From contig JAFXQI010000026.1 of the NCBI GenBank assembly GCA_017527155.1, positions 64,883 to 127,883 of the forward strand: a stretch of 63,001 nucleotides of DNA, given 5' to 3'. The notes under the pieces are model-generated. The model was not told where the DNA came from. It searched no databases and was given only the letters and a program-made list of their open reading frames with translations. Position 1 is the first letter of the stretch, and each line of letters begins with the position of its first letter. Positions 1 to 63,001 of the stretch are shown here, piece after piece. Origin of the DNA: Kiritimatiellia bacterium (GTDB lineage Bacteria; Verrucomicrobiota; Kiritimatiellia; CAIQIC01; Lenti-01). The translations under genes were made by a program, and so were the position numbers.

Positions 1-66
1 GTCTACATCCGCAAGGGCTCCGCCGAACAGGACACCCGCCAGCCCATGGCCGCCCCGGCCCCCTGA
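1..66 (+). CDS. C-terminal end of an unidentified protein (partial)
   Basis: Frame 1 is open from the window edge to a TGA at 64-66 and gives 21 residues ending QPMAAPAP. It is followed 24 bases later by a strong intrinsic terminator, which supports a real gene end. The tail is too short and low in complexity to assign a family. Confidence 0.6.
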   Translation, partial: VYIRKGSAEQDTRQPMAAPAP

Positions 67-90
67 CGGACAACCGGCATCCCCCACGAA

Positions 91-117
91 GCGCGCCCCT
101 GCGGGCGCGCTTTTTTG
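91..117 (+). terminator. Rho-independent terminator
   Basis: GCGCGCCC and GGGCGCGC form a GC-only stem around a short loop, followed by six T and then GTTC. It closes the gene that ends at 66. Confidence 0.85.
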
Positions 118-152
118 TTCCCCCCCCACCCCATCCTCCCCCTTGTTTTCCA

Positions 153-208
153 TGGCGTGGATCATGGCGGAAAACGGGGGAAAACAACCAAGTTTCCCGT
201 AATCTCGC
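153..208 (-). promoter_or_regulatory. Leaderless-promoter-like interspersed element (copy at the left end)
   Basis: Read on the minus strand this has the block CGAGATTACGGGAAAC, then TTGGTT (186-191), 18 nt, CCATGA (162-167), 8 nt and an ATG at 153 that opens MENK. The layout matches the better copies at 2368, 6139 and 10151. Unlike most copies, it does not lie upstream of a recognised gene in its own direction. Confidence 0.45.
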
Positions 209-283
209 GAACATCCCGCACCCCTTCCCCGCGGCCTCGTCGGCAAAGCCCGCTCATGGCGGGGCCCACTGTCTCCGGGATGG

Positions 284-406
284 TTTTCCAATGATTGGAA
301 AAAAGTTTCCAATGGTTGGAAAAACCAGGGCGGATTTTCCAACGATTGGAAAAAATTTTTGGCAGTTTTCCAACGATTGGAAAATAATTTTCCAATCATT
401 GGAAAA
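284..406. repeat. Cluster of five 19-bp palindromes (TTTTCCAA-N3-TTGGAAAA type)
   Basis: Five near-perfect palindromes lie at about 284-302, 305-322, 334-352, 366-383 and 387-405. Each is TTTTCCAA, a variable centre (TGA, TGG, CGA, TCA), and TTGGAAAA. The array sits just beyond the stop of the ACT-domain gene and could act as its transcription stop on the minus strand. The same family recurs at 33256 and, in frame, inside the AlgI-like gene at 47210-47303. Apart from this array and the element at 153-208 I see nothing in 118-421. Confidence 0.9.
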
Positions 407-421
407 CTTGGAATGGTGCGC

Positions 422-853
422 TTACAGGGCGCGGACCTGCTCTTCGGTCAGGGCGGGGTAGCCGGCGGCGGCCAGGGCGGGAATCGCGACGGCGTTGTCT
501 TCGAAGCGGAAGATCACCACCGCCTTGCCCGGGGTGCGGGTCGCGAAGGCGTACATGTATTCGACGTTCAGGCCCGCCGCCGTGATGGCGTCGAGGATCT
601 GGTTCAGGCCGCCGGGGCGGTCCGGCATCTCGAGGGCCACCATCTCGGTGACGTTGAAGGTGTGGCCGCGGTCGCGGAGGGTCGCGGTGCAGCGGTCGAC
701 GTCGTCCACCAGCAGGCGCACGATGCCGAAGTCGCTGGTGTCCGACAGGGACATCGCACGGAGGTTGCACTGCGCTTCGGTCACGCACTGCAGGATGCTG
801 GCCAGGCGGCCGGCGCGGTTTTCGAGGAAGACGGAGATTTGGCGGACGTTCAT
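422..853 (-). CDS. Tandem ACT-domain amino-acid-binding protein
   Basis: The gene encodes 143 aa from an ATG at 853 to TAA. It contains two ACT modules: residues about 1-65 (MNVRQISVFLENRAGRLASI) and about 70-140, the second with an EMPDRPGGLNQIL signature. ACT domains bind amino acids or related ligands and usually regulate a partner enzyme. The gene lies 76 bp downstream of a phenylacetate-CoA-ligase-family gene on the same strand, an arrangement known in Bacteroidetes and other anaerobes where the pair is linked to aryl-acid or indolepyruvate metabolism. A longer in-frame start at 1015 would overlap the ligase and adds low-complexity residues, so I chose 853. The ligand is unknown. Confidence 0.9.
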   Translation of the reverse strand: MNVRQISVFLENRAGRLASILQCVTEAQCNLRAMSLSDTSDFGIVRLLVDDVDRCTATLRDRGHTFNVTEMVALEMPDRPGGLNQILDAITAAGLNVEYMYAFATRTPGKAVVIFRFEDNAVAIPALAAAGYPALTEEQVRAL

Positions 854-862
854 GGGAAGCCT

Positions 863-900
863 GGGTTGGATGGTTTGATGGTTGGATGGTTGGATGGTTT
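863..900. repeat. Short tandem repeat of TTGGATGG/TTTGATGG
   Basis: The gap between the ligase stop and the ACT start is made of about four imperfect copies of an 8-9-bp unit (GGTTGGATG, GGTTTGATG). It is a likely slippage-prone microsatellite at the operon junction and could alter spacing between the two genes. Confidence 0.7.
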
Positions 901-929
901 GACCGTTGGGGGAGGCGTCAGTCGGTCGG

Positions 930-2243
930 TCAGATTTTGCGGAGGTCGCGGACGCGGACGGCTTTGCCGAGGGTGCGCTCGATGCTGCCGGGTTCGCAGA
1001 GTTTGACCTTGGCACCGACGTTCAGGACGGTCTTGAGCCGGTGCTGGAGGTCGGCGCGCAGGGCTTCGAGGGTCTTGATCTTGTCGGTGAAGGCATCGTT
1101 GCCGATCTCGATCTGGATTTCCATGGTGTCGAGGTTGCCCTGGCGGTCGACCGTGATGAGGTACTGCGGGAGGACGCCCTTGACGCGCACCAGGACATCT
1201 TCGATCTGCGACGGGAAGACGTTGACGCCGCGGATGATGAGCATGTCGTCGGTGCGGCCCATCAGGCGCGCGATGCGGCGGGTGGTACGGCCGCAGGGGC
1301 AGGCGTCGGGCAGGATGCAGGTGATGTCGCGCGTGCGGTAGCGGAGAAGGGGCTGGCCGTACTTGGAAAGGCAGGTGATGACGAGTTCGCCTTTTTCGCC
1401 GTCGGGGAGCGGCGCGCCGGTTTCGGGGTCGATGATTTCGGGATAGAAATGGTCTTCGCAGAAGTGGAGGCCGCTCTGCTGGGTGCATTCGCCGGCGACG
1501 CCGGGGCCCGCGACTTCGGAAAGGCCGTAGATGTCGTAGGCTTTCAGGGGGAGGACTTCTTCGATGTGCTTGCGCATCGCCTCGGTCCAGGGCTCGGCGC
1601 CGAAGTGGCCCGCGCGCAGCTTGAGGGAGTGCATGTCGACGCCCATCGCGGCTCCGACTTCGGCGATCTGCAGGGCGTAGGAGGGGGTGCAGCAGAGGGT
1701 CGTGACGCCGAAGTCCTTCATCAGCATCACCTGCTTTTCGGTGTTGCCCGCGGAGGCCGGGACGACCGCCGCGCCCAGGCGCTCGGCCGCGTAGTGCATG
1801 CCGAGGCCGCCCGTGAAGAGGCCGTAGCCGTAGGAGACCTGCACGATGGACTCGGGCGTGCTGCCGGCGCGCTCGAGGGCCCGGGCCGCGCATTCGGCCC
1901 AGACGTCGAGGTCGCCCTGCGTGCTCGCCGCGACGGTCGGCTTGCCGGTGGTGCCGGAGGAGGCGTGGATGCGCACGATGTCGCGCAGGGGCGTGCCCAG
2001 CATGCCGAAGGGGTACTGGTCGCGGAAGTCTTTCTTGACCGTGAAGGGCAGCTTGGCGAGGTCGGCGATGTCCCGGATGTCGTCGGGGCGGACGCCGGCT
2101 TCGTCCATGCGCTGGCGGTAGAAGGGGACGTGGTCGTAGGCGTGGCGAACGACGGCGCGGAGGCGCTCGCCTTGCAGCGCGCGCAGCTCGGCGCGGGGCA
2201 GGGTCTCGGCCCAGGAAAGGGGTTTGGCGGTTGGGGTGGTCAT
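930..2243 (-). CDS. Phenylacetate-CoA ligase family (adenylate-forming) enzyme
   Basis: The 437-aa product matches the usual PaaK length. It shows the adenylate-forming core: the P-loop-like HASSGTTGKPT near residue 95, YGLSE around 235, and a C-terminal lobe with GRTDDMLIIRGVNVFPSQIE. Family members activate phenylacetate or other aryl acids to CoA thioesters through an acyl-AMP. The start is the ATG at 2243 (MTTPTAKPLSWAE); an upstream in-frame extension is basic and proline-rich and lies in the regulatory region. It is followed by the ACT-domain gene, probably as one operon. Many anaerobe homologues are annotated PaaK without a known substrate, so the exact acid is uncertain. Confidence 0.92.
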   Translation of the reverse strand: MTTPTAKPLSWAETLPRAELRALQGERLRAVVRHAYDHVPFYRQRMDEAGVRPDDIRDIADLAKLPFTVKKDFRDQYPFGMLGTPLRDIVRIHASSGTTGKPTVAASTQGDLDVWAECAARALERAGSTPESIVQVSYGYGLFTGGLGMHYAAERLGAAVVPASAGNTEKQVMLMKDFGVTTLCCTPSYALQIAEVGAAMGVDMHSLKLRAGHFGAEPWTEAMRKHIEEVLPLKAYDIYGLSEVAGPGVAGECTQQSGLHFCEDHFYPEIIDPETGAPLPDGEKGELVITCLSKYGQPLLRYRTRDITCILPDACPCGRTTRRIARLMGRTDDMLIIRGVNVFPSQIEDVLVRVKGVLPQYLITVDRQGNLDTMEIQIEIGNDAFTDKIKTLEALRADLQHRLKTVLNVGAKVKLCEPGSIERTLGKAVRVRDLRKI

Positions 2244-2331
2244 GGAAGGTTCCTTTGGGATGGGGGACGGGATGCGTCCCGGAGTCAGGCGCGGAATATG
2301 CACGATTCCGCGGCGGCGCACAACAGATTTT

Positions 2332-2430
2332 TCAAGGCGGTGGAGTTCGGCGGCACGGGATTGCGTTCATGGAGGGGAGAATGGGGGAAAACCGCATGAA
2401 ACGTCAATGTTTTCCGTGTTCTCAAATGAC
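2332..2430 (-). promoter_or_regulatory. Leaderless-promoter-like element with 12-codon ORF, upstream of the CoA ligase
   Basis: On the minus strand TTGACG (2402-2407) is 18 nt from CATTCT (2378-2383), which is 7 nt from an ATG at 2370. The ATG opens a 12-residue ORF (MNAIPCRRTPPP) stopping at 2332. A flanking GAGAACACGGAAAA block precedes the -35. Geometry is identical to the copy at 10121-10213. If the boxes work, transcription would begin at or near this ATG and run into the ligase gene, making the ORF a possible leader peptide. Confidence 0.55.
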
Positions 2431-2470
2431 AAAGCCGGGACGGGCGCCAGGAGGGGGAGAGGGGGCCGGA

Positions 2471-3214
2471 TCAGCGGCGGGGGGTGCCGGCGGACGGCTG
2501 GGAGGCGAGGAGTTCGGTCTCGCTCGCGAGGAGGATGCGGTGGAGTTCCTTGGGGTCGTCGGTCTCGCGCATTTCCATGAGGAGGCTCGTCCGGTGGCAC
2601 ATCATGCACAGGCGCGCGAGGACATGCAGGTGGATGCGGTCGTCCTGGCAGCACACCAGGAAGAAGATGTCCGTCGTGGACCGGTCGGGCGACCCGAACG
2701 GGATCTGCGCGATGGTCTTGCCGACGACGATGAACGAGTCGAAGAACATGTACGGCTCGTGCACCCGCGGATGCAGCAGCGCGAGCCCGCCGGAGAGCGC
2801 CGTCGAACACAGCTTTTCGCGCTCGGTCAGGCTGTCGAGGAGTTCCTTGCGGTCGCCCACGAGTTCGGTGGAATCGGCCAGGGTCGCCATCTCGTCGAGT
2901 ACCGACGCCTTGGTCCGGCACGCCAGCGCGGGGGCGATCCACTCCGGGCGCACGAGGGACGGCATGATCGGCTCGTCCGCGGACACTTCGCGGCGGGCGG
3001 AACCGCTGCGGCGGTGGAAGGCTTCCAGGCGCTGGTCGTCGAGATGCAGGACGCGGTCGGACGCCCATTCGTCGATGTCGTGGTGCCGGAAGTGCAGGTG
3101 GCCGCCCTGGCGCAGGCAGGGGATTTCGCCGCGGCGGGCGAGTTCCTCCAGCGCCTTCTCCTGCATGCTGAGGTATTCGGCGGCTTCGGCCAGGTTGAAC
3201 ACGCGGAAAGGCAT
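2471..3214 (-). CDS. HTH - PTS EIIA (PtsN-like) fusion protein
   Basis: The product is 247 aa. Residues about 1-60 form an excisionase/MerR-type helix-turn-helix (FNLAEAAEYLSMQEKALEELA, then GEIPCLRQGGHLHFRHHDIDEW). Residues about 95-235 match the EIIA domain of the fructose/PtsN class, with LALLHPRVHEPY where PtsN carries GVAIPHGR, so a candidate phospho-His is present though the glycines are not. PtsN-type EIIA proteins are usually regulators rather than transporters. The fusion to a DNA-binding module suggests a phosphorylation-controlled regulator. The start overlaps nothing, and the downstream gene on this strand is separated by the element at 2332-2430. Confidence 0.85.
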   Translation of the reverse strand: MPFRVFNLAEAAEYLSMQEKALEELARRGEIPCLRQGGHLHFRHHDIDEWASDRVLHLDDQRLEAFHRRSGSARREVSADEPIMPSLVRPEWIAPALACRTKASVLDEMATLADSTELVGDRKELLDSLTEREKLCSTALSGGLALLHPRVHEPYMFFDSFIVVGKTIAQIPFGSPDRSTTDIFFLVCCQDDRIHLHVLARLCMMCHRTSLLMEMRETDDPKELHRILLASETELLASQPSAGTPRR

Positions 3215-3226
3215 GGCGGCGGCTCC

Positions 3227-3643
3227 TTACAGCTTGAGAAGGCCCGTGACGTAGCAGAACAGCAGCAGGACGCACGCCGCGAGCAGGCCCGCGGTGGACT
3301 TCGGGAAGGGGGAGCCGTCCGTGCGGCGGCGCAGGAGCTTCGACGCCATCGCCGCGCCGCCCGCCAGCAGCGTCGCCAGCAGGACCAGCGAGAAGAAGAG
3401 GTGGTTCTTCCAGAGCGTGTCCATCGGCCCCGCGCCGGGCGACCCCGACCCGTGCGCCGCACTCTTGCCCACCAGCGGCAGGATCATGCACAGGAACAGG
3501 AACAGCAGCCCGAAGACGATCGACAGGACGTTGCCGGCGCGCGGCGAAGCCAGGCGCGCGAGGAACGCATCGCGGAAGGAGGGAAGGCGCGCGAGGAACG
3601 CATCGCGGAAGGAGGGAGTCGGGCTGGGAGGGGGCTGTTTCAT
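3227..3643 (-). CDS. Small membrane protein with internal 11-residue duplication
   Basis: The protein is 138 aa from the ATG at 3643 (MKQPPPSPTP). Three hydrophobic segments are visible: about 43-65 (LSIVFGLLFLFLCMILPLV), about 85-103 (FFSLVLLATLLAGGAAM) and about 120-136. The N-terminal tail carries PSFRDAFLARL twice in tandem, encoded by a 33-bp direct duplication. I do not recognise a family. It lies 12 bp upstream of the HTH-EIIA gene on the same strand, so the two are probably co-transcribed. Confidence 0.75.
   Translation of the reverse strand: MKQPPPSPTPSFRDAFLARLPSFRDAFLARLASPRAGNVLSIVFGLLFLFLCMILPLVGKSAAHGSGSPGAGPMDTLWKNHLFFSLVLLATLLAGGAAMASKLLRRRTDGSPFPKSTAGLLAACVLLLFCYVTGLLKL
3553..3618. 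repeat. 33-bp tandem duplication inside a coding region
   Basis: Two adjacent copies of a 33-bp unit (3553-3585 and 3586-3618) are almost identical and preserve the reading frame of the membrane protein. The lack of divergence implies a recent slippage event. Confidence 0.9.
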
Positions 3644-3728
3644 GCTGCCGGGCATTGTTCCCACAACCGGCGCGCGGTTTCAAGCAAAAGCGGCGGGGAA
3701 ATGCGGGGTGGGGCGGGGGGGGGGCGAC

Positions 3729-3812
3729 TGGGGACTTGGCGACTTGCGACTTGCGACTTGGATGGCCCGGAGGGCTGCACAGGCGCCCCCAAGTCGCAAG
3801 TCGCAAGTCCCC
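3729..3812. repeat. Large inverted repeat built of GCGACTT heptamers
   Basis: The left arm (3729-3761) is GGGGACTTG followed by repeated GCGACTT units. The right arm (3789-3812) is CCAAGTCGCAAGTC continuing to CCCC, its reverse complement. Both arms together could form a stem over 20 bp long around a loop of about 27 nt. It lies between divergent genes. Confidence 0.85.
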
Positions 3813-3901
3813 CCGCCCTCCTCCCCCCTGCCCCGTTTTCGGTTTGCGTTCGGGAGGGCGGAACCGTAGGATGGCGCGCGAACCGAAAGGAAACAATTGC
3901 A

Positions 3902-4879
3902 ATGAAGACATTTCTGAAAATCGTGCTGGGACTGGTGATCGTGCTGGCGGTGCTGCTGGGGGCCGCGCTCTTCTCCATGGATTTCGTGCTGCCGAAGGCG
4001 TTCAAAGCGGCCGTTCCCCAGGTGCTCGGCGTCGATGCGTCGATGGAGGGCGCCACGGTACGGCTGCGGCGCGGGTTCGTTTCGCTGCGCGGCCTGCACA
4101 TCGGCAATCCCGAGGGATACAAGACGGACGGCATCTTCGATCTCGGCGAGGCCACCGTGGACCTCGACATGGAATCGCTCGCCTCCGACACGATCGTCAT
4201 CGACCGCATCCTCGTCAACGGCGCCGAAATCACGTACGAACAGGGCCTCCTCGGCAGCAACCTCGGCGCGCTGCTCGACAACCTCTCGAAGGAAGCCGAG
4301 GAAGAGAAGGAAGAGGAGAAAGCCGGGAAAGAGGCCGGCGAAAAGCCCTCCAAGAAGGTCATCATCCGCCAGCTCGACGTCGAAGGCACCCGCCTGAACG
4401 TCGCCATGACCGCGATGATGGGCGCGGCGGTTCCCGTCCCGCTTCCGCCCATCCACATGACCGGCATCGGCGAGGAATCGGGCGGAGCCTCCCCCATCGA
4501 GGCCTTGCAGGCCGTCATCGGCGGCATCTTCCAGGCCGTCAAGGCCGCGGTCGCCGGTGCGGGCGACCTGCTGGCCGGCGCGGCGGGTGCCGTCGCGGAC
4601 GGTGCCAAGGCCACGGCCGGCGCGGTCGCCGACGGTACGGTCGCGGCGGCTGGCGCGGTCGCCGACGGTACGGTCGCGACGGTCGGCGCGGTCGCCGACG
4701 GCGCCACGGCGGTGGGCGGTGCCGTTGCCGACGGCGCCACGGCCACGGTCGGTGCCGTCGCGGACGGCGTGAAGGCGGTGGGTAGCGCCCTGAACCCGTT
4801 CGACGGCGACGACGACAACACCGAAGCCGAGGCCGCGGCCAAGGCTGAAGCCGAGGCCGAAGCGGCCCCGGAGAAGTGA
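3902..4879 (+). CDS. AsmA/DUF748-like envelope protein with GAVADG repeat tail
   Basis: The 325-aa protein begins with a signal-anchor (MKTFLKIVLGLVIVLAVLLGAALF). A beta-rich AsmA-like region follows (DASMEGATVRLRRGFVSLRGLHIGNPEGY, then FDLGEATVDLDMESLASDTIVIDRILVNGAEI, residues about 40-110), typical of the N-terminus of AsmA/YhdP-type periplasmic proteins involved in lipid or outer-membrane homeostasis. An EEEKEEEK charged linker sits near 135. From about residue 230 there are seven or so copies of (A/G)GAVADG(T/A)xA, then an acidic AEAEAE tail. It is shorter than typical AsmA, so function is inferred only from the N-terminal part. Confidence 0.8.
   Translation: MKTFLKIVLGLVIVLAVLLGAALFSMDFVLPKAFKAAVPQVLGVDASMEGATVRLRRGFVSLRGLHIGNPEGYKTDGIFDLGEATVDLDMESLASDTIVIDRILVNGAEITYEQGLLGSNLGALLDNLSKEAEEEKEEEKAGKEAGEKPSKKVIIRQLDVEGTRLNVAMTAMMGAAVPVPLPPIHMTGIGEESGGASPIEALQAVIGGIFQAVKAAVAGAGDLLAGAAGAVADGAKATAGAVADGTVAAAGAVADGTVATVGAVADGATAVGGAVADGATATVGAVADGVKAVGSALNPFDGDDDNTEAEAAAKAEAEAEAAPEK
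4590..4775 (+). repeat. Coding minisatellite (GAVADG repeats)
   Basis: Imperfect ~36-bp units encode GAVADGTVAAA-like segments about seven times. The units differ mainly at synonymous or Thr/Ala positions. Copy number is probably variable between strains. Confidence 0.85.
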
Positions 4880-4898
4880 CCTCCACCCCCGGCGTCCC

Positions 4899-5570
4899 AT
4901 GGCCTACGAGCCCTCCAAGTACACGCTGGGCGAGGAAATCGCCAATGCCGTGAGCCACGGCATCGGCGCCGCCCTCGCCATCGCGGGGCTCGCCGTCATG
5001 ACCGTCGCCGCCGCGCGCCACGGGGCGGGGCGCGTGGTGCCGTGCGTGATCTACGCGAGCTTCATGGTGCTGATGTTCATCGTCAGCACCCTCTACCACA
5101 GCCTTACGCCGCCGCTCGCCAAGCGGGTGTTCCGGGTGCTGGACCACGAGATGATCTTCCTGATGATCGCCGGCTCCTACACCCCCATGATGCTGCTGGG
5201 ACTCGGCGGCGCGTGGGGATGGTCGCTCTTCGGCGTGGTGTGGGGGCTCGCGGTCGCGGGTCTGGTTTTCCAGGGCGTCTTCACGGGGCGGTTCAAGGTG
5301 GCGTCGACGATCATCTACGTGCTGATGGGGTGGGTCGTCGTCATCGCGTTCAAGCCGCTGGTGGAGCGGGTCCCGGCGGCGGGCGTGCGGTGGCTGTGGA
5401 TCGGCGGGCTGTGCTACACGCTCGGGGCCCTCGTCTACCTCTTCAAGAAGATCCGCTACCACCATGCCGTGTGGCATCTGGCCGTGCTGGCCGGCGCGAC
5501 GTGCCACTACTTCGCCATCCTGTGGTACGTGCTGCCGCCCGAGGCCGGCGCGGGAGTCCCCGCCCCGTGA
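4899..5570 (+). CDS. Hemolysin III / PAQR-family membrane protein
   Basis: The 223-aa, seven-helix protein has the family signature: an N-terminal EEIANAVSHGIGAALAI, STLYHSL after helix 2, RVLDHEMIFLMIAGSYTP, and a C-terminal HHAVWHLAVLAGATCHYFAI. The conserved Ser, Asp and three His that form the metal-dependent hydrolase site of PAQR proteins are present. Bacterial members are thought to act on membrane lipids; the haemolysin name is historical. It starts 19 bp after the AsmA-like gene and its stop overlaps the GTG of the next gene, so the three are likely one operon. Confidence 0.93.
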   Translation: MAYEPSKYTLGEEIANAVSHGIGAALAIAGLAVMTVAAARHGAGRVVPCVIYASFMVLMFIVSTLYHSLTPPLAKRVFRVLDHEMIFLMIAGSYTPMMLLGLGGAWGWSLFGVVWGLAVAGLVFQGVFTGRFKVASTIIYVLMGWVVVIAFKPLVERVPAAGVRWLWIGGLCYTLGALVYLFKKIRYHHAVWHLAVLAGATCHYFAILWYVLPPEAGAGVPAP

Positions 5571-5977
5571 CCGGCGGCGCCCCCGTCTGCCGCCAGTGCG
5601 GCGCCTGCTGCCGCTGGCCCGGCGACGTGCGGCTCACCGACGCCGACATCGCGGCGCTGGCCGCCTTCCTCGGCTTGACCGAACCCGACTTCATCGCCCG
5701 CCACACCCGGCTCGCCCGCGACCGCCGCGCCCTGAGCCTGGTCGAGACGCCCGGCACCACCCGCTGCGAGTTCCTCGAAGGCGACTCCCGCTGCCTCGTC
5801 TATCCCGCCCGCCCGGAACAATGCCGGGGCTTCCTCCGCACCTGGCGCGTCGCCGGCTGCCCGGCGCTCGAAGGACAAGAAGTTTCCACGCGGCTCGCAC
5901 GGAGTGCCCGCCCCACCGTTTCCCGCCGGAAAACGGAAAAGCCTTCCGCGCCGCGAGACGGCAACCGGAAGGCCTGA
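5567..5977 (+). CDS. YkgJ-family cysteine-cluster protein
   Basis: The 136-aa protein uses a GTG start overlapping the HlyIII stop (GTGA). It has the CxxCxxCC metal-binding signature (CRQCGACCRW, residues about 8-17), the Asp-rich region LTDADIAALAAFLGLTEPDFIARH, then CEFLEGDSRCLVYPARPEQCRGF, the typical YkgJ (CxxCGACC...C...C) zinc/iron-binding fold. Function of the family is not established. The last 25 residues or so (STRLARSARPT onward) are encoded by a REP element and by the terminator of the facing tRNA gene, so the natural C-terminus was probably shorter and has been replaced by repeat-derived sequence. Confidence 0.85.
   Translation: MTGGAPVCRQCGACCRWPGDVRLTDADIAALAAFLGLTEPDFIARHTRLARDRRALSLVETPGTTRCEFLEGDSRCLVYPARPEQCRGFLRTWRVAGCPALEGQEVSTRLARSARPTVSRRKTEKPSAPRDGNRKA
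5888..5914. repeat. REP element inside the 3' end of the ykgJ-like gene
   Basis: CGGCTCGCACGGAGTGC followed by CCGCCCCACC matches the RAYT-associated REP half-unit seen at 30353, 30453, 31130 and elsewhere. Here it is translated as part of the YkgJ-like protein. Confidence 0.85.
5937..5973 (-). terminator. Rho-independent terminator of tRNA-Met
   Basis: GCCTTCCG (5941-5948) pairs with CGGAAGGC (5966-5973), and the minus strand ends in TTTT (5937-5940). It lies just beyond the tRNA 3' end and inside the convergent ykgJ-like gene. Confidence 0.75.
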
Positions 5978-5980
5978 AGC

Positions 5981-6056
5981 TGGTGGCGGGAACCGGGGTC
6001 GAACCGGTGACCTAAGGCTTATGAGTCCCTCGCTCTGCCAACTGAGCTATCCCGCC
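5981..6056 (-). tRNA. tRNA-Met (CAT anticodon)
   Basis: On the minus strand the acceptor GGCGGGA pairs perfectly with TCCCGCC and the 3' CCA is encoded (5981-5983). The D arm is GCTC/GAGC, the T arm ACCGG-TTCGACC-CCGGT, and the anticodon loop CTCATAA gives CAT. The last anticodon-stem pair looks mismatched (A-G). The first pair is intact G-C, which is unlike a bacterial initiator, so it is probably elongator Met or the CAT tRNA converted to Ile2. Confidence 0.93.
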
Positions 6057-6115
6057 AAGATTGGAAACCACTATAGCCCCCCCCTCCCCCCTTGTCAACC
6101 TCCATGCGCGGAAAA

Positions 6116-6176
6116 CAACTCTTGGGAACAGGAAAAACTTGATTGTTTCCATGCCTTTCCCCTATACTCCCCCACC
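6116..6176 (+). promoter_or_regulatory. Leaderless-type promoter of the paralogue-A gene
   Basis: After GGGAACAGGAAAA come TTGATT (6139-6144), an 18-nt spacer, TATACT (6163-6168), 8 nt of C-rich sequence and the ATG at 6177. With the normal 6-8-nt distance from -10 to +1, transcription would start at the ATG. No Shine-Dalgarno is visible. This is the best-preserved copy of the dispersed element. Confidence 0.65.
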
Positions 6177-7085
6177 ATGAACGACATCCTCCGCACAGCC
6201 TCCGCCCACACCCAGTCCGTCTTCGATGCCGCCTTTTCCCCCTTCCGCGGCGGGAACGGCGCCATCGGTCTCGCCTTCATGCCGGTTGTCCTCGGCGTGA
6301 CGGCGACCGCCTTCCTCGGCTTCCTCGCCACCGGGACCGGCGCGGCGCTCCTCGGCGAAATCCGCCGCCGCGGCCGCTTGCGCACCCCGCACCCCGAAAG
6401 CCCGTCGTTGCGCGGCACCCCGACCGCCAGGGAACTGAAGGACGATTGCGCACTCTCTCCCCGCACCCTCCGCGTCCGGCTGCGGATGGGGTCGCGTCTG
6501 GCCGACCTCGAGCCCACGCTCGACAGCGGCAACCACTACCGCCCGTCCCCGACCGGTGCCAAGCGCATCCAATCGCGCGGCCGCGGCATGCGCGGCTACA
6601 TTGCCGACAACCGCCTCGCCGTCAGCTACTCCACGCTCATGCGCTACCGCCTGCTCGCAATCCGGTTGCGCCGGCTCTTGCAGCTCGACGCCCGCCTTCC
6701 CCTCGAATGGCTGCTTCCCGGCGAAGCGCCCGACCGCGCACTCCCGGCCGATCTGCAGGTCCCCTACTCCACCGCCCGCCGACGCCTCGCGCGGCTCCTG
6801 CGCGAGCATTGGAACTTCGACCGCCTGCGCAAGCACGTCGATGGAAAGCTCGGGATTCCCGAACTCCTGACCGTCCGCCGCGCGAAGAAAGCGGAGAACG
6901 CGCGCAAGCCCGCCCACGGCCGGTCGGTGGTAATCGGCGACTACGCGGTGACGACGACGCCAACGCGCCTGGAAGCCACGATGCAGGCCTTTTCCCGATT
7001 CCTGGAAGAGCGCGACCTGCCGCCCAAACTCGCCGCCCACCGCGACCGGTTCGCGGCTTGGCTGGCCGCGGTCCCGCGGGCGTAA
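6177..7085 (+). CDS. Lineage-specific membrane-anchored protein, paralogue A
   Basis: I do not recognise the family. The product is 302 aa. Residues about 28-60 are hydrophobic (IGLAFMPVVLGVTATAFLGFLA), followed by a basic soluble part. Segments shared with the 308-aa protein at 54446: SPSLRGTPTA, RMGSRLADLEPTLD, GMRGYIADNRLAVSYSTLMRY, LPADLQVPYSTARRRLARLL, and SVVIGDYAV leading to RLEATMQAFSRFL. The two Y-S-T-x-x-R segments followed by Arg-rich helices look like nucleic-acid-binding helices, which is an inference. The start at 6177 is set by the conserved promoter element and by alignment of MNDIL with MKTIL of the paralogue. It stands alone between a tRNA and a convergent gene. Confidence 0.75.
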   Translation: MNDILRTASAHTQSVFDAAFSPFRGGNGAIGLAFMPVVLGVTATAFLGFLATGTGAALLGEIRRRGRLRTPHPESPSLRGTPTARELKDDCALSPRTLRVRLRMGSRLADLEPTLDSGNHYRPSPTGAKRIQSRGRGMRGYIADNRLAVSYSTLMRYRLLAIRLRRLLQLDARLPLEWLLPGEAPDRALPADLQVPYSTARRRLARLLREHWNFDRLRKHVDGKLGIPELLTVRRAKKAENARKPAHGRSVVIGDYAVTTTPTRLEATMQAFSRFLEERDLPPKLAAHRDRFAAWLAAVPRA

Positions 7086-7098
7086 CGGGGGCCCGGAA

Positions 7099-10086
7099 TC
7101 AGGGAGGGGGGATGGCGAGAAGGCCGTCGATGCGGAGGGCGCGCTGGGCGACGGAAGTGCCGGGGCCGTCGGCGGTCAGGGGCACGCGCCAGCGCCAGCC
7201 GGGGCGGTGGCGCCCGATGCGGATTTGGAGGGGGCCGGGAGGGAGGTCGGAGGGGATGGAAATCAGGCGGGTCTCGGAAAGGCATTCGTGGAGGGGGATG
7301 CCGAAGTCGCTGCGGCCGGGGACGTTCGCGGGGCCGAGCCAGTCGGTCTGGGCGACGATGCGGCCCTCGGCGTCGCAAAGATGGATGAAGGTGGTTTCGC
7401 CGTAGTTGGAATGGGGTCGGCCGGTGGATTGCCAGTAGAGGGTGATGGCGACGGTGCCACTGGGGCGCGCGGCGGCGGGGGCGACGTCGAGGCCGCGCAG
7501 GCGGAGGCCGTCGCGGAAGACGGCGTCGAGGGGGATGGAAGGGATGGCGCCGCGGGCGGCGCGGAGGTCGGCGAGGGCGGGATCGACGGCGGCCACGGTT
7601 TCGGCGGGGAGGGCGGCGAGGGACTCGGGACGCAGGGAGGCGAGGTTGCGGATGGGTTCGTCGGCGGGCAGACCGGAGGCGAGGGTCGAGAGGATGTCGT
7701 CGATCTGGGCGTCCACGGTCCGGGGGGGAAGGACGGCCAGCGGAGCGTCACCGTCCCAAAGGAGTTCGCATGGAGCGTCCGGTTGGGAATCCACGACGAA
7801 AATGGTCCAAGAGCCGGATGGCATTGCACTCCAGATGCGGCCGCTGGCACGGAGAGCGGTTTTGGCCGCCGGGACCATCCGGGACTCGACACAGAAGCCG
7901 ACAACGCGGTCGCGGGGGACGGCACCGCGGACGGCGGCGGCGGGCGAGGTTTCGAAGCCGTCGGGAGGGAGGCCGCCGAGGAGCGCGGGGTCGATGCCTT
8001 CGCGGGTGACGAGGAGACCGGAGAGGCGGCGGGGGGCGTAGAACCAGATGGAGTCGGCGGGGCCGCGGATGAAATCGGCGACGGCGCGGACGGCGTCGGG
8101 GGAGAGGAGGGCGTCGGCGCGGTCGGCGGGATGCTCGGTGTCGAGTGCGAAGAGGGCGGCTTCGGCGATACGCACGGGCGGGAGGGCGGCGGGGTCGCCG
8201 TCCGGCAGGAGGGTAACACGGAGGCGGTCGGTTTCGAGCGGGGCGAGGGGGATTTCGCGGACGTCGACGGTGGCGGCGGGATAGGGGCGGCCAAGGGAGA
8301 TGGCGAGGGGCGGGAAGGTGAGGTCGCGCCAGAGGAGCCAGCCGCCGGGGGAGTCGGGGTCGGGGATTTCGATGCGGGCGGCGGCGGGGGTGGAGTACCA
8401 GGGGACCCGTTCGCCGGCAGGGAGCTGGATGCGCAGGCACGAGAGGGGCGCGGCGGCGGGCAGGGTCCATTCGAGGACGGCGGGGGAGCCGGGGGTCGGG
8501 GCCCAGCCGGTATCGGCACGGCGGTCGGCCAGGTCGGGGAGGAAAACGCCGGAGGTGGTGCAGGGGACGGCATCGCTCAGGGGGCGGTCGGCCGGGAGGG
8601 GGCAATGGAGGTTGCCGACGAGGGAATAGCGGCCGACGCGCAGGGCATCGTGGTCGGCCCCGGTATAGGCGAGCCAGGCGCGCATGCCGGGGTACTCGGT
8701 GGACCACCAGGGGGTTTCCGAAAGCTCGGTGCGGCGGAGGTTGGGACGGTAGAAGCCCTTGTGGCCGTCGGAGACGGAGAGGGTCTCGGCGGAATGGAAG
8801 TTGAGATAGTAGAAGGGGGTCGGGGCGAGGATTTCGCGGACGCCGGCGTCTTGCAGTCCGGCGACGTCGGTGCGCAGCCGGACGTCGAGTTCGGCGGAAC
8901 GGGCGGAGGCGCCGAGCATTCCGGTGACGGCCAGCCATGTTTGGCACGCGAAGACGGCGGCGAAGACGGCGAGCGCGACGGCGCGGACGGCGCGGCGGCG
9001 GGGCAAGGTGCAGGCGAGGGCGGAGAGGAGAGCGAGGGACGGGGCGAGGGGTATCCAGTAGCGGCCGGTGGAGACGGTGGCGAAGCTGGAAGTTCCATAC
9101 ACTCCCGCGAAGAGGACCGCGAAAAGCACCGCCGCCGCGCGGACCGCGTTCTGGGTCGGCGTCGCGCGCCGCCGCGATGCAAAGGCCGCCGCGGCCCCGA
9201 GCAGGGCGAGGGCGGTCGCCGCCGCGACGCAGGCGAGGGAGGCGGCACGGGGGAGGGCGTCGCCGTCGAGGAACATGCGGTAGTTGTCGGCCATGCAGCG
9301 GAGCGTCGCGGCGAGGGAGCGGGAGCCGCCGCCCTGTACCAGCGAGTCCATCCCGCCGCGGCGCGCGATGTCCCGGAGCCACGGCGACACCCCCGCCACG
9401 GTCGCCGCCGCCGCCGCCGCGATGCCGCGCCACTGCCGCCACGGACGCCACCGCGCGCCCCACCCCAGCAGCAGCGCCGCCACCGCCAGCGACGGGACCA
9501 CGATCAGGTTCGACCAGAGTCCGACGCCCGCCAGCAGGCCCAGCCCGATCCAGGCGCGGAGGCGGACGGCGCGGCCTTCGCGCAACACCCCCGCCATGCG
9601 CGCGGATTGCAACAGGGCCAGCACGCCGATCGCCAGCGCCACCATGTAGCCGCCGCGCGCCGCCGCCTGGAACTGGAAGTGCATCAGGGGACCGAACAGC
9701 CCGCCCAGCGCCGCCAGCAGACCGCCCCACGGTCCCGCCGCGTCGCGGCCCCAGCGCCAGAGCGCCCATAGCGCGATGCACCCGAACAGAACCGGGCCCA
9801 GACCCAGCGTGAACCCCGATTCGCCGAAGAGACGGAACATGAGCGCGCTGGCGGAGGGCTCCAGGCTGCCCATGTAGCTCTGGCCGTAGAAGAAGAGCGG
9901 GAAGTCCGTACCCTGCGCCATGTGCCGCGCCATCAGCCCCACCACCGACTGGTCCACGTCCAGCGACGCGCGGCCGGCCCAGGCGCGGGCCACGCGCGCC
10001 AGCACGCCGAGCACGAGGACGGCCACGGACAGCAGGTCCGGCAGACAGGGGAGCCGGAAGCGGCGGGAAGAAGGGGACGTGTTCAT
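7099..10086 (-). CDS. Large polytopic PMT/GT39-like membrane protein with C-terminal extracytoplasmic domain
   Basis: The 995-aa product starts at the ATG at 10086 (MNTSPSSRRFRLP). About ten hydrophobic helices occupy residues 15-400. The first periplasmic loop (RASLDVDQSVVGLMARHMAQGTDFPLFFYGQSYMGSLEP) resembles the acidic DxD/E loop of dolichyl- or polyprenyl-phosphate-mannose-dependent glycosyltransferases (GT39/83). Residues about 420-995 are soluble, with beta-rich segments (discoid-like TGWAPTPGSPAVLEWTLPAA) and a C-terminal domain ending in PLQIRIGRHRPGWRWRVPL. A role in glycosylating surface polymers or proteins is inferred; no exact family is certain. Confidence 0.8.
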   Translation of the reverse strand: MNTSPSSRRFRLPCLPDLLSVAVLVLGVLARVARAWAGRASLDVDQSVVGLMARHMAQGTDFPLFFYGQSYMGSLEPSASALMFRLFGESGFTLGLGPVLFGCIALWALWRWGRDAAGPWGGLLAALGGLFGPLMHFQFQAAARGGYMVALAIGVLALLQSARMAGVLREGRAVRLRAWIGLGLLAGVGLWSNLIVVPSLAVAALLLGWGARWRPWRQWRGIAAAAAATVAGVSPWLRDIARRGGMDSLVQGGGSRSLAATLRCMADNYRMFLDGDALPRAASLACVAAATALALLGAAAAFASRRRATPTQNAVRAAAVLFAVLFAGVYGTSSFATVSTGRYWIPLAPSLALLSALACTLPRRRAVRAVALAVFAAVFACQTWLAVTGMLGASARSAELDVRLRTDVAGLQDAGVREILAPTPFYYLNFHSAETLSVSDGHKGFYRPNLRRTELSETPWWSTEYPGMRAWLAYTGADHDALRVGRYSLVGNLHCPLPADRPLSDAVPCTTSGVFLPDLADRRADTGWAPTPGSPAVLEWTLPAAAPLSCLRIQLPAGERVPWYSTPAAARIEIPDPDSPGGWLLWRDLTFPPLAISLGRPYPAATVDVREIPLAPLETDRLRVTLLPDGDPAALPPVRIAEAALFALDTEHPADRADALLSPDAVRAVADFIRGPADSIWFYAPRRLSGLLVTREGIDPALLGGLPPDGFETSPAAAVRGAVPRDRVVGFCVESRMVPAAKTALRASGRIWSAMPSGSWTIFVVDSQPDAPCELLWDGDAPLAVLPPRTVDAQIDDILSTLASGLPADEPIRNLASLRPESLAALPAETVAAVDPALADLRAARGAIPSIPLDAVFRDGLRLRGLDVAPAAARPSGTVAITLYWQSTGRPHSNYGETTFIHLCDAEGRIVAQTDWLGPANVPGRSDFGIPLHECLSETRLISIPSDLPPGPLQIRIGRHRPGWRWRVPLTADGPGTSVAQRALRIDGLLAIPPP

Positions 10087-10120
10087 GGCTACGGGGTTGT
10101 AGGGGAGATGCCGCGCGGGG

Positions 10121-10213
10121 TCAAGGGCGCAGTGGGGAGGGGGCATTTTCCATGGGCGGGAGGATGGGGGAAAAAGGCGGCAAACGTCAATGTTTTTCGT
10201 ATTCTCAAAAGTG
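10121..10213 (-). promoter_or_regulatory. Leaderless-promoter-like element with 10-codon ORF, upstream of the PMT-like gene
   Basis: Minus strand: TTGACG (10185-10190), 18 nt, CATCCT (10161-10166), 7 nt, ATG at 10153 opening MENAPSPLRP and a stop at 10121. The TTGACG and the bases around it are identical to the copy at 2332-2430. The ORF ends 34 bp before the PMT-like start. Confidence 0.55.
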
Positions 10214-10251
10214 AAAGCGCACAGGGCTTGAGAGGGCTGGGGGAGACGGTT

Positions 10252-12834
<2,583 letters not shown>

Positions 12835-15800
12835 AATGTGATTTGATGCTCTTTGAGAATGGGATACACTCGGTGCCTGGAACGCCCACGTCGAATTCGT
12901 GTTGTGATTTGATGCTCTTTGAGAATGGGATACACTCAAACGGGCAAAGCCCAATATCCCTTTTTGTTGTGATTTGATGCTCTTTGAGAATGGGATACAC
13001 TCCTTGACGGTGCGGGGCCGTCGCCCGTTCGTTGTGATTTGATGCTCTTTGAGAATGGGATACACTGGACGGCGTCCTTGGAGAGTTTGGCGTACGTTGT
13101 GATTTGATGCTCTTTGAGAATGGGATACACTACCACCCCGAAAGGGCGTCGTGTTCTGCGGTTGTGATTTGATGCTCTTTGAGAATGGGATACACTAATG
13201 GTCCGCTCCTCCGTGTACGTCGCGTTGTTGTGATTTGATGCTCTTTGAGAATGGGATACACTTTTTCTTCACGGCGCCCCAGACCCATACGGGTTGTGAT
13301 TTGATGCTCTTTGAGAATGGGATACACTCGGCGAAGGCTGCGGAGAGGTCGGCGATGAGTTGTGATTTGATGCTCTTTGAGAATGGGATACACTTTCAGC
13401 ATCCGCAACCGCCTGTACGAGTGGGTTGTGATTTGATGCTCTTTGAGAATGGGATACACTACAAAGCCGCAAAACGCATCACGAATCGTGTTGTGATTTG
13501 ATGCTCTTTGAGAATGGGATACACTGGGCTCCCGTGCGATGCACAGATGCGGTCGTTGTGATTTGATGCTCTTTGAGAATGGGATACACTCCCAAGGATG
13601 AAATGCCCCATCTGCCACGTGTTGTGATTTGATGCTCTTTGAGAATGGGATACACTTGGGTGTGGCTAATATGTTCCGATTCATTGTTGTGATTTGATGC
13701 TCTTTGAGAATGGGATACACTCGGTTTCCATAGCATCATCCCAAAGTGCCGTTGTGATTTGATGCTCTTTGAGAATGGGATACACTAAGGACAAGCGACA
13801 TGACCCAAAAGCTCAGTTGTGATTTGATGCTCTTTGAGAATGGGATACACTTCAGGCCGCACCTCGCTTGAAAGCCTTGTAGTTGTGATTTGATGCTCTT
13901 TGAGAATGGGATACACTGTCCCCCACCGTCACCACCCGCTGGATATTGTTGTGATTTGATGCTCTTTGAGAATGGGATACACTGCCCGCCCTTCAACCCC
14001 CGCGCCTTTGTTGTTGTGATTTGATGCTCTTTGAGAATGGGATACACTCGATGGCACATCCGGTAAAGACCTTCGATACGTTGTGATTTGATGCTCTTTG
14101 AGAATGGGATACACTTCATCCTGACGATCCAATCCTACAAGATGGGTTGTGATTTGATGCTCTTTGAGAATGGGATACACTCGCCTCCGGGCGGCTCCCT
14201 TTTTGCGTCCGGTTGTGATTTGATGCTCTTTGAGAATGGGATACACTAAAGACGGCCTCCGATTCCGGCGAAGACCCGTTGTGATTTGATGCTCTTTGAG
14301 AATGGGATACACTGGCATTTGCGCCGAATTGGCCGTCGTTATGTTGTGATTTGATGCTCTTTGAGAATGGGATACACTGAGCGGTTCGCCGCGCTGGTTG
14401 CAGAAGCGGTTGTGATTTGATGCTCTTTGAGAATGGGATACACTCGGGGGGAGTCTCGCCGGGCGCGGGCCAGGTTGTGATTTGATGCTCTTTGAGAATG
14501 GGATACACTGGTTGACGCCCCCACAATGCCATTGTGCCAGTTGTGATTTGATGCTCTTTGAGAATGGGATACACTGTCGGCATGTCCTTCTCCATGGATG
14601 CCCTCGTTGTGATTTGATGCTCTTTGAGAATGGGATACACTTGGCCGCCAAACTGGCCGCGCTGTCGGAAAGTTGTGATTTGATGCTCTTTGAGAATGGG
14701 ATACACTTGTTCTTTCGCTTCTTCTTTCATCTCACCGGTTGTGATTTGATGCTCTTTGAGAATGGGATACACTCATCCACACCTGCGGCGAGTGCCTGTC
14801 CTGTTGTGATTTGATGCTCTTTGAGAATGGGATACACTCACGTTGTCATTCCGGCACACCGTCACCGTGTTGTGATTTGATGCTCTTTGAGAATGGGATA
14901 CACTCTTCCATGCGTCCGGGTATTTCCTGCGCGGTTGTGATTTGATGCTCTTTGAGAATGGGATACACTGCACGCGTGGAAACCCGCTTCGCAGACCTGT
15001 TGTGATTTGATGCTCTTTGAGAATGGGATACACTGGAAGTGCGGGCATGGTCGGCAACTCCCTTGTTGTGATTTGATGCTCTTTGAGAATGGGATACACT
15101 TCAAGCCGCCCCGCGCTTGAACGCCTTGTAGTTGTGATTTGATGCTCTTTGAGAATGGGATACACTCTCTGGCAGTTCGGCTTGGAGACCCAGCAGTTGT
15201 GATTTGATGCTCTTTGAGAATGGGATACACTCCACGCCATGATTTGCCAGCCCGTCATCATGTTGTGATTTGATGCTCTTTGAGAATGGGATACACTCCC
15301 GCGCCGGTCGCGGCAATGGGTGCAGGCGTTGTGATTTGATGCTCTTTGAGAATGGGATACACTGACCCACTCCGTGCAGGGCTTCGTTCCACGGTTGTGA
15401 TTTGATGCTCTTTGAGAATGGGATACACTTCAAGCGCCTCGGTGACGGCCTGGTGCTGCGTTGTGATTTGATGCTCTTTGAGAATGGGATACACTCCTGC
15501 TACCTCCACCGCAACACCATCGACTGTTGTGATTTGATGCTCTTTGAGAATGGGATACACTCCACCCGCCGGAAGCCCTCTCGCGTGTAGTGTTGTGATT
15601 TGATGCTCTTTGAGAATGGGATACACTGTGCGCGCTGCGGGACAGGTACATGTTCATGTTGTGATTTGATGCTCTTTGAGAATGGGATACACTACGCTGA
15701 GGCGCTGGCGGGCGTTCGCTCCGGTTGTGATTTGATGCTCTTTGAGAATGGGATACACTTACTCCCCATACTCGATGTGGAAGTTGTCGTTGTGATTTGA

Positions 15801-16151
15801 TGCTCTTTGAGAATGGGATACACTGGACGCTTCCTCGACGGAATCCGGATTCTGTTGTGATTTGATGCTCTTTGAGAATGGGATACACTTTTCGTGTCGC
15901 AACGTCTCCCGCTTGTAGCGTTGTGATTTGATGCTCTTTGAGAATGGGATACACTCCCCTCCCGGTGCGCGTGCTTCCACTTCCAGTTGTGATTTGATGC
16001 TCTTTGAGAATGGGATACACTAGCCTGACGAACATCGTGCACGCGGGGAGGTTGTGATTTGATGCTCTTTGAGAATGGGATACACTCACGTTCCAGCGAG
16101 CATGATACCCGAGCGGTTGTGATTTGATGCTCTTTGAGAATGGGATACACT
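12835..16151 (+). CRISPR. Type II-C CRISPR array, 51 repeats and 50 spacers
   Basis: By hand count there are 51 copies of a 36-bp repeat that begins GTTGTGATTTG and ends GGGATACACT, spaced by 29-31-bp spacers (mostly 29 or 30). All repeats look identical except the first (12835-12870), which begins AAT instead of GTT. A degenerate repeat at the 5' end and an array pointing against the cas operon are features described for II-C loci. The plus strand is the likely crRNA sense because the 5' part of the repeat pairs with the anti-repeat at 21208-21236. Within each repeat TTGATG (repeat positions 9-14) and TACACT (31-36) are 16 bp apart, resembling the repeat-borne promoters of Neisseria II-C arrays. 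Confidence 0.99.
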
Positions 16152-16249
16152 ATTGGATACACAATCCTTTATTGCATACCATGTTACGTTCTCATTGAAT
16201 GAAGAAAAATACAGGCAGGCGGCCTTCGTCAAGGTCGATGCAGGAGAAA
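16152..16249. other. AT-richer spacer between array and cas2
   Basis: This 98-bp stretch is less GC-rich than its surroundings. It starts with ATTGGATACACAA, an echo of the repeat terminus GGGATACACT, and may be a decayed half-repeat or an integration-anchoring site. A 62-codon ORF at 16153 shows no family features and is not called. Confidence 0.5.
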
Positions 16250-16555
16250 TCAAAAGAGTTCGAGCTGCGCGGGGGTGGGCGGAGCAGGCTTCTGCTTCCT
16301 TCCTTGCAGGTGGATGGTCTCGCCGAACTGCTTGTCGGTGACCTTGAGGACGGAGATGAAACCTTCATCGGGGATGAAGGAGCGAATACGCCGGACGTGG
16401 ACGGCCGCGGATTCGAGGGAGGCGCAATGCCGGATGTACACGGAGAACTGGAGCATGGAAAAGCCGTCTTTCAGGAGGTCTTTCCGGAAGCGGGTTGCCG
16501 CCTTGCGTTGTGCCGAAGTCTCCACTGGAAGGTCGAACATGACGTAGAGCCACAT
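16250..16555 (-). CDS. cas2: CRISPR-associated endonuclease Cas2
   Basis: The 101-aa product starts MWLYVMFDLPVET, the Cas2 ferredoxin-fold beta-1 strand with the conserved Asp at residue 8. It continues through RKAATRFRKDLLKDGFSMLQFSVYIRHC, GFISVLKVTDKQF and a short C-terminal tail ending PAQLELF. Cas2 is the structural core of the Cas1-Cas2 spacer integrase. An in-frame extension to 16717 overlaps cas1 and lacks homology, so I chose the ATG at 16555. It is the last gene of the cas operon and is adjacent to the array. Confidence 0.96.
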   Translation of the reverse strand: MWLYVMFDLPVETSAQRKAATRFRKDLLKDGFSMLQFSVYIRHCASLESAAVHVRRIRSFIPDEGFISVLKVTDKQFGETIHLQGRKQKPAPPTPAQLELF

Positions 16556-16590
16556 GATGGAATAGGCATTGAGGGCGTTGTGGGATGGGG

Positions 16591-17493
16591 TCACGGGAGA
16601 AATGACGGCAGGAGGAGATCCGGGGATTTTTCGAGGTAGCACCTGGCCAACGAAGCGGAGGTGGAGGTCAGGGCGATCATCAGGGGGCGCGTGAGTCCGC
16701 CGATGGTCACATCGCACGTCAGGCAGGAGAGGAGGCGGGCCTTGGCGGCCTTGTCCAACAGATGTCCAAGGGCGGATTCCGACACGGGAAAGTCGCCGAA
16801 CACGAACTGGTCGACGAAGGGGCGGTAGGCTTCCATCACGTCATCGGCCAGGCAAAAGGCGTTGTAGCGGTTGTGGTGGTGGATGCCGTGGAAACAGACG
16901 AGCCCGGAGCCGACAAGGGCCCGCGCGGTGGCAGCACGGAGGACTGCATAGCCGTAATCGAGAGCGGCATTGGGCCATCCTTCGCCGGGATTGCGCCGGA
17001 AGTCCGGCTCGGGGGCCAGCGCGCGGAAGTACAGCCTGGCGCCCTGGGCTTCGCAGTTGGCGGGGTCATCGTTGCGGACGGCCTCCGCCAAGCGTCCGAG
17101 CTGCTGGGCCTCCGGCCTGCCGAGGGATTCGAGCAAGGCGGCCTGGTTCCGCAATTTGGCCTGGACGATGCGCCGCCACAACCGGCCTTGCGCGGCCGGG
17201 GTGGCCGCCAGTTGGGCCTCGGCGGTTTCGTGGGTCGTGGAGTTCGCCGCAAAAGGCAACAACTGGGCGAGAGGGGTGTGGGCCGGGTCGCACACCACGA
17301 CGGCCACGTTCTCCGCCGCCAAGGTCTGGAGGCACGCGGAGGTCACGAGGATGCGGCCGGTTTCAAGGATGACGAAGCCCAAGTCCTCGACGGGGAACGT
17401 CCGGTGGAGGCCGTCTTCCCCGTCATAGACCAGTTGCCGGTCGCGGATGGAGAGTTTGCCGGGGGAACCGAAGGACAGGGTTTTCGCTATCAT
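16591..17493 (-). CDS. cas1: CRISPR-associated integrase Cas1 (type II)
   Basis: The 300-aa product begins MIAKTLSFGSPGKLSIRDRQLV, typical of type II Cas1. It carries the metal-binding residues Glu148 (NCEAQGARLYF), His205 (GIHHHNRYNAFCLADD) and Glu221 (DDVMEAYRPFVD). Cas1 catalyses spacer insertion at the leader-end repeat. The start codon overlaps the cas9 stop as ATGA, so the genes are translationally coupled. Confidence 0.97.
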   Translation of the reverse strand: MIAKTLSFGSPGKLSIRDRQLVYDGEDGLHRTFPVEDLGFVILETGRILVTSACLQTLAAENVAVVVCDPAHTPLAQLLPFAANSTTHETAEAQLAATPAAQGRLWRRIVQAKLRNQAALLESLGRPEAQQLGRLAEAVRNDDPANCEAQGARLYFRALAPEPDFRRNPGEGWPNAALDYGYAVLRAATARALVGSGLVCFHGIHHHNRYNAFCLADDVMEAYRPFVDQFVFGDFPVSESALGHLLDKAAKARLLSCLTCDVTIGGLTRPLMIALTSTSASLARCYLEKSPDLLLPSFLP

Positions 17494-20400
17494 GGATTCC
17501 CGGAATCCATGAAGCGGATGGACCCATCCAGAAGGACCCGGAAATGGATGCCTTCGAATAGGACTTGGTTGCGGTAGGTCGAAGGGCTGATTCTCAACAG
17601 CTCATGCGGAATATTCAGTGAAATAGACGACTCTCCCTTTCCGCGTTTGCCTGCCGCCGACAAAGCCGCCGACAGGACCGTGCTGGGGCGTGCTTCTGCA
17701 TGGAAACGCAAGGTCATCAATCCATTTTTTTCGAATTTGACGACCTTGTAGAGACGATTGCGGAGGCTTGCTGGTGCAAGTGCCTGCAGTTCTCCTGGGT
17801 TGTCCGGGGCATGGACCAAGGCCATGTTGCCGGGCTTGACGTATCCCAGGAATCCCTCCTGTCCGTGCAAGGGGACGTAATCCGGCTTCTTGTGTTCCTG
17901 CGCCCACGAGAGGGAATTGTCGGGGACGACCGAAAAGCGCCCGTTTTTCAGGAACAAGGCCAGCCGGAAGTTGCTGCCTTCGGCAGTCGAGACGTAGTAG
18001 GGCGTCTTGTGCTCCTGCCGGGAAGGCATGGCGTGGTCGCGCAAACGGACTGGGCCGACAGAAGTCAAGGCATACACCCGCACGCGGCGGATGGGAACGC
18101 CGGAAGGCATGGCGATTTCGCCCGCGAGGAAGGCGGTCTTGCCAGAGGCTTCGGCGGATTGGACGGCGGCTTCCACGATGGCGCGGATGGTGGGATCCAC
18201 GATGCTCCCCGCGAGGGCCTTGACGTCGGAGACCTTGCCTTCCAGGGGCTTGCGGACGACGAATTTCTTTTCGTTGCTCCCCGGGACCTGGATGCAACCG
18301 TAGAAGGTGTCCTTGTGGAGGGCGCCGCGCACGGTGTCGCCGCGGGAGAGGACGGCCTTGACGGGTTTGCCGCCGGGGTTGTCCTTGGGCGGGTGGGCCT
18401 TGGCGAGGACGTTGCGCTTGGAACTCTGGCGCAGGGTGGTCTGGCGGAGGATGTGCTTCACGAGGATGCCGTCGGTGGCGCGACGGACGGTCCCGGCGAA
18501 GTCCCGGAAGGGTGGCGGGCAGACGTCGCAGGGGCGGCGTCGGTCGCGTCCGTCGTCCTTGAGGGCGGAACAGATGGCGTTGAAGCGGGCGGGGCTCAGG
18601 GCGGCGATGACCATGGCGTCGGTGGCGTGATGGGTGTGCTCGTTGCGGTCCTTGGCGTCGTCGGTCTGGATGCCCCAGGCCTTGCGGGCGAAGGCGGTGG
18701 CGGTGCCGTTGACGGTGTAGGTGTGCGGGTAGAGGGCCTTGAGGAGGTCGACGGCGTGGCGGGCCATGATGCCGGTATCCACGAGCTGGCGTTTCTTGAA
18801 GCCGGTCAGATCGCCCGTTCCGAACGCGAGCTGTTCGCGGGTGGCGTCAAAGCGGCGCAGTTTGTCGCGCCAGTAGTCGCGCTCGAAGCGCAGGGAGAGG
18901 GCCTTGATGCGGGCGTTGGCGCGGGCCTGGGGGTCGGTGGCGGCACGGGCCTTGCTCTGGGCGGATTTGACGGACTTCTCCAGCTGCTCCAGCTTTTCGC
19001 GCCACGGCTGGAGGCGGAGTTCGATTTCGTCCCAGTTGGGGCAATCGCGCGGGATGTTGCCTTTCTTGGTCTGGCGGTTGTAGGCCATCTCGCAAAGGGT
19101 CTTGTTGGCCAGGGAGTCGTCGCCGGAAAGGCTGCGGGGAACGGTGTGCTCGATGTCGAAGGGGGCGTTCCGCGAGGCGTTCAGCAAATCCGCCAGGGAA
19201 ATGCTCCTGTCGGTGTAGAGGCACTTGCATCCCTGCTCCTGCCAGAGGATGTAGCGGTCGACGAGGTCTTCGGTCGGGGCGGCCCCGGCCGCGGCGATGG
19301 CTTGCCGGGCGTCTTCGCGCTGGTCCTGCCGCTTCTTCTGCCAGGCTTGCCAGGCCTTGCGGGTGGCGTAGTCGTTGACGTTGCGGGCGAGTTCGATGCG
19401 GATGGTGGTGGATGGGTCGATCTTGCCGTGGTCGCCGAGGTAGTTGACGAGGCGGCGGAGGGTGGTCATGGAGCGCTGCACGAGCGGGTTGCGGATCATG
19501 CCCAGCTCGACGCGCGGCAGGCGCGGCTTGGGGAGGGGCGCGCCGCGGGTTTCGGTCTGGGGGACGTAGGGGCTTTCGTCGCGCAGGTAGAGGCGTTTCC
19601 AGTTCGCCTCGTCCACACCGCAGTTTTCCTCCAGCCAGGCGCGCCAGCGGTCCATCAGGGGGACGAGCGGGGCTTCGTCGCGGGGGGCGCCTTCGCGGGT
19701 GCGGTTGGCGCGCTCGCGGCGGTAGGCTTCTTCGATGCCGAGAAGGGCGCGCAGGATGGCGTCCTTGCGGGCGGCGAAGTCCGGGATGATGTCGGCCAGC
19801 TTGGCGAAGAAGCGGGCGTCCGAGAGGACATAGCCGTCCCGGAGGTACGGGAGGATGCGGCGGATCGCCTTCAGGGAATACTGGGCGTTGCCTTCGCGCG
19901 GGCGGAGCTTCAGGAAGCGCTCGGCGGCGTCCGCGGAGAGCCCGGGATGGTGCTTGGCCAGCCAGCCGCGCAGTTTGTCGGTGTCGTCGTAGAAGGTCAG
20001 GGCGTCGAACTCGGCCTGGTAGGAGAACGGATCCGCGCCGTCGCCCTTGCCGAAGATGTCCCCGAGGCGGTGGAGGAGCGTGCAGCTGGGGAGGGTTTCC
20101 TCGTTGCGGTAGTAGTGGAAGCGCAGGTGGTCGCGCTTGAAGCGCGGGTCCTTCTTGAAGAGTTTGGCGATGTCCCCGAACTTGAAGGTCGGCGATGCCT
20201 TCATGAACGCCTTGCGGACAAGCGCCCGGTCCTCCGCGGTCAGCGGATACAGCGGATGGCCCACGGCGTCGCGCCACTCGCCGGCGGCGTCTTCCAGGGT
20301 CAGGTTGTTGATGAACGCCAGCATCCTGAACTCCTCGAAGGCCGGATGCGCGATTTGCGCGCGCGGGCTCTTCGGTTCGAGCGGGCAGGGACCGATGAGG

Positions 20401-21170
20401 TGCGCCTGCGACCGCAGCGGGCGCTGGTCGAAAATCGCCTTGTGCAGGCTCTCGCGGAGCTTCGGGTCGATGGCCGCGCCCTGGGCTTCCATGATGGCGG
20501 CGAATTCCGTTTCGTAGTGCTCGATGCGGCCCGTGTAGCGGGCACGGATGCGGCGCTTGGAGGGCTTGTCCCGGTCCTCTTCGAGGCACTTCCAGAAGTA
20601 CTGCCCCAGCGTCTTGCAGCCTGCGGCCCGGATTTCCGCGGTCAAGGCCTGGATGCCCGTCTTGACCGCCCCCGTTTCGCTCCGGTCGCCGTCGCCGTCC
20701 GCCTCCGCCGCATCCTTGCGGGAACTCTTGAAGCCGCGGCGTTGCGCGAGGTGGTAGAGCGCCCGGCCCAGCACTTCCGGCGCCACCGGCCCGGCCGCCG
20801 CCGCCGCGCGGTCGCAGTAGGGATTGCTCGCGTCGGTCGCCTTCAGCCAGCGGATGAACGCCTGGTTGCCCGTGGGGTAGCGTCCGTGGGCTTTCCAGTC
20901 CGCCAGCTCCTCCTTCGTGATCGGGCACATCCCGTGCTCCAGCAGGACGGAGAGCAGCTTCCACTTGCGGATTTTCCGGTGGAACTTGATGCGGCGGGCC
21001 ATCCGGGCCGCCCGGCGTATGGCGGCGGGCGTCTGCAAGGAATCGTCGGCGGGGTTGATTCCCTCCGGGAAGACCAGCACGCCCGAATCGAGGATGTTCC
21101 CCGTGTCGTTGTCCAGAATCGCCCAACCCAGCGAGTTGGAACCCAAATCCAGCCCCAGCGTTTTCTTCAT
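17490..21170 (-). CDS. cas9: Type II-C CRISPR effector nuclease Cas9
   Basis: The 1226-aa RNA-guided nuclease has an intact catalytic set. RuvC-I is LGLDLGSNSLGWA with Asp8, and an Arg-rich bridge helix (IRRAARMARRIKFHRKIRKW) covers residues about 51-70. RuvC-II is IRIELARNVN with Glu593. The HNH motif is FDIEHTVPRSLSGDDSLANK with His675. RuvC-III is THHATDAMVIA with His848 and Asp851. The C-terminal ~300 residues form the PAM-interacting region. Length is at the upper end for II-C. The start is the ATG at 21170 (MKKTLGLD); the frame stays open upstream but that stretch covers the tracrRNA. There is no cas4 or csn2, so the subtype is II-C. Confidence 0.98.
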   Translation of the reverse strand: MKKTLGLDLGSNSLGWAILDNDTGNILDSGVLVFPEGINPADDSLQTPAAIRRAARMARRIKFHRKIRKWKLLSVLLEHGMCPITKEELADWKAHGRYPTGNQAFIRWLKATDASNPYCDRAAAAAGPVAPEVLGRALYHLAQRRGFKSSRKDAAEADGDGDRSETGAVKTGIQALTAEIRAAGCKTLGQYFWKCLEEDRDKPSKRRIRARYTGRIEHYETEFAAIMEAQGAAIDPKLRESLHKAIFDQRPLRSQAHLIGPCPLEPKSPRAQIAHPAFEEFRMLAFINNLTLEDAAGEWRDAVGHPLYPLTAEDRALVRKAFMKASPTFKFGDIAKLFKKDPRFKRDHLRFHYYRNEETLPSCTLLHRLGDIFGKGDGADPFSYQAEFDALTFYDDTDKLRGWLAKHHPGLSADAAERFLKLRPREGNAQYSLKAIRRILPYLRDGYVLSDARFFAKLADIIPDFAARKDAILRALLGIEEAYRRERANRTREGAPRDEAPLVPLMDRWRAWLEENCGVDEANWKRLYLRDESPYVPQTETRGAPLPKPRLPRVELGMIRNPLVQRSMTTLRRLVNYLGDHGKIDPSTTIRIELARNVNDYATRKAWQAWQKKRQDQREDARQAIAAAGAAPTEDLVDRYILWQEQGCKCLYTDRSISLADLLNASRNAPFDIEHTVPRSLSGDDSLANKTLCEMAYNRQTKKGNIPRDCPNWDEIELRLQPWREKLEQLEKSVKSAQSKARAATDPQARANARIKALSLRFERDYWRDKLRRFDATREQLAFGTGDLTGFKKRQLVDTGIMARHAVDLLKALYPHTYTVNGTATAFARKAWGIQTDDAKDRNEHTHHATDAMVIAALSPARFNAICSALKDDGRDRRRPCDVCPPPFRDFAGTVRRATDGILVKHILRQTTLRQSSKRNVLAKAHPPKDNPGGKPVKAVLSRGDTVRGALHKDTFYGCIQVPGSNEKKFVVRKPLEGKVSDVKALAGSIVDPTIRAIVEAAVQSAEASGKTAFLAGEIAMPSGVPIRRVRVYALTSVGPVRLRDHAMPSRQEHKTPYYVSTAEGSNFRLALFLKNGRFSVVPDNSLSWAQEHKKPDYVPLHGQEGFLGYVKPGNMALVHAPDNPGELQALAPASLRNRLYKVVKFEKNGLMTLRFHAEARPSTVLSAALSAAGKRGKGESSISLNIPHELLRISPSTYRNQVLFEGIHFRVLLDGSIRFMDSGNP

Positions 21171-21187
21171 GTTGACTCCGTTCATCC

Positions 21188-21216
21188 TTGACTTTGGCCC
21201 GTGGAATGTTTCAATG
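21188..21216 (+). promoter_or_regulatory. Possible tracrRNA promoter
   Basis: TTGACT (21188-21193) is about 17 nt from TCAATG (21211-21216). The -10 match is poor. If used, the transcript would start near 21223 and keep only the lower anti-repeat. A longer form including 21208-21222 is equally possible. Confidence 0.3.
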
Positions 21217-21297
21217 GTCCCGCATCTTATCACAACAAGGCTAAATGCCGAAGTCGTTTTAAGACTGGGGTCCGGTTCGCCGGGCCCGCTTTTTTTT
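21208..21297 (+). ncRNA. tracrRNA
   Basis: The transcript is divergent from cas9. Its anti-repeat GCATCTTATCACAAC (21222-21236) complements the 5' end of the CRISPR repeat with a 2-nt internal mismatch (repeat TT against TT), and TTTCAA (21210-21215) can pair with TTGAGA further along the repeat. After AAGG come a nexus hairpin GGC-TAAAT-GCC (21239-21249), a second hairpin AGTC/GACT (21252-21266), and a GC terminator hairpin GGTCCGG-TTCG-CCGGGCC (21269-21286) with eight T (21290-21297). This order is standard for tracrRNAs. The exact 5' end is not determinable here. Confidence 0.93.
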
Positions 21298-21378
21298 GCA
21301 TTCTTCGCCTTCCGATACCAGTCTTTTCTTGCGGTGTGATTTTTTCCGCATGGACGCACCCTCTCTTCCCGGGCGGCG

Positions 21379-21942
21379 TTGTCCGCCCGGCACCCGGAAA
21401 AAGAAGACCTCCTGCGGGCCGCGGGGTTTGCCGCCGGGTGCCTCGGCCTCGCGTACATCACCTGGAAGCCCTACCCGATGGACTACGTCGACGGCCATCT
21501 CCTCGTCGATCCGCGGCGCATGATGGTCGACGGCGACGGCGGCCTCGCCCGCCTGCGCGCGTTTTGCACGGGACGCTTCGCCGAAAAGCGGTGGATCCGC
21601 TTCGACCCGTCGGCGCCCGGCCGGGCGGCGCCGCCGGCCGCGCTGGCCGGGATGGTGCCGCTCTGGTGGATGCTCGCGCATCCGGGCGGACCGCTCCAGG
21701 GGTGGCTGGGGGTCCACTGGGGGAATTTCGCGAGCAAGTTCGCCGTCGTGTTCTTCTGCATCGCCGTGTACCCGGCGGTCCTCAAGGGGCTGGGGAAGGT
21801 GTTGGGGCGCGGGAAGAGGACGGGGCGGCAGGGACGGAAGACGCGGGAGGCTTCGGACGCATTTCGGCTTTCCTTCCGGGGGGGATGTGGCATAGTGGCC
21901 GATGCACGCAAGGTGGAACATGGCGAACTGGTATTACGTTGA
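21379..21942 (+). CDS. Putative membrane protein of unknown function
   Basis: The 187-codon ORF starts with TTG (MSARHPEKEDLLRAAG); the first in-frame ATG is at 21478. Hydrophobic segments lie at about residues 13-28, 90-110 and 120-137. The C-terminal 50 residues are basic and overlap the next gene by 23 bp, so the true end may be degenerate. No family recognised; codon use fits the neighbours. Confidence 0.45.
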   Translation: MSARHPEKEDLLRAAGFAAGCLGLAYITWKPYPMDYVDGHLLVDPRRMMVDGDGGLARLRAFCTGRFAEKRWIRFDPSAPGRAAPPAALAGMVPLWWMLAHPGGPLQGWLGVHWGNFASKFAVVFFCIAVYPAVLKGLGKVLGRGKRTGRQGRKTREASDAFRLSFRGGCGIVADARKVEHGELVLR

Positions 21943-22438
21943 CCCGAAAACCTCCGACAAGCGCGGACCCTACGACGAACGCAGGATCCGCCAGGGCTAC
22001 ATCGACGGGCTCCTCTCCGCCGGCACCCTCGTCTGGCGCGAAGGCCTCGCCAACTGGGTGCCCCTCCGCGACGCGCTCGACCTGACCGCCGCCCCGCCGC
22101 TCGGCGAAGGCCGCGTACCCCTCCCGGCGGGCCTCTGCGCCTGGATGCTGTTCGACGGCATCTGCACGATCATCGTCTCGCTCCCGCTGCTGCTCCTGCT
22201 CCCTTGGAACATCCCCCTGCTGGTGGCGGGCATCGCGTTGCTCGGCGCCCGTTCCACGCTCGAGCGGACCCCCTACGTCCACGAGGAAACCCTCCCCTTC
22301 CTGCTGCGCCTGCGCACGGTGTTCTGCGCGGTCGGATGGGTGTACATCGTCATGATCGTCCTGGCGATCGTGCTTTTCCTGGCGGGCGTCCACCTGTCGT
22401 TCGCGGCCCTCGCCGACACCGTCTCCAGCTCCCTCTGA
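21920..22438 (+). CDS. GYF_2 (DUF4339) domain membrane protein
   Basis: The 172-aa product begins MANWYYVDPKTSDKRGPYDE, the GYF_2 signature (WYY...GP). It continues with the rest of the domain (LLSAGTLVWREGLANWVPLRD, residues about 30-52), which is thought to bind proline-rich partners. Three hydrophobic helices follow (about 77-100, 102-115 and 138-162). Such proteins are common in PVC bacteria and Bacteroidetes, and their role is unknown. The start at 21920 is preferred to 21902 because the domain begins immediately. It precedes the ThiF-like gene by 8 bp. Confidence 0.88.
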   Translation: MANWYYVDPKTSDKRGPYDERRIRQGYIDGLLSAGTLVWREGLANWVPLRDALDLTAAPPLGEGRVPLPAGLCAWMLFDGICTIIVSLPLLLLLPWNIPLLVAGIALLGARSTLERTPYVHEETLPFLLRLRTVFCAVGWVYIVMIVLAIVLFLAGVHLSFAALADTVSSSL

Positions 22439-22446
22439 CGCCCGCC

Positions 22447-23205
22447 ATGCTCTTTTCCCCCGAAGAACGCCAACGCTACGCCCGCCAGCTCGACCTGCCC
22501 GGCTTCGGCACCGCCGCCCAGGAACGCCTCCGCAAGGGACGCGTATTCGTCGTCGGCTGCGGCGGCCTCGGCTCCCCGGCCCTGGCCTACCTCGCGGCGG
22601 CGGGCGTCGGCACCATCGGTTTCGCCGACGGCGACATCGTGGACCTCTCGAACCTCCAGCGCCAGATCCTGCACGCCACCTCCGACATCGGCCGCCCCAA
22701 GACCGAATCCGCCGAAGCGCACCTGCGCGCGCTGAACCCGCACGTCACGCTCCGGCCCCATCCCGCGCGCTTCGCCGCCGACACCGCGCGCGACATCCTC
22801 TCGCCCTACGACTTCGTCATCGACGCCACCGACTCCTTCGCCTCCAAGGCCCTCGTCGCCGACGTCTGCGCCCTCCTCGGCAAACCCTACGTCATCGGCG
22901 CCATCGACGCGTTCTCCGGCCAGCTCCTCACCGTGCTCCCCGGCCGCACCGCCTGCCTCCGCTGCGTCTTCCCCGACGCGCCGCCCCCCGCGCCCCCCGC
23001 CGGTCCCCTCGGCGGCATCCCCGGCGTCATCGGCTCCCTGCAGGCCGTCGAAGCCATCAAGCATCTGACCGGCATCGGCCGCCTCCACACCGACGCCCTC
23101 CTCGTCTACGACGGACTGACGGCCACCTTCCGTTCCATCCAGGCCGCGCGCCGCGCCGACTGCCCCTGCTGCGCCCGCGCCGCCGCGCCGGAGGCCCGCC
23201 CGTGA
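22447..23205 (+). CDS. ThiF/MoeB/HesA-family E1-like adenylyltransferase
   Basis: The 252-aa enzyme adenylates the C-terminus of a ubiquitin-like sulfur carrier (ThiS, MoaD or similar). It shows RYARQLDLPGFGTAAQERL at the N-terminus, the nucleotide-binding VVGCGGLGSPALAYLAAAGVG (residues about 35-55), the Arg finger in SNLQRQ, DATDSFASK, and two zinc-binding Cys pairs (CLRC near 175 and CPCC near 240). No rhodanese domain is present. I cannot tell thiamine from molybdopterin use because no carrier protein is encoded nearby. The stop overlaps the GTG of the next gene. Confidence 0.93.
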   Translation: MLFSPEERQRYARQLDLPGFGTAAQERLRKGRVFVVGCGGLGSPALAYLAAAGVGTIGFADGDIVDLSNLQRQILHATSDIGRPKTESAEAHLRALNPHVTLRPHPARFAADTARDILSPYDFVIDATDSFASKALVADVCALLGKPYVIGAIDAFSGQLLTVLPGRTACLRCVFPDAPPPAPPAGPLGGIPGVIGSLQAVEAIKHLTGIGRLHTDALLVYDGLTATFRSIQAARRADCPCCARAAAPEARP

Positions 23206-24125
23206 AAATCCTCGTCACCGGATGCAACGGCTTCGTCGGGCGCCACGCCGTCGCGGCCTTCCGCGCCGCGGGCCACGACGCATGTGGCGGCGACGTCGCG
23301 GGCACCCCGCCCCCGGACCTCCCCTACCTCCCCTTCGACGCCACCTCCCCCGACTCCATCCGCGCCGCCTTGGAAACCTTCGCGCCCGACGCCATCCTCC
23401 ACCTCGGCGGCATTGCCTTCGTCCCCGTCGCGTGGGAGCACCCCCAGACGGTGTTCGAGGTCAACACCGTCGGCCCCCTGAACGTCCTCGACGCCGTGCG
23501 GACCCTCCGCCCCGCGACGCGCGTCCTCCTCGTCACCTCCGCCGAAGTCTACGGCTCCGCGCCCGCCGCCGGCGCCGCCTTCACCGAAGACTCCCCCCTG
23601 GCCCCCGACAACATCTACGGCGTCACCAAGGCCGCCGCCGACACCGCCGCCCGCTTTTACGCCGCACGCCACGGCCTTCCCCTCCTCGTCGCGCGCCCCG
23701 CCAACCACATCGGCCCCGGGCAGTCCCCCCGCTTCGTCTCCTCCGCCTTCGCCCGGCAGCTCGCCGACATCGCCGCCGGACGCGCCCCCGCCGAGATGCG
23801 CGTCGGCAACCTCGACAGCCGCCGCAACTTCACCGACGTCCGCGACGTCGTCCGCGCCTACCTCCTCCTTCTCGAACGCGGAACCCCCGGCGCCGCCTAC
23901 AACATCGCCTCGCCCTCCTCCGTCTCCATCCGCGACCTCCTCGACGCCCTCTGCGACATCGCCGGCGTCCGCCCCTCCCTCGCCGTCGATCCCGCCCTCT
24001 GGCGCCCCACCGACGCCCACCCCGCCTACTCCACCGACCGCCTCCGCGCCGACACCGGCTGGACCCCGCGGATACCCCTCCGCCAGACCCTCACCGACCT
24101 CTACCGCTCCATCGCCGAGGCCTGA
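23202..24125 (+). CDS. NAD(P)-dependent epimerase/dehydratase (extended SDR)
   Basis: The 307-aa product has the Rossmann motif VTGCNGFVG at the N-terminus, the catalytic YGVTK near residue 140 preceded by SAEVYGS, and the substrate region RPANHIGPGQSPRFV. These features are closest to GDP-4-keto-6-deoxy-mannose reductase-type enzymes making deoxy-sugar nucleotides. The GTG start overlaps the ThiF-like stop (GTGA). It probably supplies an activated sugar to the glycosyltransferases in the window. Confidence 0.88.
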   Translation: MKILVTGCNGFVGRHAVAAFRAAGHDACGGDVAGTPPPDLPYLPFDATSPDSIRAALETFAPDAILHLGGIAFVPVAWEHPQTVFEVNTVGPLNVLDAVRTLRPATRVLLVTSAEVYGSAPAAGAAFTEDSPLAPDNIYGVTKAAADTAARFYAARHGLPLLVARPANHIGPGQSPRFVSSAFARQLADIAAGRAPAEMRVGNLDSRRNFTDVRDVVRAYLLLLERGTPGAAYNIASPSSVSIRDLLDALCDIAGVRPSLAVDPALWRPTDAHPAYSTDRLRADTGWTPRIPLRQTLTDLYRSIAEA

Positions 24126-24128
24126 CCC

Positions 24129-25082
24129 ATGCCCTCCCGCCGCGTCGTCCGCTGGACGTCCCTCCTCCGCCCCCTCGCGGCCCTCGCCCTCCTCGCGTGG
24201 CTCATCCACCGCATCGGCCCCCGCTCGGTACTCGACGCCCTCGCCCTCTTCCACAGCGCCCCCGGCTGCGTTGCCGCCGCCCTCGCCCTCACCTTCCTCG
24301 CCCTCCTCGCGGGCGCCGTGCGATGGCACCTCCTCCTCCGGGCCCTCGCCCTCCCCAAGCCCTTCGCCGCCACCTTCCGCGCCTTCTTCGCCGGACAATT
24401 CTTCAACGCCTTCTTTTTCGGCGCGTGCGGCGGCGACCTCTACCGCGCCTACGCCGCGGCCCGCCGCCATCCCGGACGCGAAGCCGAAGCCGCGGCGAGC
24501 GTCGTCATCGACCGCGGGATCGGCCTCCTCGCCACCCTTGCCTTCGGCTGCCTCTCCCTCCTCCCCGACCTCCGCGCCCGACTGGCCGACCCCGCCTGGC
24601 GCAAAGCCTCCTGGCTGATGCTCCTCTTCGCCCTCGTCGGCGCCGCCGCCACCGTCGCCGCCCTCACCTCCACCCCCTGGCATCTCGCCGCCCGCCTCCT
24701 CCCCTCCCGCGTCCACCCCCTCCTCGCCCGCCTCCACACCGCCTTCACCTTTCCCCGACGCTCCCCCCGCGCAGCCGCCATCGCCACCCTCCTGTCCCTC
24801 GCGAACCTCCTCCTCCTCGCCGCCGCCTGCCACGCCCTCTCCCTGGCCCTTTCGCTCACCATCCCCTGGCCCCAATGGCTCGCCATCTTCCCCGTCATCA
24901 CCGTCCTCTCCGCCATCCCCCTGACCCCGGGCGGCCTGGGCATCCGCGAAGCCCTCTTCGTGGCCCTCCTCGCCCCCCTCGGCATCCCCGCCGCCCCCGC
25001 CCTGGCCCTTTCCCTCCTCAACTACCTCGCCGGCACCTTCTGGTCCCTCTTCGGCGCCGCCCTCTTCGCCCTCCCCCGCTGA
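24129..25082 (+). CDS. UPF0104 / LPG-synthase-type membrane protein
   Basis: The 317-aa, eight-helix membrane protein has the family signatures GAVRWHLLLRAL, FFAGQFFNAFFFGACGGDLYRAY, SVVIDRGIGLL and LTPGGLGIREALFV. This family covers AglD-like and MprF flippase-type proteins that move lipid-linked substrates. It starts 3 bp after the epimerase and is probably co-translated. A role in polysaccharide-lipid handling is inferred. Confidence 0.9.
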   Translation: MPSRRVVRWTSLLRPLAALALLAWLIHRIGPRSVLDALALFHSAPGCVAAALALTFLALLAGAVRWHLLLRALALPKPFAATFRAFFAGQFFNAFFFGACGGDLYRAYAAARRHPGREAEAAASVVIDRGIGLLATLAFGCLSLLPDLRARLADPAWRKASWLMLLFALVGAAATVAALTSTPWHLAARLLPSRVHPLLARLHTAFTFPRRSPRAAAIATLLSLANLLLLAAACHALSLALSLTIPWPQWLAIFPVITVLSAIPLTPGGLGIREALFVALLAPLGIPAAPALALSLLNYLAGTFWSLFGAALFALPR

Positions 25083-25127
25083 TGCGGCCCTCCCCCCTTC
25101 CCCTCCTTTCCAGCCCTTCCGCAACAC

Positions 25128-25187
25128 ATTTGGCAACAGGAAAATCCCCATGTTTTCCGCCCTGTTTCAGCTATTCCCTCCTCCATG
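25128..25187 (+). promoter_or_regulatory. Dispersed leaderless-promoter-like element upstream of ferredoxin
   Basis: TTTGGCAACAGGAAAATCC is followed by TGTTTTCCGCC, TATTCC (25172-25177), 7 nt and an ATG at 25185 opening MNIHPV. The -35 slot is degenerate. The orientation matches the downstream gene. Confidence 0.5.
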
Positions 25188-25363
25188 AACATCCATCCCG
25201 TCCGGCGCCCTTTCCTCCCGCTGTTTTCCCCCATCCCGTCCGCCCGCGCACGATTCCGCGCACGATTCCGCTTGCTTTCCGTTTCCGGGGGACTATGGTG
25301 CAGGGAAAGGTTCCGCGTGGGACCGTGCAAGCCCCGAAACGACAAGAGAAGAGAGGTTTTATC

Positions 25364-25537
25364 ATGGCTGCTGTTGTGGATAGAGAAAAGTGCGCCGGTT
25401 GCGGTGCGTGCGAAGCCGACTGCCCGGTCCAGGCCATCAGCATGGACGACGGGAAGGCCAAGGTCGATGCCGACACCTGCGTGTCGTGCGGCGCCTGCAC
25501 CGGCAACTGCCCCTGCGAGGCCATCACCCTCGACTGA
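25364..25537 (+). CDS. 2[4Fe-4S] ferredoxin
   Basis: The 57-aa electron carrier has two CxxCxxCxxxCP clusters ([12 protein letters not shown] and [12 protein letters not shown]). This is the clostridial-type low-potential ferredoxin expected in an anaerobe. The start [10 protein letters not shown] is fixed by family alignment. It is followed by a terminator before argG, so it is probably a single-gene transcript. Confidence 0.96.
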
Positions 25538-25556
25538 GGACGCCAACGAACACCGA

Positions 25557-25583
25557 GCGGGGTCCCTCGCGGCCCCGCTTTTT
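25557..25583 (+). terminator. Rho-independent terminator after ferredoxin
   Basis: GCGGGG (25557-25562) pairs with CCCCGC (25573-25578), followed by a run of five T. It lies only 18 bp before the argG start, so argG is either expressed by read-through or controlled by this hairpin. Confidence 0.8.
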
Positions 25584-25601
25584 CTTGCACGAAAGGACTC
25601 C

Positions 25602-26867
<1,266 letters not shown>

Positions 26868-26887
26868 CCCCGGCTCCCCTCCCCCGC

Positions 26888-26920
26888 CGCGCCGCCCTTC
26901 CCCGGGCGGCGCGTTATTTT
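26888..26920 (+). terminator. Rho-independent terminator after argG
   Basis: CGCGCCGCCC (26888-26897) pairs with GGGCGGCGCG (26904-26913), followed by TTATTTT. Confidence 0.9.
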
Positions 26921-26980
26921 GTCGTCTCGTGCGGATTGCGTTGTTCTGCAGATTCCAAGATGCTTCCCACCCACATGGTC

Positions 26981-27041
26981 GCGCGGAAACGCGCCCCTCC
27001 CGTTGCGCTCTCCACGGGGAGGGACGCGCTTCTGCGCGTCC
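26981..27041. repeat. GACGCGC-type hairpin repeat pair (26921-27463 intergenic)
   Basis: GCGCGGAAACGCGC, CCCTCCCGTTGCGCTCTCC, and GGGACGCGCTTCTGCGCGTCC are almost identical to 33520-33580. Each end forms a short hairpin. The rest of the 540-bp region contains the element at 27165-27211 and no gene I can support. Confidence 0.85.
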
Positions 27042-27164
27042 GCAGTGGAAAAGGAGGCGACACGATGGATGGCGGCTGCACGATTCCTTGCCCCTCTCCG
27101 ATCGCGTCCAGCCCCTCCCCCACTCCCCCCTCTCCGCGCGCACCCATCCATCTGCGATATCAAG

Positions 27165-27211
27165 GAAAATCCCCGCATCCACCGCCCTTTTTCCCCACAC
27201 CGTCCACCATG
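27165..27211 (+). promoter_or_regulatory. Degenerate dispersed element upstream of the GlpD-like gene
   Basis: CAAGGAAAATCCCC, a pyrimidine-rich stretch with CTTTTTCC, and CCACCATGAACATCCACGG resemble the 3' half of the dispersed promoter-like family. No -35 or -10 is convincing. Confidence 0.35.
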
Positions 27212-27463
27212 AACATCCACGGGTTCCCCCGGCCCTTCCCGCGGTCCATCTCCACGCGTTCTTCCCGTCGCCCGCCGTGCATTCCACTGTCCGCGCGCGA
27301 CGCCGGCCCCATTCCGTTTGCCTGCCGACGGCGGGGGCGCCGACGCTGCGCACCCGGGCCGCCCAGGGGATGCGCAAAGCGCCCGGACAGCGCGTTCCCC
27401 ACATTCCCGCTCGCCATTTTCCCCGCGCCCGTGCATACTGCCGTGAAACCCTTGGAGGCACCC

Positions 27464-29119
27464 ATGCAACGCGACATCGACACCCTGCAAAGCAAGACAT
27501 TCGACATCCTCGTCGTCGGCGGCGGCATCTACGGCGCGGCCCTCCTGCGCGAAGCCGCGGCGCAGGGGCTCTCCGCCGCGCTCGTCGAGCAGGCGGACTT
27601 CGTGTCGGCGACCTCCGCCAACAGCCTCAAGATCGTCCACGGCGGCCTCCGCTACCTCCAGCAGGCCGACCTCCCGCGCGTCTTCGAATCCATCCGCGAG
27701 CGCTCCCTCCTCCTCCGCACCGCGCCGCACCTCGTCGCGCCCTTTCCGTGCCTGATGCCGACGACCCGCTCCCTGATGAAGAGCCGCCTCGTCATGTGGG
27801 CGGGGTTGCTGATCAACGACATCCTGTCGTGGAACCGCAACGCCGGCCTCGTCCCCTCGCGCCGCATCCCGCGCGGACGCACCATCTCCCGGCGCGCGCT
27901 GCTGGAGATCCTCCCGGCCCTCCGCGACACCCCGGCGACGGGCGCCGCCACCTGGACCGACGCCTTCGCCTACGACTCCGAGCGCCTGCCCCTCGCGATG
28001 ATCCGGGCCGCGACCGCCCGCGGCGCCCTCGCCGCCAACTACGTCCGCGCCGACGGCTTCCTCCTCGACGGCGCGCAAAAGCGCGTCCTCGGCGTGCGCG
28101 CGACCGACCTCCTGGCGGGCCGCCCCCTCGAAATCCGCGCCGCGGTGACCATCGACGCCGCGAGCGAATTCTCCCGCCGCCTCCTCTCGACGCTCCCCCT
28201 GCGCACCACCTCCCCCGACGTCCACCTCGCGCTCGCCGTCAACCTCATCCTGCGCACCCCGCCGCCCGCGCAGTACGGCCTTGGCCTGCAGTCCGCGGGC
28301 AGCCACCGCCTCTACTTCATCGCGCCCTGGCGCGGCCTGACCCTGGCCGGCACCTACTACCGCGCCCACGCCGGCGCCCCGGTCCCCGCCGCGTCCATCG
28401 TGGGCGACGCCGACATCGACGCCTTCCTCGACGCCCTCAACCGCTGCATCCCCGGCACCACCTGGACCCGCGGCGACATCGTGGGCATCCACGCCGGGCT
28501 CCTCCCCTGCGCGCGCCCGCCCGAACCCGACCGCGAACCCGCGCTGCTCCACCACTCCCGCATCACCGACCACGCGCGCGCCGACGGCCTCGAAGGACTC
28601 GTCAGCGTCTGCTCCATCAAATACACCACCGCGCGGGGCATCGCCGAAGACGTCATCCGCCTGGCCGCCCGCAAACTCGGCCGCCGCACCAAAACCTCCC
28701 CCACGCGCACCGAACTCCTCCCTGGCGGCGACTGCGGCGATCCGGCCGACTACGAAAAGACCCTCGCCGCCGCCCGTCCCGACGTCCCCCCCGCCGAACT
28801 CTCCCGCCTGGTCCGCCTCTACGGCTCCGAAGCCCGGGCCATCCTCGACGCCGTGCCCGCCGGCTCACCCCCCGACGCCCTTCTCCGCGCCGAACTCCTC
28901 CGCGCCATCCGCGAAGAAGCCCCCGCGAACCTCGGCGACCTCCTCTTCCGCCGCACCGCCTGGGCCTCCTCCGGCGACATCCCCGCCGGCCGCCTCGACC
29001 TCGCCGCCGCCGTCATGGCCGCCGAGCGCGGCTGGGACGACGCCCGCCGCCGCGCCGAAGCCGACGCCGTCCGCGCCGCCCGCACCCTCTGGTATCCCGC
29101 CCTCGCCGCGCGTCCATGA
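27464..29119 (+). CDS. GlpD-like FAD-dependent glycerol-3-phosphate dehydrogenase/oxidase
   Basis: The 551-aa flavoprotein has an N-terminal FAD-binding motif (DILVVGGGIYGAALLREAAAQG, residues about 13-34), the GlpD/DAO signature SLKIVHGGLRYLQ and the C-terminal helical cap (ELSRLVRLYGSEARAIL). It would oxidise glycerol-3-phosphate to DHAP. The start follows a good ribosome-binding site (TTGGAGG). The stop overlaps the next gene (ATGA), an unusual coupling of a glycerol-phosphate oxidoreductase with a glycosyltransferase. That suggests the substrate could be a different polyol or lipid precursor. Confidence 0.88.
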   Translation: MQRDIDTLQSKTFDILVVGGGIYGAALLREAAAQGLSAALVEQADFVSATSANSLKIVHGGLRYLQQADLPRVFESIRERSLLLRTAPHLVAPFPCLMPTTRSLMKSRLVMWAGLLINDILSWNRNAGLVPSRRIPRGRTISRRALLEILPALRDTPATGAATWTDAFAYDSERLPLAMIRAATARGALAANYVRADGFLLDGAQKRVLGVRATDLLAGRPLEIRAAVTIDAASEFSRRLLSTLPLRTTSPDVHLALAVNLILRTPPPAQYGLGLQSAGSHRLYFIAPWRGLTLAGTYYRAHAGAPVPAASIVGDADIDAFLDALNRCIPGTTWTRGDIVGIHAGLLPCARPPEPDREPALLHHSRITDHARADGLEGLVSVCSIKYTTARGIAEDVIRLAARKLGRRTKTSPTRTELLPGGDCGDPADYEKTLAAARPDVPPAELSRLVRLYGSEARAILDAVPAGSPPDALLRAELLRAIREEAPANLGDLLFRRTAWASSGDIPAGRLDLAAAVMAAERGWDDARRRAEADAVRAARTLWYPALAARP

Positions 29120-30276
29120 ACATCCTCCTCATCGCCCCCCATCCCTTCTACCAGGAGCGCGGCACCCCCATCGCCGTCGACCTCCTCGTCCGCACCCTGG
29201 CCGACCTCGGGCACCGCGTCGACATCCTGACCTTCCCCGAAGGCGAGACCCGCGACTACGGTCCCCTCGTCCGCCTCCACCGCATCGACGCCCCGCCCGG
29301 ATGCCGCAACATCCGCCCCGGCTTCTCCCTCAAGAAACTCCGCTGCGACCTCCGCCTCCTGCCGGCCGCGCGGCGCCTCTGCCGCGAGAACCGATACGAC
29401 CGCATCCACGCCGTCGAAGAAGCCGCCTTCGTCGCCCGTCGCCTCTCACGCGAAACCGGCATCCCCTACATCTCCGACATGGACTCCTCCATGCCCATCC
29501 AGATCGCCGACAAAATCCCCCTTGCCCGCCCCTTCCTGCCTCTCATGCGCGCCATCGAGCGCCCGGCCATCCGCGACGCCGAAGCCGTCGTCCCCGTCTG
29601 CGACGCCATCGCCGACCTCGCCCGCGCCGCCGGCGCCAAGCGCGTCGAAATCCTCCGCGACATCTCTCTCCTGCCCACCGACGTCCCCCCCGACCCCTCC
29701 CGCGGCTTCCGCGCCGGCCCCCCGCCCATCACCGGCACCACCCTCCTCTATGTCGGCAACCTCGAAACCTACCAAGGCATCGACCTTCTCCTCGACGCCT
29801 TCGTCCTGGCAGCCCCCGACGCTCCCGACGCCGCCCTCGTCATCGTCGGCGGCCGCCCCGACGACCTCGCCCGCTACCGCGCCCGATCCGCCGCCCTACC
29901 CGGCGACCTCCCGGCGCGCATCCACTTCCTCGGCCCGCGCCCCGTCGCCGACATGCCCTACCTCTTCCGCGACGCCGACATCCTCGTCTCCCCGCGCACC
30001 CAGGGCAACAACACCCCGATGAAGATCTACTCCTACCTCGACTCCTCCCGCCCCATCCTCGCGACCGACCTCCCGACCCACACCCAGGTCCTGACCCCCG
30101 ACGTCGCCCTCCTGGCCCCCCCGTCCCCCCGACCCTTCGCCGACGCCATGCTCCGCCTCCTCCGCGACCCGACCCTCCGCACCACCCTCGCCGCCGCCGC
30201 CAAATCCCTCGCCACCGCCCGCCACACCCTCCCCGCCTACCGCGCCACCCTCGCCCGGCTGTATCCGCCCGCCTGA
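29116..30276 (+). CDS. Glycosyltransferase family 4 protein
   Basis: The 386-aa GT-B enzyme has an N-terminal acceptor domain (MNILLIAPHPFYQERGTPIAVDLLV) and a C-terminal nucleotide-sugar domain with LLYVGNLETYQGIDLLLDAF and an E/N-rich loop (SPRTQGNNTPMKIYSYLDSSRPILATDLP). It is translationally coupled to the GlpD-like gene (ATGA). Donor and acceptor are unknown. Confidence 0.92.
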   Translation: MNILLIAPHPFYQERGTPIAVDLLVRTLADLGHRVDILTFPEGETRDYGPLVRLHRIDAPPGCRNIRPGFSLKKLRCDLRLLPAARRLCRENRYDRIHAVEEAAFVARRLSRETGIPYISDMDSSMPIQIADKIPLARPFLPLMRAIERPAIRDAEAVVPVCDAIADLARAAGAKRVEILRDISLLPTDVPPDPSRGFRAGPPPITGTTLLYVGNLETYQGIDLLLDAFVLAAPDAPDAALVIVGGRPDDLARYRARSAALPGDLPARIHFLGPRPVADMPYLFRDADILVSPRTQGNNTPMKIYSYLDSSRPILATDLPTHTQVLTPDVALLAPPSPRPFADAMLRLLRDPTLRTTLAAAAKSLATARHTLPAYRATLARLYPPA

Positions 30277-30300
30277 CCGTCCGCCTCCCGACCTTGTTTT

Positions 30301-30611
30301 GGTAGGGCGAGCCGAGCGAGCCGCTTTCATCCACCGCATCCCTTCCTCTCCCCGGCTCGCACGGAGTGCTCGCCCTACCCTCCGCCCTCCCCGCTGCTGG
30401 TGGGGCGAGCTCTCCGAGCGAGCCGCCGTTCCAACCGCCGCATCCCTCCCGAACGGCTCGCACGGAGTGCTCGCCCCACCCCTCCGCCCACCCCGCTGGT
30501 GTTGGTGGGGCGAGCTCTCCGAGCGAGCCGCTCCACATCCACCGCATTTCCCTCCCCCTCTCCCTCCCTCCCCTCCACCTTCCCCCGGCTCTCACGGAGA
30601 GCTCGCCCTAC
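30301..30611. repeat. REP/BIME cluster downstream of the RAYT gene (left part)
   Basis: Head-to-head REP pairs occur at about 30301-30379, 30399-30480 and 30506-30611. One half-unit is GGTGGGGCGAGC-TCTCC-GAGCGAGCCG and the facing half is the complement of GGTAGGGCGAGC-ACTCC-GTGCGAGCCG. The stems differ by compensating changes (GCTC/GAGC versus GCAC/GTGC). Linkers share CCGCATCCCT. Confidence 0.92.
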
Positions 30612-31060
30612 CGGAGCGCCCGTCCGGTCCGCGGGTCGTACCCGATCCAGAACGCCCACCCGTCCGCATCGCCCACGAGCCCTTTCCGCACGGGATTGTT
30701 CCGGATGTACCACCACGTCTCCGAGAGTTCCTCCCCGTTCCTCATCCGGTGTTCGAAGCAATCGGCCTGGAACCGTACCCCGAAATGCCCCGCGACATAC
30801 CGTTTCCAGGCTCCGCAAACCGCCCGGACCGATCCCCCTTCCGGGACCGAAACCAACATGTGCAAATGGTCGGGCATCAAGAGAAACAGCCGCAGGAACC
30901 ACCGTCCCCGTTCGTGGTAGAACCGGGCCGCGTCCAGCATCGGTCCCGCCGCATCCAGAAACGGCCTTCCGCCCCGCTTCTCCGCATTGATGGTCACGAA
31001 CTGCACCACCGGCCCTGCCACCGGAAACGGCGGCGGCCCATGCGGCAGCTTCCGCCTCAC
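30608..31060 (-). CDS. REP-associated tyrosine transposase (RAYT, Y1/HUH family)
   Basis: The 150-aa protein begins with the family start RRKLPHGPPPFPVAGPVVQFVTIN. It has the HUH motif MPDHLHML (His65, His67) and the catalytic Tyr118 in WWYIRNNPVRKGL. RAYTs are single-stranded DNA nucleases related to IS200/IS605 TnpA that process and probably spread REP hairpins. A GTG at 31060 gives the normal N-terminus; the longer ORF to 31177 translates REP sequence. The TAG stop lies inside a REP element, and REP/BIME units flank the gene on both sides. Confidence 0.93.
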   Translation of the reverse strand: MRRKLPHGPPPFPVAGPVVQFVTINAEKRGGRPFLDAAGPMLDAARFYHERGRWFLRLFLLMPDHLHMLVSVPEGGSVRAVCGAWKRYVAGHFGVRFQADCFEHRMRNGEELSETWWYIRNNPVRKGLVGDADGWAFWIGYDPRTGRALR

Positions 31061-31070
31061 GGGCAGCGCG

Positions 31071-31412
31071 TGGTGGGGCGAGCTCTCCGAGCGAGCCGCG
31101 GCTCCATCGCCCGCATCCCTCCCGCGCGGCTCGCACGGAGTGCTCGCCCTACCCTCTTCTCGTACAGTCCCCATCATCCCTTCTCCTCGTTCCGGGCGTG
31201 GTGGGGCGAGCTCTCCGAGCGAGCCGCGGGTTCAACCGCCGCATCCCTCCCCTGCGACTCGCACGGAGTGCTCGCCCTACCGTCTTCCCATACAGTTCCC
31301 ATCATCTCTTCTCCTCGTTCCGGGCGTGGTGGGGCGAGCTCTCCGAGCGAGCCGCTCTTCCAACCACCGCATCCCTTCCGAACGGCTCGCACGGAGTGCT
31401 CGCCCCACCACC
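31071..31412. repeat. Three tandem BIME units upstream of the RAYT gene
   Basis: Units start at about 31071, 31199 and 31326, spaced by about 128 bp. Each has a GAGCTCTCCGAGCGAGCC half, a linker with CCGCATCCCT, a GGCTCGCACGGAGTGC half, and a tail with CCCATCAT and CTTCTCGTTCCGGGCGTGG. The near identity points to recent tandem amplification. No gene is seen in 31061-31437 apart from these repeats. Confidence 0.92.
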
Positions 31413-31437
31413 ATGTTTTTCCCCATCATCCTGCCTG

Positions 31438-32223
31438 TCACGGCTTAGACGGAGCACCCCGGTCCTTCGGCAGCAGCGCCACGAGCGTCCAGCCGCAAAT
31501 CCACAGGCCCAGCGAAATCCACTGGGCCGCGTCCACGTGGAACGCGCCCTGGCGCGGGTCGCCGCGCAGGTACTCCAGCGCGAACCGCAGCGGCGGATAC
31601 AGCAGCAGGTAGAGCGCGAACACCCCGCCATCCCGCCTGCGCCGCGGATACGCCCGCAGCAGCACCGCCCAGATCGCCAGCAGTCCCGCCGCCTCCAGCA
31701 GCTGCACGGGATACAGCGGCACCCCCGCGAACGCCTGTCCCGGCTCGCTGCACGCCGGATACACCACCCCCCACGCCGGATGCGCCACCGCCGCCCGCCC
31801 GTAGCAGCACCCGTTCAGGAAGCACCCGATCCGCCCCAGCGCGTGCCCCGCCGCCAGGCCCGGAATCGCGTAATCCGCCATCTTCCACAGCGGAATCCGA
31901 CGACGCCGCGCGAACACGACCAGCGCCAGCGACGCCAGGATCAGCCCCCCGTAGAAGATCAGCCCCCCCTGGTCGATCCGCACGATCTCCGCCGGAGCCG
32001 CCCGGTAGTGGTCCCAGTTCGCCACCACGTACGCGATCCGCGAACCCAGGATGCCCGACAGCATCAGCCACACGCCCAGGTCGGTGGCCGTCTCCGGCGG
32101 GAACCCGTTCTCCCGCCGCCCCAGCCACACCCACGTCCCGACGGCCGCCAGGAACCCCAGCGCCGCCATCACCCCGTACGCCCGTACCGGGAACCCGAAC
32201 AACGTGAACAGAATCGGATGCAT
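31438..32223 (-). CDS. lgt: Prolipoprotein diacylglyceryl transferase
   Basis: The 261-aa, seven-helix membrane enzyme transfers diacylglycerol from phosphatidylglycerol to lipobox Cys. The signature GHALGRIGCFLNGCCYG (residues about 125-143) contains the essential Arg and Gly residues, and RIDQGGLIFYGGLI and PVQLLEA...PPLRFALEYLRGD match conserved motifs. The start ATG at 32223 is preceded by no other plausible codon. It stands alone between REP units and a divergent gene. Confidence 0.97.
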   Translation of the reverse strand: MHPILFTLFGFPVRAYGVMAALGFLAAVGTWVWLGRRENGFPPETATDLGVWLMLSGILGSRIAYVVANWDHYRAAPAEIVRIDQGGLIFYGGLILASLALVVFARRRRIPLWKMADYAIPGLAAGHALGRIGCFLNGCCYGRAAVAHPAWGVVYPACSEPGQAFAGVPLYPVQLLEAAGLLAIWAVLLRAYPRRRRDGGVFALYLLLYPPLRFALEYLRGDPRQGAFHVDAAQWISLGLWICGWTLVALLPKDRGAPSKP

Positions 32224-32273
32224 GTCCTGACTCTACCACCCCCCGCCCCCCTTCCGCAAGCCGGACCCGGAAC

Positions 32274-32336
32274 CTGTTTTGGAAACAGGAAAATCCTGCG
32301 GTTTTCCTGCGGTTTCCATCCATCCTGCGGACCATG
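32274..32336 (+). promoter_or_regulatory. Dispersed leaderless-promoter-like element upstream of the STAS gene
   Basis: TTTTGGAAACAGGAAAATCC is followed by GGTTTTCC, CATCCT (32321-32326), 7 nt and the ATG at 32334 opening MNIPPP. The -35 slot is weak. The real gene start is 127 bp further on. Confidence 0.5.
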
Positions 32337-32460
32337 AACATTCCACCGCCGCCAGCGCCCCCGCCGCCGGCGGGTGCGGCGCGGACGTTTTTGGTGTGCA
32401 TCGGGGCGGGGAATGGTGTAGAAAGGGTGGGATTCACGGAAAGAACGAAAGGAACAGGCC

Positions 32461-32787
32461 ATGGCGTGGACGATCACGGAAAACGGTAACAGGCTGGACG
32501 TGGCGATCGACGGTCGCTTCGTGGCGGCCGTCGCGCCTGCGGCCCGCGACGAGATCATTGCCAAGATGCGCGATGGGATGAACGTCGTGTTCGACCTGGG
32601 GCGGATGGTCCACATCGATTCGAGCGGCATCGGGGTCCTCGTGCAGGTGCTGCAGAAGGCGAAGGCCCACGGTGGGCACGTGGTGCTGGCCGGTCTCCAG
32701 CAGGGACCGCGGCTCGTCTTCGAGATCACGAAGGTCAACCGCGTGTTCCAGATCGTGGACAAGCCGGAGGACGCGTTCCCCGCGTGA
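32461..32787 (+). CDS. STAS-domain anti-sigma factor antagonist
   Basis: The 108-aa, single STAS domain (SpoIIAA/RsbV type) has the phospho-acceptor motif MVHIDSSGIGVLV (Ser near residues 60-61). Such proteins bind and release anti-sigma factor kinases. No partner kinase or sigma factor is encoded beside it, although a hybrid histidine kinase lies about 900 bp downstream. The start ATG follows AAAGGAACAGGCC. Confidence 0.93.
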   Translation: MAWTITENGNRLDVAIDGRFVAAVAPAARDEIIAKMRDGMNVVFDLGRMVHIDSSGIGVLVQVLQKAKAHGGHVVLAGLQQGPRLVFEITKVNRVFQIVDKPEDAFPA

Positions 32788-32819
32788 GGTCCCGCTCCCC
32801 GGAAGAAGGCGGACGATGA

Positions 32820-33218
32820 CCGGAACGGATCCCGAACGGACGCGCGGAAGCCGCCGCCGAGCGCGCCGAGGATTCCGCCCAGGCCAAGACCCGCTTCCTC
32901 GCGATGATGTCCCACGAGCTGCGGACGCCCCTGAACGCCGTCATCGGCTTCGCCGAAAACGGCGTGAAGGCGCTCGCGGAAATGAAGTCCTGGACGCCCG
33001 ACCTGGTGCTCACGGACATGTGGATGCCGGAAATGGACGGCCAGCAGCTCGCCGAAGCGATGGCCGCCGACCCGCGCCTGGCGAAGGTGCCGCTGGTGGG
33101 CATCACGGCCGACGTGGAGATCGAGAACACCCACAGCGTGAAGCGCTTTGCGAAAATCCTCCCGAAGCCCGTCACGACGCACCGCCTGCAGTCGCTGTTC
33201 CGCGACCTGGCGGGGTGA
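32820..33218 (+). pseudogene. Internally deleted hybrid histidine kinase remnant
   Basis: The open frame after a TGA at 32817 reads a coiled segment (AEAAAERAEDSAQAKTRF), the HisKA box MMSHELRTPLNAVIGFAE, and then jumps straight into a receiver domain at NGVKALAEMKSWTPDLVLTDMWMPEMDG. The intact kinase at 33668-36907 has the same two segments separated by the whole HATPase domain. The junction falls at FAE/YAE, where both regions share GCCGA-like sequence, suggesting deletion at microhomology. The N-terminal sensor is also gone. An ATG at 32904 could yield a 104-aa H-box/REC peptide. The remaining receiver keeps Asp and Lys. Confidence 0.85.
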
Positions 33219-33255
33219 GGTGGCCCCCATCCCGAAGCCGGCGGCGGCTCGCGGA

Positions 33256-33292
33256 GTTTTCCAACGATTGGAAACGTTTTTTCCAATGGAGT
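33256..33292. repeat. 19-bp palindrome (TTTTCCAA/TTGGAAA) copy with a half unit
   Basis: TTTTCCAACGATTGGAAA followed by TTTTTTCCAATGG belongs to the palindrome family of 284-406. It lies 40 bp after the kinase remnant. Confidence 0.8.
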
Positions 33293-33329
33293 TGTCAGGT
33301 GAAAACCTTGCGATTTCCCATGTGCAAGG

Positions 33330-33582
33330 ATGGGTAGGGCGGGCAGTCCCTGCCCGCCGGTGGCCGTCATGCCGAAGGACGTCGCCGGAAATGTGCGGAC
33401 GCATGTTGCCCCACGTTCCGGCTGAATGGCATCCGCATCACCAACGACATTTGCTTGCACGTTCCGGTTTCCGGCGGCGAGGGGACTCGCCGCCCTACCC
33501 GGCTTTGCACGTTTGCGGAGGCGCGGAAGCGCGTCCCTCCCGTTGCGCTCTCCATGGGGAGGGACGCGCTTCTGCGCGTCCA
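33330..33582. repeat. Mixed hairpin repeats in the 33219-33667 intergenic region
   Basis: A GGGCGGGCAGTCCCTGCCCGCC hairpin is at 33336-33357, an AGGGGACTCGCCGCCCTACC REP-like half at about 33480-33500, and the GACGCGC pair at 33520-33582 that matches 26981-27041. No gene was identified in this 450-bp stretch. Confidence 0.8.
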
Positions 33583-33667
33583 CGGCGGGAAAATGGACGC
33601 GATCGGTGCTTGCCGGGGCAGGGAAAAAGGGCTATACAAGCCGCGTTTTACCGAAAGAGACTACACG

Positions 33668-36600
33668 ATGAAAAGCCATTGGAGAGGTGCCGGAACCGGA
33701 AGGATGACGCGGGGGGGACTGCGGGGTGCGGCCGCGGTGGCGCTTCTGGCGCTGTGGGCGGCGGCGGGGGCGGTGCGCGCCGAGACGGTGTCGGTGGCGG
33801 ACTGCGAGCGGAATTCGGAGGTCGACGTGTGGGCGGCGCCGGACGTGGAGTTCTGCCGGAGGGTCATGGGGGAGGTGTTCCAACGGGCCGGGCTGGAACC
33901 GGTGAGGGCGGAGTTCGACGGGGAGGGGATGCTCGTGGTCTCGAACGCGGAGGTGGTCTGCTCGGCGTTCCGCACGCCGAAGCTGCTCGAGGATTACGAT
34001 TTCCCGCACCAGCCGCTCGGCCGGATGCATTATGCGCTGTACGCGACGCCGGACCGGGCCGAGCTCATGCTTTCGATGAAGATCACCGACTGGCCGCGCA
34101 TGAAGGTCGCCTATTCGCCGGTCTCCCAGGGGATGAACCCCGACCGGGAAAGCTATTTCGCCCACGCGAACCTGGAGCCGGAATACGTGGAGTACCCGAC
34201 GAGCGCCGGCGCGGTCGAGGCGCTCAAGGCCGGGGAGGTGGATGCGCTGTTCCTCTACACGCCGTACGGGAAGCGTCCGGAAGGGCTCGTGGAAATCGTG
34301 CCCATCGGGATGCGCAACGTGTATTTCGCGGTGCGCAAGGACCGCCCGGAGCTGATGGCGCGGCTCGCGGCGGCCTACCGGGAGTGGTACATCGACAACA
34401 TCGAGTGCTATGACGGTTGGCGCGAGGAGCTGCTGGGCATCGCGCGGCCCGCGAAGCGCGTGCGCATCGCGGCCTACAGCCGCGGCGATCTGTTCAAGGT
34501 GACGCCGGACGGGGCGCGGTCGGGGCTGATCGAGGACTGGATCCGGTCGCTCTGCGCCATCACGCACTGGACGCCGGACTACGTGTACGGCGACTACGAC
34601 CAGAGCGTCGGCGACGTGAAGGCCGGACGCCTGGATCTGGTGGGCGGGCTGGGGTTCAGTCCGGCGCGCGGCTCGGCGATGGAGTTCCCGCACACGCCGA
34701 TCGGGATGCTGCGGATCTACCTCTGGGCGCGCCCGGGCAGCCCCTACCAGGCGGGGCGGCCGGAGACGTGGAAGGGGATGAAGATCGGCCTGCTGGCGGG
34801 GTCCCTCAGCGCGCAGCGGGTGAAGCAGCGCGTGGAGGAGCGGCACTACGAGGTGGAGCTCCGGGAGTTCGCGTCGAACCGGGAGTTGCTGGACGCGTAC
34901 TTCTCTGGGGAGGTGGACGGATGCGTCAACATCGAGATGCAGGAGCTGGACGGGGAGCGGGCGCTGCGGCTCTACGCGTCGCACCCGATGTACCTGGTGT
35001 GCGCGAAGGGCAAGCCGGAGCTGTTCCGCGAACTGGAGGAGGCGCTGGACGTGGTGTGCGACGACTCGCCGAAGTACATGCGCCTCATCAGCGAGAAGCA
35101 CTACGGCGCCCACAGCGGCCTGAGCGAGCTGACCGTCCAGGAGTCCGAATGGCTCGAACGCCGCCTGGAGGACCCGGCGCCGATCGTGATCGATTTCTCG
35201 CCGTGGCCCTTCCCCGTGCGCGACGAAAAGGGCCGCCCCATGGGCCTGCCCAAGGCGCTGCTGGAAGAGCTCGCGCGCCACACGGGGCTCAAGTTCGAGG
35301 TCGCCCCGCAGACCGGCATCCAGACGGCCGAGGCGAAGTTCATGCGCGGGGACACGGATTTCTGGATCCCCTACCCGGAGCGGCCGGACGCGGCGGCGTA
35401 CGGGGCGCTGGACGTCTTCTCGCTGCCCGTGCCGCAGAGCTGCAACGAGCTCTACGGGGCCGAGGATTTCCGCACCGAGTTCGTGATGTTCACCCACGCC
35501 TCCACGCCCAACGAGCTCACCGGCATCCTGCGCAAGACCATGGAAAGCATCCCCTCGCAGCAGTGGCAGGAGATGTTCATGGCCGCGGCGGCGGGGCGGC
35601 TCGCCGAGCGGACGTTCTTCGGGCTGACCGACGAGCAGCTCAAGGACTACGCGACGAGCGCGGCGGTGGTGTTCGGGGCGCTGCTGCTGGTGTACGCGGT
35701 TTCGCTCATCGTCCTGCTCAAGCGGCAGGCGCAGCTCGCCCAGGCGTCCGCCCACCAGGCGCACGAGCTCGCCATGGCCAAGTCCCGCTTCCTCGCCATG
35801 ATGTCCCACGAGCTGCGCACGCCGCTCAACGCCGTCATCGGCTTCGCCGAGTTCCTCGCCCACGAGGGCGGGGTCGAGTCCAAGCGCCGCGAGTGGGTGC
35901 AGGGCATCCTCTCCAGCGCGACCGCGCTGCTCGACCTGATCAACGACATCCTCGACCTCTCCAAGCTCGAAACCGGCGCGATGAACATGCGCGACGGGAC
36001 GTGCAACGTCCCCGAACTGGCGGGCGAACTGCCGGCGATCTTCGGCCAGCTGCTGGAACGCAACGGCGTGGACCTGACCGTCCACCAGACGAGCGAAGGC
36101 GAGATTCCGCCCCTCCGCCTCTCCCGCCAGGGCTTCCGCCAGATCCTCATCAACCTCGTCGGCAACTCCGCGAAGTTCACCCGGGACGGGAAGATTTCCG
36201 TGCAGTACGGGTGGAAGCCGGCGGAAGGGTTGCTCCACATCGAGGTGGGCGACACGGGATGCGGCATCTCCGACGAAAAGATGTCCAAGCTCTTCGACCC
36301 CTTCGTGCAGGACATCTCCTCGCGCATGCACGACCAGGCCGCCGGCAACAAGGGCACCGGGCTCGGGCTCCCCATCGTCAAGCGGCTGGTGGACAGCGCG
36401 GGCGGCACGGTGTCCGTCCAGAGCCGCCTCGGGCACGGCACCACGTTCACCATCGAGATCCCCGGACTGGAGACCGCCGGCGGCGAAGCCCCCGCGCCGG
36501 CCCCGGTGGCGCCGCCCGCCGCCCCCGCGAAGGCGCGCGGCATCCCGCAGTCGGTGCTGGTGGTCGACGACATCGCGATCAACCGCAAGGTCCTCGGCAT

Positions 36601-36907
36601 CCACCTCGGCAAGCTGGGCGTCGGCGAAATCCGCTACGCGGAAAACGGCGTCAAGGCCCTGGAAGCGCTGGCGGACTGGACCCCGGACATCGTGCTCACC
36701 GACATGTGGATGCCCGAAATGGACGGCCAGCAGTTCTCCGAGGCCATGCAGCGCGACGCGCGGCTGGCGGCGATCCCGCTGGTCGCCATCACCGCCGACG
36801 TCGAAGTCGAATCGACGCACGACACGCGCCATTTCGCGAAGGTCCTCGCCAAGCCGGTCACGGGCGCCAAGCTCGCGGACCTCTTCGCGGAGCTCGCCTC
36901 CCGATGA
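33668..36907 (+). CDS. Hybrid sensor histidine kinase with periplasmic solute-binding-type sensor modules
   Basis: The 1079-aa product has a signal peptide or anchor (residues about 13-40). Up to three SBP_bac_3-like modules (about 42-270, 285-490, 500-640) are recognisable by patterns such as MKVAYSPVSQGMNPDRESYF, EALKAGEVDALFLY, DVKAGRLDLVGGLGFSP and KFMRGDTDFWIPYPERP. A TM helix is at about 660-682, HisKA is MMSHELRTPLNAVIGFAEFL (His714), and HATPase has NLVGNSAKFT, GDTGCGIS and GTGLGLPIVKRL. The C-terminal receiver (VLVVDDIAI, LTDMWMPEMDG with Asp1012, LAKPV) follows. The overall plan is BvgS-like. The output partner is unknown. Its stop overlaps a glycosyltransferase gene (ATGA). Confidence 0.95.
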   Translation: MKSHWRGAGTGRMTRGGLRGAAAVALLALWAAAGAVRAETVSVADCERNSEVDVWAAPDVEFCRRVMGEVFQRAGLEPVRAEFDGEGMLVVSNAEVVCSAFRTPKLLEDYDFPHQPLGRMHYALYATPDRAELMLSMKITDWPRMKVAYSPVSQGMNPDRESYFAHANLEPEYVEYPTSAGAVEALKAGEVDALFLYTPYGKRPEGLVEIVPIGMRNVYFAVRKDRPELMARLAAAYREWYIDNIECYDGWREELLGIARPAKRVRIAAYSRGDLFKVTPDGARSGLIEDWIRSLCAITHWTPDYVYGDYDQSVGDVKAGRLDLVGGLGFSPARGSAMEFPHTPIGMLRIYLWARPGSPYQAGRPETWKGMKIGLLAGSLSAQRVKQRVEERHYEVELREFASNRELLDAYFSGEVDGCVNIEMQELDGERALRLYASHPMYLVCAKGKPELFRELEEALDVVCDDSPKYMRLISEKHYGAHSGLSELTVQESEWLERRLEDPAPIVIDFSPWPFPVRDEKGRPMGLPKALLEELARHTGLKFEVAPQTGIQTAEAKFMRGDTDFWIPYPERPDAAAYGALDVFSLPVPQSCNELYGAEDFRTEFVMFTHASTPNELTGILRKTMESIPSQQWQEMFMAAAAGRLAERTFFGLTDEQLKDYATSAAVVFGALLLVYAVSLIVLLKRQAQLAQASAHQAHELAMAKSRFLAMMSHELRTPLNAVIGFAEFLAHEGGVESKRREWVQGILSSATALLDLINDILDLSKLETGAMNMRDGTCNVPELAGELPAIFGQLLERNGVDLTVHQTSEGEIPPLRLSRQGFRQILINLVGNSAKFTRDGKISVQYGWKPAEGLLHIEVGDTGCGISDEKMSKLFDPFVQDISSRMHDQAAGNKGTGLGLPIVKRLVDSAGGTVSVQSRLGHGTTFTIEIPGLETAGGEAPAPAPVAPPAAPAKARGIPQSVLVVDDIAINRKVLGIHLGKLGVGEIRYAENGVKALEALADWTPDIVLTDMWMPEMDGQQFSEAMQRDARLAAIPLVAITADVEVESTHDTRHFAKVLAKPVTGAKLADLFAELASR

Positions 36908-38013
36908 GGATCCTCCTCGATTGCATCCCCTGGGACGGCGGGAAGAGCGGCATCTCCGCCTACACCCGCGGACTCCTCTCCGAACTCCGCCGCCAGGGCC
37001 ATGCCCTCACCATCCTCTGCGAACCCGGCGCCGACATCCCCGAAGCCGCCGGACTCCCCGTCCTCCGCGCCCCCCGCTGGACGCGGAAACCCGTCCTGAG
37101 CATGCTCTGGCACCTCCATTGCCTCCCGCGGAAACTCCGCGCCCTCCGCCGCGACCACGACGCCATGGTCGTCTGCGCCGCCAACCGCCGCGTCTGCGCA
37201 TCCTATCCCCTCCCGACCGCCGCCGTCGTCCACGACCTCGCCAACTTCCGCATCCCCGGCAAGTACTCCCCCTCCCGCATGTTCTACCTCGCGCACGTCC
37301 TCCCGCACTACGCCAGGCGCGCCACCCGCCTCGTCGCCGTCTCCGCCTCCACCCGCGACGACATGGTCCGCCACTGGGGCTGCCGCGAAGGCGACGTCAC
37401 CGTCCTACACGAGGGCTTCCCCGTCCCCCCGCCCGGATGGGCCCCCGACCCCGCCGCGCGCGACCTCCTCTACATCTCCCGCATCGAACACCCCGGCAAG
37501 AACCACCTCCGCCTCATCGAAGCCTACGGCATGCTCCCGCGCGGACTGGCCGAACGGCATCCCCTCGTCCTCGCCGGCTCCGACTGGAAAGACGCCGGCG
37601 TCGTCCGCGCCGCCGCCGCCGCATCCCCCCACGCCGGGCTCATCCGCTTCACCGGCTTCGTCGAACCCGGCCCCCCGATGGAAAACCTCTGGCGCTCCAC
37701 CGCCTTCTACGTCTTCCCGAGCCTCTTCGAAGGCTTCGGCATCTCCCTCGCGGAAGCCATGTCCCGCGGCATCCCCTGCGCCTGCTCCGCCAACGGCGCC
37801 CTCGCCGAAGTCGCCGGCGGCGCCGCCGAGACCTTCGACCCCGAATCCCCCGCCGGCATCGCCGACGCCCTGCGGCGCCTCCTGACCGAGTCCCCCGCCG
37901 CCCGCGCCGACCGCATCCGCCGCGGCCTCGACCGCGCCGCCGTCTTCTCCTGGCCCGCCCACGCCAAGGCCATGGTCCACCTCCTCCAGACCGTCCCGGA
38001 GACCGCGCCATGA
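36904..38013 (+). CDS. Glycosyltransferase family 4 (group 1) protein
   Basis: The 369-aa GT-B protein begins MRILLDCIPWDGGKSGISAY. Its C-terminal domain has LLYISRIEHPGKNHLRLIEAY and the EX7E motif region FPSLFEGFGISLAEAMSRGIPCACS. It is coupled by ATGA overlaps to the sensor kinase upstream and to the WecG-like gene downstream, so surface polysaccharide synthesis and signalling share a transcript. Confidence 0.94.
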   Translation: MRILLDCIPWDGGKSGISAYTRGLLSELRRQGHALTILCEPGADIPEAAGLPVLRAPRWTRKPVLSMLWHLHCLPRKLRALRRDHDAMVVCAANRRVCASYPLPTAAVVHDLANFRIPGKYSPSRMFYLAHVLPHYARRATRLVAVSASTRDDMVRHWGCREGDVTVLHEGFPVPPPGWAPDPAARDLLYISRIEHPGKNHLRLIEAYGMLPRGLAERHPLVLAGSDWKDAGVVRAAAAASPHAGLIRFTGFVEPGPPMENLWRSTAFYVFPSLFEGFGISLAEAMSRGIPCACSANGALAEVAGGAAETFDPESPAGIADALRRLLTESPAARADRIRRGLDRAAVFSWPAHAKAMVHLLQTVPETAP

Positions 38014-38786
38014 GCGACGCCCACGTCCGCATGTTCCACATCTCCTTCTCCCGGATGACCGAAGCCGAGGCCATCGACCGCATCGTCGGCTGGGCCAAGG
38101 AACACAACCGCCCCCCCAAGCGCGTGGCCACCATGAACGTCGACTTCATGACCAACGCCATCCGCCTCTGGCCCTTCCGGGGCAACCCCGAACTCTGGGA
38201 CTACCTCCAGCGGGCCGACCTCGTCACCGCCGACGGCATGCCCATCGTCTGGCTCTCCAAGCTCCTGCGCAAGCCCCTGCCCGGACGCGTCACCGGCTCC
38301 GACATGGTCCCGAAGATCTGCGCCCGCTGCGCCGAAGAGCGCCTGAGCATCTACGTCCTGGGCAGCCTCGACGTCGTCCTCGCCGAAGCCTTCGCGAACC
38401 TGCGCATGGACGCCCCGGCCATCCGCATCGCCGGCCTCAACTCCGCCATGATCGACCTGGCCGCCGACCAGACCGATCTGATCGCCCACATCAACGCCGC
38501 CAAGCCCGACATCCTCTTCCTGGCCATGAGCCATCCCAAGCAGGAACTGTGGATATCGCGCCATTCGCACCTCCTCAATGCCGGCGTCGTCCTGGGCGTC
38601 GGCGCCTCCTTCAACTTCCTGGCCGGCTACGTCCCCCGCGCCCCCGTCTGGATGCAGCAATCCGGCCTCGAATGGGTCTACCGCATCTACAAGGAACCCC
38701 GCCGCCTCTGGCGCCGCTACGCCAAAGGCCTCCTCAAGCTCGCCTGGATCGCCTTCGCCACCCTCCTCGGCTGGGGCCGCGACTGA
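38010..38786 (+). CDS. WecG/TagA/CpsF-family glycosyltransferase
   Basis: The 258-aa product is the GT26 family. It has TMNVDFMTNAIRLWPFR, the acceptor-binding LVTADGMPIVWLSKLL, RVTGSDMVPKIC with the conserved Thr/Asp, and AKPDILFLAMSHPKQELWISRH. Members transfer ManNAc-type sugars to lipid-linked GlcNAc in enterobacterial common antigen or teichoic-acid linkage synthesis. The basic C-terminus (EPRRLWRRYAKGLL) is the usual membrane-binding tail. Confidence 0.95.
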   Translation: MSDAHVRMFHISFSRMTEAEAIDRIVGWAKEHNRPPKRVATMNVDFMTNAIRLWPFRGNPELWDYLQRADLVTADGMPIVWLSKLLRKPLPGRVTGSDMVPKICARCAEERLSIYVLGSLDVVLAEAFANLRMDAPAIRIAGLNSAMIDLAADQTDLIAHINAAKPDILFLAMSHPKQELWISRHSHLLNAGVVLGVGASFNFLAGYVPRAPVWMQQSGLEWVYRIYKEPRRLWRRYAKGLLKLAWIAFATLLGWGRD

Positions 38787-38812
38787 CCCGCCCCCCGCGC
38801 TCCCCGCTCCGC

Positions 38813-39235
38813 TTTTGGTGGGGCGAGCTCTCCGAGCGAGCCGCCTCGACCCACCGCATTTTCTTTGACTCCGGACCTCGGACTTCGGACCTCCCCCTTC
38901 CTCCCCCCGCCGTGGCTCCCCTCGGGTAGGGTCGCGCTTCCGCGCGACCTTTCGTCTCGGACGCGCAGAAGCGCGTCCCTCCCCCTGCCGCCCCCCGTCC
39001 CCCGCCGACGGCGAGCGCGCCGTTGCTCCGCACCGTGCCCCCCCCGCTTTTGGTGGGGCGAGCTCTCCGCGCGAGCCGCCTCTCCCCACCGCATTTTTCG
39101 ACTCCGTCCCCCGAACGTCTCATCTCCCCCTTCCTCGCCCCGCCGTGGCTCCCCTCGGGGAGGGTCGCGCTTCCGCGCGACCTTTCGTCGCGGACGCGCA
39201 GAAGCGCGTCCCTCCCCCTGCCGCGCACCGTCGGT
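38813..39235. repeat. Duplicated ~235-bp block of REP plus two hairpin repeats (38787-39274)
   Basis: Two direct copies (from about 38813 and about 39047) each contain a GGTGGGGCGAGCTC REP half, the phrase CCACCGCATTTT, CCGTGGCTCCCCTCGG, a GGTCGCGC-TTCC-GCGCGACC hairpin and a GACGCGC-AGAA-GCGCGTC hairpin (38960-38977, 39193-39210). The copies differ at several positions. The region holds no gene I can support. Confidence 0.88.
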
Positions 39236-39274
39236 TTCTCCCCCGCCCCCCCCTATCTCGTCACGCGTCGCTCG

Positions 39275-40537
39275 TCACTTGCCACTGCTCCCGCAGGACG
39301 TCCGGGCGGGAACAAGGATGTCCGTGACCAGATAGCATACCGCGGCGATGCCCATCGCCGTGATGGCCGGGATGCCCCAGTGCACCAGGTTGCCCGCCGT
39401 GGCGCCGCCGATGACGCCCACCACGCTGCCCCAGTTGACCTGGCGGCCCGCGGAACCGTCCGCGGCGTAGCGGTCCTTGTGGCGGAAGTAGTCGAGGACC
39501 AGGATCGCGCCGACGGGCGGAAGCGTCGCGTTGAGGATGGTCAGCCAGTCGCAGAAGTGGTTGTAGAGCCACAGGGCGAACACCGTCGCCAGCGCGCCCG
39601 CCACCAGCACCATCGGGCGCTTCGGGGCCTTGGTCAGGTTCGAGAGGCCGAGCGAGCCGGTGTAGAGGGCGACGTCGTTCGTCGTCCAGATGTTCGCGCC
39701 CAGCACCAGGATGGCCGGAATCATCAGCCCCATCGCCGCCATCACGAAGAAGATGTCCTTCTCGCCCGTGAAGGCGCCCGCGACGCCGCCGAAGAAGAAC
39801 ATCAGCGTGTTGCCGAGGAAGAAGGCGATGACCGTCGTCCAGATGGCCGCGTTCGGCCGTGCGAAGCGCACGAAGTTCGGCGTCGCGGTCCCTCCCGACA
39901 CGAAGGACCCGATGACCATCCCCACCGCCGCCAGCAGGGAGAGGTTCCCGGCGCTCTTGGAGAAGATGGCCTGCATGCCGCCGCCGTCGATGATGGATTT
40001 GCCCATCGCGTAGCAGCCGAGGACCGTGATGAGCGGGACCGAGATCCACGAGACGATTTCGAGGCCCTTGACGCCGTAGTAGGTCGAAAGGGTCGTGGCG
40101 ACGCCGATGGCGATGACCATGCCCCAGAGCGCGGCGGGACCGGCGCCGGGCAGGAACTTCTGCTGGATGGGATAGGCGAACATCGCGAAGCCGACGCCGG
40201 TCCAGCCGATCTGCGTGAGGGAAATCATGGCCGACGGCAGGTAGGAGCCCTTGGGACCGAAGGCGCGGTGGCAGAGGAGGTCGAAGTTGAGGCCGGTCTT
40301 CGCGCCGATGTAGCCGAGCGCGCCGGTGTAGGCGCCGAGGATGGCGCCGCCGATGGCGACCGCGAGCAGGAAGCCGTTGAGGTTCAGTCCGGCGGCCAGC
40401 TCCGCGCCGGTCCACATGCTGGCGGAGAAGAAGGTGAACCCGAGCAGGATCAGGAGCATGGACCAGAAGCCCTTGCGCTCGCTGGCGGGTACGGCCGAGA
40501 AGGCGTAGTCGGTGTCGTTGTGTTGTGGCTCGCTCAT
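39275..40537 (-). CDS. CodB-like cytosine/purine permease (NCS1 family)
   Basis: The 420-aa product is the same length as E. coli CodB (419) with twelve hydrophobic helices. Motifs include TFFSASMWTGAELAAGL, GYIGAKTGLNFDLLCHRAFG, GATPN-like SGGTATPNFVRF and NDVALYTGSLGLSNL. NCS1 members import cytosine, purines or related compounds by cation symport. No codA deaminase is nearby, so the substrate is not fixed. It starts 34 bp after the 3' end of the tRNA-Ser gene on the same strand. Confidence 0.93.
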   Translation of the reverse strand: MSEPQHNDTDYAFSAVPASERKGFWSMLLILLGFTFFSASMWTGAELAAGLNLNGFLLAVAIGGAILGAYTGALGYIGAKTGLNFDLLCHRAFGPKGSYLPSAMISLTQIGWTGVGFAMFAYPIQQKFLPGAGPAALWGMVIAIGVATTLSTYYGVKGLEIVSWISVPLITVLGCYAMGKSIIDGGGMQAIFSKSAGNLSLLAAVGMVIGSFVSGGTATPNFVRFARPNAAIWTTVIAFFLGNTLMFFFGGVAGAFTGEKDIFFVMAAMGLMIPAILVLGANIWTTNDVALYTGSLGLSNLTKAPKRPMVLVAGALATVFALWLYNHFCDWLTILNATLPPVGAILVLDYFRHKDRYAADGSAGRQVNWGSVVGVIGGATAGNLVHWGIPAITAMGIAAVCYLVTDILVPARTSCGSSGK

Positions 40538-40570
40538 GGCGTTCCTCCGTTGTCGTGGGTGGACAAAAAA

Positions 40571-40664
40571 TGGCGGAGAGAGAGGGATTCGAACCCTCGG
40601 TACCGGTTTAAGCCAGTACGACGGTTTAGCAAACCGTTGCCTTCGGCCACTCAGCCATCTCTCC
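40571..40664 (-). tRNA. tRNA-Ser (GCT anticodon)
   Basis: Minus-strand acceptor GGAGAGA pairs with TCTCTCC. The anticodon loop TTGCTAA is closed by ACGGT/ACCGT, the extra arm is long as in class II tRNAs, the T arm is GAGGG-TTCGAAT-CCCTC, and CCA is encoded at 40571-40573. Confidence 0.95.
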
Positions 40665-40934
40665 GCTATCGGGTTTGGATTCGTACCATAAGCCACCGCG
40701 CGCCCGCCCGCAAGCCCTTTTTTCGCCCCGGCGCCGTTTTGCCTCCATCTCCGCCGCGTACAAGGGGCTGACCCTCCCGGGGCGGAATCCTGCGCGGCCG
40801 CCGGCGGATGCCCCGTCGCCTCGCATGGGAACACGGGCCCGCGCGATGGAGGAACGGAACCGCGATCGGCCCCGGACCGCCCCCCAACCCGTCTCGAACC
40901 ACCCGCCGTCCGCCTCTCGCCGTCCCGTCTTTTT

Positions 40935-40998
40935 CATGGAGGAGGAATGGCCCGGGAACCGCAAGAAACCTCGACATTTCCCGTAATCTCGAATGCAC
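40935..40998 (-). promoter_or_regulatory. Dispersed leaderless-promoter-like element upstream of tRNA-Ser (40665-41072 intergenic)
   Basis: Minus strand: CGAGATTACGGGAAATG, a TCGAGG block near the -35 slot, CATTCC (40944-40949), 6 nt, ATG at 40937 opening MKKTGR. It shares its first block with the copies at 153 and inside 55158-55215. It points toward tRNA-Ser and codB. I see no gene in the rest of this 400-bp region. Confidence 0.45.
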
Positions 40999-41072
40999 TC
41001 CCGCGAGGCCGTCCGGGGGCGTCCGGCGGTTTGGGATTGCGTTTCGGCGGGGGGGGCGCTTTACTGGTGGCC

Positions 41073-41567
41073 ATGAAGTGCCATCCCGGACCATCCATCG
41101 CGCTGGCCGCCGCCCTCGCCCTGCTGGCGGCGCTCCCCGCGCGCGCCCAGATGCAGGGCCAGACCATCAAGAACTTCCGCCTGCCGGAGTACGATTCGGA
41201 GGGCCGCCTCCAGCACCAGCTCTACGGCGAGACGGCCACCTTCCTGGCCGACAACATCATCCAGCTGACCGGCCTCAAGATCGAAATCTTCAGCCACGGC
41301 GAGGTCGCCGCCCGCGTCTTCTCCCCCGAATGCGCGTACGCGCCCACCCAGAAGAAGGCCGCGTCCAAGGACCACATCCGCATCGTGACCGACCGCGGCA
41401 TCGTCTCCGGCGACGGCTTCGCCTGGAACGGCGAGAACGCCCAGTTCCAGATCTTCCGCAACGCGAAGGTCGTGCTCGATGCCGGCCTCGACGAAGCCAT
41501 CGCCGCGCCGGAGGCCACCGTGCCGCTCGACGACATCGAAATCCCGCCCGAAGCCCGCAATCCATGA
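41073..41567 (+). CDS. LptC-like LPS transport periplasmic protein
   Basis: The 164-aa product has a cleavable signal peptide (residues about 1-25, ending ALPARAQ). A single beta-jellyroll-like region follows (IKNFRLPEYDSEGRLQHQLYGETATFLADNIIQLTGLKIEIF), as in LptC/OstA proteins. It precedes an LptA-like gene with an ATGA overlap, the usual lptC-lptA order. Sequence divergence is high, so the call rests on the fold pattern and context. Confidence 0.8.
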   Translation: MKCHPGPSIALAAALALLAALPARAQMQGQTIKNFRLPEYDSEGRLQHQLYGETATFLADNIIQLTGLKIEIFSHGEVAARVFSPECAYAPTQKKAASKDHIRIVTDRGIVSGDGFAWNGENAQFQIFRNAKVVLDAGLDEAIAAPEATVPLDDIEIPPEARNP

Positions 41568-42112
41568 GGTATGCCATGATCCACCGTTCCCGTTTCCCCG
41601 TCCTCGCCGCCGCCGCCCTGCTCGCCGCCTGCGCCGTTCCCGCGCTCGCGGGCGCGCTGGAGGACGACGGGCGCAGCCTCGAAGCCAGCCCCGACGCGAC
41701 GGTCGTCACCGCCGACAAGCTGACGTTCGACTACACCCAGAAGTTCGCGCTCTTCGACGGCAACGTCCTCGTCAACGACCCGCGGATGCAGCTGAGCGCG
41801 CAGCGGCTGACGATCATCTTCACGGAGCACGGCGGCGCGCAGACGGTCAAGGCCGAGGGCAAGGTGCTGCTGACGCAGGGCGACAAGAAGGCGCGGGCGG
41901 AAGTGGCGACCTACGACGTGGCGAGCGGCCGCATCGTGCTGGCCGGCGGCCCGCCGCAGGTGATGCAGGGGCGGAACATCATGGAGGGCGAGGTCATCAC
42001 GTTCTGGCGCGACCAGCAGCGGGTCGAGTGCAAGCCGAAGGCCCGCCTGGTCATCTACACGGAAGACTTCGGCGCCTCCGCCGGCGACGATTTCTTCCTC
42101 CCGGGCAAGTAA
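41564..42112 (+). CDS. LptA/OstA-like LPS transport protein
   Basis: The 182-aa product has a signal peptide (ending VPALAGA) and the OstA pattern VVTADKLTFDYTQKFALFDGNVLVND, GKVLLTQGDKKARAEVATYD, RIVLAGGPPQVMQGRNIMEGEVITFWRD. LptA forms the periplasmic bridge that carries LPS to the outer membrane. The ATG at 41564 overlaps the LptC-like stop (ATGA); a second ATG at 41576 is possible. lptB does not follow, unlike the standard order. Confidence 0.88.
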   Translation: MRYAMIHRSRFPVLAAAALLAACAVPALAGALEDDGRSLEASPDATVVTADKLTFDYTQKFALFDGNVLVNDPRMQLSAQRLTIIFTEHGGAQTVKAEGKVLLTQGDKKARAEVATYDVASGRIVLAGGPPQVMQGRNIMEGEVITFWRDQQRVECKPKARLVIYTEDFGASAGDDFFLPGK

Positions 42113-42165
42113 GCCCCCCGCAAAACCCGCTTGCGGGGCGGGGGGCGGCGTGCCAGTATGGGGAC

Positions 42166-44844
42166 ATGATGAAAAACCTCCTCCTGGGCGGCCTGTGCGC
42201 CGCCGCCATCCTCACCGCCTTGCCGGAGACTGCCATGTCCAACGATCCCCTCGACGTCCTGCGGGCCTCGAACCGCGCCATCCGCCGCATCCCCCTCGAC
42301 AACGGCCTCGTCCTGCTGCTCAAGCCCGACGCGTCGGCGCCGCTCGTCGCCATCCAGTACTGGGTCGGCACCGGCTCCATCCACGAAGCCGAGCACCTCG
42401 GCGGCGGCCTCTCCCACTACCTCGAACACATGGTCTTCAAGGGCACCCCCACCCGCGCCCCCGGCGAAATCTCCACCGCCATCGCCGACGCCGGCGGCGA
42501 AATCAACGCCTACACCTCCAACGACCGGACCGTCTTCCACGTCGTGATGCCCGCCGACAAGGCGATGCTGGGCCTGGACGTGCTGACGGACGCGGTGTTC
42601 CATCCGTCCTTCCCGGAGGAGGAGTGGGAGCGGGAGCGGGAGGTGGTGTTCCGGGAGTGGGCGATGGGGGAGGACGACCCGGACCGCGTCTCCTCGCGCC
42701 TGCTCTTCGAGAGCGTCTACCGCGAGCATCCCTACCGCGTCCCGGTCATCGGCTGGCGCGACATCCTCCGCCGCATGGGACGCGACGAACTCGCCGACTA
42801 CCACCGCCGCCGCTACTCCCCCGCCAACATGATCCTCTCCATCGCCGGCGACTTCGATCCCGACGCCATGGAAGCCGCCGTCCGCGCCGCGATGGCGAAG
42901 ATCCCGCGCACCCCCCTGGAACCGGTCTGCATCCCGCCCGAGCCGGAGCAGGCGGGCGAGCGCTTCCTGCGCCAGACCGGCCGCTACGAAGTGACCCGCC
43001 TCTCCTGGGGCTTCCACACCGTCGATCTCGCGCATCCCGACACGCCGGCGCTGGACGTGCTCGCGTCGGTGACCGGCAACGGCCGTGGCTCCCTGCTCGT
43101 CAAGCGGTGGGTGGAGGAAACGAACCTCTTCACCGACGCGGGGACGTGGAGCTGGACGCCGCAGCATCCGGGCTTCTTCGCCATCTACGGCGACTGCCGT
43201 CCCGAGGACGAAGGGAAAGCCATCGCGGCCCTCCGCGCCGAAGTCGAACGCTGGAAGACCGAACCGTTCACCGAAGAACAGCTCGAACGCGCCCGCCGCT
43301 CCCTCCTGGTCGGCGCCGTGCAGCAGCTCGCCACCGTCGAAGGCCTGGCCTCCTCGATGGCCTCCGGCGAATTCTACGCCGGCGACCCGCGCCGCATCGA
43401 AGGATACGTCGAGCGCGTCGCCCGCGTCACCCCCGACGACCTCGCGCGCGTCGCCAACCAGTACCTGCGCACCGAAAACGGCACCTGGAGCATCCTCGCC
43501 CCCGACGACGCCCCCGCCTCCGCCGCCGACGCCGCGGCGGCCGCCGACGCCGCCGCGCCCGACGTCTCCCTCCGCACCCTTTCCAACGGCATGCGCGTCC
43601 TCCTCATGGAAAGCCCCCGCCTGCCCGTCGCCGTCTACGCCGCCGTCATCGGCGGCGGCCAGCTCGCCGAACCCGCCGGAAAGGCCGGCGTCGCCGCCCT
43701 CGCCGCCGACCTCCTCACCCGCGGCACCTCCCGGCATACCGCCTCCGCCCTCGCCGACTGGCTCGAACCGCAGGGCGTCTCCCTCGCCGGCTATGCCGGA
43801 CGCAACACCCACGGCCTGACGGTACAGGGTCTCTCCGACCGCCCCGGCGTCCTGCGCGAAGCCTTCGCCGAGTGCCTGCTCGATTCGGTCTTCCCCGACG
43901 ACGAATTCGCCCGCCAGCGCGACCGCCAGCTCGTCGCCCTGCGCCAGGAAAACGAATCCCCGATGGCCCAGGCCAGCCAGCTCATGCGCGACGCCATGTT
44001 CCCCGGCCACCCCTACCAGCCCTCCGCCAAGGGCACCGAAGCCTCGCTCGCCGCCATGACCGCCGCCGATGCCGCCGCCTTCCACCGCCGCTTCTTCGTG
44101 CCCTCCAACACCGTCATCGCCGTCTTCGGCGACATCCGGCCCGACGACGAACAAGCCTGGCTCGAAGCCACCTTCGGCACCCTCCCCGCCGGCGACCCCC
44201 TCCCGCCCTGGCCCGCGCTCCCCGACGCTCCCGCCGCCGACCGCCGCATCGAGGTCCCGCTCCCCTTCAACCAGACCGTCCTCGTCCGCGCCTGGCCCGG
44301 CATCGCCACCGCCGACCCGCGCGACGACGACGTATCCGTCCTCCTCGACACCCTCAGCGGCCTCTCCTCCGACCTCTTCAAGGAAGTCCGCGACAAGCGG
44401 GGCCTCGCCTACTACACCGGCGCCCGCCAGTTCACCGGCCCCGTCGGCGGCCTCCTCCTCGCCTATGCCGGGACCACCGAGACCGGCCTGCCCGAAGTCG
44501 AGCGCCAGATCGACCTCCAGATCCGCCGCCTCGCTACCGACGGCCCCCGCCCCGACGAAACCTCCCGCGCCGTCGCCCAGATGCGCGTCGACGCCGCCCG
44601 CGCCATGCAGGACCTTCCCGGACTCGCCCGCGCCTGCGCCGTCGACGAACTCCTCGGCCTCGGCTACCGCAATCCCTTCGACGTCGAAGCCCGCCTCTCG
44701 CGCATCACGCCCGCTACCGTCCGCGACGCCGCCCGCACGCTCCTCGGCGACATTCCCTCCCTGACCGTCGTCGTCAAACCCTCCGGCGAAGACGCCGGGG
44801 AGCCCGGGGACGAAGAAGACGATGGAGACGGCACCGAAGACTGA
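42166..44844 (+). CDS. Secreted M16-family zinc metallopeptidase (two-domain)
   Basis: The 892-aa product has a signal peptide (MMKNLLLGGLCAAAILTALPE). The N-terminal half carries the inverted zinc motif HYLEH (His84, Glu87, His88) with the third ligand Glu164 in VFREW, 75 residues later. The C-terminal half (from about residue 470) repeats the fold without the motif (ADLLTRGTSRHTASALADWLE) and ends in the R/Y element GLAYYTGARQFTG. This is the usual pseudo-dimer arrangement for peptidases that degrade short peptides. An acidic tail (GEPGDEEDDGDG) overlaps the next gene by 23 bp. Confidence 0.95.
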   Translation: MMKNLLLGGLCAAAILTALPETAMSNDPLDVLRASNRAIRRIPLDNGLVLLLKPDASAPLVAIQYWVGTGSIHEAEHLGGGLSHYLEHMVFKGTPTRAPGEISTAIADAGGEINAYTSNDRTVFHVVMPADKAMLGLDVLTDAVFHPSFPEEEWEREREVVFREWAMGEDDPDRVSSRLLFESVYREHPYRVPVIGWRDILRRMGRDELADYHRRRYSPANMILSIAGDFDPDAMEAAVRAAMAKIPRTPLEPVCIPPEPEQAGERFLRQTGRYEVTRLSWGFHTVDLAHPDTPALDVLASVTGNGRGSLLVKRWVEETNLFTDAGTWSWTPQHPGFFAIYGDCRPEDEGKAIAALRAEVERWKTEPFTEEQLERARRSLLVGAVQQLATVEGLASSMASGEFYAGDPRRIEGYVERVARVTPDDLARVANQYLRTENGTWSILAPDDAPASAADAAAAADAAAPDVSLRTLSNGMRVLLMESPRLPVAVYAAVIGGGQLAEPAGKAGVAALAADLLTRGTSRHTASALADWLEPQGVSLAGYAGRNTHGLTVQGLSDRPGVLREAFAECLLDSVFPDDEFARQRDRQLVALRQENESPMAQASQLMRDAMFPGHPYQPSAKGTEASLAAMTAADAAAFHRRFFVPSNTVIAVFGDIRPDDEQAWLEATFGTLPAGDPLPPWPALPDAPAADRRIEVPLPFNQTVLVRAWPGIATADPRDDDVSVLLDTLSGLSSDLFKEVRDKRGLAYYTGARQFTGPVGGLLLAYAGTTETGLPEVERQIDLQIRRLATDGPRPDETSRAVAQMRVDAARAMQDLPGLARACAVDELLGLGYRNPFDVEARLSRITPATVRDAARTLLGDIPSLTVVVKPSGEDAGEPGDEEDDGDGTED

Positions 44845-45532
44845 CGCCCGGCCGCGCCGCCGCTGGCCCTGGCTTGTTCTGGCCGCCGCCGCCCTGGCCG
44901 TCGGCGCATGGCTCGTCCACCGCCACGGCCTTCCCGACGCCCTCCGCGACATCCGCTGGGCCGACATCCAGGCCGCCGTGCGCGCCGCCGGCGCATGGGG
45001 CCCGGCCCTCTGCATCGTCCTGCTGGCCGTCTGCACCGTCTCGTTCCTCTCCACGACCCCCATCGTCGTCCTCGCGGGCCTCCTCTACGGCCTGCCCGCC
45101 GCCCTGGCCATCTGCTGGACGGGACTCGGCATCGGCATGGCGCTCGCCTTCCTGCTCTCCCGCACCCTCCTCCGCGCGCCCCTCGAACGCCGCTACGGCG
45201 ACCATCCCCTCCATCTCCGGATCCGCCGCCATCTCGACCGCGACGGCTGGAAGCTGGTCGTCTTCCTCCGCATGCTCCCGGTGAATCCGTTTCCCCTCCT
45301 CAACTACCTCTTCGGCCTGACCCCCATTTCCTTCCGCGCCTACATCCTCGCCTCGCTGGCCGGCGTCATTCCCAACATCCTCTTCCTGCTTTTGGCCGCG
45401 CGCGCCGCCGGCAACGCGGCCGCGACCGGCCGCCTCGACCTCCGCTCCGCCCTCTGCCTCCTCGCCGCCGCCCTCCTCTTCGCCGCCCTCGCCTTCCTCC
45501 CCCGCCTCCTCCGCCGGAATCACGACGCCTGA
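44822..45532 (+). CDS. TVP38/TMEM64 (VTT/DedA-like) membrane protein
   Basis: The 236-aa product has six or so hydrophobic helices. The VTT-domain signature is LSTTPIVVLAGLLYGLPAALAICWTGLGIGMALAFLLSRTLLR, followed by VVFLRMLPVNPFPLLNYLFGLTPISFRAYILASLAGVIPN. VTT proteins are proposed lipid scramblases or flippases. The start ATG lies within the M16 tail. Confidence 0.92.
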   Translation: METAPKTDARPRRRWPWLVLAAAALAVGAWLVHRHGLPDALRDIRWADIQAAVRAAGAWGPALCIVLLAVCTVSFLSTTPIVVLAGLLYGLPAALAICWTGLGIGMALAFLLSRTLLRAPLERRYGDHPLHLRIRRHLDRDGWKLVVFLRMLPVNPFPLLNYLFGLTPISFRAYILASLAGVIPNILFLLLAARAAGNAAATGRLDLRSALCLLAAALLFAALAFLPRLLRRNHDA

Positions 45533-45545
45533 CGGAATAGGATTG

Positions 45546-45579
45546 GCTTTCGCGGGAAGGTCGTGTAGTTTGGCTCAAG
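45546..45579 (+). promoter_or_regulatory. Possible sigma-70-type promoter
   Basis: TTGGCT (from 45546) is 17 nt from TAGTTT, about 10 bp before the ATG at 45580. The match is moderate and the short distance leaves little or no leader. Confidence 0.35.
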
Positions 45580-46110
45580 ATGAAAACTTCCCCCTCCATC
45601 CCCGCCCCCCGAGCTCCCGCCGCCAAGAACAAGGGCGGCCGCCCCTCGAAGTTCGACGAGCCGAGCCGTCCCATCACGGTCACCCTCCCCGACCGCATCC
45701 TGGAGCGGCTGGCGGACATCGACGGCGACCGGGCGAAAGCCATCGTCAAGGCCGTGGAGGCGGCGCTGGACACCCCGGGCGGCGAGACGCGTCCCGTCGG
45801 CGAGATGCCCGTCGGCAGCGGCGAATCGCTGCTGACGGTGGCCGACAACCGGTTTCTCCGCCGCATCCCGTGGCTGACGCTGATCGAAGTGTCGCCGGGG
45901 CGGCATCTGCTCTCCCTGAAGGACGGCGCGACGGTGGAGAAGCTGGAAGTGACCCTCCAGGACATCCTGGATGCGCCGGGCGACGCGCGTCCCGCGGAGC
46001 TGGCCTTCCTGAACCGGCTCTGCGCGAGCCTGCGCGCCCCGCGCCGCAACCGGGCGGTACGGCCGGAATCGATCCTGATCGTCCGCAACGGTCCGGCCTC
46101 CGGGAAGTAG
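45580..46110 (+). CDS. Putative ribbon-helix-helix DNA-binding regulator
   Basis: The 176-aa product has a basic N-terminus ending NKGGRPSKFDEPSRP. The stretch ITVTLPDRILERLADIDGDRAKAIVKAVEAAL looks like a ribbon-helix-helix dimerisation/DNA-binding unit (residues about 29-62). The C-terminal half (SLLTVADNRFLRRIPWLTLIEVSPGRHLLSLKDGATVEKLEVTLQDIL) resembles a small beta-rich sensor or LytTR-like domain but I cannot assign it. It lies directly upstream of the acetylation genes and may regulate them. Confidence 0.7.
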   Translation: MKTSPSIPAPRAPAAKNKGGRPSKFDEPSRPITVTLPDRILERLADIDGDRAKAIVKAVEAALDTPGGETRPVGEMPVGSGESLLTVADNRFLRRIPWLTLIEVSPGRHLLSLKDGATVEKLEVTLQDILDAPGDARPAELAFLNRLCASLRAPRRNRAVRPESILIVRNGPASGK

Positions 46111-46131
46111 CGGACCGGGGCGGCGGGCGCC

Positions 46132-47664
46132 ATGATTTTCGCCTCACCCTTCTTCCTGACGGTCTTCCTCCCCGCCGTCCTCCTCTCCGCGTGGGGCCTG
46201 GGCTGGCTGTGCCGCCGCCGCGGGGGAGCCGCGATGTCGTGGGGACCCGTCAACCTCCTCCTCCTCCTGGCGAGCCTCCTCTTCTACTTCTGGGGCGAAG
46301 GCTGGGGCGTCCTCTGGCTCCTCGCGAGCATCGCGTTCAACGCCGTCTGCGCGCGGCTGGCGGCCCCGCGCCCCGGACGCACCGACCGCGCCCGCCGGGC
46401 CGCCGTGGCCGCCGCGGTCACGGGCAACCTCGCGTTCCTCGGCTGGTTCAAGTACGCCGCCTTCGCCGCCCGCAGCCTCGACCTGATTCCCGGCGTGCAC
46501 ATCCCGGTCCCCGAAGTGGCGCTGCCCCTCGGCATCAGCTTCTACACCTTCCAGGCGCTCGGCTACGTCATCGACGTCTACCGCGGCGCCGTCCCGCCCG
46601 CCGCGCGCGCCACCGACTTCGCGTGCTACGTCGCCCTCTTCCCGCAGCTCGTCGCGGGTCCGATCGTCCGCTACGCCGACGTCGCCGCCCGCCTGCTCCG
46701 CCGCGAAACCACGCTCGACCGCGTCTCCTCCGGCTTCAAGCGCTTCCTCTGCGGCCTCGCGAAGAAGGTGCTGGTCGCGAACGTCGCCGCCGAAGCCGCC
46801 GACGCCGTGTGGGGCGTCCTCGAAGGCGGCAGCGCCGTCCCGCCGTCCCTCGCGTGGGGCGGCCTCCTCGCCTATTCCCTGCAGATCTACTACGACTTCA
46901 GCGGCTACTCCGACATGGCGATCGGCATGGGCCGGATGCTCGGCTTCGACTTCAGGGAGAACTTCCTGCACCCCTACGCCGCGACGTCCGTCCGCGACTT
47001 CTGGCGCCGCTGGCACATCTCGCTCTCCACGTGGTTCCGCGACTACCTCTACATCCCGCTGGGCGGCAGCCGCCGCGGACTCCCCCGCACGCTCTTGAAC
47101 AGCCTGGCCGTCTTCGCCCTCTGCGGCCTCTGGCACGGTGCGAGCGCGATGTTCGTCCTCTGGGGCCTCTGGCACGGCCTCTTCCTGGTCCTCGAACGCC
47201 TCGCCGGAATTTTCCAACCATTGGAAAAAAGTTTTCCAACCATTGGAAAAAATCCCCCAAATTTTCCAACCATTGGAAAAAAAGTTTCCAATCATTGGAA
47301 AACTTTCCTGGGCCGCATCTACGCCCTTTCCGCCGTGGCCGCCGGCTGGGTCTTCTTCCGGTCGGAGACCATGGACGTCGCCGTCCGCATGTTCCGCTCC
47401 CTGGTCGGCTGCGGCACCGCCGCCCGCGAAGCCCGTTCCCTCTGGATGGCCTTCCCTCCCAAGGTCCTCCTCGCGCTGGCCATCGGCACCGCCTGCGCCG
47501 CGCCGCTCGCCCCGGCCCTGCGCAACGCCCTCCGCCGACTCCTCGCCCGCGCCCCCGCGGCCGCCGAAGCCGCCGAATGGCTCTGGTGCACCCTCCTCGG
47601 CCTGTCCGCGATGCTCTTCCTCGCGGGCGGCTCCTACAACCCCTTCATCTACTTCCGGTTCTAG
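46132..47664 (+). CDS. AlgI-like MBOAT O-acyltransferase with in-frame palindromic repeat insertion
   Basis: The 510-aa polytopic protein matches the AlgI/DltB class. Motifs: FYFWGEGWGVLWLLASI, PLGISFYTFQALGYVIDVYRG, FPQLVAGPIVRY, DFSGYSDMAIGMGRMLGF, FWRRWHISLSTWFRDYLYIPLGG and the catalytic-His motif GLWHGASAMFVLWGLWHG (His335). It moves acetyl groups across the membrane for polysaccharide O-acetylation. Residues about 360-391 (FQPLEKSFPTIGKNPPNF and on) are encoded by four copies of the 19-bp palindrome, keep the frame, and lie in a loop after the His motif. The partner AlgJ-like gene follows 3 bp later. Confidence 0.95.
   Translation: MIFASPFFLTVFLPAVLLSAWGLGWLCRRRGGAAMSWGPVNLLLLLASLLFYFWGEGWGVLWLLASIAFNAVCARLAAPRPGRTDRARRAAVAAAVTGNLAFLGWFKYAAFAARSLDLIPGVHIPVPEVALPLGISFYTFQALGYVIDVYRGAVPPAARATDFACYVALFPQLVAGPIVRYADVAARLLRRETTLDRVSSGFKRFLCGLAKKVLVANVAAEAADAVWGVLEGGSAVPPSLAWGGLLAYSLQIYYDFSGYSDMAIGMGRMLGFDFRENFLHPYAATSVRDFWRRWHISLSTWFRDYLYIPLGGSRRGLPRTLLNSLAVFALCGLWHGASAMFVLWGLWHGLFLVLERLAGIFQPLEKSFPTIGKNPPNFPTIGKKVSNHWKTFLGRIYALSAVAAGWVFFRSETMDVAVRMFRSLVGCGTAAREARSLWMAFPPKVLLALAIGTACAAPLAPALRNALRRLLARAPAAAEAAEWLWCTLLGLSAMLFLAGGSYNPFIYFRF
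47210..47303. repeat. Four 19-bp palindromes inside the AlgI-like gene
   Basis: TTTTCCAACCATTGGAAAA occurs three times and TTTCCAATCATTGGAAAA once, separated by 3-12 bp. Total insert length keeps the reading frame. The family is the same as 284-406. Confidence 0.93.
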
Positions 47665-47667
47665 GGC

Positions 47668-49170
47668 ATGAAGCGCATCCGATCCATCACCGCCGTGCAA
47701 GCCGCCTTCGTGGCCGCGTGGATGCTGCTGCTCTGCGCCTCCCTCGGATTCAAGGCGTCCGCCCGCCTCCTCGGCTGGCCGCAGTGGGACGAGTTCCGTC
47801 TCGAAGAGAACCGCCGCCTCGCCGACTTCCCCGACCTCCGCCATACGCCCGCCAAGGACTGGGGCGCGGGCCTCGACCGCTGGTACAACGACCAGTTCGC
47901 CTTCCGCTCGCGCATCGTCCAGTTCTACCGCTGGCTCCACACCGACGTGCTCGCCTCGCCCGTCCACGAAATCGAGATTCCCGGCACCGGCGGCTGGATG
48001 TACCGCAACGGCGGGACCTGGCGCGAAATCGACGACTACCTCGGCGTCTTCGAGCTCACCCCCGGAGAAACCGCCCGCTGGATCGAATTCTTCGAAGGCC
48101 GCGTCGAATGGGCTTCCGCGCACGGCGCCGTCTACCTCCAGGCCATCACCCCCGTCAAGGCGCAGATCCACCCCGAACACCTGCCGCCCGCCGTCCGCCA
48201 CCACCGCGGCCAGGGCGTCGGCGGACAGGTCCGCGCCGCGTTGCGGAATTCCCCCGCCCGCGACCACGTCCTGTTCCTGGGCGATGCCATCCGCGAGATC
48301 ACCGACCGCGCCGGCCGCACCTGCTTCTACCCCTCCGACCACCACGTCAACGGCTACGGCTGCTACGTCCTCTACCGCGAGATCATGGCCGCCGCGGAAC
48401 GCTTCTTCGGCCCCCCCATGGCGATGCCGCCCTTCTACGACGACCCGCCCGCCGCCGTCCGCGACGGCCTCGAACCCGGCTGCTTCCAGTGCGGCGACCC
48501 CGGCTACGAGCGCCTCGCCGTCCGCATGCCCGGCATGCACCCGGTCCGGTCCGGGGCCTTCGACGCCGTGCGGCCCAAGCCCAACGGACCGATCGCCTTC
48601 GAGTGGCCGGGCGGCAAGGTGCACCGGACGGCGGTCATCGCGCACGACTCCTTCCTGCGCTTCCCGATGTACTCCTGGTACCACCCCGACCTCGAACCCG
48701 TCCTCATCCCGCTCGCCGACGGCTTCGACCGCGCCGTCACCCTCATGTTCGCCCGCTACACCACGCCCCAGCTCGACCGCATCGTCGCCGCCGAAGCCCC
48801 GGCCTTCCTCGTCGAGCAGTTCCCCGAGATCCGCCTCACCCAGGCCATGGAAGGCTACGACGAAACCATGCGCCGCGCCGCCGCCTTCGCCCGCGGCACC
48901 CCGATTGCCGCCGAAGAAGCCGCCGCCCTCCCCGAAGGCACCCCCCTCCTCGCCCGTGCCACCCTCCGCGATGTTGCCTCCGACATCACCGCCACCCTCC
49001 TCGCCGACGGCTCCCCCGCCGCCGCCGAATCCACCACCCCCGCCTCCGTCCGCGCCCTCTACTTCCCCCCCCTCCCCCTCGGCGGCCACACCCTCTCCCT
49101 GGCCCTCGCCCCCGCCGACGCCACCGCCTCCTCCACCGCCCTCGCCCTCCGCCTCCCCGCCGCCCCCTGA
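47668..49170 (+). CDS. AlgJ/AlgX-like polysaccharide O-acetyltransferase (SGNH-like)
   Basis: The 500-aa product has an N-terminal anchor (VQAAFVAAWMLLLCASLGF). The AlgX_N/J-type core follows (ENRRLADFPDLRHTPAKDWGAGLDRWYNDQFAFRSRIVQFY). The catalytic motifs are WMYRNGG, FYPSDHHVNGYGCYVLY (Asp-His) and VIAHDSFLRFPMY (Ser). It would receive acetyl from the AlgI-like protein and transfer it to an exported polymer. The C-terminal 100 residues are low-complexity Ala/Pro/Thr. Confidence 0.92.
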   Translation: MKRIRSITAVQAAFVAAWMLLLCASLGFKASARLLGWPQWDEFRLEENRRLADFPDLRHTPAKDWGAGLDRWYNDQFAFRSRIVQFYRWLHTDVLASPVHEIEIPGTGGWMYRNGGTWREIDDYLGVFELTPGETARWIEFFEGRVEWASAHGAVYLQAITPVKAQIHPEHLPPAVRHHRGQGVGGQVRAALRNSPARDHVLFLGDAIREITDRAGRTCFYPSDHHVNGYGCYVLYREIMAAAERFFGPPMAMPPFYDDPPAAVRDGLEPGCFQCGDPGYERLAVRMPGMHPVRSGAFDAVRPKPNGPIAFEWPGGKVHRTAVIAHDSFLRFPMYSWYHPDLEPVLIPLADGFDRAVTLMFARYTTPQLDRIVAAEAPAFLVEQFPEIRLTQAMEGYDETMRRAAAFARGTPIAAEEAAALPEGTPLLARATLRDVASDITATLLADGSPAAAESTTPASVRALYFPPLPLGGHTLSLALAPADATASSTALALRLPAAP

Positions 49171-49186
49171 GCCGCTGCTCCCCTCC

Positions 49187-49229
49187 GACTGCAATCGATT
49201 GCAATCGACTGCATCCGACTGCAATCGAC
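49187..49229. repeat. CGACTGCAATCGA repeat cluster
   Basis: Four imperfect CGACTGCAATCGA-like units, including the palindrome GCAATCGATTGC. AT content is higher than the surrounding DNA. Confidence 0.75.
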
Positions 49230-49269
49230 GGTCCTCGATTCCCCTCCCCCATCCCTCCCGCCGCCCTGT

Positions 49270-49367
49270 CTTTTGATAACACGAAAAAAACCTACATTTT
49301 CCCCATCTTTCCCCCCGCATCCCCCGCCATGAAAAACCGTCCTGTTCCCGCCCGGAATCGGGGTTGA
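49270..49367 (+). promoter_or_regulatory. Dispersed element with 12-codon ORF upstream of the O-antigen ligase
   Basis: TTTTGATAACACGAAAAA is followed by TACATTTTCCCC, a C-rich tract and the ATG at 49329 opening MKNRPVPARNRG, which stops at 49367. The ORF ends 76 bp before the ligase start. The -10 slot is poor. Confidence 0.5.
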
Positions 49368-49443
49368 CTTTTCCCCGTCCAACGGGTGAAATCCCCTCAT
49401 TGCCACTCCCGGCCCCCACCCTCCAACCCCGACCATTCCACCC

Positions 49444-51411
49444 ATGAACACCCCCATACCCGACCTCTACGACGATGCCGCCCTCCGCCGTCCCTCCTGG
49501 CCCTGCCGCATCTGGAGCGCGCTGGCGATGCTGCTCCTGCTCTGGCCCGTCAGCGGCGGCATGTACCTGCTGGCGTCGACGCGGACCTGGAGCTGGTCGA
49601 TCGGGCTGGTGCTGGCCTTCACGGGCTGCGCGATGGTGTTCCTGCGCCCGGTGTTGTTCCCGCGCGAGGGATTCGGGTGGCGCATTCCGTGGCCGTGGCT
49701 CGGCTTCGCGGCGGTGGTGGCCGTCCTTGCGGCCATCTACCCCCGCGCTTTCGTTCCCTGCGAAGCCCGCTGGGAACTGCTCAAATGGCTCTGCCTGTGC
49801 CTGGCGGCGCTGGCCTGGTGCCAGTGCGGGGGGAGCGGCGGCGAGCGCTGGAAATTCTTCGCGTTCCTGCTGATGCTGGCGCTGTCGGTGGAGTGTTTTT
49901 ATGCCATCTCCAAGCACATCGACCACTCCCGCGCGGTCCTGTGGATGCAACGCCCCGACCAGTACGGCATGCGCGCGAGCGGCACCTACCTCTGCCCCAA
50001 CCACCTCGCCAACGCCCTGGCGATGGGCTTTCCGCTGGCCCTCCTTCTGCTGTTCTCGTCCGCGGCCGGGGCACCGCTGCGCCTGATGGCGGTCTACTAT
50101 CTCGCCGTCTCCGCGCCCGTCCTCTACTGGACCCAGTCCCGCAGCGGATGGGGCGGGATGCTCGCCGGCGTGGCCGCCGCCGCCGTCCTCGCCGCCTGGC
50201 GCAAGGGCGGCGCGAAGTGGCTTGCCATCGCCCTCGTCGCGGTGCCGCTGGCGGGCGCGGCGCTGGGCTTCGGCGCGTGGAAGGCCCTTCCGGCGGTACG
50301 CGAACGCATCGGTGCCGTCATCGAAGACCCGATCAAGGCCGGCGGCATCCGCTCCAGGATGTGGGCCGACATCCCGGCCATGCTCCGCGACCGCCCCACG
50401 ACCGGCTTCGGCGGCGGCTCCTTCCTCTGGGCCTACCCACCCTACCGCGTCCACACCGACCAGAAACTCACCTACGACCAGCTCCACAACGATCCCCTCC
50501 AGATTCTCGTCGAGTACGGGGCCGTCGGCGGAGCGCTCGTCTTCGGACTCTACCTCTGGACCGGCATCCTCTTCGCCGTCCGCGCCGTCCGCTCGCGCGA
50601 CGACGACGTCGCTCTCCTCTCCACCGCCGCAGCGGGCGCCCTTGCCGCCTCCGCCCTGCATTCGCTGTTCGACTTCAACTTCCACGTCTTCCCGAATCCC
50701 CACATCCTCGTCATGCTCTGCGGACTGGCCCTCGGACGCCACGCCGCGCGCGCCGGCGGCGGCATCGCCGTGCGCGGACGCATCCCGGCGGCGGCGCTGT
50801 CGGCCGCCGCGGTCGTCCTGTGCGGCGCGGGACTCTGGTACTCGCTCTCCGGCGGCTTCTCCTACTGGTGGACCCTCAAGGGCGAGGCTTCCCGCTCCTC
50901 CCTCGATCTCGACTACGCCGCCTCGGAAGCCTGCTACCGCCGGGCCATCCGCTGGCAGCCCTCCAACTGGCAGCCCTGGCTCGGGCTCGGCGACCTCCAG
51001 TCCACCCGCGCCATGTGGTACCGCGCGCCCGATCCCGAAGCGCAGGCCGCCGGACGGCGCCGTCTCGTCGCCGACGCCCTCGACGCCCTCGCCGAGGCCG
51101 AACGCCTGAACCCGGGCGACATGGCCGTCGAGATCGCCTTTGCCCGCGCCGAAAGCGCCGCCGGCAACGACGAAGCCGCGCTCGAACACATCCGCCGCGC
51201 CGCCACCTACCAGCACCGGCACGCCTACTACCGCGAAGAACTCGGCTTCCAGCTCCTCCGCATGGGGCGCGAAGACGAAGCCCTGGCCGTCTTCAAGCAG
51301 AACATCGCCGACAAGGTCGCCAGCGGCGACTCCTGGACCCAGGTCCGCGTCCTCGAACGCCGCGCCGCCAAACGCACCAAGGCCGCCACCGAAGCCGCCC
51401 CCGCGAACTGA
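49444..51411 (+). CDS. O-antigen ligase-family membrane protein with C-terminal TPR
   Basis: The 655-aa product has eleven or so helices. The Wzy_C/WaaL signature region is YWTQSRSGWGGMLAGVAAAAVLA (about residue 225) and the large periplasmic loop is RSRMWADIPAMLRDRPTTGFGGGSF, then TYDQLHNDPLQILVEYGAVGG with the conserved His. TPR-like repeats fill residues about 490-640 (SEACYRRAIRWQPSNWQPWLGLGDLQ). It attaches or polymerises lipid-linked glycans at the periplasmic face. It complements the acetylation genes upstream. Confidence 0.93.
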   Translation: MNTPIPDLYDDAALRRPSWPCRIWSALAMLLLLWPVSGGMYLLASTRTWSWSIGLVLAFTGCAMVFLRPVLFPREGFGWRIPWPWLGFAAVVAVLAAIYPRAFVPCEARWELLKWLCLCLAALAWCQCGGSGGERWKFFAFLLMLALSVECFYAISKHIDHSRAVLWMQRPDQYGMRASGTYLCPNHLANALAMGFPLALLLLFSSAAGAPLRLMAVYYLAVSAPVLYWTQSRSGWGGMLAGVAAAAVLAAWRKGGAKWLAIALVAVPLAGAALGFGAWKALPAVRERIGAVIEDPIKAGGIRSRMWADIPAMLRDRPTTGFGGGSFLWAYPPYRVHTDQKLTYDQLHNDPLQILVEYGAVGGALVFGLYLWTGILFAVRAVRSRDDDVALLSTAAAGALAASALHSLFDFNFHVFPNPHILVMLCGLALGRHAARAGGGIAVRGRIPAAALSAAAVVLCGAGLWYSLSGGFSYWWTLKGEASRSSLDLDYAASEACYRRAIRWQPSNWQPWLGLGDLQSTRAMWYRAPDPEAQAAGRRRLVADALDALAEAERLNPGDMAVEIAFARAESAAGNDEAALEHIRRAATYQHRHAYYREELGFQLLRMGREDEALAVFKQNIADKVASGDSWTQVRVLERRAAKRTKAATEAAPAN

Positions 51412-51436
51412 CCGCTCCGTTTCCCTTGTTTGTCGG

Positions 51437-51462
51437 TGGGGCGAGCTCTCCGAGCGAACCGC
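51437..51462. repeat. Single REP half-unit
   Basis: GGTGGGGCGAGCTCTCCGAG and CGAACCG match the RAYT-associated REP family. Confidence 0.85.
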
Positions 51463-51519
51463 CCCCTCCTTCCCATCCCGCTCCCCCTCCGTTTTCCCAG
51501 ACCCCCCCCGTCTCTCCTG

Positions 51520-51581
51520 CTTTTGGAAACAGGAAAAAACCCAACTTTTTCCTGTCTTTCGCCCCCCATCCCCCCACCATG
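51520..51581 (+). promoter_or_regulatory. Dispersed leaderless-promoter-like element upstream of the zinc-ribbon gene
   Basis: TTTTGGAAACAGGAAAAAA, CTTTTTCC, CATCCC (51567-51572), 6 nt and the ATG at 51579 opening MKNIPVLPRG. The frame from this ATG runs without a stop into the zinc-ribbon protein, so a 34-residue N-terminal extension is possible. Confidence 0.5.
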
Positions 51582-51680
51582 AAAAACATTCCCGTCCTCC
51601 CCCGCGGGTTGCGGTTGCGGCGGAGGCGGGAATTGCGGTATAAGGAACCCATCCGTCAACGGAAGAAAGGTTCGGTACGC

Positions 51681-52382
51681 GTGGCGAAGTCAATGGAACG
51701 GTTGTTGGAACTGCAGGAGTGCGATCTGGAGATTGCGCGCATCCGCCGGGAGATGGACGACATCCCGAAGCGCAAGGCGCAGATGGAATCCGCCCTCGAC
51801 GCGCAGAAAGCCCGCGTGGCCGAGGCCGACCGGACCCTGCTCGAAGCCCAGGGACGCATCCGCCGCGCCGAAGGCGAAATCGCGGAAGCGCACGCCCAGG
51901 AGCGCAAGTACCGCGAGCAGCAGCTCCAGATCAAGAGCAACGACGAGTACCGCGCGCTGGAGACCCAGATCGCCGCCCTCAAGACCCGCGTCTCCGCCCT
52001 GGAGGACGACGAACTCGCCGCCATGGACGAGGTGGAAGCCCTCAAGGCCAAGGCCGCGGAGCAGAAGGCCGAACTCGCCCGCCAGGCGGAGCGCGTCGAC
52101 GCCGAAGTGAAGGACTACCTCTCCCGCGCCGAAGGTCTCGGCGCCGAACTCGCGTCGCTCGAAACCGACCGCGCCGCGCGCGCCGCGGAAGTGGATCCCG
52201 GCTGGCTCGCCCGCTACGACCGCATTGCCTCGAAGGGCGGCCCCGCCGTGGCCATCGTCGAACACGGCACCTGCGGCCGTTGCCACATGAAGCTCTCCCC
52301 CGCGCAGGCCGTGCAGGCCCGCCGCCGCGACGAACTCGTTTTCTGCGACTTCTGCGGCCACATCCTCTACGCCCCCGCCTGA
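51681..52382 (+). CDS. Coiled-coil C4-type zinc-ribbon protein (DUF164/zf-RING_7 type)
   Basis: The 233-aa product has a long coiled coil over residues about 10-165 (LQECDLEIARIRREMDD to DEVEALKAKAAEQKAEL) containing the conserved YREQQLQIKSNDEYRALE. It ends in a four-Cys zinc ribbon (CGRCHMKLSP and CDFCGHILY). Homologues occur widely and are suggested to act in envelope or nucleic-acid quality control; the role is unproven. I chose the GTG at 51681, 10 nt after GGAAGAAAGG; ATG at 51693 and the in-frame ATG at 51579 are alternatives. Confidence 0.9.
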   Translation: MAKSMERLLELQECDLEIARIRREMDDIPKRKAQMESALDAQKARVAEADRTLLEAQGRIRRAEGEIAEAHAQERKYREQQLQIKSNDEYRALETQIAALKTRVSALEDDELAAMDEVEALKAKAAEQKAELARQAERVDAEVKDYLSRAEGLGAELASLETDRAARAAEVDPGWLARYDRIASKGGPAVAIVEHGTCGRCHMKLSPAQAVQARRRDELVFCDFCGHILYAPA

Positions 52383-52389
52383 GTCCCCC

Positions 52390-53910
52390 TCACAGCAGGG
52401 CGCGCCCCGCCTGGAACGCGTCCCCGGCCTTCGCCCCGATCCGGTGGCAGGCCCGGAGAAATTCCGGGAATGGGCATTCCGCGCACCGCGAACGGTCGCC
52501 AAGGCAGTGCTCGTGGTGGAGGTGGATGAGCCCCTGGCGCCGGAGGGCGGTGCGGTAGAGGCGGGCGTTGTGGCCGGGACCGAAGAGGCGGTCGGCCATG
52601 ATGCGGGTGACGGCGTTCGGGGCTTCCGGCGGCAGCAGCTCGCCGACCGGGGGCCATCCGGCCGCCTTGGCGCCGAGGGCGGCCAGGGCCGGGACGAGAA
52701 GATTCACGGCGATGGCCTGCACCCGCGTTTCGCCCACCAGCGCGACCGGCTGCGGCATGGGGGCCGACGTGTAGGAAAACCGCCGCGGCCAGTAGGGGGC
52801 GTCGCCCTCGGCCAGCAGCCCAAGAAGGTCGTCGATGGTTCCGCCGCCGTCCCGCTTGGCGAGGGCTTCGAGCCTCTCCGGCAATCCCCGCGCCGGAGCG
52901 AACAGGTACGCGGCGGCCATGAGCCGCCGCTCGGGACGGTTGGGCGGGCGGATGCCCGTCCGCACCCAGTCGGCCGCCGTGAACGAGGACGGCGCACACG
53001 CCCCTGCCAGATGCCACCACTCATCCCAGCAACGGCGGATGAACTGGCGCGATTCCGCATCGGGCTGCACACCCCGCCGGAAGGCGGTCGTGGGGTCCGG
53101 CAGGAGTGCGGCCGAGCCCGCGAGCAGGGCGTAGGCCTTGAGCACATCGCCTTCCGACAGGGCCCGCAACCGCTCCAGCGGCACCGCGCGCGCCAGCCGC
53201 CGGAACGGGATTTTGTTGGGCCGGTAGCCGAGGGCGGCCATGGTCTCCTCGTACACCGTCTGGGCCATGCCCCGGTCCTCCATGGCCATGTGCAACCACT
53301 CGGCACGCCGGGAAAGCCTCGTCTCGCCGACCGCGTCCAGTACGCGTCCCCGCGCTTCCGGCGACAGGGCGAGCATGGCGGCCCGGCAGGGCGGGGGCGC
53401 GGCCCGCGCCGCCATCGGATACGCCATCAGGTCGATGTTGTCGAACGAGAAGCCGTCCGCCCGGTCCAGCGCCGGCTTGAGCGCGATCTGGAGCGTTCCC
53501 GGCGGCAGCTCGCCGTCGGGGAGGGCGCCGGGAAAGTAGGCGACATGGGCGCAGACCCGGGAATAGCGTGAATCGGCAGAATGCCCGTGCCGCCGCCAGT
53601 CCGCCGGATGGATGTGGATTTCCACATCCCCTGCAATCCGCCGAGAGCCATTGCCGACCTTCAGCACCGCCCCGAGAAAGTCGGGCCCCGGCCCTTTGTT
53701 CCACTCGCCGGGGAACTCCACTTCCACCGCCTCCCCCTCCGCCGTGGCAAGCCCCTCCGGCCTCAACCGGTCATCCGCCCACACGCACTGCAGGTGCCGC
53801 TCGGTAAAGCCCAGCACCGCGCGGGGCGGCATTCCTTCGTGGACACTCTGCGGCAGGGGTCCTTCTGCGAGCGGGAACCAACCCTCCGGGGACCAATCCG
53901 TGGCGGTCAT
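52390..53910 (-). CDS. DUF2851 family protein
   Basis: The 506-aa product matches DUF2851, found mainly in Bacteroidetes and PVC bacteria. Features: LQCVWADDRL, VEFPGEWNKGPGPDFLGAVLKVG, GDVEIHIHPADWRRHGH, and a C-terminal HLHHEHCLGDRSRCAECPF with clustered His/Cys that may bind metal. Function is unknown; the GDVEIH element resembles a nuclease-like fold, which is only a guess. The start overlaps the stop of the epimerase remnant (ATGA). Confidence 0.9.
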   Translation of the reverse strand: MTATDWSPEGWFPLAEGPLPQSVHEGMPPRAVLGFTERHLQCVWADDRLRPEGLATAEGEAVEVEFPGEWNKGPGPDFLGAVLKVGNGSRRIAGDVEIHIHPADWRRHGHSADSRYSRVCAHVAYFPGALPDGELPPGTLQIALKPALDRADGFSFDNIDLMAYPMAARAAPPPCRAAMLALSPEARGRVLDAVGETRLSRRAEWLHMAMEDRGMAQTVYEETMAALGYRPNKIPFRRLARAVPLERLRALSEGDVLKAYALLAGSAALLPDPTTAFRRGVQPDAESRQFIRRCWDEWWHLAGACAPSSFTAADWVRTGIRPPNRPERRLMAAAYLFAPARGLPERLEALAKRDGGGTIDDLLGLLAEGDAPYWPRRFSYTSAPMPQPVALVGETRVQAIAVNLLVPALAALGAKAAGWPPVGELLPPEAPNAVTRIMADRLFGPGHNARLYRTALRRQGLIHLHHEHCLGDRSRCAECPFPEFLRACHRIGAKAGDAFQAGRALL

Positions 53911-54329
53911 GTTCCGGCCTTCCACTTGGGGAGGTTGTATTCGTGGAGTTCGGTAGCGCTGTTCCACCTGATGTGGTAGCCCATGATGTTGGTTCCGGAG
54001 TAGGCGTCGGGGGGCATCTTGTTGCCGGGGGATTTCTTGCCGCTGCGGGAGGCGCCGGTGTGGATGCCAAAGAAAGGGGGACCATCGTTGGCGGTGCCGA
54101 TGCGACGCCGGTTCCGGGGGAGGAAATGGCGCACGGCCACCGGACCGGCCTGTCCGGTGGCACCGGGGACAACGGCGGTCTTGGTGGTGTCCATCCTCCG
54201 TCCGCGCAACGGGGCCGGACCGCGCCGCGAGAGGGTGTCGCGGGCCGTCATCGCTTCGCCGCGCGCCCGGAACGCAACCGCGAGGTTCGCCCCGATGAAT
54301 CCGCATCCGCCTGTAACCACGATTTCCAT
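53907..54329 (-). pseudogene. Truncated NAD-dependent epimerase remnant
   Basis: The 140-codon frame opens with a convincing extended-SDR N-terminus (MEIVVTGGCGFIGANLAVAF, then DTLSRRG), as in CDP-paratose or UDP-sugar epimerases of about 300-340 aa. After roughly residue 45 the similarity is lost: no YxxxK motif and no substrate domain, only an unrelated tail. It is best read as a decayed or fused 5' fragment. Its stop overlaps the DUF2851 start, so it may still be translated for coupling. Confidence 0.65.
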
Positions 54330-54401
54330 GACCGTTCCGTACTGTCCCACATTTCCCCCTTCCCCGTCCAGCCGTTTCCGCAGGATGTCGTAGGATTATG
54401 G

Positions 54402-54445
54402 AAAACCACTTGACTTGTTTTGGAAATTCGACCATCATTATCCCC
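54402..54445 (+). promoter_or_regulatory. Leaderless-type promoter of the paralogue-B gene
   Basis: GGAAAACCAC is followed by TTGACT (54410-54415), an 18-20-nt spacer, ATCATT/CATTAT (54434-54441), then CCCC and the ATG at 54446. No Shine-Dalgarno is visible. The arrangement parallels the promoter of paralogue A. Confidence 0.55.
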
Positions 54446-55372
54446 ATGAAAACCATCCTCGACAACACGGCCTCCACCCTCCGCGGCCTCCATGGCATGA
54501 ACCGCAATCTCGTCGGTCCCGGCGCTGACCGCCTCCTCCCCATCCTCCTCGCCGTCACGCCCGCCGTCTTCGCTGCCTTCGCCCTCGGCGAAATCGGCTC
54601 GTGGGTCCTCGACGAAATCGCCCGCCAGGTCCGCATCCGCGAAAAGCGCCCCGACTCCCCCTCCCTCCGCGGAAAGCCCACCCCCGCCGACCTCGAACGC
54701 GAATGGGCCGCCCTCCCCCGCCGAGACCTGGCGACCTGCCTGCGCCTCGGGTCCCGCCTGGCCGACCTCGATCCCACCCTCGACCGCACCCTTCTCTGCA
54801 CCCCCCTCCCCAGCGGCAAGAAACTCATCCGTTCCCGCAAAGGCGGCATGAAAGGCTGGCTCTGCGACCACCGCGTCCGCGTCGGCTACTCCACCGCCAT
54901 GCGCTACAAGAAACTCGTCCAGCGCCTCCGCCATATCCTCGCCCTCGACGACCGCCTCCCCTTCGAATGGGTCATGGACGGCCTGCCCGATGGCCAGTCC
55001 CTTCCTGCCGACCTCGCCGCCCCCTTCTCCACCGCCCGCCGCCGCCTCGCCACGATCCTCCGCGAAAACCATTCCCTCGCGGCCCTGTCGCGTTTTGCGG
55101 AAGCCAAACTCGGCATCGTCCGACTTGTCACCGTGAGCAGGGTGCGCCCGGTCCGCCATCGCGCGACTACCGGAAAACTACGGAAATCGCACGGATTTTC
55201 CGTAATCTCGCATGACTGCAGGGCCAATGTTTCCCCGGGGAGACTGGACGCGACGAAACAAGCCATGGCACGAATCCTCATGGCCGGGAATTCGTCCGGC
55301 CCCGCGAGGCATCTCCGGAACCGCATCGCGGTGTGGCTGAGCGGAATCGAACATTCCGCGGCCTCGCACTGA
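54446..55372 (+). CDS. Lineage-specific membrane-anchored protein, paralogue B
   Basis: The 308-aa protein is homologous along its length to the 302-aa protein at 6177 but matches no family I know. There is a hydrophobic N-terminal helix (about 30-50, LPILLAVTPAVFAAFALGEIG). Conserved blocks are SPSLRGKPTP, RLGSRLADLDPTLDR, GMKGWLCDHRVRVGYSTAMRY, LPADLAAPFSTARRRLATIL and RLDATKQAMARIL. The ATG at 54446 aligns with that of paralogue A; 54398 is also in frame. Near its 3' end the DNA carries a copy of the dispersed element block in antisense (55158-55215). Confidence 0.75.
   Translation: MKTILDNTASTLRGLHGMNRNLVGPGADRLLPILLAVTPAVFAAFALGEIGSWVLDEIARQVRIREKRPDSPSLRGKPTPADLEREWAALPRRDLATCLRLGSRLADLDPTLDRTLLCTPLPSGKKLIRSRKGGMKGWLCDHRVRVGYSTAMRYKKLVQRLRHILALDDRLPFEWVMDGLPDGQSLPADLAAPFSTARRRLATILRENHSLAALSRFAEAKLGIVRLVTVSRVRPVRHRATTGKLRKSHGFSVISHDCRANVSPGRLDATKQAMARILMAGNSSGPARHLRNRIAVWLSGIEHSAASH
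55158..55215 (-). repeat. Antisense copy of the dispersed element inside paralogue B
   Basis: The minus strand reads CGAGATTACGGAAAATCC, GATTTCCG and GTTTTCC, close to the copies at 153 and 40935. In the coding direction it specifies GKLRKSHGFSVISH. Confidence 0.5.
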
Positions 55373-55389
55373 TCAGCAAGTCCAGGGAA

Positions 55390-56127
55390 TCAACGACGGG
55401 CCGGACGGAGGCGGCGGGTGATGGAGGCGGCGCGGGAGGGGGTGGCGGAGGGAGAAAAGTGGAGGGGGTGTACGCGGCGGGCGGCAGAAAGGCGGGCGGC
55501 ATCGAGGGCGTCGCGCCAGGAGCTGTGGCCCCAGCCGTGGTGGGCGGGGAGTTCGGCGGGAAGGAAATGGCAGTCGAACCAGAGGTCGCCGGCGCCGTGC
55601 GCGAAGTCGGCAAAGGCCGCGCGGCCGGCGGCGTCCATGAGGGTCCATTCGATGTCGGTCGCCAGGACGAGGCTTTCGCCGGTGGCGGGTTCGTCGATGC
55701 GGATGGCGTGGCATCCGTCGGGGTGGGCGATGGGGTGGAACGCGACGGTGAGGGCGCCGTGGACGTGGGGGGTGCCGGGGGCGGCGAGGACGAAGGGGGC
55801 GGTGGTCGCGGGGACGGGCCAGACGGGCGGGGAGTAGACGCGGGAGAGGATGCTTGCGGCGTCGGGGCGGGCGGACAGGATGCCGGACAGGCCGCAGGGG
55901 GCGAGCAGGGGCAGGCCGAGGAGGTGGTCCAGGTGGAAGTGGGTCAGCGCGAGGAGGGCGCCGGGGCGCAGGCGGGGGAGGAGGTTGAGCACGCCGGTGC
56001 CGGCGTCGAGGAGGATTTGGCTGGAGCCGTCAGCGGATTCGACGAGGAGGGAGATGGTGGCCCCGGATACGGGGTCGGTGGTGGGGACGGGGAAGGAGCC
56101 GCGGAGGCCGCCGGGAGTGGTTTTCAT
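55390..56127 (-). CDS. MBL-fold metallohydrolase
   Basis: The 245-aa product has the metallo-beta-lactamase signature THFHLDH (His63, His65, Asp67, His68) preceded by LLDAGTGVLNL. Later ligands are in HPIAHPDG, ATDIEW and the C-terminal RVHPLHFSP. The arrangement resembles PhnP/RNase Z-type phosphodiesterases. The start lies 4 bp after the cyclase stop, so the pair is an operon; cyclic-nucleotide or related phosphodiester hydrolysis is a plausible but unproven link. Confidence 0.92.
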   Translation of the reverse strand: MKTTPGGLRGSFPVPTTDPVSGATISLLVESADGSSQILLDAGTGVLNLLPRLRPGALLALTHFHLDHLLGLPLLAPCGLSGILSARPDAASILSRVYSPPVWPVPATTAPFVLAAPGTPHVHGALTVAFHPIAHPDGCHAIRIDEPATGESLVLATDIEWTLMDAAGRAAFADFAHGAGDLWFDCHFLPAELPAHHGWGHSSWRDALDAARLSAARRVHPLHFSPSATPSRAASITRRLRPARR

Positions 56128-56131
56128 GGCA

Positions 56132-58276
56132 TCATTTCTGCGTGAGGTTCCAGATGGCGTCCCAAGCGCCGGGCGCGGCGTGTTCCGCGGCCAAGGCGGC
56201 GCAGCGGTCGGCGTGGTGCTGCGCGGCGGGCTCGGGGGCGAGGGCGGCGAATGCGGCGGCGGCGGCGGACCAGTCGCCGGCGCGGGCGAGGGCAAGCGCG
56301 GCTTCGTAGGGGGCCGCGTCGGGGGGAGGCGGATCGCCGGGGAGACCGGTGGCTTCCCACACGCGCACGGGGGTGTGGCGTCCGACGACGCGCAGGGCGC
56401 CGAGTTCGCGTCCGGGGAAGGCGCCGCCGGTAGCGGTCCAGGCGCTTTCCGATATCATGAGGTAGGTGCCGAGGGCCTTGTTCGCGCCTTCCAGACGGGA
56501 GGCGAGGTTGGCGGCGTCGCCGAGGATGGTGTAGTCGAAGCGCTGGTTGGAACCCATGTTGCCGACGACGACGGGACCGGTGTTGATGCCGACGCGCATC
56601 TTGAGGACGGCGCCGTACCGTTGCGCCCATTCGTCGCGGCGCTCGGCGAGGCGGCGCTGGCAGCGGACGGCAGCCCGCACGGCGCGCACGGCATGGTCGA
56701 GCTGCTCGATGGGGGCGCCCCAGAAGGCGATGATGGCGTCGCCTTCGTACTTGTCGAGGGTGCCGCCTTCTTCGAGGATGATGTCGGTCATGTCGGTAAG
56801 GTAGTCGTTGAGCAGGTGGGTGAGGTCCTCCGGGGAGAGGCGCTCGGAGAAGGAAGAGAAGCCCTGCAGGTCGGAGAAGAAGATGGTCAGTTCGCGCCGC
56901 TCGCCGCCCAGGCGCAGGCGGTCGGGATGGCGGATGAGCTGGTCCACGACGGTCGGGGAGAGGTAGCGGCGGAAGGCGCCCTTGAGGAAGTGCTTCTGGC
57001 GGCCTTCGGCGAGGTAGTTGAGCATCGCGCCGATACCGAGGGCGGACACGGCGGCCGCGAGGGGGACCGCCATCGGCCACTCCAGCCCCGCCCAGCGCCA
57101 GAGGGCGAAGCCAGCCGCGAAGGGGGCCAGCCCGGAGACGGTCCAGACGGCGGCGCTCTCCAGCCCGTTGCGCGCGGCCGCGGTCGCCAGCGCGGCGAGG
57201 ATGGCGAGGGCGACGGTCCACGTCCATCCGGCGACGGCGGGGGGAGCGCGGAGAAAGTCGCCCGCGAGCCAGTTGTCGATCAGCGTCGCGTGGAGTTCGC
57301 ATCCGGGCGAGTCGCCCCCCGTGGGGGTGCGGCGGAGGTCCTTGAGGCCGGGGGCGCTGAAGCCGACGACGACGTACTTGCCGCCGAACAGGGCCGCGCC
57401 GTCGGGGATGGGCGGCTCCAGGCCTTCGCGGAGGCAGAGTTCCGACTGGATGACGGCCGCCGCGGAGTAGGCGGCGTGGACGCCGGAGGGACCGCGGAAG
57501 CGGAGGCGGGCGCACCCGTCGGCATCGAGCGGCGCGGAGGCGGAACCGATGCGGAGGCATCCGTGCGCCCCCCGCCAAGGCTTGGCCCGGCAGGCGGCGA
57601 GTTCGCCGGAGGCCGGCCCGGTTTCGCCGGCAAGTGCGCAGGCCAGTCCGAGGGACGGCAGGGGACGGCCGTCGAAGGTGTGCATGGGGGCGGAGCGCCG
57701 AAAGACGCCGTCGCCGTCCGGGCGGTCGCGCACGCTGCCCAGCCAGGCCGCCGAAGCCGCCAGGGCGTCCACGGGGAATATGGCGGAGGGGTTCTCGAGG
57801 GCCGCGATGCCGCCTTCCAGCCGGAGCGGGTTCGCCTGCGCGGCGGCGGCCGGCCAGCGGTCGTGGCGGCCGGGCAGGGTTCCGGGGAAGACGGCGGCGA
57901 CGGCGTGGCCGTTGCGGGTGAGGGCGGCGGCAAGGGCGGCGTCGTCTTCGGGGCCGTAGGAGGAGGGCTCGGTGAAGAGGATGTCGAGGGCGACGGCGCG
58001 GGCACCGCAGCGGGTGAGGTAGTCGACGATGGCGGCGTACATCTCGCGCGGCCAGGGCCAGGGGAGACTCTGCTCGGACGAGGCCCAGTCGAGGCTGGCC
58101 TGGTCCACGAGGACGAGTTTCACGAGGTCCGTCGCGGGGGTGGGTTTTGCCAGAAGGCGGGCGCGCCAGTCGGAGAGAGTCCATTCCCAGTAGCGGGCGA
58201 GGCCGGAGGTCTGGAGGATGGCGGCCACGGCGAGCGCGGCGCAGGCGGCAATGAGGCTGGAGAGCCATTTTTTCAT
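56132..58276 (-). CDS. CHASE2-domain class III adenylate/guanylate cyclase
   Basis: The 714-aa product has an N-terminal TM (residues about 5-24), an extracytoplasmic CHASE2 sensor (about 40-345, with YWEWTLSDWRARLL and VDQASLDWASS...PWPWPREMYAAIVDYL), three TM helices (about 355-440), and a cyclase catalytic domain (about 475-650). The last has LTIFFSDLQGFSSFSERL (metal Asp), LDKYEGDAIIAFWGAP and RVGINTGPVVVGNMGS, then FDYTILGDAANLASRLEGANK. Key metal and transition-state residues are present, so it should be active. The start MKKWLSSLIAAC is at 58276. Confidence 0.95.
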   Translation of the reverse strand: MKKWLSSLIAACAALAVAAILQTSGLARYWEWTLSDWRARLLAKPTPATDLVKLVLVDQASLDWASSEQSLPWPWPREMYAAIVDYLTRCGARAVALDILFTEPSSYGPEDDAALAAALTRNGHAVAAVFPGTLPGRHDRWPAAAAQANPLRLEGGIAALENPSAIFPVDALAASAAWLGSVRDRPDGDGVFRRSAPMHTFDGRPLPSLGLACALAGETGPASGELAACRAKPWRGAHGCLRIGSASAPLDADGCARLRFRGPSGVHAAYSAAAVIQSELCLREGLEPPIPDGAALFGGKYVVVGFSAPGLKDLRRTPTGGDSPGCELHATLIDNWLAGDFLRAPPAVAGWTWTVALAILAALATAAARNGLESAAVWTVSGLAPFAAGFALWRWAGLEWPMAVPLAAAVSALGIGAMLNYLAEGRQKHFLKGAFRRYLSPTVVDQLIRHPDRLRLGGERRELTIFFSDLQGFSSFSERLSPEDLTHLLNDYLTDMTDIILEEGGTLDKYEGDAIIAFWGAPIEQLDHAVRAVRAAVRCQRRLAERRDEWAQRYGAVLKMRVGINTGPVVVGNMGSNQRFDYTILGDAANLASRLEGANKALGTYLMISESAWTATGGAFPGRELGALRVVGRHTPVRVWEATGLPGDPPPPDAAPYEAALALARAGDWSAAAAAFAALAPEPAAQHHADRCAALAAEHAAPGAWDAIWNLTQK

Positions 58277-58466
58277 GCGCCAACCATACCTCCCCCATCC
58301 CCGTTTCCACAACCCCGAATTCGGGGCTCCGGGACCGGGGGATGCATCTCCGGGTTGTGCACGGTCTCCACTGGAGGAGCCCCCGACCCGACCGAGCGCT
58401 TGCTGGAAAACCAACACCGATTGGTCCGATTCCCTCCGCCAGAGCGGTGTAAGAAATGGTGGGGCC

Positions 58467-58893
58467 GCAATCCATCGTTCCATCAGGCAGTTCCACTGAG
58501 GACGCGCGGAAGCGCGTCCCTCCCCGCGGAGGGCGGCGGGGAAAAATGCAACGGAAGGGGGCGAGCGGTTTGTGCGATGGTCCGCTGGTGGGGCGGGCAC
58601 TCCGGGCGAGCCGTACAGGCGGGGAGAACGGCTCGCTCGGAGAGCTCGCCCCACCTGCCTGGAAGGCAAAACAAGAGCGGCAATCCATCGTTCCATCAGA
58701 CAGTTCCACTGAGGACGCGCGGAAGCGCGTCCCTCCCCGAGGAGGGCGGCGGGGAAAAATGCAACGGAAGGGGGCGAGCGGTTTGTGCGATGGTCCGCTG
58801 GTGGGGCGAGCACTCCGTGCGAGCCGTACAGGCAGGGAGAACGGCTCGCTCGGAGAGCTCGCCCCACCATGCCTGGAAGGCAAAACAAGAGCG
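58467..58893. repeat. Tandem duplication of a ~213-bp REP-bearing unit (58277-59029)
   Basis: Two copies (58467-58679 and 58680-58893) start GCAATCCATCGTTCCATCA. Each contains a GACGCGC-GGAA-GCGCGTC hairpin (58501-58518, 58714-58731) and a head-to-head REP pair, and ends AAAACAAGAGCG. They differ by one 1-bp indel and few substitutions. No gene is seen in this 750-bp intergenic region. Confidence 0.95.
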
Positions 58894-58982
58894 GAAGGAT
58901 TTTGCATCCCGCTCTCACGTGCTCCATCGACGGTGGGGGCACCGTCGTTGTGCACACGGGACGCGGGAGGGGCCGAAGACGG

Positions 58983-59011
58983 AAAAGGCCGGCCCCGGAT
59001 AGGGGCCGGCC
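58983..59011 (-). terminator. Rho-independent terminator of the giant secreted-protein gene
   Basis: GGCCGGCCCC (58987-58996) pairs with GGGGCCGGCC (59002-59011), followed on the minus strand by TTTT (58983-58986). It lies 18 bp after the stop codon. Confidence 0.88.
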
Positions 59012-59029
59012 TGCGGGAACCCGGGCGAG

Positions 59030-62000
59030 TTACTTGAGGGTGATGTAGTTCTGGGCGCCCATCGGGACCGTGGCGGAGTTGCCGCTGACGGTCGCGCCTT
59101 CGACCGGCGTCCACTCCTGCGGTTCGGCCACCAGGGAGGCCGTGCCGAGCACCGCGGGGGTGCCTTCGCCCGCGAACGTCAGGACGAGGCCGTCGCTGGT
59201 CGCCCTCACGCCCGTGATCTGGAACGGGCCACCCGGGGCGGGTTCGTCGGTCACGGTGACGGTCCATTTGGCTTCGCAGTATTCATCGCCTTCGCTGGCA
59301 TTGAAGTAGAAGACATAATCACCGGCAACGTCAGGCATGAAACTGACGTTCGGGAAGTTCTGGCTGACGCCAGCGTCCGAAAGATCGCTGCCTTCCGGTG
59401 CGTCGAACAAGCTTTCATGCTCCAGCCATCCACCATAGATGTCGGTGTTGACCATGTTGACCGCCGTGACCGTGAAGTTCACGACCTGGCCGACCACGCC
59501 TTGCGTATCGCCGCCGAACACGATGGCGGGTTCGCCAGGCTGCGGGCCGGGTTCGGTGACCGTCAGCGTGACTTCCTTGGTCGCGATGTCCAGCTCGCCG
59601 CTCCGGGCGACGACCTTGATGGTCACTTCATCGATGGCTTCGGTGGGTTCCCACGTGTACAGGCCATCCGGGGCGATGGAACCGCCCTCACGGGAATCCA
59701 GCACCCACTCGAAGTCGCCTTCGTAGTTCAACAGCCCGAAGATGATCTCGAACGAGTCGCCGAGTGCGATGGTTGTCTCGCCGCTGTACACGATCTTCGG
59801 GCTCGGGGCGCCGGTCCAGAGCTGAATCTCGTCGATGTTGATGCGGCGGATGTTGCTCTTCTGGGTGGACGTGGCATCGAAGCGGATGAAACGGACGCCG
59901 GCGGGCAGTTCATCGTTCGTGTAGGTCTTCAGGCCGTCCGCGGAGGCATCAGCGGTCAGGTCGGCCAGCTGGGTCCAATCGGCACCATCGGCGGAAGTGC
60001 TGACGGTGAACGATTCGCACTTGTCCGTTCCGTAGATGCCGTACTGGAAGCTGATGGCCGTGATATCTTCGGAGAACGCTTCCGTGTTGTAGAAGAACGC
60101 CGGAACTTCGTTGGTCGGCCCCATCCGCAGGGCGTAGGTTCCGACGAACTTGTCCTTCTCGTCGCCGCCACGGCCGGCCCGCTGGAGGGTGAAGTTGACG
60201 GTCGGCACGGTATCGGAGGTGCTACCCGTGTTCACGACATCGGCATCCGTGTCCTTGTAGCTGTTGGCGGCGGGCTTGCCCGTCTCGAACTGGAAGTAGT
60301 ACGGCGGGACTTCGAACTCTTCGAACGTGGCCGTGACGAGAACATCCTGCGCGGGCATCACGAAGGTGTTGCCGCTGACCGCGACTTCGCCGTTGTTGAC
60401 GATGATTTCGACGAGCCGGTAGCCGTCCGCGGGGGTGGCCGTGACGGTTACGGGGTCGCCTTCGGCGGCTTCGGAGACGTCGGTGGTGACGGTGCCGTTC
60501 TGGATGCCGAGAGCCACGTTCACCGCGAACTTCGCGACGACCGTGATGGTCACGGACTTCGAGGCCGTCTCTTCGCCGGCCGTCGCCGTCGCCGTCACTT
60601 CGTAGACGCCCGCCACGGTGGTGTCCACCGCGAACGTCGCGCCGTCCGCCGTGCCGTTGCCGGTCCAGGACCATTCCACTTCGGCGCTGAAGTTCTTCGC
60701 CGTCGCCGTGATCGTCACGGGTTCGCCGACGGCGACTTCCGTCGCGCTCGCGCTCAGGCTCACGCTCGGGCCGGCCGCGCCGCCGAAGTCGATGGCCACG
60801 CTCGTCAGGTAGATTGCACCGCTCTTGGAACGGATGCCGATGTAGGGGAACTCGCCGACGGCCGCGACATCCACCGTCACTTCGCCCGAGCCGTTCGTGA
60901 GCTCGCCCAACAGCGTGCCCTTCGCATCCCCGTACAAGTCCGCAGGAGACGAGTACGGCGTCGTGCTCCCGTAGACCTGCACGACCCGTTCGGCCGCGCT
61001 CTGGGCGTTCCATTCGATGGTCACGGAGGAAACGTTCTGTCCGCTGTCCTTCGTCATCACGATGCCGGAATTGTTCTGCGTGGTCCGCAACTGGATGCAG
61101 GGATTCGTCGCAGAGCCGCCCGCCGTCTGGCCGGCATACACCGCACCGGATTCCTTCTCGGCGGTCCAGTCCTTGTAGCTGGAGGTCTGGCTGCCCACGT
61201 CGTCGTTCGTCAGGACATCGCCGGTGACCGGCGGCTTCTCTTCGAACGTGGCCGTGACGAGGACGTCCTGCGCTGGCATCACGAAGGTGTTGCCGGTGAC
61301 CGCGACTTCGCCGTTGTTGACGATGATTTCGACGAGCCGGTAGCCGTCAGCGGGGGTGGCCGTGACCGTCACGAGGTCGCCTTCGGCGGCTTCGGAGACG
61401 TCGGTGGTGACGGTGCCGTTCTGGATGCCGAGTGCCACGTTGACCGCGTACTTCGGCGCGGGAACGACCACCTTGTAGGAGACGCTCGCCGTCGCCACGG
61501 TGTCGGCTCCGTCCGTCGCCGTGCAGACCACTTCGATTTCCTCGGTGGCCGCGGTCGTGTCCAGACCCAGGACGGCGCTGTCGCTGCCGGAGGGCTCGCC
61601 GCCAACCGTCCACGCATAGTGCACTTCGCCTTCCGCATTCTTCGGCGTCGCCGCGATGGAGGCTTCCTCGCCCACTTCGACCTCGAAGTAGGAGGCCGGA
61701 TCGAGCTTGATGGAGAACGTGGCGGGGCCGCCGGAGCTGATGTACACGTCGTAGATGCCGACGTTGCCCGCGCCCTTCTCTTCGTAGAAGAAGCGGACGA
61801 ACTGGGAGCTGGCGGAAACCTCGTTGGTGTATCCGACCGTGCTGCCGGTCAGGTTGTCGCCGGTCGTGAAGGTGGCCAAATCAGCCCACGTCTCGCCATC
61901 GGCCGACTCCTGGACCTTGAAGGTGGAGGGTTTCTCTTCGCTCAGGCTGTTGCCCTTGATGCCGTAGGAGAGCTCGCCGGCGGTACCCTGGAACTTGATC

Positions 62001-63001
62001 TGCAACCAGTCGCCGGTATCGTCGAGCCGAGCGCCGACCGCGCCACCGGAGGTGTAGTCGTTGCCGAGTCCCTTACTCGTCAAACCGTCCACGGTCGCGG
62101 TCTTCCACGGCCCGCTGTAGGGTGTGTCTTCGGCGACGAAGGGCAGTTCCGCGTAGTCCTTGACTTCGGCGAAGATGGCGCCGACGGAGACGGCTTCGTC
62201 CGGCATCTCGAAGGTGGCGGGGGAAGCGGTGAAGGTGAGAACGGTCTCGCCGTAGGTCACGGTCATTTCCTTGAGCGCGTAGCCCTCGGTCGTGGCGGTG
62301 GCGGTCAGCTTGACCTGGGTGCCCTTGACGGCTTCGCCCACGGGATCGGAAGTGACGGTGCCGTTCTGGATGCCGACGTCGATGTTGATTGCGTGCGGCT
62401 CGAGCGGAGCGACGACAGAGAAGCCGATTTGCTTGCTGGCCTTGTTGGATTCGGCGTCGGTGACTTCGACCTGGACGGTGTAGTCGCCTTCGGCGAGCGT
62501 GGCCGGGATAGCGAGGGTTTCGCCGGTGCCGTTCAGGTCGGGGGTGTCGCTCGTCCACGCGTAGGTGTACGGCTCGACGCCGTTCTTCGCGGTCGCCGTG
62601 ATGCTGTCGGCCGTGCCGAGATCGACGGTGAAGCCGTTGGCCTTGTCGAGGGTGACGGAGAGACCGGCTTCGCCGGCGAATTCGAAGGCCACGCTCGTCA
62701 GGTAGAGCGCGCCGCCCTTCGCGAGGATGCCGACGTAGGGGTAGCCTTCCGGCACCGCCAGCGTCGTTTCGCCCTTGGCCAGCGTGCCAAGCAGTGTGCC
62801 CTTGGCATCGCCGTAGAGATCCGCCGGACCGGCATAGGCATCCGCGCTCCCGTAGATTTCGATCGAGCGCTTGTCCGCGGTGGCATCGTTCCATTCAACC
62901 GTGACGGATGCGACATCGCTGCCGGCCGACTCCGTGATCACGATGCCCTTGGGGCTTCCAGTGTTCAGCTGGATCGACGTGTTGCCACCGGCCGAGTTGC
63001 C
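59030..63001 (-). CDS. Giant secreted Ig-like/repeat surface protein (5' end beyond window)
   Basis: The open frame covers 1323 codons and continues past the window edge. It is a mosaic of repeated modules. A carbohydrate-binding-like module (SVTIEWN, then PADLYGDAKGTLLG) occurs twice. A repeat domain (KYAVNVALGIQNGTVTTDV, then NTFVMPAQDVLVTATFEE) occurs at least three times. PKD/Ig-like segments (SITATAKNGVEPYTYAWTSD; GSIAPDGLYTWEPTE) and F5/8-type C-like segments (GVRFIRFDATSTQKSNIRRINIDEIQLW) are also present. It ends in ATVPMGAQNYITLK, a recurrent C-terminal form in this kind of secreted protein. It probably adheres to glycans or host surfaces; no catalytic domain is visible in the part seen. 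Confidence 0.9.
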   Translation of the reverse strand, partial: GNSAGGNTSIQLNTGSPKGIVITESAGSDVASVTVEWNDATADKRSIEIYGSADAYAGPADLYGDAKGTLLGTLAKGETTLAVPEGYPYVGILAKGGALYLTSVAFEFAGEAGLSVTLDKANGFTVDLGTADSITATAKNGVEPYTYAWTSDTPDLNGTGETLAIPATLAEGDYTVQVEVTDAESNKASKQIGFSVVAPLEPHAINIDVGIQNGTVTSDPVGEAVKGTQVKLTATATTEGYALKEMTVTYGETVLTFTASPATFEMPDEAVSVGAIFAEVKDYAELPFVAEDTPYSGPWKTATVDGLTSKGLGNDYTSGGAVGARLDDTGDWLQIKFQGTAGELSYGIKGNSLSEEKPSTFKVQESADGETWADLATFTTGDNLTGSTVGYTNEVSASSQFVRFFYEEKGAGNVGIYDVYISSGGPATFSIKLDPASYFEVEVGEEASIAATPKNAEGEVHYAWTVGGEPSGSDSAVLGLDTTAATEEIEVVCTATDGADTVATASVSYKVVVPAPKYAVNVALGIQNGTVTTDVSEAAEGDLVTVTATPADGYRLVEIIVNNGEVAVTGNTFVMPAQDVLVTATFEEKPPVTGDVLTNDDVGSQTSSYKDWTAEKESGAVYAGQTAGGSATNPCIQLRTTQNNSGIVMTKDSGQNVSSVTIEWNAQSAAERVVQVYGSTTPYSSPADLYGDAKGTLLGELTNGSGEVTVDVAAVGEFPYIGIRSKSGAIYLTSVAIDFGGAAGPSVSLSASATEVAVGEPVTITATAKNFSAEVEWSWTGNGTADGATFAVDTTVAGVYEVTATATAGEETASKSVTITVVAKFAVNVALGIQNGTVTTDVSEAAEGDPVTVTATPADGYRLVEIIVNNGEVAVSGNTFVMPAQDVLVTATFEEFEVPPYYFQFETGKPAANSYKDTDADVVNTGSTSDTVPTVNFTLQRAGRGGDEKDKFVGTYALRMGPTNEVPAFFYNTEAFSEDITAISFQYGIYGTDKCESFTVSTSADGADWTQLADLTADASADGLKTYTNDELPAGVRFIRFDATSTQKSNIRRINIDEIQLWTGAPSPKIVYSGETTIALGDSFEIIFGLLNYEGDFEWVLDSREGGSIAPDGLYTWEPTEAIDEVTIKVVARSGELDIATKEVTLTVTEPGPQPGEPAIVFGGDTQGVVGQVVNFTVTAVNMVNTDIYGGWLEHESLFDAPEGSDLSDAGVSQNFPNVSFMPDVAGDYVFYFNASEGDEYCEAKWTVTVTDEPAPGGPFQITGVRATSDGLVLTFAGEGTPAVLGTASLVAEPQEWTPVEGATVSGNSATVPMGAQNYITLK

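Follow-up and report, generated by a model that had tools for sequence, protein, structure and literature searches.

A dispersed 68-bp sequence in a Kiritimatiellia genome coincides with the 5' ends of genes in a multicopy family and may spread as a control region without its gene

Introduction

What are the short, promoter-like sequences, each ending in an ATG, that recur across one stretch of a Kiritimatiellia genome? An initial annotation of the window (the whole stretch that was analysed, 63,001 nt), made from the letters alone, described a dispersed element at eleven places and proposed a mobile or amplified cassette with a leaderless promoter and a leader peptide. Putative mobile promoters were reportedly described by Matus-Garcia and others in 2012 and by van Passel and others in 2014 (as cited in PMC8049555). 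They are defined as near-identical sequences that lie before non-homologous genes and have unrelated flanks. Among the titles listed on Kiritimatiellae (rumen, gene order, intergenic repeats) and on leaderless promoters of Verrucomicrobia, none was on the element.

A repeat unit of fixed layout

In a search of the window with filters off, a profile model of the repeat (R1) gave E < 0.001 at ten of the eleven places, which bears out the dispersed element. These matches start at 51520, 32277, 25127, 6119, 49270, and 27163 on the plus strand and at 2358, 10141, 144, and 40927 on the minus strand; because seven of the ten copies were used to build R1, their scores are partly by construction. At the eleventh place, 54402, the 3' half matches, while the rest has no match and the box has diverged. 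The copies and associated genes are listed below; an orphan is a copy without a gene of family X (next section).

145..213, minus strand: orphan copy with GAGATTACGG box, ATG 153, in a convergent gap between a plus-strand gene ending at 66 and a minus-strand gene at 422-853; R1 E 3.8e-7
2362..2430, minus strand: orphan copy with GAGAACACGG box, TTGACG-18-CATTCT-7-ATG (ATG 2370), and a 12-codon open frame; the next gene, 930-2243, encodes an AMP-binding enzyme; R1 E 2.2e-15
6117..6185, plus strand: promoter and start of an X gene, TTGATT-18-TATACT-8-ATG (ATG 6177); R1 E 1.9e-14
6177..7085, plus strand: X gene, 302 aa, unnamed family
10145..10213, minus strand: orphan copy with GAGAATACG box, TTGACG-18-CATCCT-7-ATG (ATG 10153); R1 E 3.2e-15
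25125..25193, plus strand: orphan copy with GGCAACAGG box, ATG 25185; the called start of an argininosuccinate synthase gene, 25602, lies 417 nt beyond; R1 E 1.6e-15
27149..27217, plus strand: orphan copy with GCGATATCAAGG box, ATG 27209; R1 E 1.4e-6
32274..32342, plus strand: orphan copy with GGAAACAGG box, ATG 32334, exact 13-mer; R1 E 8.4e-17
40929..40997, minus strand: weakest orphan copy, GAGATTACGG box, ATG 40937; R1 E 8.6e-4
49269..49337, plus strand: orphan copy with GATAACACG box, ATG 49329; an O-antigen ligase-like gene, 49444-51411, starts 115 nt beyond this ATG; R1 E 3.9e-14
51519..51587, plus strand: orphan copy with GGAAACAGG box, exact 13-mer, ATG 51579, which precedes the gene at 51753 by 174 nt; R1 E 3.5e-17
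54386..54454, plus strand: diverged copy and promoter of a second X gene, box GGATTATGGAAAAC, TTGACT, ATG 54446; 3' half only, R1 E 0.06
54446..55372, plus strand: X gene, 308 aa

The unit measures about 68 bp, from about -60 to +8 relative to a conserved ATGAA, and consists in order of a box (of the TTTTGRAAACAGGAAAA, GAGATTACGGAAAA, or GCGATATCAAGGAAAA class), two T tracts, CATNCT, a C-run, and the ATG. The spacing reported at the outset (TTGAYK, 18 nt, YATNCT, and 7–8 nt to the ATG) can be read directly in the named copies (2358, 6119, and 10141). The reported lack of a Shine-Dalgarno sequence also holds more widely: such a motif at -16 to -5 is present at 0 of 45 X starts and 1 of 107 other copies. 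The 13-mer GGAAACAGGAAAA occurs 30 times in the 3.23-Mb genome, versus 0 for its reversed control, which excludes chance as the origin of the repeat. The ATG lies 51–55 nt from the start of this 13-mer in all 30 copies (exactly 53 nt in 21 of them). Across copies that have otherwise diverged, the blocks are conserved at fixed spacing, and the conserved box lies outside the core promoter. An Rfam scan of the window returned only two tRNAs at the gathering score.

A profile search gave at least 150 R1 matches in the window's genome. Extrapolation by density puts the total at perhaps 300, an estimate that leans upward because the long contigs sampled were mostly already known from element hits. 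A search at E <= 0.05 gave 139 genome matches, and 130 were carried on: we excluded one opposite-strand overlap and eight matches at E > 0.01, and retained the window match at 40927 despite its E of 0.015 in that search. Some steps used 122 copies, a non-random set that combines the 13-mer copies and the top matches with about half of those that scored lower. Genes were called with a home-made codon score trained on 13 stretches of the window.

The profile scan of the genome and its relatives, which had been proposed along with the element, also gave at least 150 matches in a second species of the genus and no match in 26 of 27 other relatives. Judged by these searches, the element is restricted to the genus among the relatives covered.

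The unit is the 5' end of a gene family

The key new fact of the analysis is that the repeat unit forms the 5' end of the genes of a multicopy family. This family, which we call X, has at least 40 copies per genome and encodes proteins of about 300 aa; the link was invisible to the earlier reader. We found 48 X frames, dropped three (two with odd starts and one fragment), and could assign a box class at all 45 starts used. ATGAA is present at 44 of the 45, though the start-picking script favoured ATGAA or ATGGA after a C. The -35 sequence TTGACA is matched at five or six of its six positions in 25 of the 45.

The box class follows the X clade: on the X tree the three classes can be explained by 2 changes, the minimum possible, versus a mean of 20.5 after shuffling, with classes set by patterns that were written after the sequences had been seen. 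The GAGATT-like class does not form a single clade. The agreement may come from common descent alone.

A family search of X gave no convincing match; the best was a weak one to Phage_Bbp19 (E 0.0024, in 6 of 17 members), and no transposase was matched. Against PDB sequences nothing fell below E 0.25, and Foldseek on the predicted X model found nothing below E 1.5, although this alone does not make the fold new. A structural alignment from a second look, to DnaA domain IV, is weak (Z 3.5, 71 residues, rmsd 3.1). The predicted model has a helix-turn-helix-like core without a significant match; in the X gene at 6177..7085 the corresponding part, read by eye, contains YSTLMRY. This gene also has an N-terminal hydrophobic segment, and the X membrane segment was likewise read by eye, in a part of the model with low confidence. 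That X binds DNA is a guess. No conserved right end of the X genes was seen in 17 3' flanks, one of them incomplete.

A genome of another genus (G003) has 10 X homologues, and its box, GATTTYACGTGAAAA, has 32 matches at up to one mismatch versus 0 for a control. A model built from 20 of the G003 box sites gave 108 matches in G003 and 0 in four other genomes with X homologues. The sequences establish that this second genus has a parallel family of boxes alongside its own X homologues. Its likeness to the box of the first genus was judged by eye only, and the copied part differs, since the G003 orphan boxes have neither promoter nor ATG and R1 finds nothing in G003. No dispersed box was found in other X-bearing genomes with the models tried. 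One rejected candidate was a dispersed palindromic operator, seen before the X homologue in G302: it occurs at two places there, and zero-mismatch matches were absent from six of seven other genomes, with one unlike match in G143.

Orphan copies and duplication of the unit

Most copies are orphans: they lack an X gene, show no coding signal downstream of the ATG, and have a weaker -35. Among 107 orphans, the -35 was matched at five of six positions or better in 17, versus 2 of 107 for a shifted control and 119 of 2,140 shuffles; this count is raised by the inclusion of three known X copies (L018, L059, and L089). The X-type box classes account for 50, 24, and 13 of the same 107 (X copies included), and 20 are intermediate or other. 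The leaderless promoter first proposed for the element as a whole is therefore supported, as a prediction, for the copies at X starts, and the indication of such a role is weak for the orphans. Many downstream genes seem to have a putative leaderless promoter of their own nearer the start than the element (judged by eye, uncounted). The proposed leader peptide, or an attenuator, finds no support: in 102 copies there is no sign of a conserved or selected short reading frame after the ATG, the openness of frame 0 does not exceed that of frame +2 (p = 0.90), and the coding score is negative.

The copied or amplified part of the initial proposal holds. The orphan copies L101 and L106, on different contigs, are 94% identical over -58 to +8, and their flanks are 40 and 48% identical, against a mean of 35.5% over all flank pairs. 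For L068 and L074, unit identity is 0.87 and flank identities are 0.30 and 0.27. Across the 25 best pairs, flank identity ranges from 17 to 75%. Near-identical orphan units thus lie at unrelated loci, with flanks near background, and therefore the unit was copied; both pairs fit the sequence definition of putative mobile promoters. The 68-bp unit has no visible inverted ends, and neither inverted ends nor target duplications were noticed in 13 pairs inspected. A search for empty sites for comparison found none: among the sampled copies, both flanks were collinear only at G000 C29 13525 / G001 C16 17579, a locus that proved uninformative.

A control region that may spread without its gene

Comparison of sequences establishes the repeat, its fixed layout, its identity with X 5' ends, a box that follows the X clade, and duplication of about 68 bp. 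The best reading, to which we give about an even chance, is an operator and promoter unit that is linked to X and spreads on its own, leaving the gene. The control region at the 5' end of X genes would combine an operator-like box and two T tracts with a leaderless promoter of the sigma-70 type and the start codon, and would have been copied a few hundred times to intergenic places with the X coding region left behind. X would bind the box and control its own promoter; we infer this because of the helix-turn-helix-like core and because the box shifts with the X clade. X would bind the orphans too, which could act on the neighbouring gene as operators, as weak promoters, or as passive passengers.

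Like putative mobile promoters, these are short promoter-like sequences copied before unrelated genes, with no transposase of their own. Unlike them, the element has hundreds of copies in one genus, its box class is tied to a multicopy protein family, and most copies have a -35 that is degraded.

Copying a control region without its gene would be an unusual route of spread for bacterial control sequences. If it happened hundreds of times without transposon ends, then promoters and operators can themselves be mobile units. The genus has sufficient copies and sub-classes, and near-identical pairs of recent origin, for the copying to be studied, and the X family offers candidate regulators with matching boxes, from which binding specificity could be read off. 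A bolder version, which we consider doubtful, would make X and its box a genomic symbiont of a new kind. The X proteins would be a membrane-tethered DNA-binding family, and their promoter-operator unit would replicate itself, along with the start codon, into hundreds of intergenic places, possibly at reshuffling junctions, and would rewire or insulate genes genome-wide; two genera would have separate, co-diverged versions.

Orientation and conservation of the copies

Every copy except the first had been said to lie upstream of, and in the same direction as, the next gene. Among the copies analysed this is largely true, as a bias: in tandem gaps 50 copies agree with the next gene and 10 oppose it, and convergent gaps hold 15 of the 98 that are fully bracketed. 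In the window, the first copy is indeed the exception, in its convergent gap, and of the ten others, nine are directed towards the next called gene; the copy at 32277 does so only if a weak 108-aa call at 32461 is accepted. The bias could result from selection against copies that fire against transcription.

The same bias would fit a genome-wide regulon, in which the orphans are working operators or promoters kept by selection and the X paralogues are the regulators, as would the conserved blocks. An autoregulated transcription factor with a large regulon has its box before its own gene and before many others, and here too a common box lies before the presumed regulators (the X genes) and many other genes (the orphans). 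Among 28 pairs of orthologous 5' sides, the element is present in both species at 5 (one an X gene), in one species at 7, and in neither at 16 (odds ratio 8, p = 0.06); on orthologous 3' sides the counts are 2, 3, and 17 (p = 0.04).

The initial annotation had proposed to test whether copies are absent from orthologous sites in relatives; 5 of the 12 copies at 5' sides are shared with the sister species and 7 are unshared. These losses of agreement, between genes that are about 97% identical, count against the regulon, as do the copies in convergent gaps and the apparent nearer promoters. The downstream genes named, all in the window, have no relation to one another: they encode an argininosuccinate synthase, a permease, an O-antigen ligase-like protein, an AMP-binding enzyme, and a glycerol phosphate oxidase-like protein. 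Recent sequence-templated duplication and fast turnover further set the element apart from such a transcription factor, and we regard the regulon as unlikely.

Gene order

Alternatively, copies might label the sites where transcription units were shuffled between species, or contribute to that shuffling. In the samples compared, the gene order of the two species is cut into blocks of about 0.5–5.5 kb at about 97% gene identity. Gaps of at least 110 nt were broken in 28 cases and collinear in none if they contained the element, versus 40 broken and 12 collinear without it (p = 0.006), in small numbers and with shared gaps counted twice by the two sides. The G000 side alone gave 16/0 with the element versus 15/6 without (p = 0.03), and the G001 side alone 12/0 versus 25/6 (p = 0.16). 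The difference is seen in gaps of 110–249 nt (7/0 versus 7/8, p = 0.02), whereas gaps of at least 250 nt are nearly all broken either way (20/0 versus 33/4). Moreover, 30 of 59 breakpoints carry the element, about as expected from an occupancy of about 30% in each of two genomes, and the element may simply be young. Because breakpoints overall fit occupancy despite the excess of broken gaps, we keep a causal role in shuffling as a rival, and a rather improbable one.

At two window loci the sister genome differs: the orthologue of the copy at 10145..10213 appears to be split by an insertion (two contig ends), and the orthologue of the O-antigen ligase-like gene has a different copy at the same place.

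Transposon-borne repeats and ordinary promoters

A non-autonomous REP or MITE-like transposon, mobilised by a transposase from another locus, would account for the high copy number, the intergenic location, and the sharp edges of the unit, and Y1 transposase genes are present (four matches, three over the cut-off). REP/REPIN sequences with their RAYT transposase also form many short intergenic copies in several classes, each linked to a protein class (PMC3116915, PMC8049555). The element resembles them in these respects and differs in being directional and ending in a start codon, with no palindrome or hairpin (RNAalifold on 35 copies gave -0.15 kcal/mol and no compensatory pair), while X is itself multicopy and matches no Y1 transposase. 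No copies flank a RAYT-type gene: R1 had no match at E <= 1 in the 12.7 kb around the four Y1_Tnp matches. With no inverted ends or target duplications noticed in the 13 pairs either, we consider a transposon of this kind quite improbable.

Finally, convergence among ordinary leaderless promoters of a GC-rich genome is disfavoured as very improbable by near-identical copies with unrelated flanks, by the conserved box, and by the 26 genomes without a match, even though a leaderless class does exist: TANNNT lies at -13 in 9 of 114 gene starts, versus a mean of 0.54 per position, alongside 52 of 114 with Shine-Dalgarno-like starts.

A dispersed repeat of about 68 bp

The element family that the initial annotation noticed is real and unusual. 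Within the window, 10 of the 11 places it named match R1, our sequence model of the element, at E < 0.001 (R1 was built partly from seven of those ten). The 13-mer GGAAACAGGAAAA occurs 30 times in the 3.23-Mb genome, as compared to 0 times for the reversed control, and an ATG lies 51–55 nt from its start in the 30 copies (exactly 53 nt in 21 of them). Information profiles of 30 and then of 120 copies show conserved blocks (TTTTG, GGAAAAC, TTTTC near -30, TTTTC near -20, CCCCATCCT roughly between -16 and -8, and CCATGAA) and place the edges of the element near -60 and +8 relative to the conserved ATGAA.

A profile scan of the genome, as the initial annotation had proposed, gave at least 150 matches to R1, all with E ≤ 7.1e-5. 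At least 150 matches are likewise present in the sister species (G001), the only further member of the genus that we searched. Among 27 other relatives, 26 had no match at E ≤ 0.001 and the remaining one had a single match (2e-4). Sampled long contigs contain 49 copies in 453 kb of the window's genome and 81 copies in 660 kb of the sister's, counted after 9 of 139 matches at E ≤ 0.05 were set aside (one that overlapped another on the opposite strand and eight with E > 0.01; one at 0.015, window position 40927, was retained). This scales up to roughly 300 or more copies in each genome; contigs with element matches are favored in the sample.

Copies lie mostly between genes: called genes contain 3 of the 122 distinct copies that we read out, or 2 under a stricter gene cut-off. 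Under that cut-off, 98 copies have genes called on both sides, and these comprise 53 in tandem gaps with matching direction, 25 divergent, 15 convergent, and 5 in tandem gaps with opposite direction. On the sampled contigs of both genomes, about 30% of the gaps of at least 110 nt carry a copy (tandem 26/92, divergent 11/29, and convergent 5/21 in the window's genome; 33/133, 23/51, and 13/39 in the sister's). Within tandem gaps on these contigs, 50 copies point along transcription and 10 against it (p = 1.6e-7). If the upstream gene has the same direction, its stop codon is at least 95 nt ahead of the element's ATG (95–116 nt in 31 of 77 cases), so the element's footprint may extend about 40 nt beyond the box.

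The element is the 5' end of a gene family

In some copies, the ATG is the start of a real gene of about 300 amino acids, and these genes are paralogues (17 were aligned). This family, X, has at least 40 members in each of the two species (41 matches per genome, with 40 places scored in each; one or more of the genes is in two pieces). X had no match in Pfam at 0.001; the best of the weaker matches was Phage_Bbp19 (0.0024, in 6 of 17 members). NCBIfam, PHROGs, and PDB sequences gave nothing convincing. The predicted structure has a mean pLDDT of 75, with parts of the core above 90 and a low-scoring N-terminus. By eye, the N-terminal helical part reads as hydrophobic, and the modeled core appears to contain a helix-turn-helix-like pair. 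Foldseek found no match to the model; in a second look the best was DnaA domain IV (Z = 3.5), which is a lead only.

Box class, the sequence type of the operator-like box, tracks the X clade in the 45 X genes that we retained from a total of 48, with class patterns that were written after inspecting the sequences.

Box classes of X genes
GCGATATCAAG: 15 of 15 in one X clade
TTTGRRAACA: 20 of 20 in two X sub-clades
GAGATT-like: 10 of 10 in the remaining X genes, which are not a single clade

On the X tree, the box labels require 2 changes, versus 20.5 in shuffles. Shared descent alone could explain this agreement.

Two X genes adjoin unrelated genes: the one at locus L045 shares an ATGA overlap with the gene that follows, and the one at L081 lies directly ahead of a gene that reads, by eye, like adenylosuccinate synthetase.

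Copies without an X gene

We compared the X copies to 107 copies outside the X set ("orphans," among which three X copies remain). The orphans' box classes resemble those of X genes. A good -35 is present in 17 of 107 orphans versus 25 of 45 X copies (p = 2e-6); controls for the orphans gave 2/107 and 119/2140. ATGAA is kept in 98 orphans. The lack of a Shine-Dalgarno sequence that the initial annotation reported for its clearest copies is seen here too (an SD-like motif in only 1 of 107). The suggested leader peptide is not supported, as no coding signal follows the orphan ATG. Many genes behind orphans seem, by eye and uncounted, to have their own -35/-10 pair near their start. Leaderless starts form a minor class here: of 114 gene starts in this genome, 9 have TANNNT at -13 and 52 have an SD-like motif.

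In a comparison of 103 orphans, identity over -58 to +8 reaches 94% in the two best pairs. The copies of one pair are separated by 1 kb (L117); those of the other (L101 and L106) are on different contigs, with flanks that are 40 and 48% identical. Across the 25 best pairs, flank identity ranges from 17 to 75% (the mean for all pairs is 35.5%). In the aligned pairs that we viewed, similarity ends at about -60 and +8, with some extending to +30 or +40, and no inverted ends are visible. Near-identical pairs with these edges show that the unit is duplicated, as the initial annotation had supposed in calling it mobile or amplified. Overall, the element is best read as an operator-promoter unit of X genes that is spreading without its gene; its promoter activity, its binding by X, and its copying mechanism are what we infer.

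Turnover between the two species

Genes shared by the two species have a median identity of about 97% (59 pairs), and in the samples compared, gene order is broken into blocks of about 0.5–5.5 kb, or almost transcription unit by transcription unit. Of 64 block ends, 59 are away from contig or stretch ends. Counting both directions of comparison, 28 element-bearing gaps were broken and 0 were collinear, while long gaps without the element were 40 broken and 12 collinear (p = 0.006 overall; 0.03 for one side and 0.16 for the other) and short gaps were 9 and 44. Among gaps of 110–249 nt, the counts were 7 and 0 with the element versus 7 and 8 without (p = 0.02). The element is at 30 of 59 breakpoints, which occupancy alone would give.

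As the initial annotation had proposed, copies were compared at orthologous sites. On 5' sides, the element was in one species only in 7 cases, in both in 5, and in neither in 16; for 3' sides, the counts were 3, 2, and 17. The Wzy-like and AMP-binding genes have, by eye, an element ahead of their promoter in both species, with differing sequences.

A possibly related box in a second genus

G003, a relative from another genus, has 10 distant X homologues. A GATTTYACGTGAAAA-type box precedes three of the four with readable upstream regions (L238, L241, L244, and L247) and is absent ahead of one; the remaining homologues begin at contig edges or lack a readable upstream region. Allowing up to one mismatch, we found 32 matches to this box in G003 (with one place counted on both strands) versus 0 for the control, 2 in G002, and none in G004 or G006. 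A model from 20 of the G003 places has 108 matches in G003 at E ≤ 0.01, as compared to none in the four further genomes with X homologues that we scanned. G003 orphans resemble, by eye, those of the window's genus in the box and the two T tracts. They have no promoter or ATG, and R1 has no match in G003. X homologues were found in 26 of 387 genomes drawn from the phylum, including two of the window's genus (the best six matches were scored per genome).

Other repeats

In the sister species, the copy orthologous to window position 10141 seems to be split by an insertion (L153 3700–3839 and L152 1–100) with inverted ends (GTTCTTCGG...) and a target duplication of about 10 bp, as seen at two contig ends. 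Within the window, a long array with 65–66-nt spacing (12835–16150 and 17490–21461) adjoins a Cas9-like gene (HNH, RuvC_III, and Cas9_a matches). A REP-like repeat, GGTGGGGCGAGCTCTCCGAGCGAGCC, occurs with inverted partners at 30353–31451, 38790–39097, 51431, and 58583–58876, and at 43 places in 453 kb with up to 4 mismatches. The genome has Y1 transposase matches, and at up to 6 mismatches this repeat was absent from the four Y1 loci that we read. Two more dispersed repeats, at 26931–27089 (about 159 nt) and 275–407 (about 130 nt), have at least about 39 and at least about 18 matches in G001, respectively, among the matches listed.

Follow-up and report, generated by a model that had tools for sequence, protein, structure and literature searches.

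Spacers 16 and 35 of a CRISPR array in the window, the whole 63,001-nucleotide stretch of Kiritimatiellia bacterium DNA analysed here, probably stem from two independent acquisitions at the same site in homologous, diverged coding DNA. Aligned in perfect register, with zero offset, the two spacers share 26 of their 30 bases, and all of their differences are silent in the favoured reading frame. Interpreted in the way that fits best, the pair neatly documents repeated infection and is nothing out of the ordinary.

Likeness and coding signature of the spacer pair

Spacers 16 and 35 differ at positions 4, 10, 13 and 22. With a match scored +1 and a mismatch −2, the pair scores 18, while the runner-up among the 1,225 possible pairings of the 50 spacers reaches 6 and the top pairs of 20 shuffled sets range from 4 to 9. 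When all 67 spacers are compared as peptides in six frames, no second homologous pair emerges. The sequence-only reading had reported this pair, and both its positions and the extent of its agreement were exact on recheck.

On the minus strand, both spacers read YKAFKRGAA followed by a stop. Specifically, the codons are TAC and AAG, GCT in spacer 16 or GCG in spacer 35, TTC and AAG, CGA or CGC, GGT or GGG, GCG in both, GCC or GCT, and the stop codon TGA, so that each of the four differences sits at a fourfold-degenerate third codon position. The earlier claim that the two encode the same peptide on this strand and differ at third codon positions only is thus confirmed by translation. Four random substitutions would lie in phase with each other with P = 0.024, would be synonymous in some frame with P = 0.012, and would all fall on fourfold-degenerate sites of some frame with P = 0.0034 (six frames). 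The coding signature is real, though it rests on merely four changes. The plus-strand frame starting from base 2 has identical wobble columns and reads QAAPRLKAL and QAAPRLNAL, three of the changes being synonymous and the fourth a K/N replacement. Because the minus frame makes all four changes synonymous and ends in a stop in both spacers, it is the better of the two without being exclusive, and is favoured rather than proven.

A type II-C-like CRISPR-Cas9 system

Features of the CRISPR-Cas block are listed by position in the window.

Features of the array, the cas genes and the predicted tracrRNA
Feature	Position	Strand	Description
CRISPR array	12835..16151	+	51 repeats of GTTGTGATTTGATGCTCTTTGAGAATGGGATACACT, 50 spacers of 29–31 nt each
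First repeat	12835..12870	+	only variant repeat (5′ AAT instead of GTT); putative old end of array
Spacer 16	13852..13881	+	putative older copy; reverse complement encodes YKAFKRGAA-stop
Spacer 35	15101..15130	+	putative younger copy; same peptide, 4 synonymous differences from spacer 16
cas2	16250..16555	-	TIGR01573, E 6e-20, ORF residues 55-144; start approximate, ORF open to 16717
cas1, type II family	16591..17493	-	TIGR03639, E 1.2e-70
cas9	17490..21170	-	1226 aa from ATG 21168-21170; TIGR01865, E 1.5e-125; ORF open upstream
Predicted tracrRNA	21222..21296	+	anti-repeat GCATCTTATCACAAC, structured body, G+C hairpin, T-run terminator; upstream of cas9

The cas9 and cas1 genes overlap, the cas2 ORF lies directly next to them, and a short leader-like stretch alone separates cas2 from the array. 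Among the genes adjoining the array, neither csn2 nor cas4 is found beside cas9-cas1-cas2. The solved chains nearest to this Cas9 are Cas9s of 1082–1095 aa, with E values down to 2.3e-32. At −28.5 kcal/mol, the predicted tracrRNA is by a slight margin the best pairing partner of the plus-strand repeat, and it folds with a z of −3.5 relative to shuffled sequences. Furthermore, it recurs upstream of cas9 in a genome of another genus (G002), where the terminator stem carries matched changes. The tracrRNA prediction relies chiefly on this conservation, the margin of the duplex being small. The cas9-cas1-cas2 set without csn2 or cas4 alongside, the 36-nt repeat, the predicted tracrRNA and the deviating, putatively oldest repeat at the 5′ end of the array all resemble type II-C CRISPR-Cas, from which the 50-spacer array departs in nothing beyond the ordinary, and the system can be described as type II-C-like.

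The pairing of the predicted anti-repeat with the plus-strand repeat supports crRNAs running along the plus strand, which would place the PAM 3′ of the protospacer, on the side of the Tyr codon. Counted from that side, the mismatches between spacers 16 and 35 lie at positions 9, 18, 21 and 27. Both spacers are antisense to the inferred gene, so that the coding strand would be targeted, a minority choice for type II systems (PMC8482600). Arrays of type II-C grow at the 3′ end, and their extra, oldest repeat gathers mutations (PMC12080349); growth at the 3′ end is likewise supported by PMC12638026. Since the sole variant repeat of the array is the first one, the left end is probably old, and the analysis supports spacer 35 being younger than spacer 16.

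Search for the source of the pair

We looked for the source in the organism's own genome, about 400 related genomes, GTDB contigs, IMG/VR, and phage and plasmid collections. Degenerate codon patterns were used for IMG/VR, the GTDB contigs and the own and related genomes, while the phage and plasmid collections were searched by BLAST with the array. None of these collections yields a convincing protospacer or a homologous gene end. Specifically, the own genome yields only the array copies at up to three mismatches to the degenerate pattern, and 95 relatives yield no match to spacer 16 or 35 at up to two mismatches; the sole other match in the phylum has three mismatches and encodes a different peptide. 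IMG/VR contains neither KAFKRGAA-stop nor usable variants of it, and the GTDB genome contigs give no source match. BLAST of the array returns nothing from phages and only chance-level matches from plasmids. In addition, an exact search of IMG/VR with the newest spacer of the array gives no match. A phage origin, suggested by what usually fills CRISPR arrays, is plausible.

Two candidate families were rejected. A 180-aa protein encoded on two IMG/VR contigs ends in PWAFKRGAA-stop, but in its family PW[AM]F is conserved in the place of the spacers' YKAF, and we estimate that chance alone would produce roughly one C-terminal match of 7 residues like this. In the other family, an internal YKAFKRGAK is present, and the motif is not at the protein end. 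The AFKRGAA-stop sites of the 180-aa protein lie at 4517-4540 of contig L111 and 4807-4830 of contig L112, and these two members of the family end in this way. The family has relatives in Serratia, Erwinia and Delftia phages, corresponds to PHROG 8313, conserves the PW[AM]F tail, and is presumably cupin-like, as we read its HSHR motif.

Two probable captures of one site

The pair would be accounted for by captures on two occasions from two mobile elements, most likely phages, which are related but diverged and share a protein-coding gene; both times, the spacer would have come from the same site at the 3′ end of that gene. Cas9-guided acquisition of PAM-flanked sites is established for type II-A and is assumed here. 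If Cas9 picks PAM-flanked prespacers, and if the PAM and the gene end are conserved in the element family, the same 30-nt window could be chosen again; the second capture would then have followed infection by a variant matching spacer 16 with four mismatches. A simple birthday estimate, which assumes 10–50 spacers from one element family and 1,250–5,000 PAM sites (an assumed range for a 40-kb genome), gives ~0.01 to 1 expected same-site pairs per array, and therefore no hotspot or priming is needed.

In-array duplication is by far the commonest origin of repeated spacers, accounting for 695 of 805 candidates (86%) in a reconstruction of 24,090 spacers, among which the eight reacquisitions and seven independent insertions show that recapture of an identical spacer is rare (PMC11472070). 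Applied to the present pair, it would mean that a spacer acquired once was copied inside the array and that four point mutations followed. A duplicated spacer is expected to be identical or to carry mutations free of codon structure, whereas here four changes lie within 30 nt against none among 50 repeats (50 of the 51 are identical over 36 nt), and all four are synonymous at fourfold sites, a constraint that spacers do not feel. The identical repeats set an upper 95% bound of ~1/600 changes per site on the mutation rate of the array, at which the probability of at least four changes in a spacer pair is ~4e-6, a rough bound given that repeats are recopied during acquisition. Moreover, the flanks of spacer 16 (spacers 15 and 17) and those of spacer 35 (spacers 34 and 36) have no spacer in common, and 18 spacers lie between the two copies in the present array. 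Because the repeats are undecayed, the differences codon-structured and the neighbouring spacers unshared, two acquisitions explain the pair much better than duplication, which we consider very unlikely. The four synonymous changes further suggest that the templates were diverged homologues. Of the original proposal of independent acquisitions from diverged phage genes, the two captures and the diverged coding homologues are well supported, while the phage source is plausible only, no protospacer having been found in the collections searched. The pair resembles the reacquisition and independent-acquisition classes of SpacerPlacer in that one protospacer position is captured more than once, but those classes count copies treated as the same spacer, and the pair differs by its four synonymous changes.

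Spacer 35 could also have been captured from the very site at which spacer 16 partly recognised a mismatched variant. There are reports of Cas9-dependent priming in type II-A systems (PMC8265633 and works cited there), and three of the four mismatches lie 18–27 nt from the PAM side with one at position 9, a distribution compatible with partial recognition. Primed adaptation in S. pyogenes, S. thermophilus and S. mutans shares with the present case a partly matching spacer that precedes the new one, but it takes other sites of the target, whereas here the same site would have been taken: in type II priming as reported, new spacers are scattered over the target genome, with an enrichment that extends over kilobases and does not single out one protospacer (PMC8265633). 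The suggestion in the sequence-only reading that the second acquisition was primed is accordingly unsupported: in S. mutans, priming increases spacer uptake from other parts of the target genome (PMC8265633) and gives no reason to expect one protospacer twice. Its alternative suggestion, PAM-directed capture at the same spot, is what any Cas9 system would be expected to show. Chance by itself already supplies the number of pairs estimated above, varying with the spacers per element family and the PAM density, and a single pair cannot show enrichment, so that such same-site updating seems about as improbable as duplication. If true, it would let a type II-C system renew an outdated spacer by taking the protospacer again from a diverged variant that had escaped. 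Least probable of the alternatives, by a small margin, is an origin of spacers 16 and 35 in homologues on the host chromosome or on plasmids, and not in phages. Host-like DNA is apparently sampled at times, as spacer 25 in this array matches a gene of the host chromosome, but no such homologue of the pair appears elsewhere in the own genome, in the 95 relatives, or in the plasmid collection at the thresholds and by the array search given above.

Read as two captures, the silent-site-only pair would preserve the trace of two infections by relatives that had diverged, and it suggests that the gene end, and probably the PAM too, stayed in place while the gene drifted. Near-identical spacers in one array are usually taken to be duplications, and the pair provides one clean example to the contrary. 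One pair alone is silent on any special sampling mechanism; a survey of many arrays for codon-structured pairs would make same-site re-sampling measurable.

Spacer 25 and the origin of the cas module

Spacer 25 (14445-14473) matches the host chromosome at 27 of 29 positions (G000:C6:19087-19115) and a congeneric genome (G001) at 28 of 29, within a gene for a 938-aa predicted protein, and is apparently derived from DNA of the host or a relative. Although this is the only match of the array, we did not use it to deduce a PAM because the site is non-identical and self-like.

The segment 16302-21294, containing cas2, cas1, cas9 and the predicted tracrRNA, is 87.7% identical at the DNA level to G002, and the similarity stops at the tracrRNA terminator. 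The two Cas9 proteins are 92% identical, and the best match of LigA in G002 reaches merely 37%, although G002 is 65% complete and this match may be partial or paralogous. No spacers are common to G002 and the array. In the congener G001, whose LigA is 98% identical, neither a Cas9 match nor repeats of this kind are present. Similarity between G001 and the window (~97%) ends at 12449 and resumes at 21858, which leaves a gap (12450-21857) around the CRISPR-Cas block. From these comparisons, the cas module was likely gained by horizontal transfer. In G001, other genes adjoin LigA.
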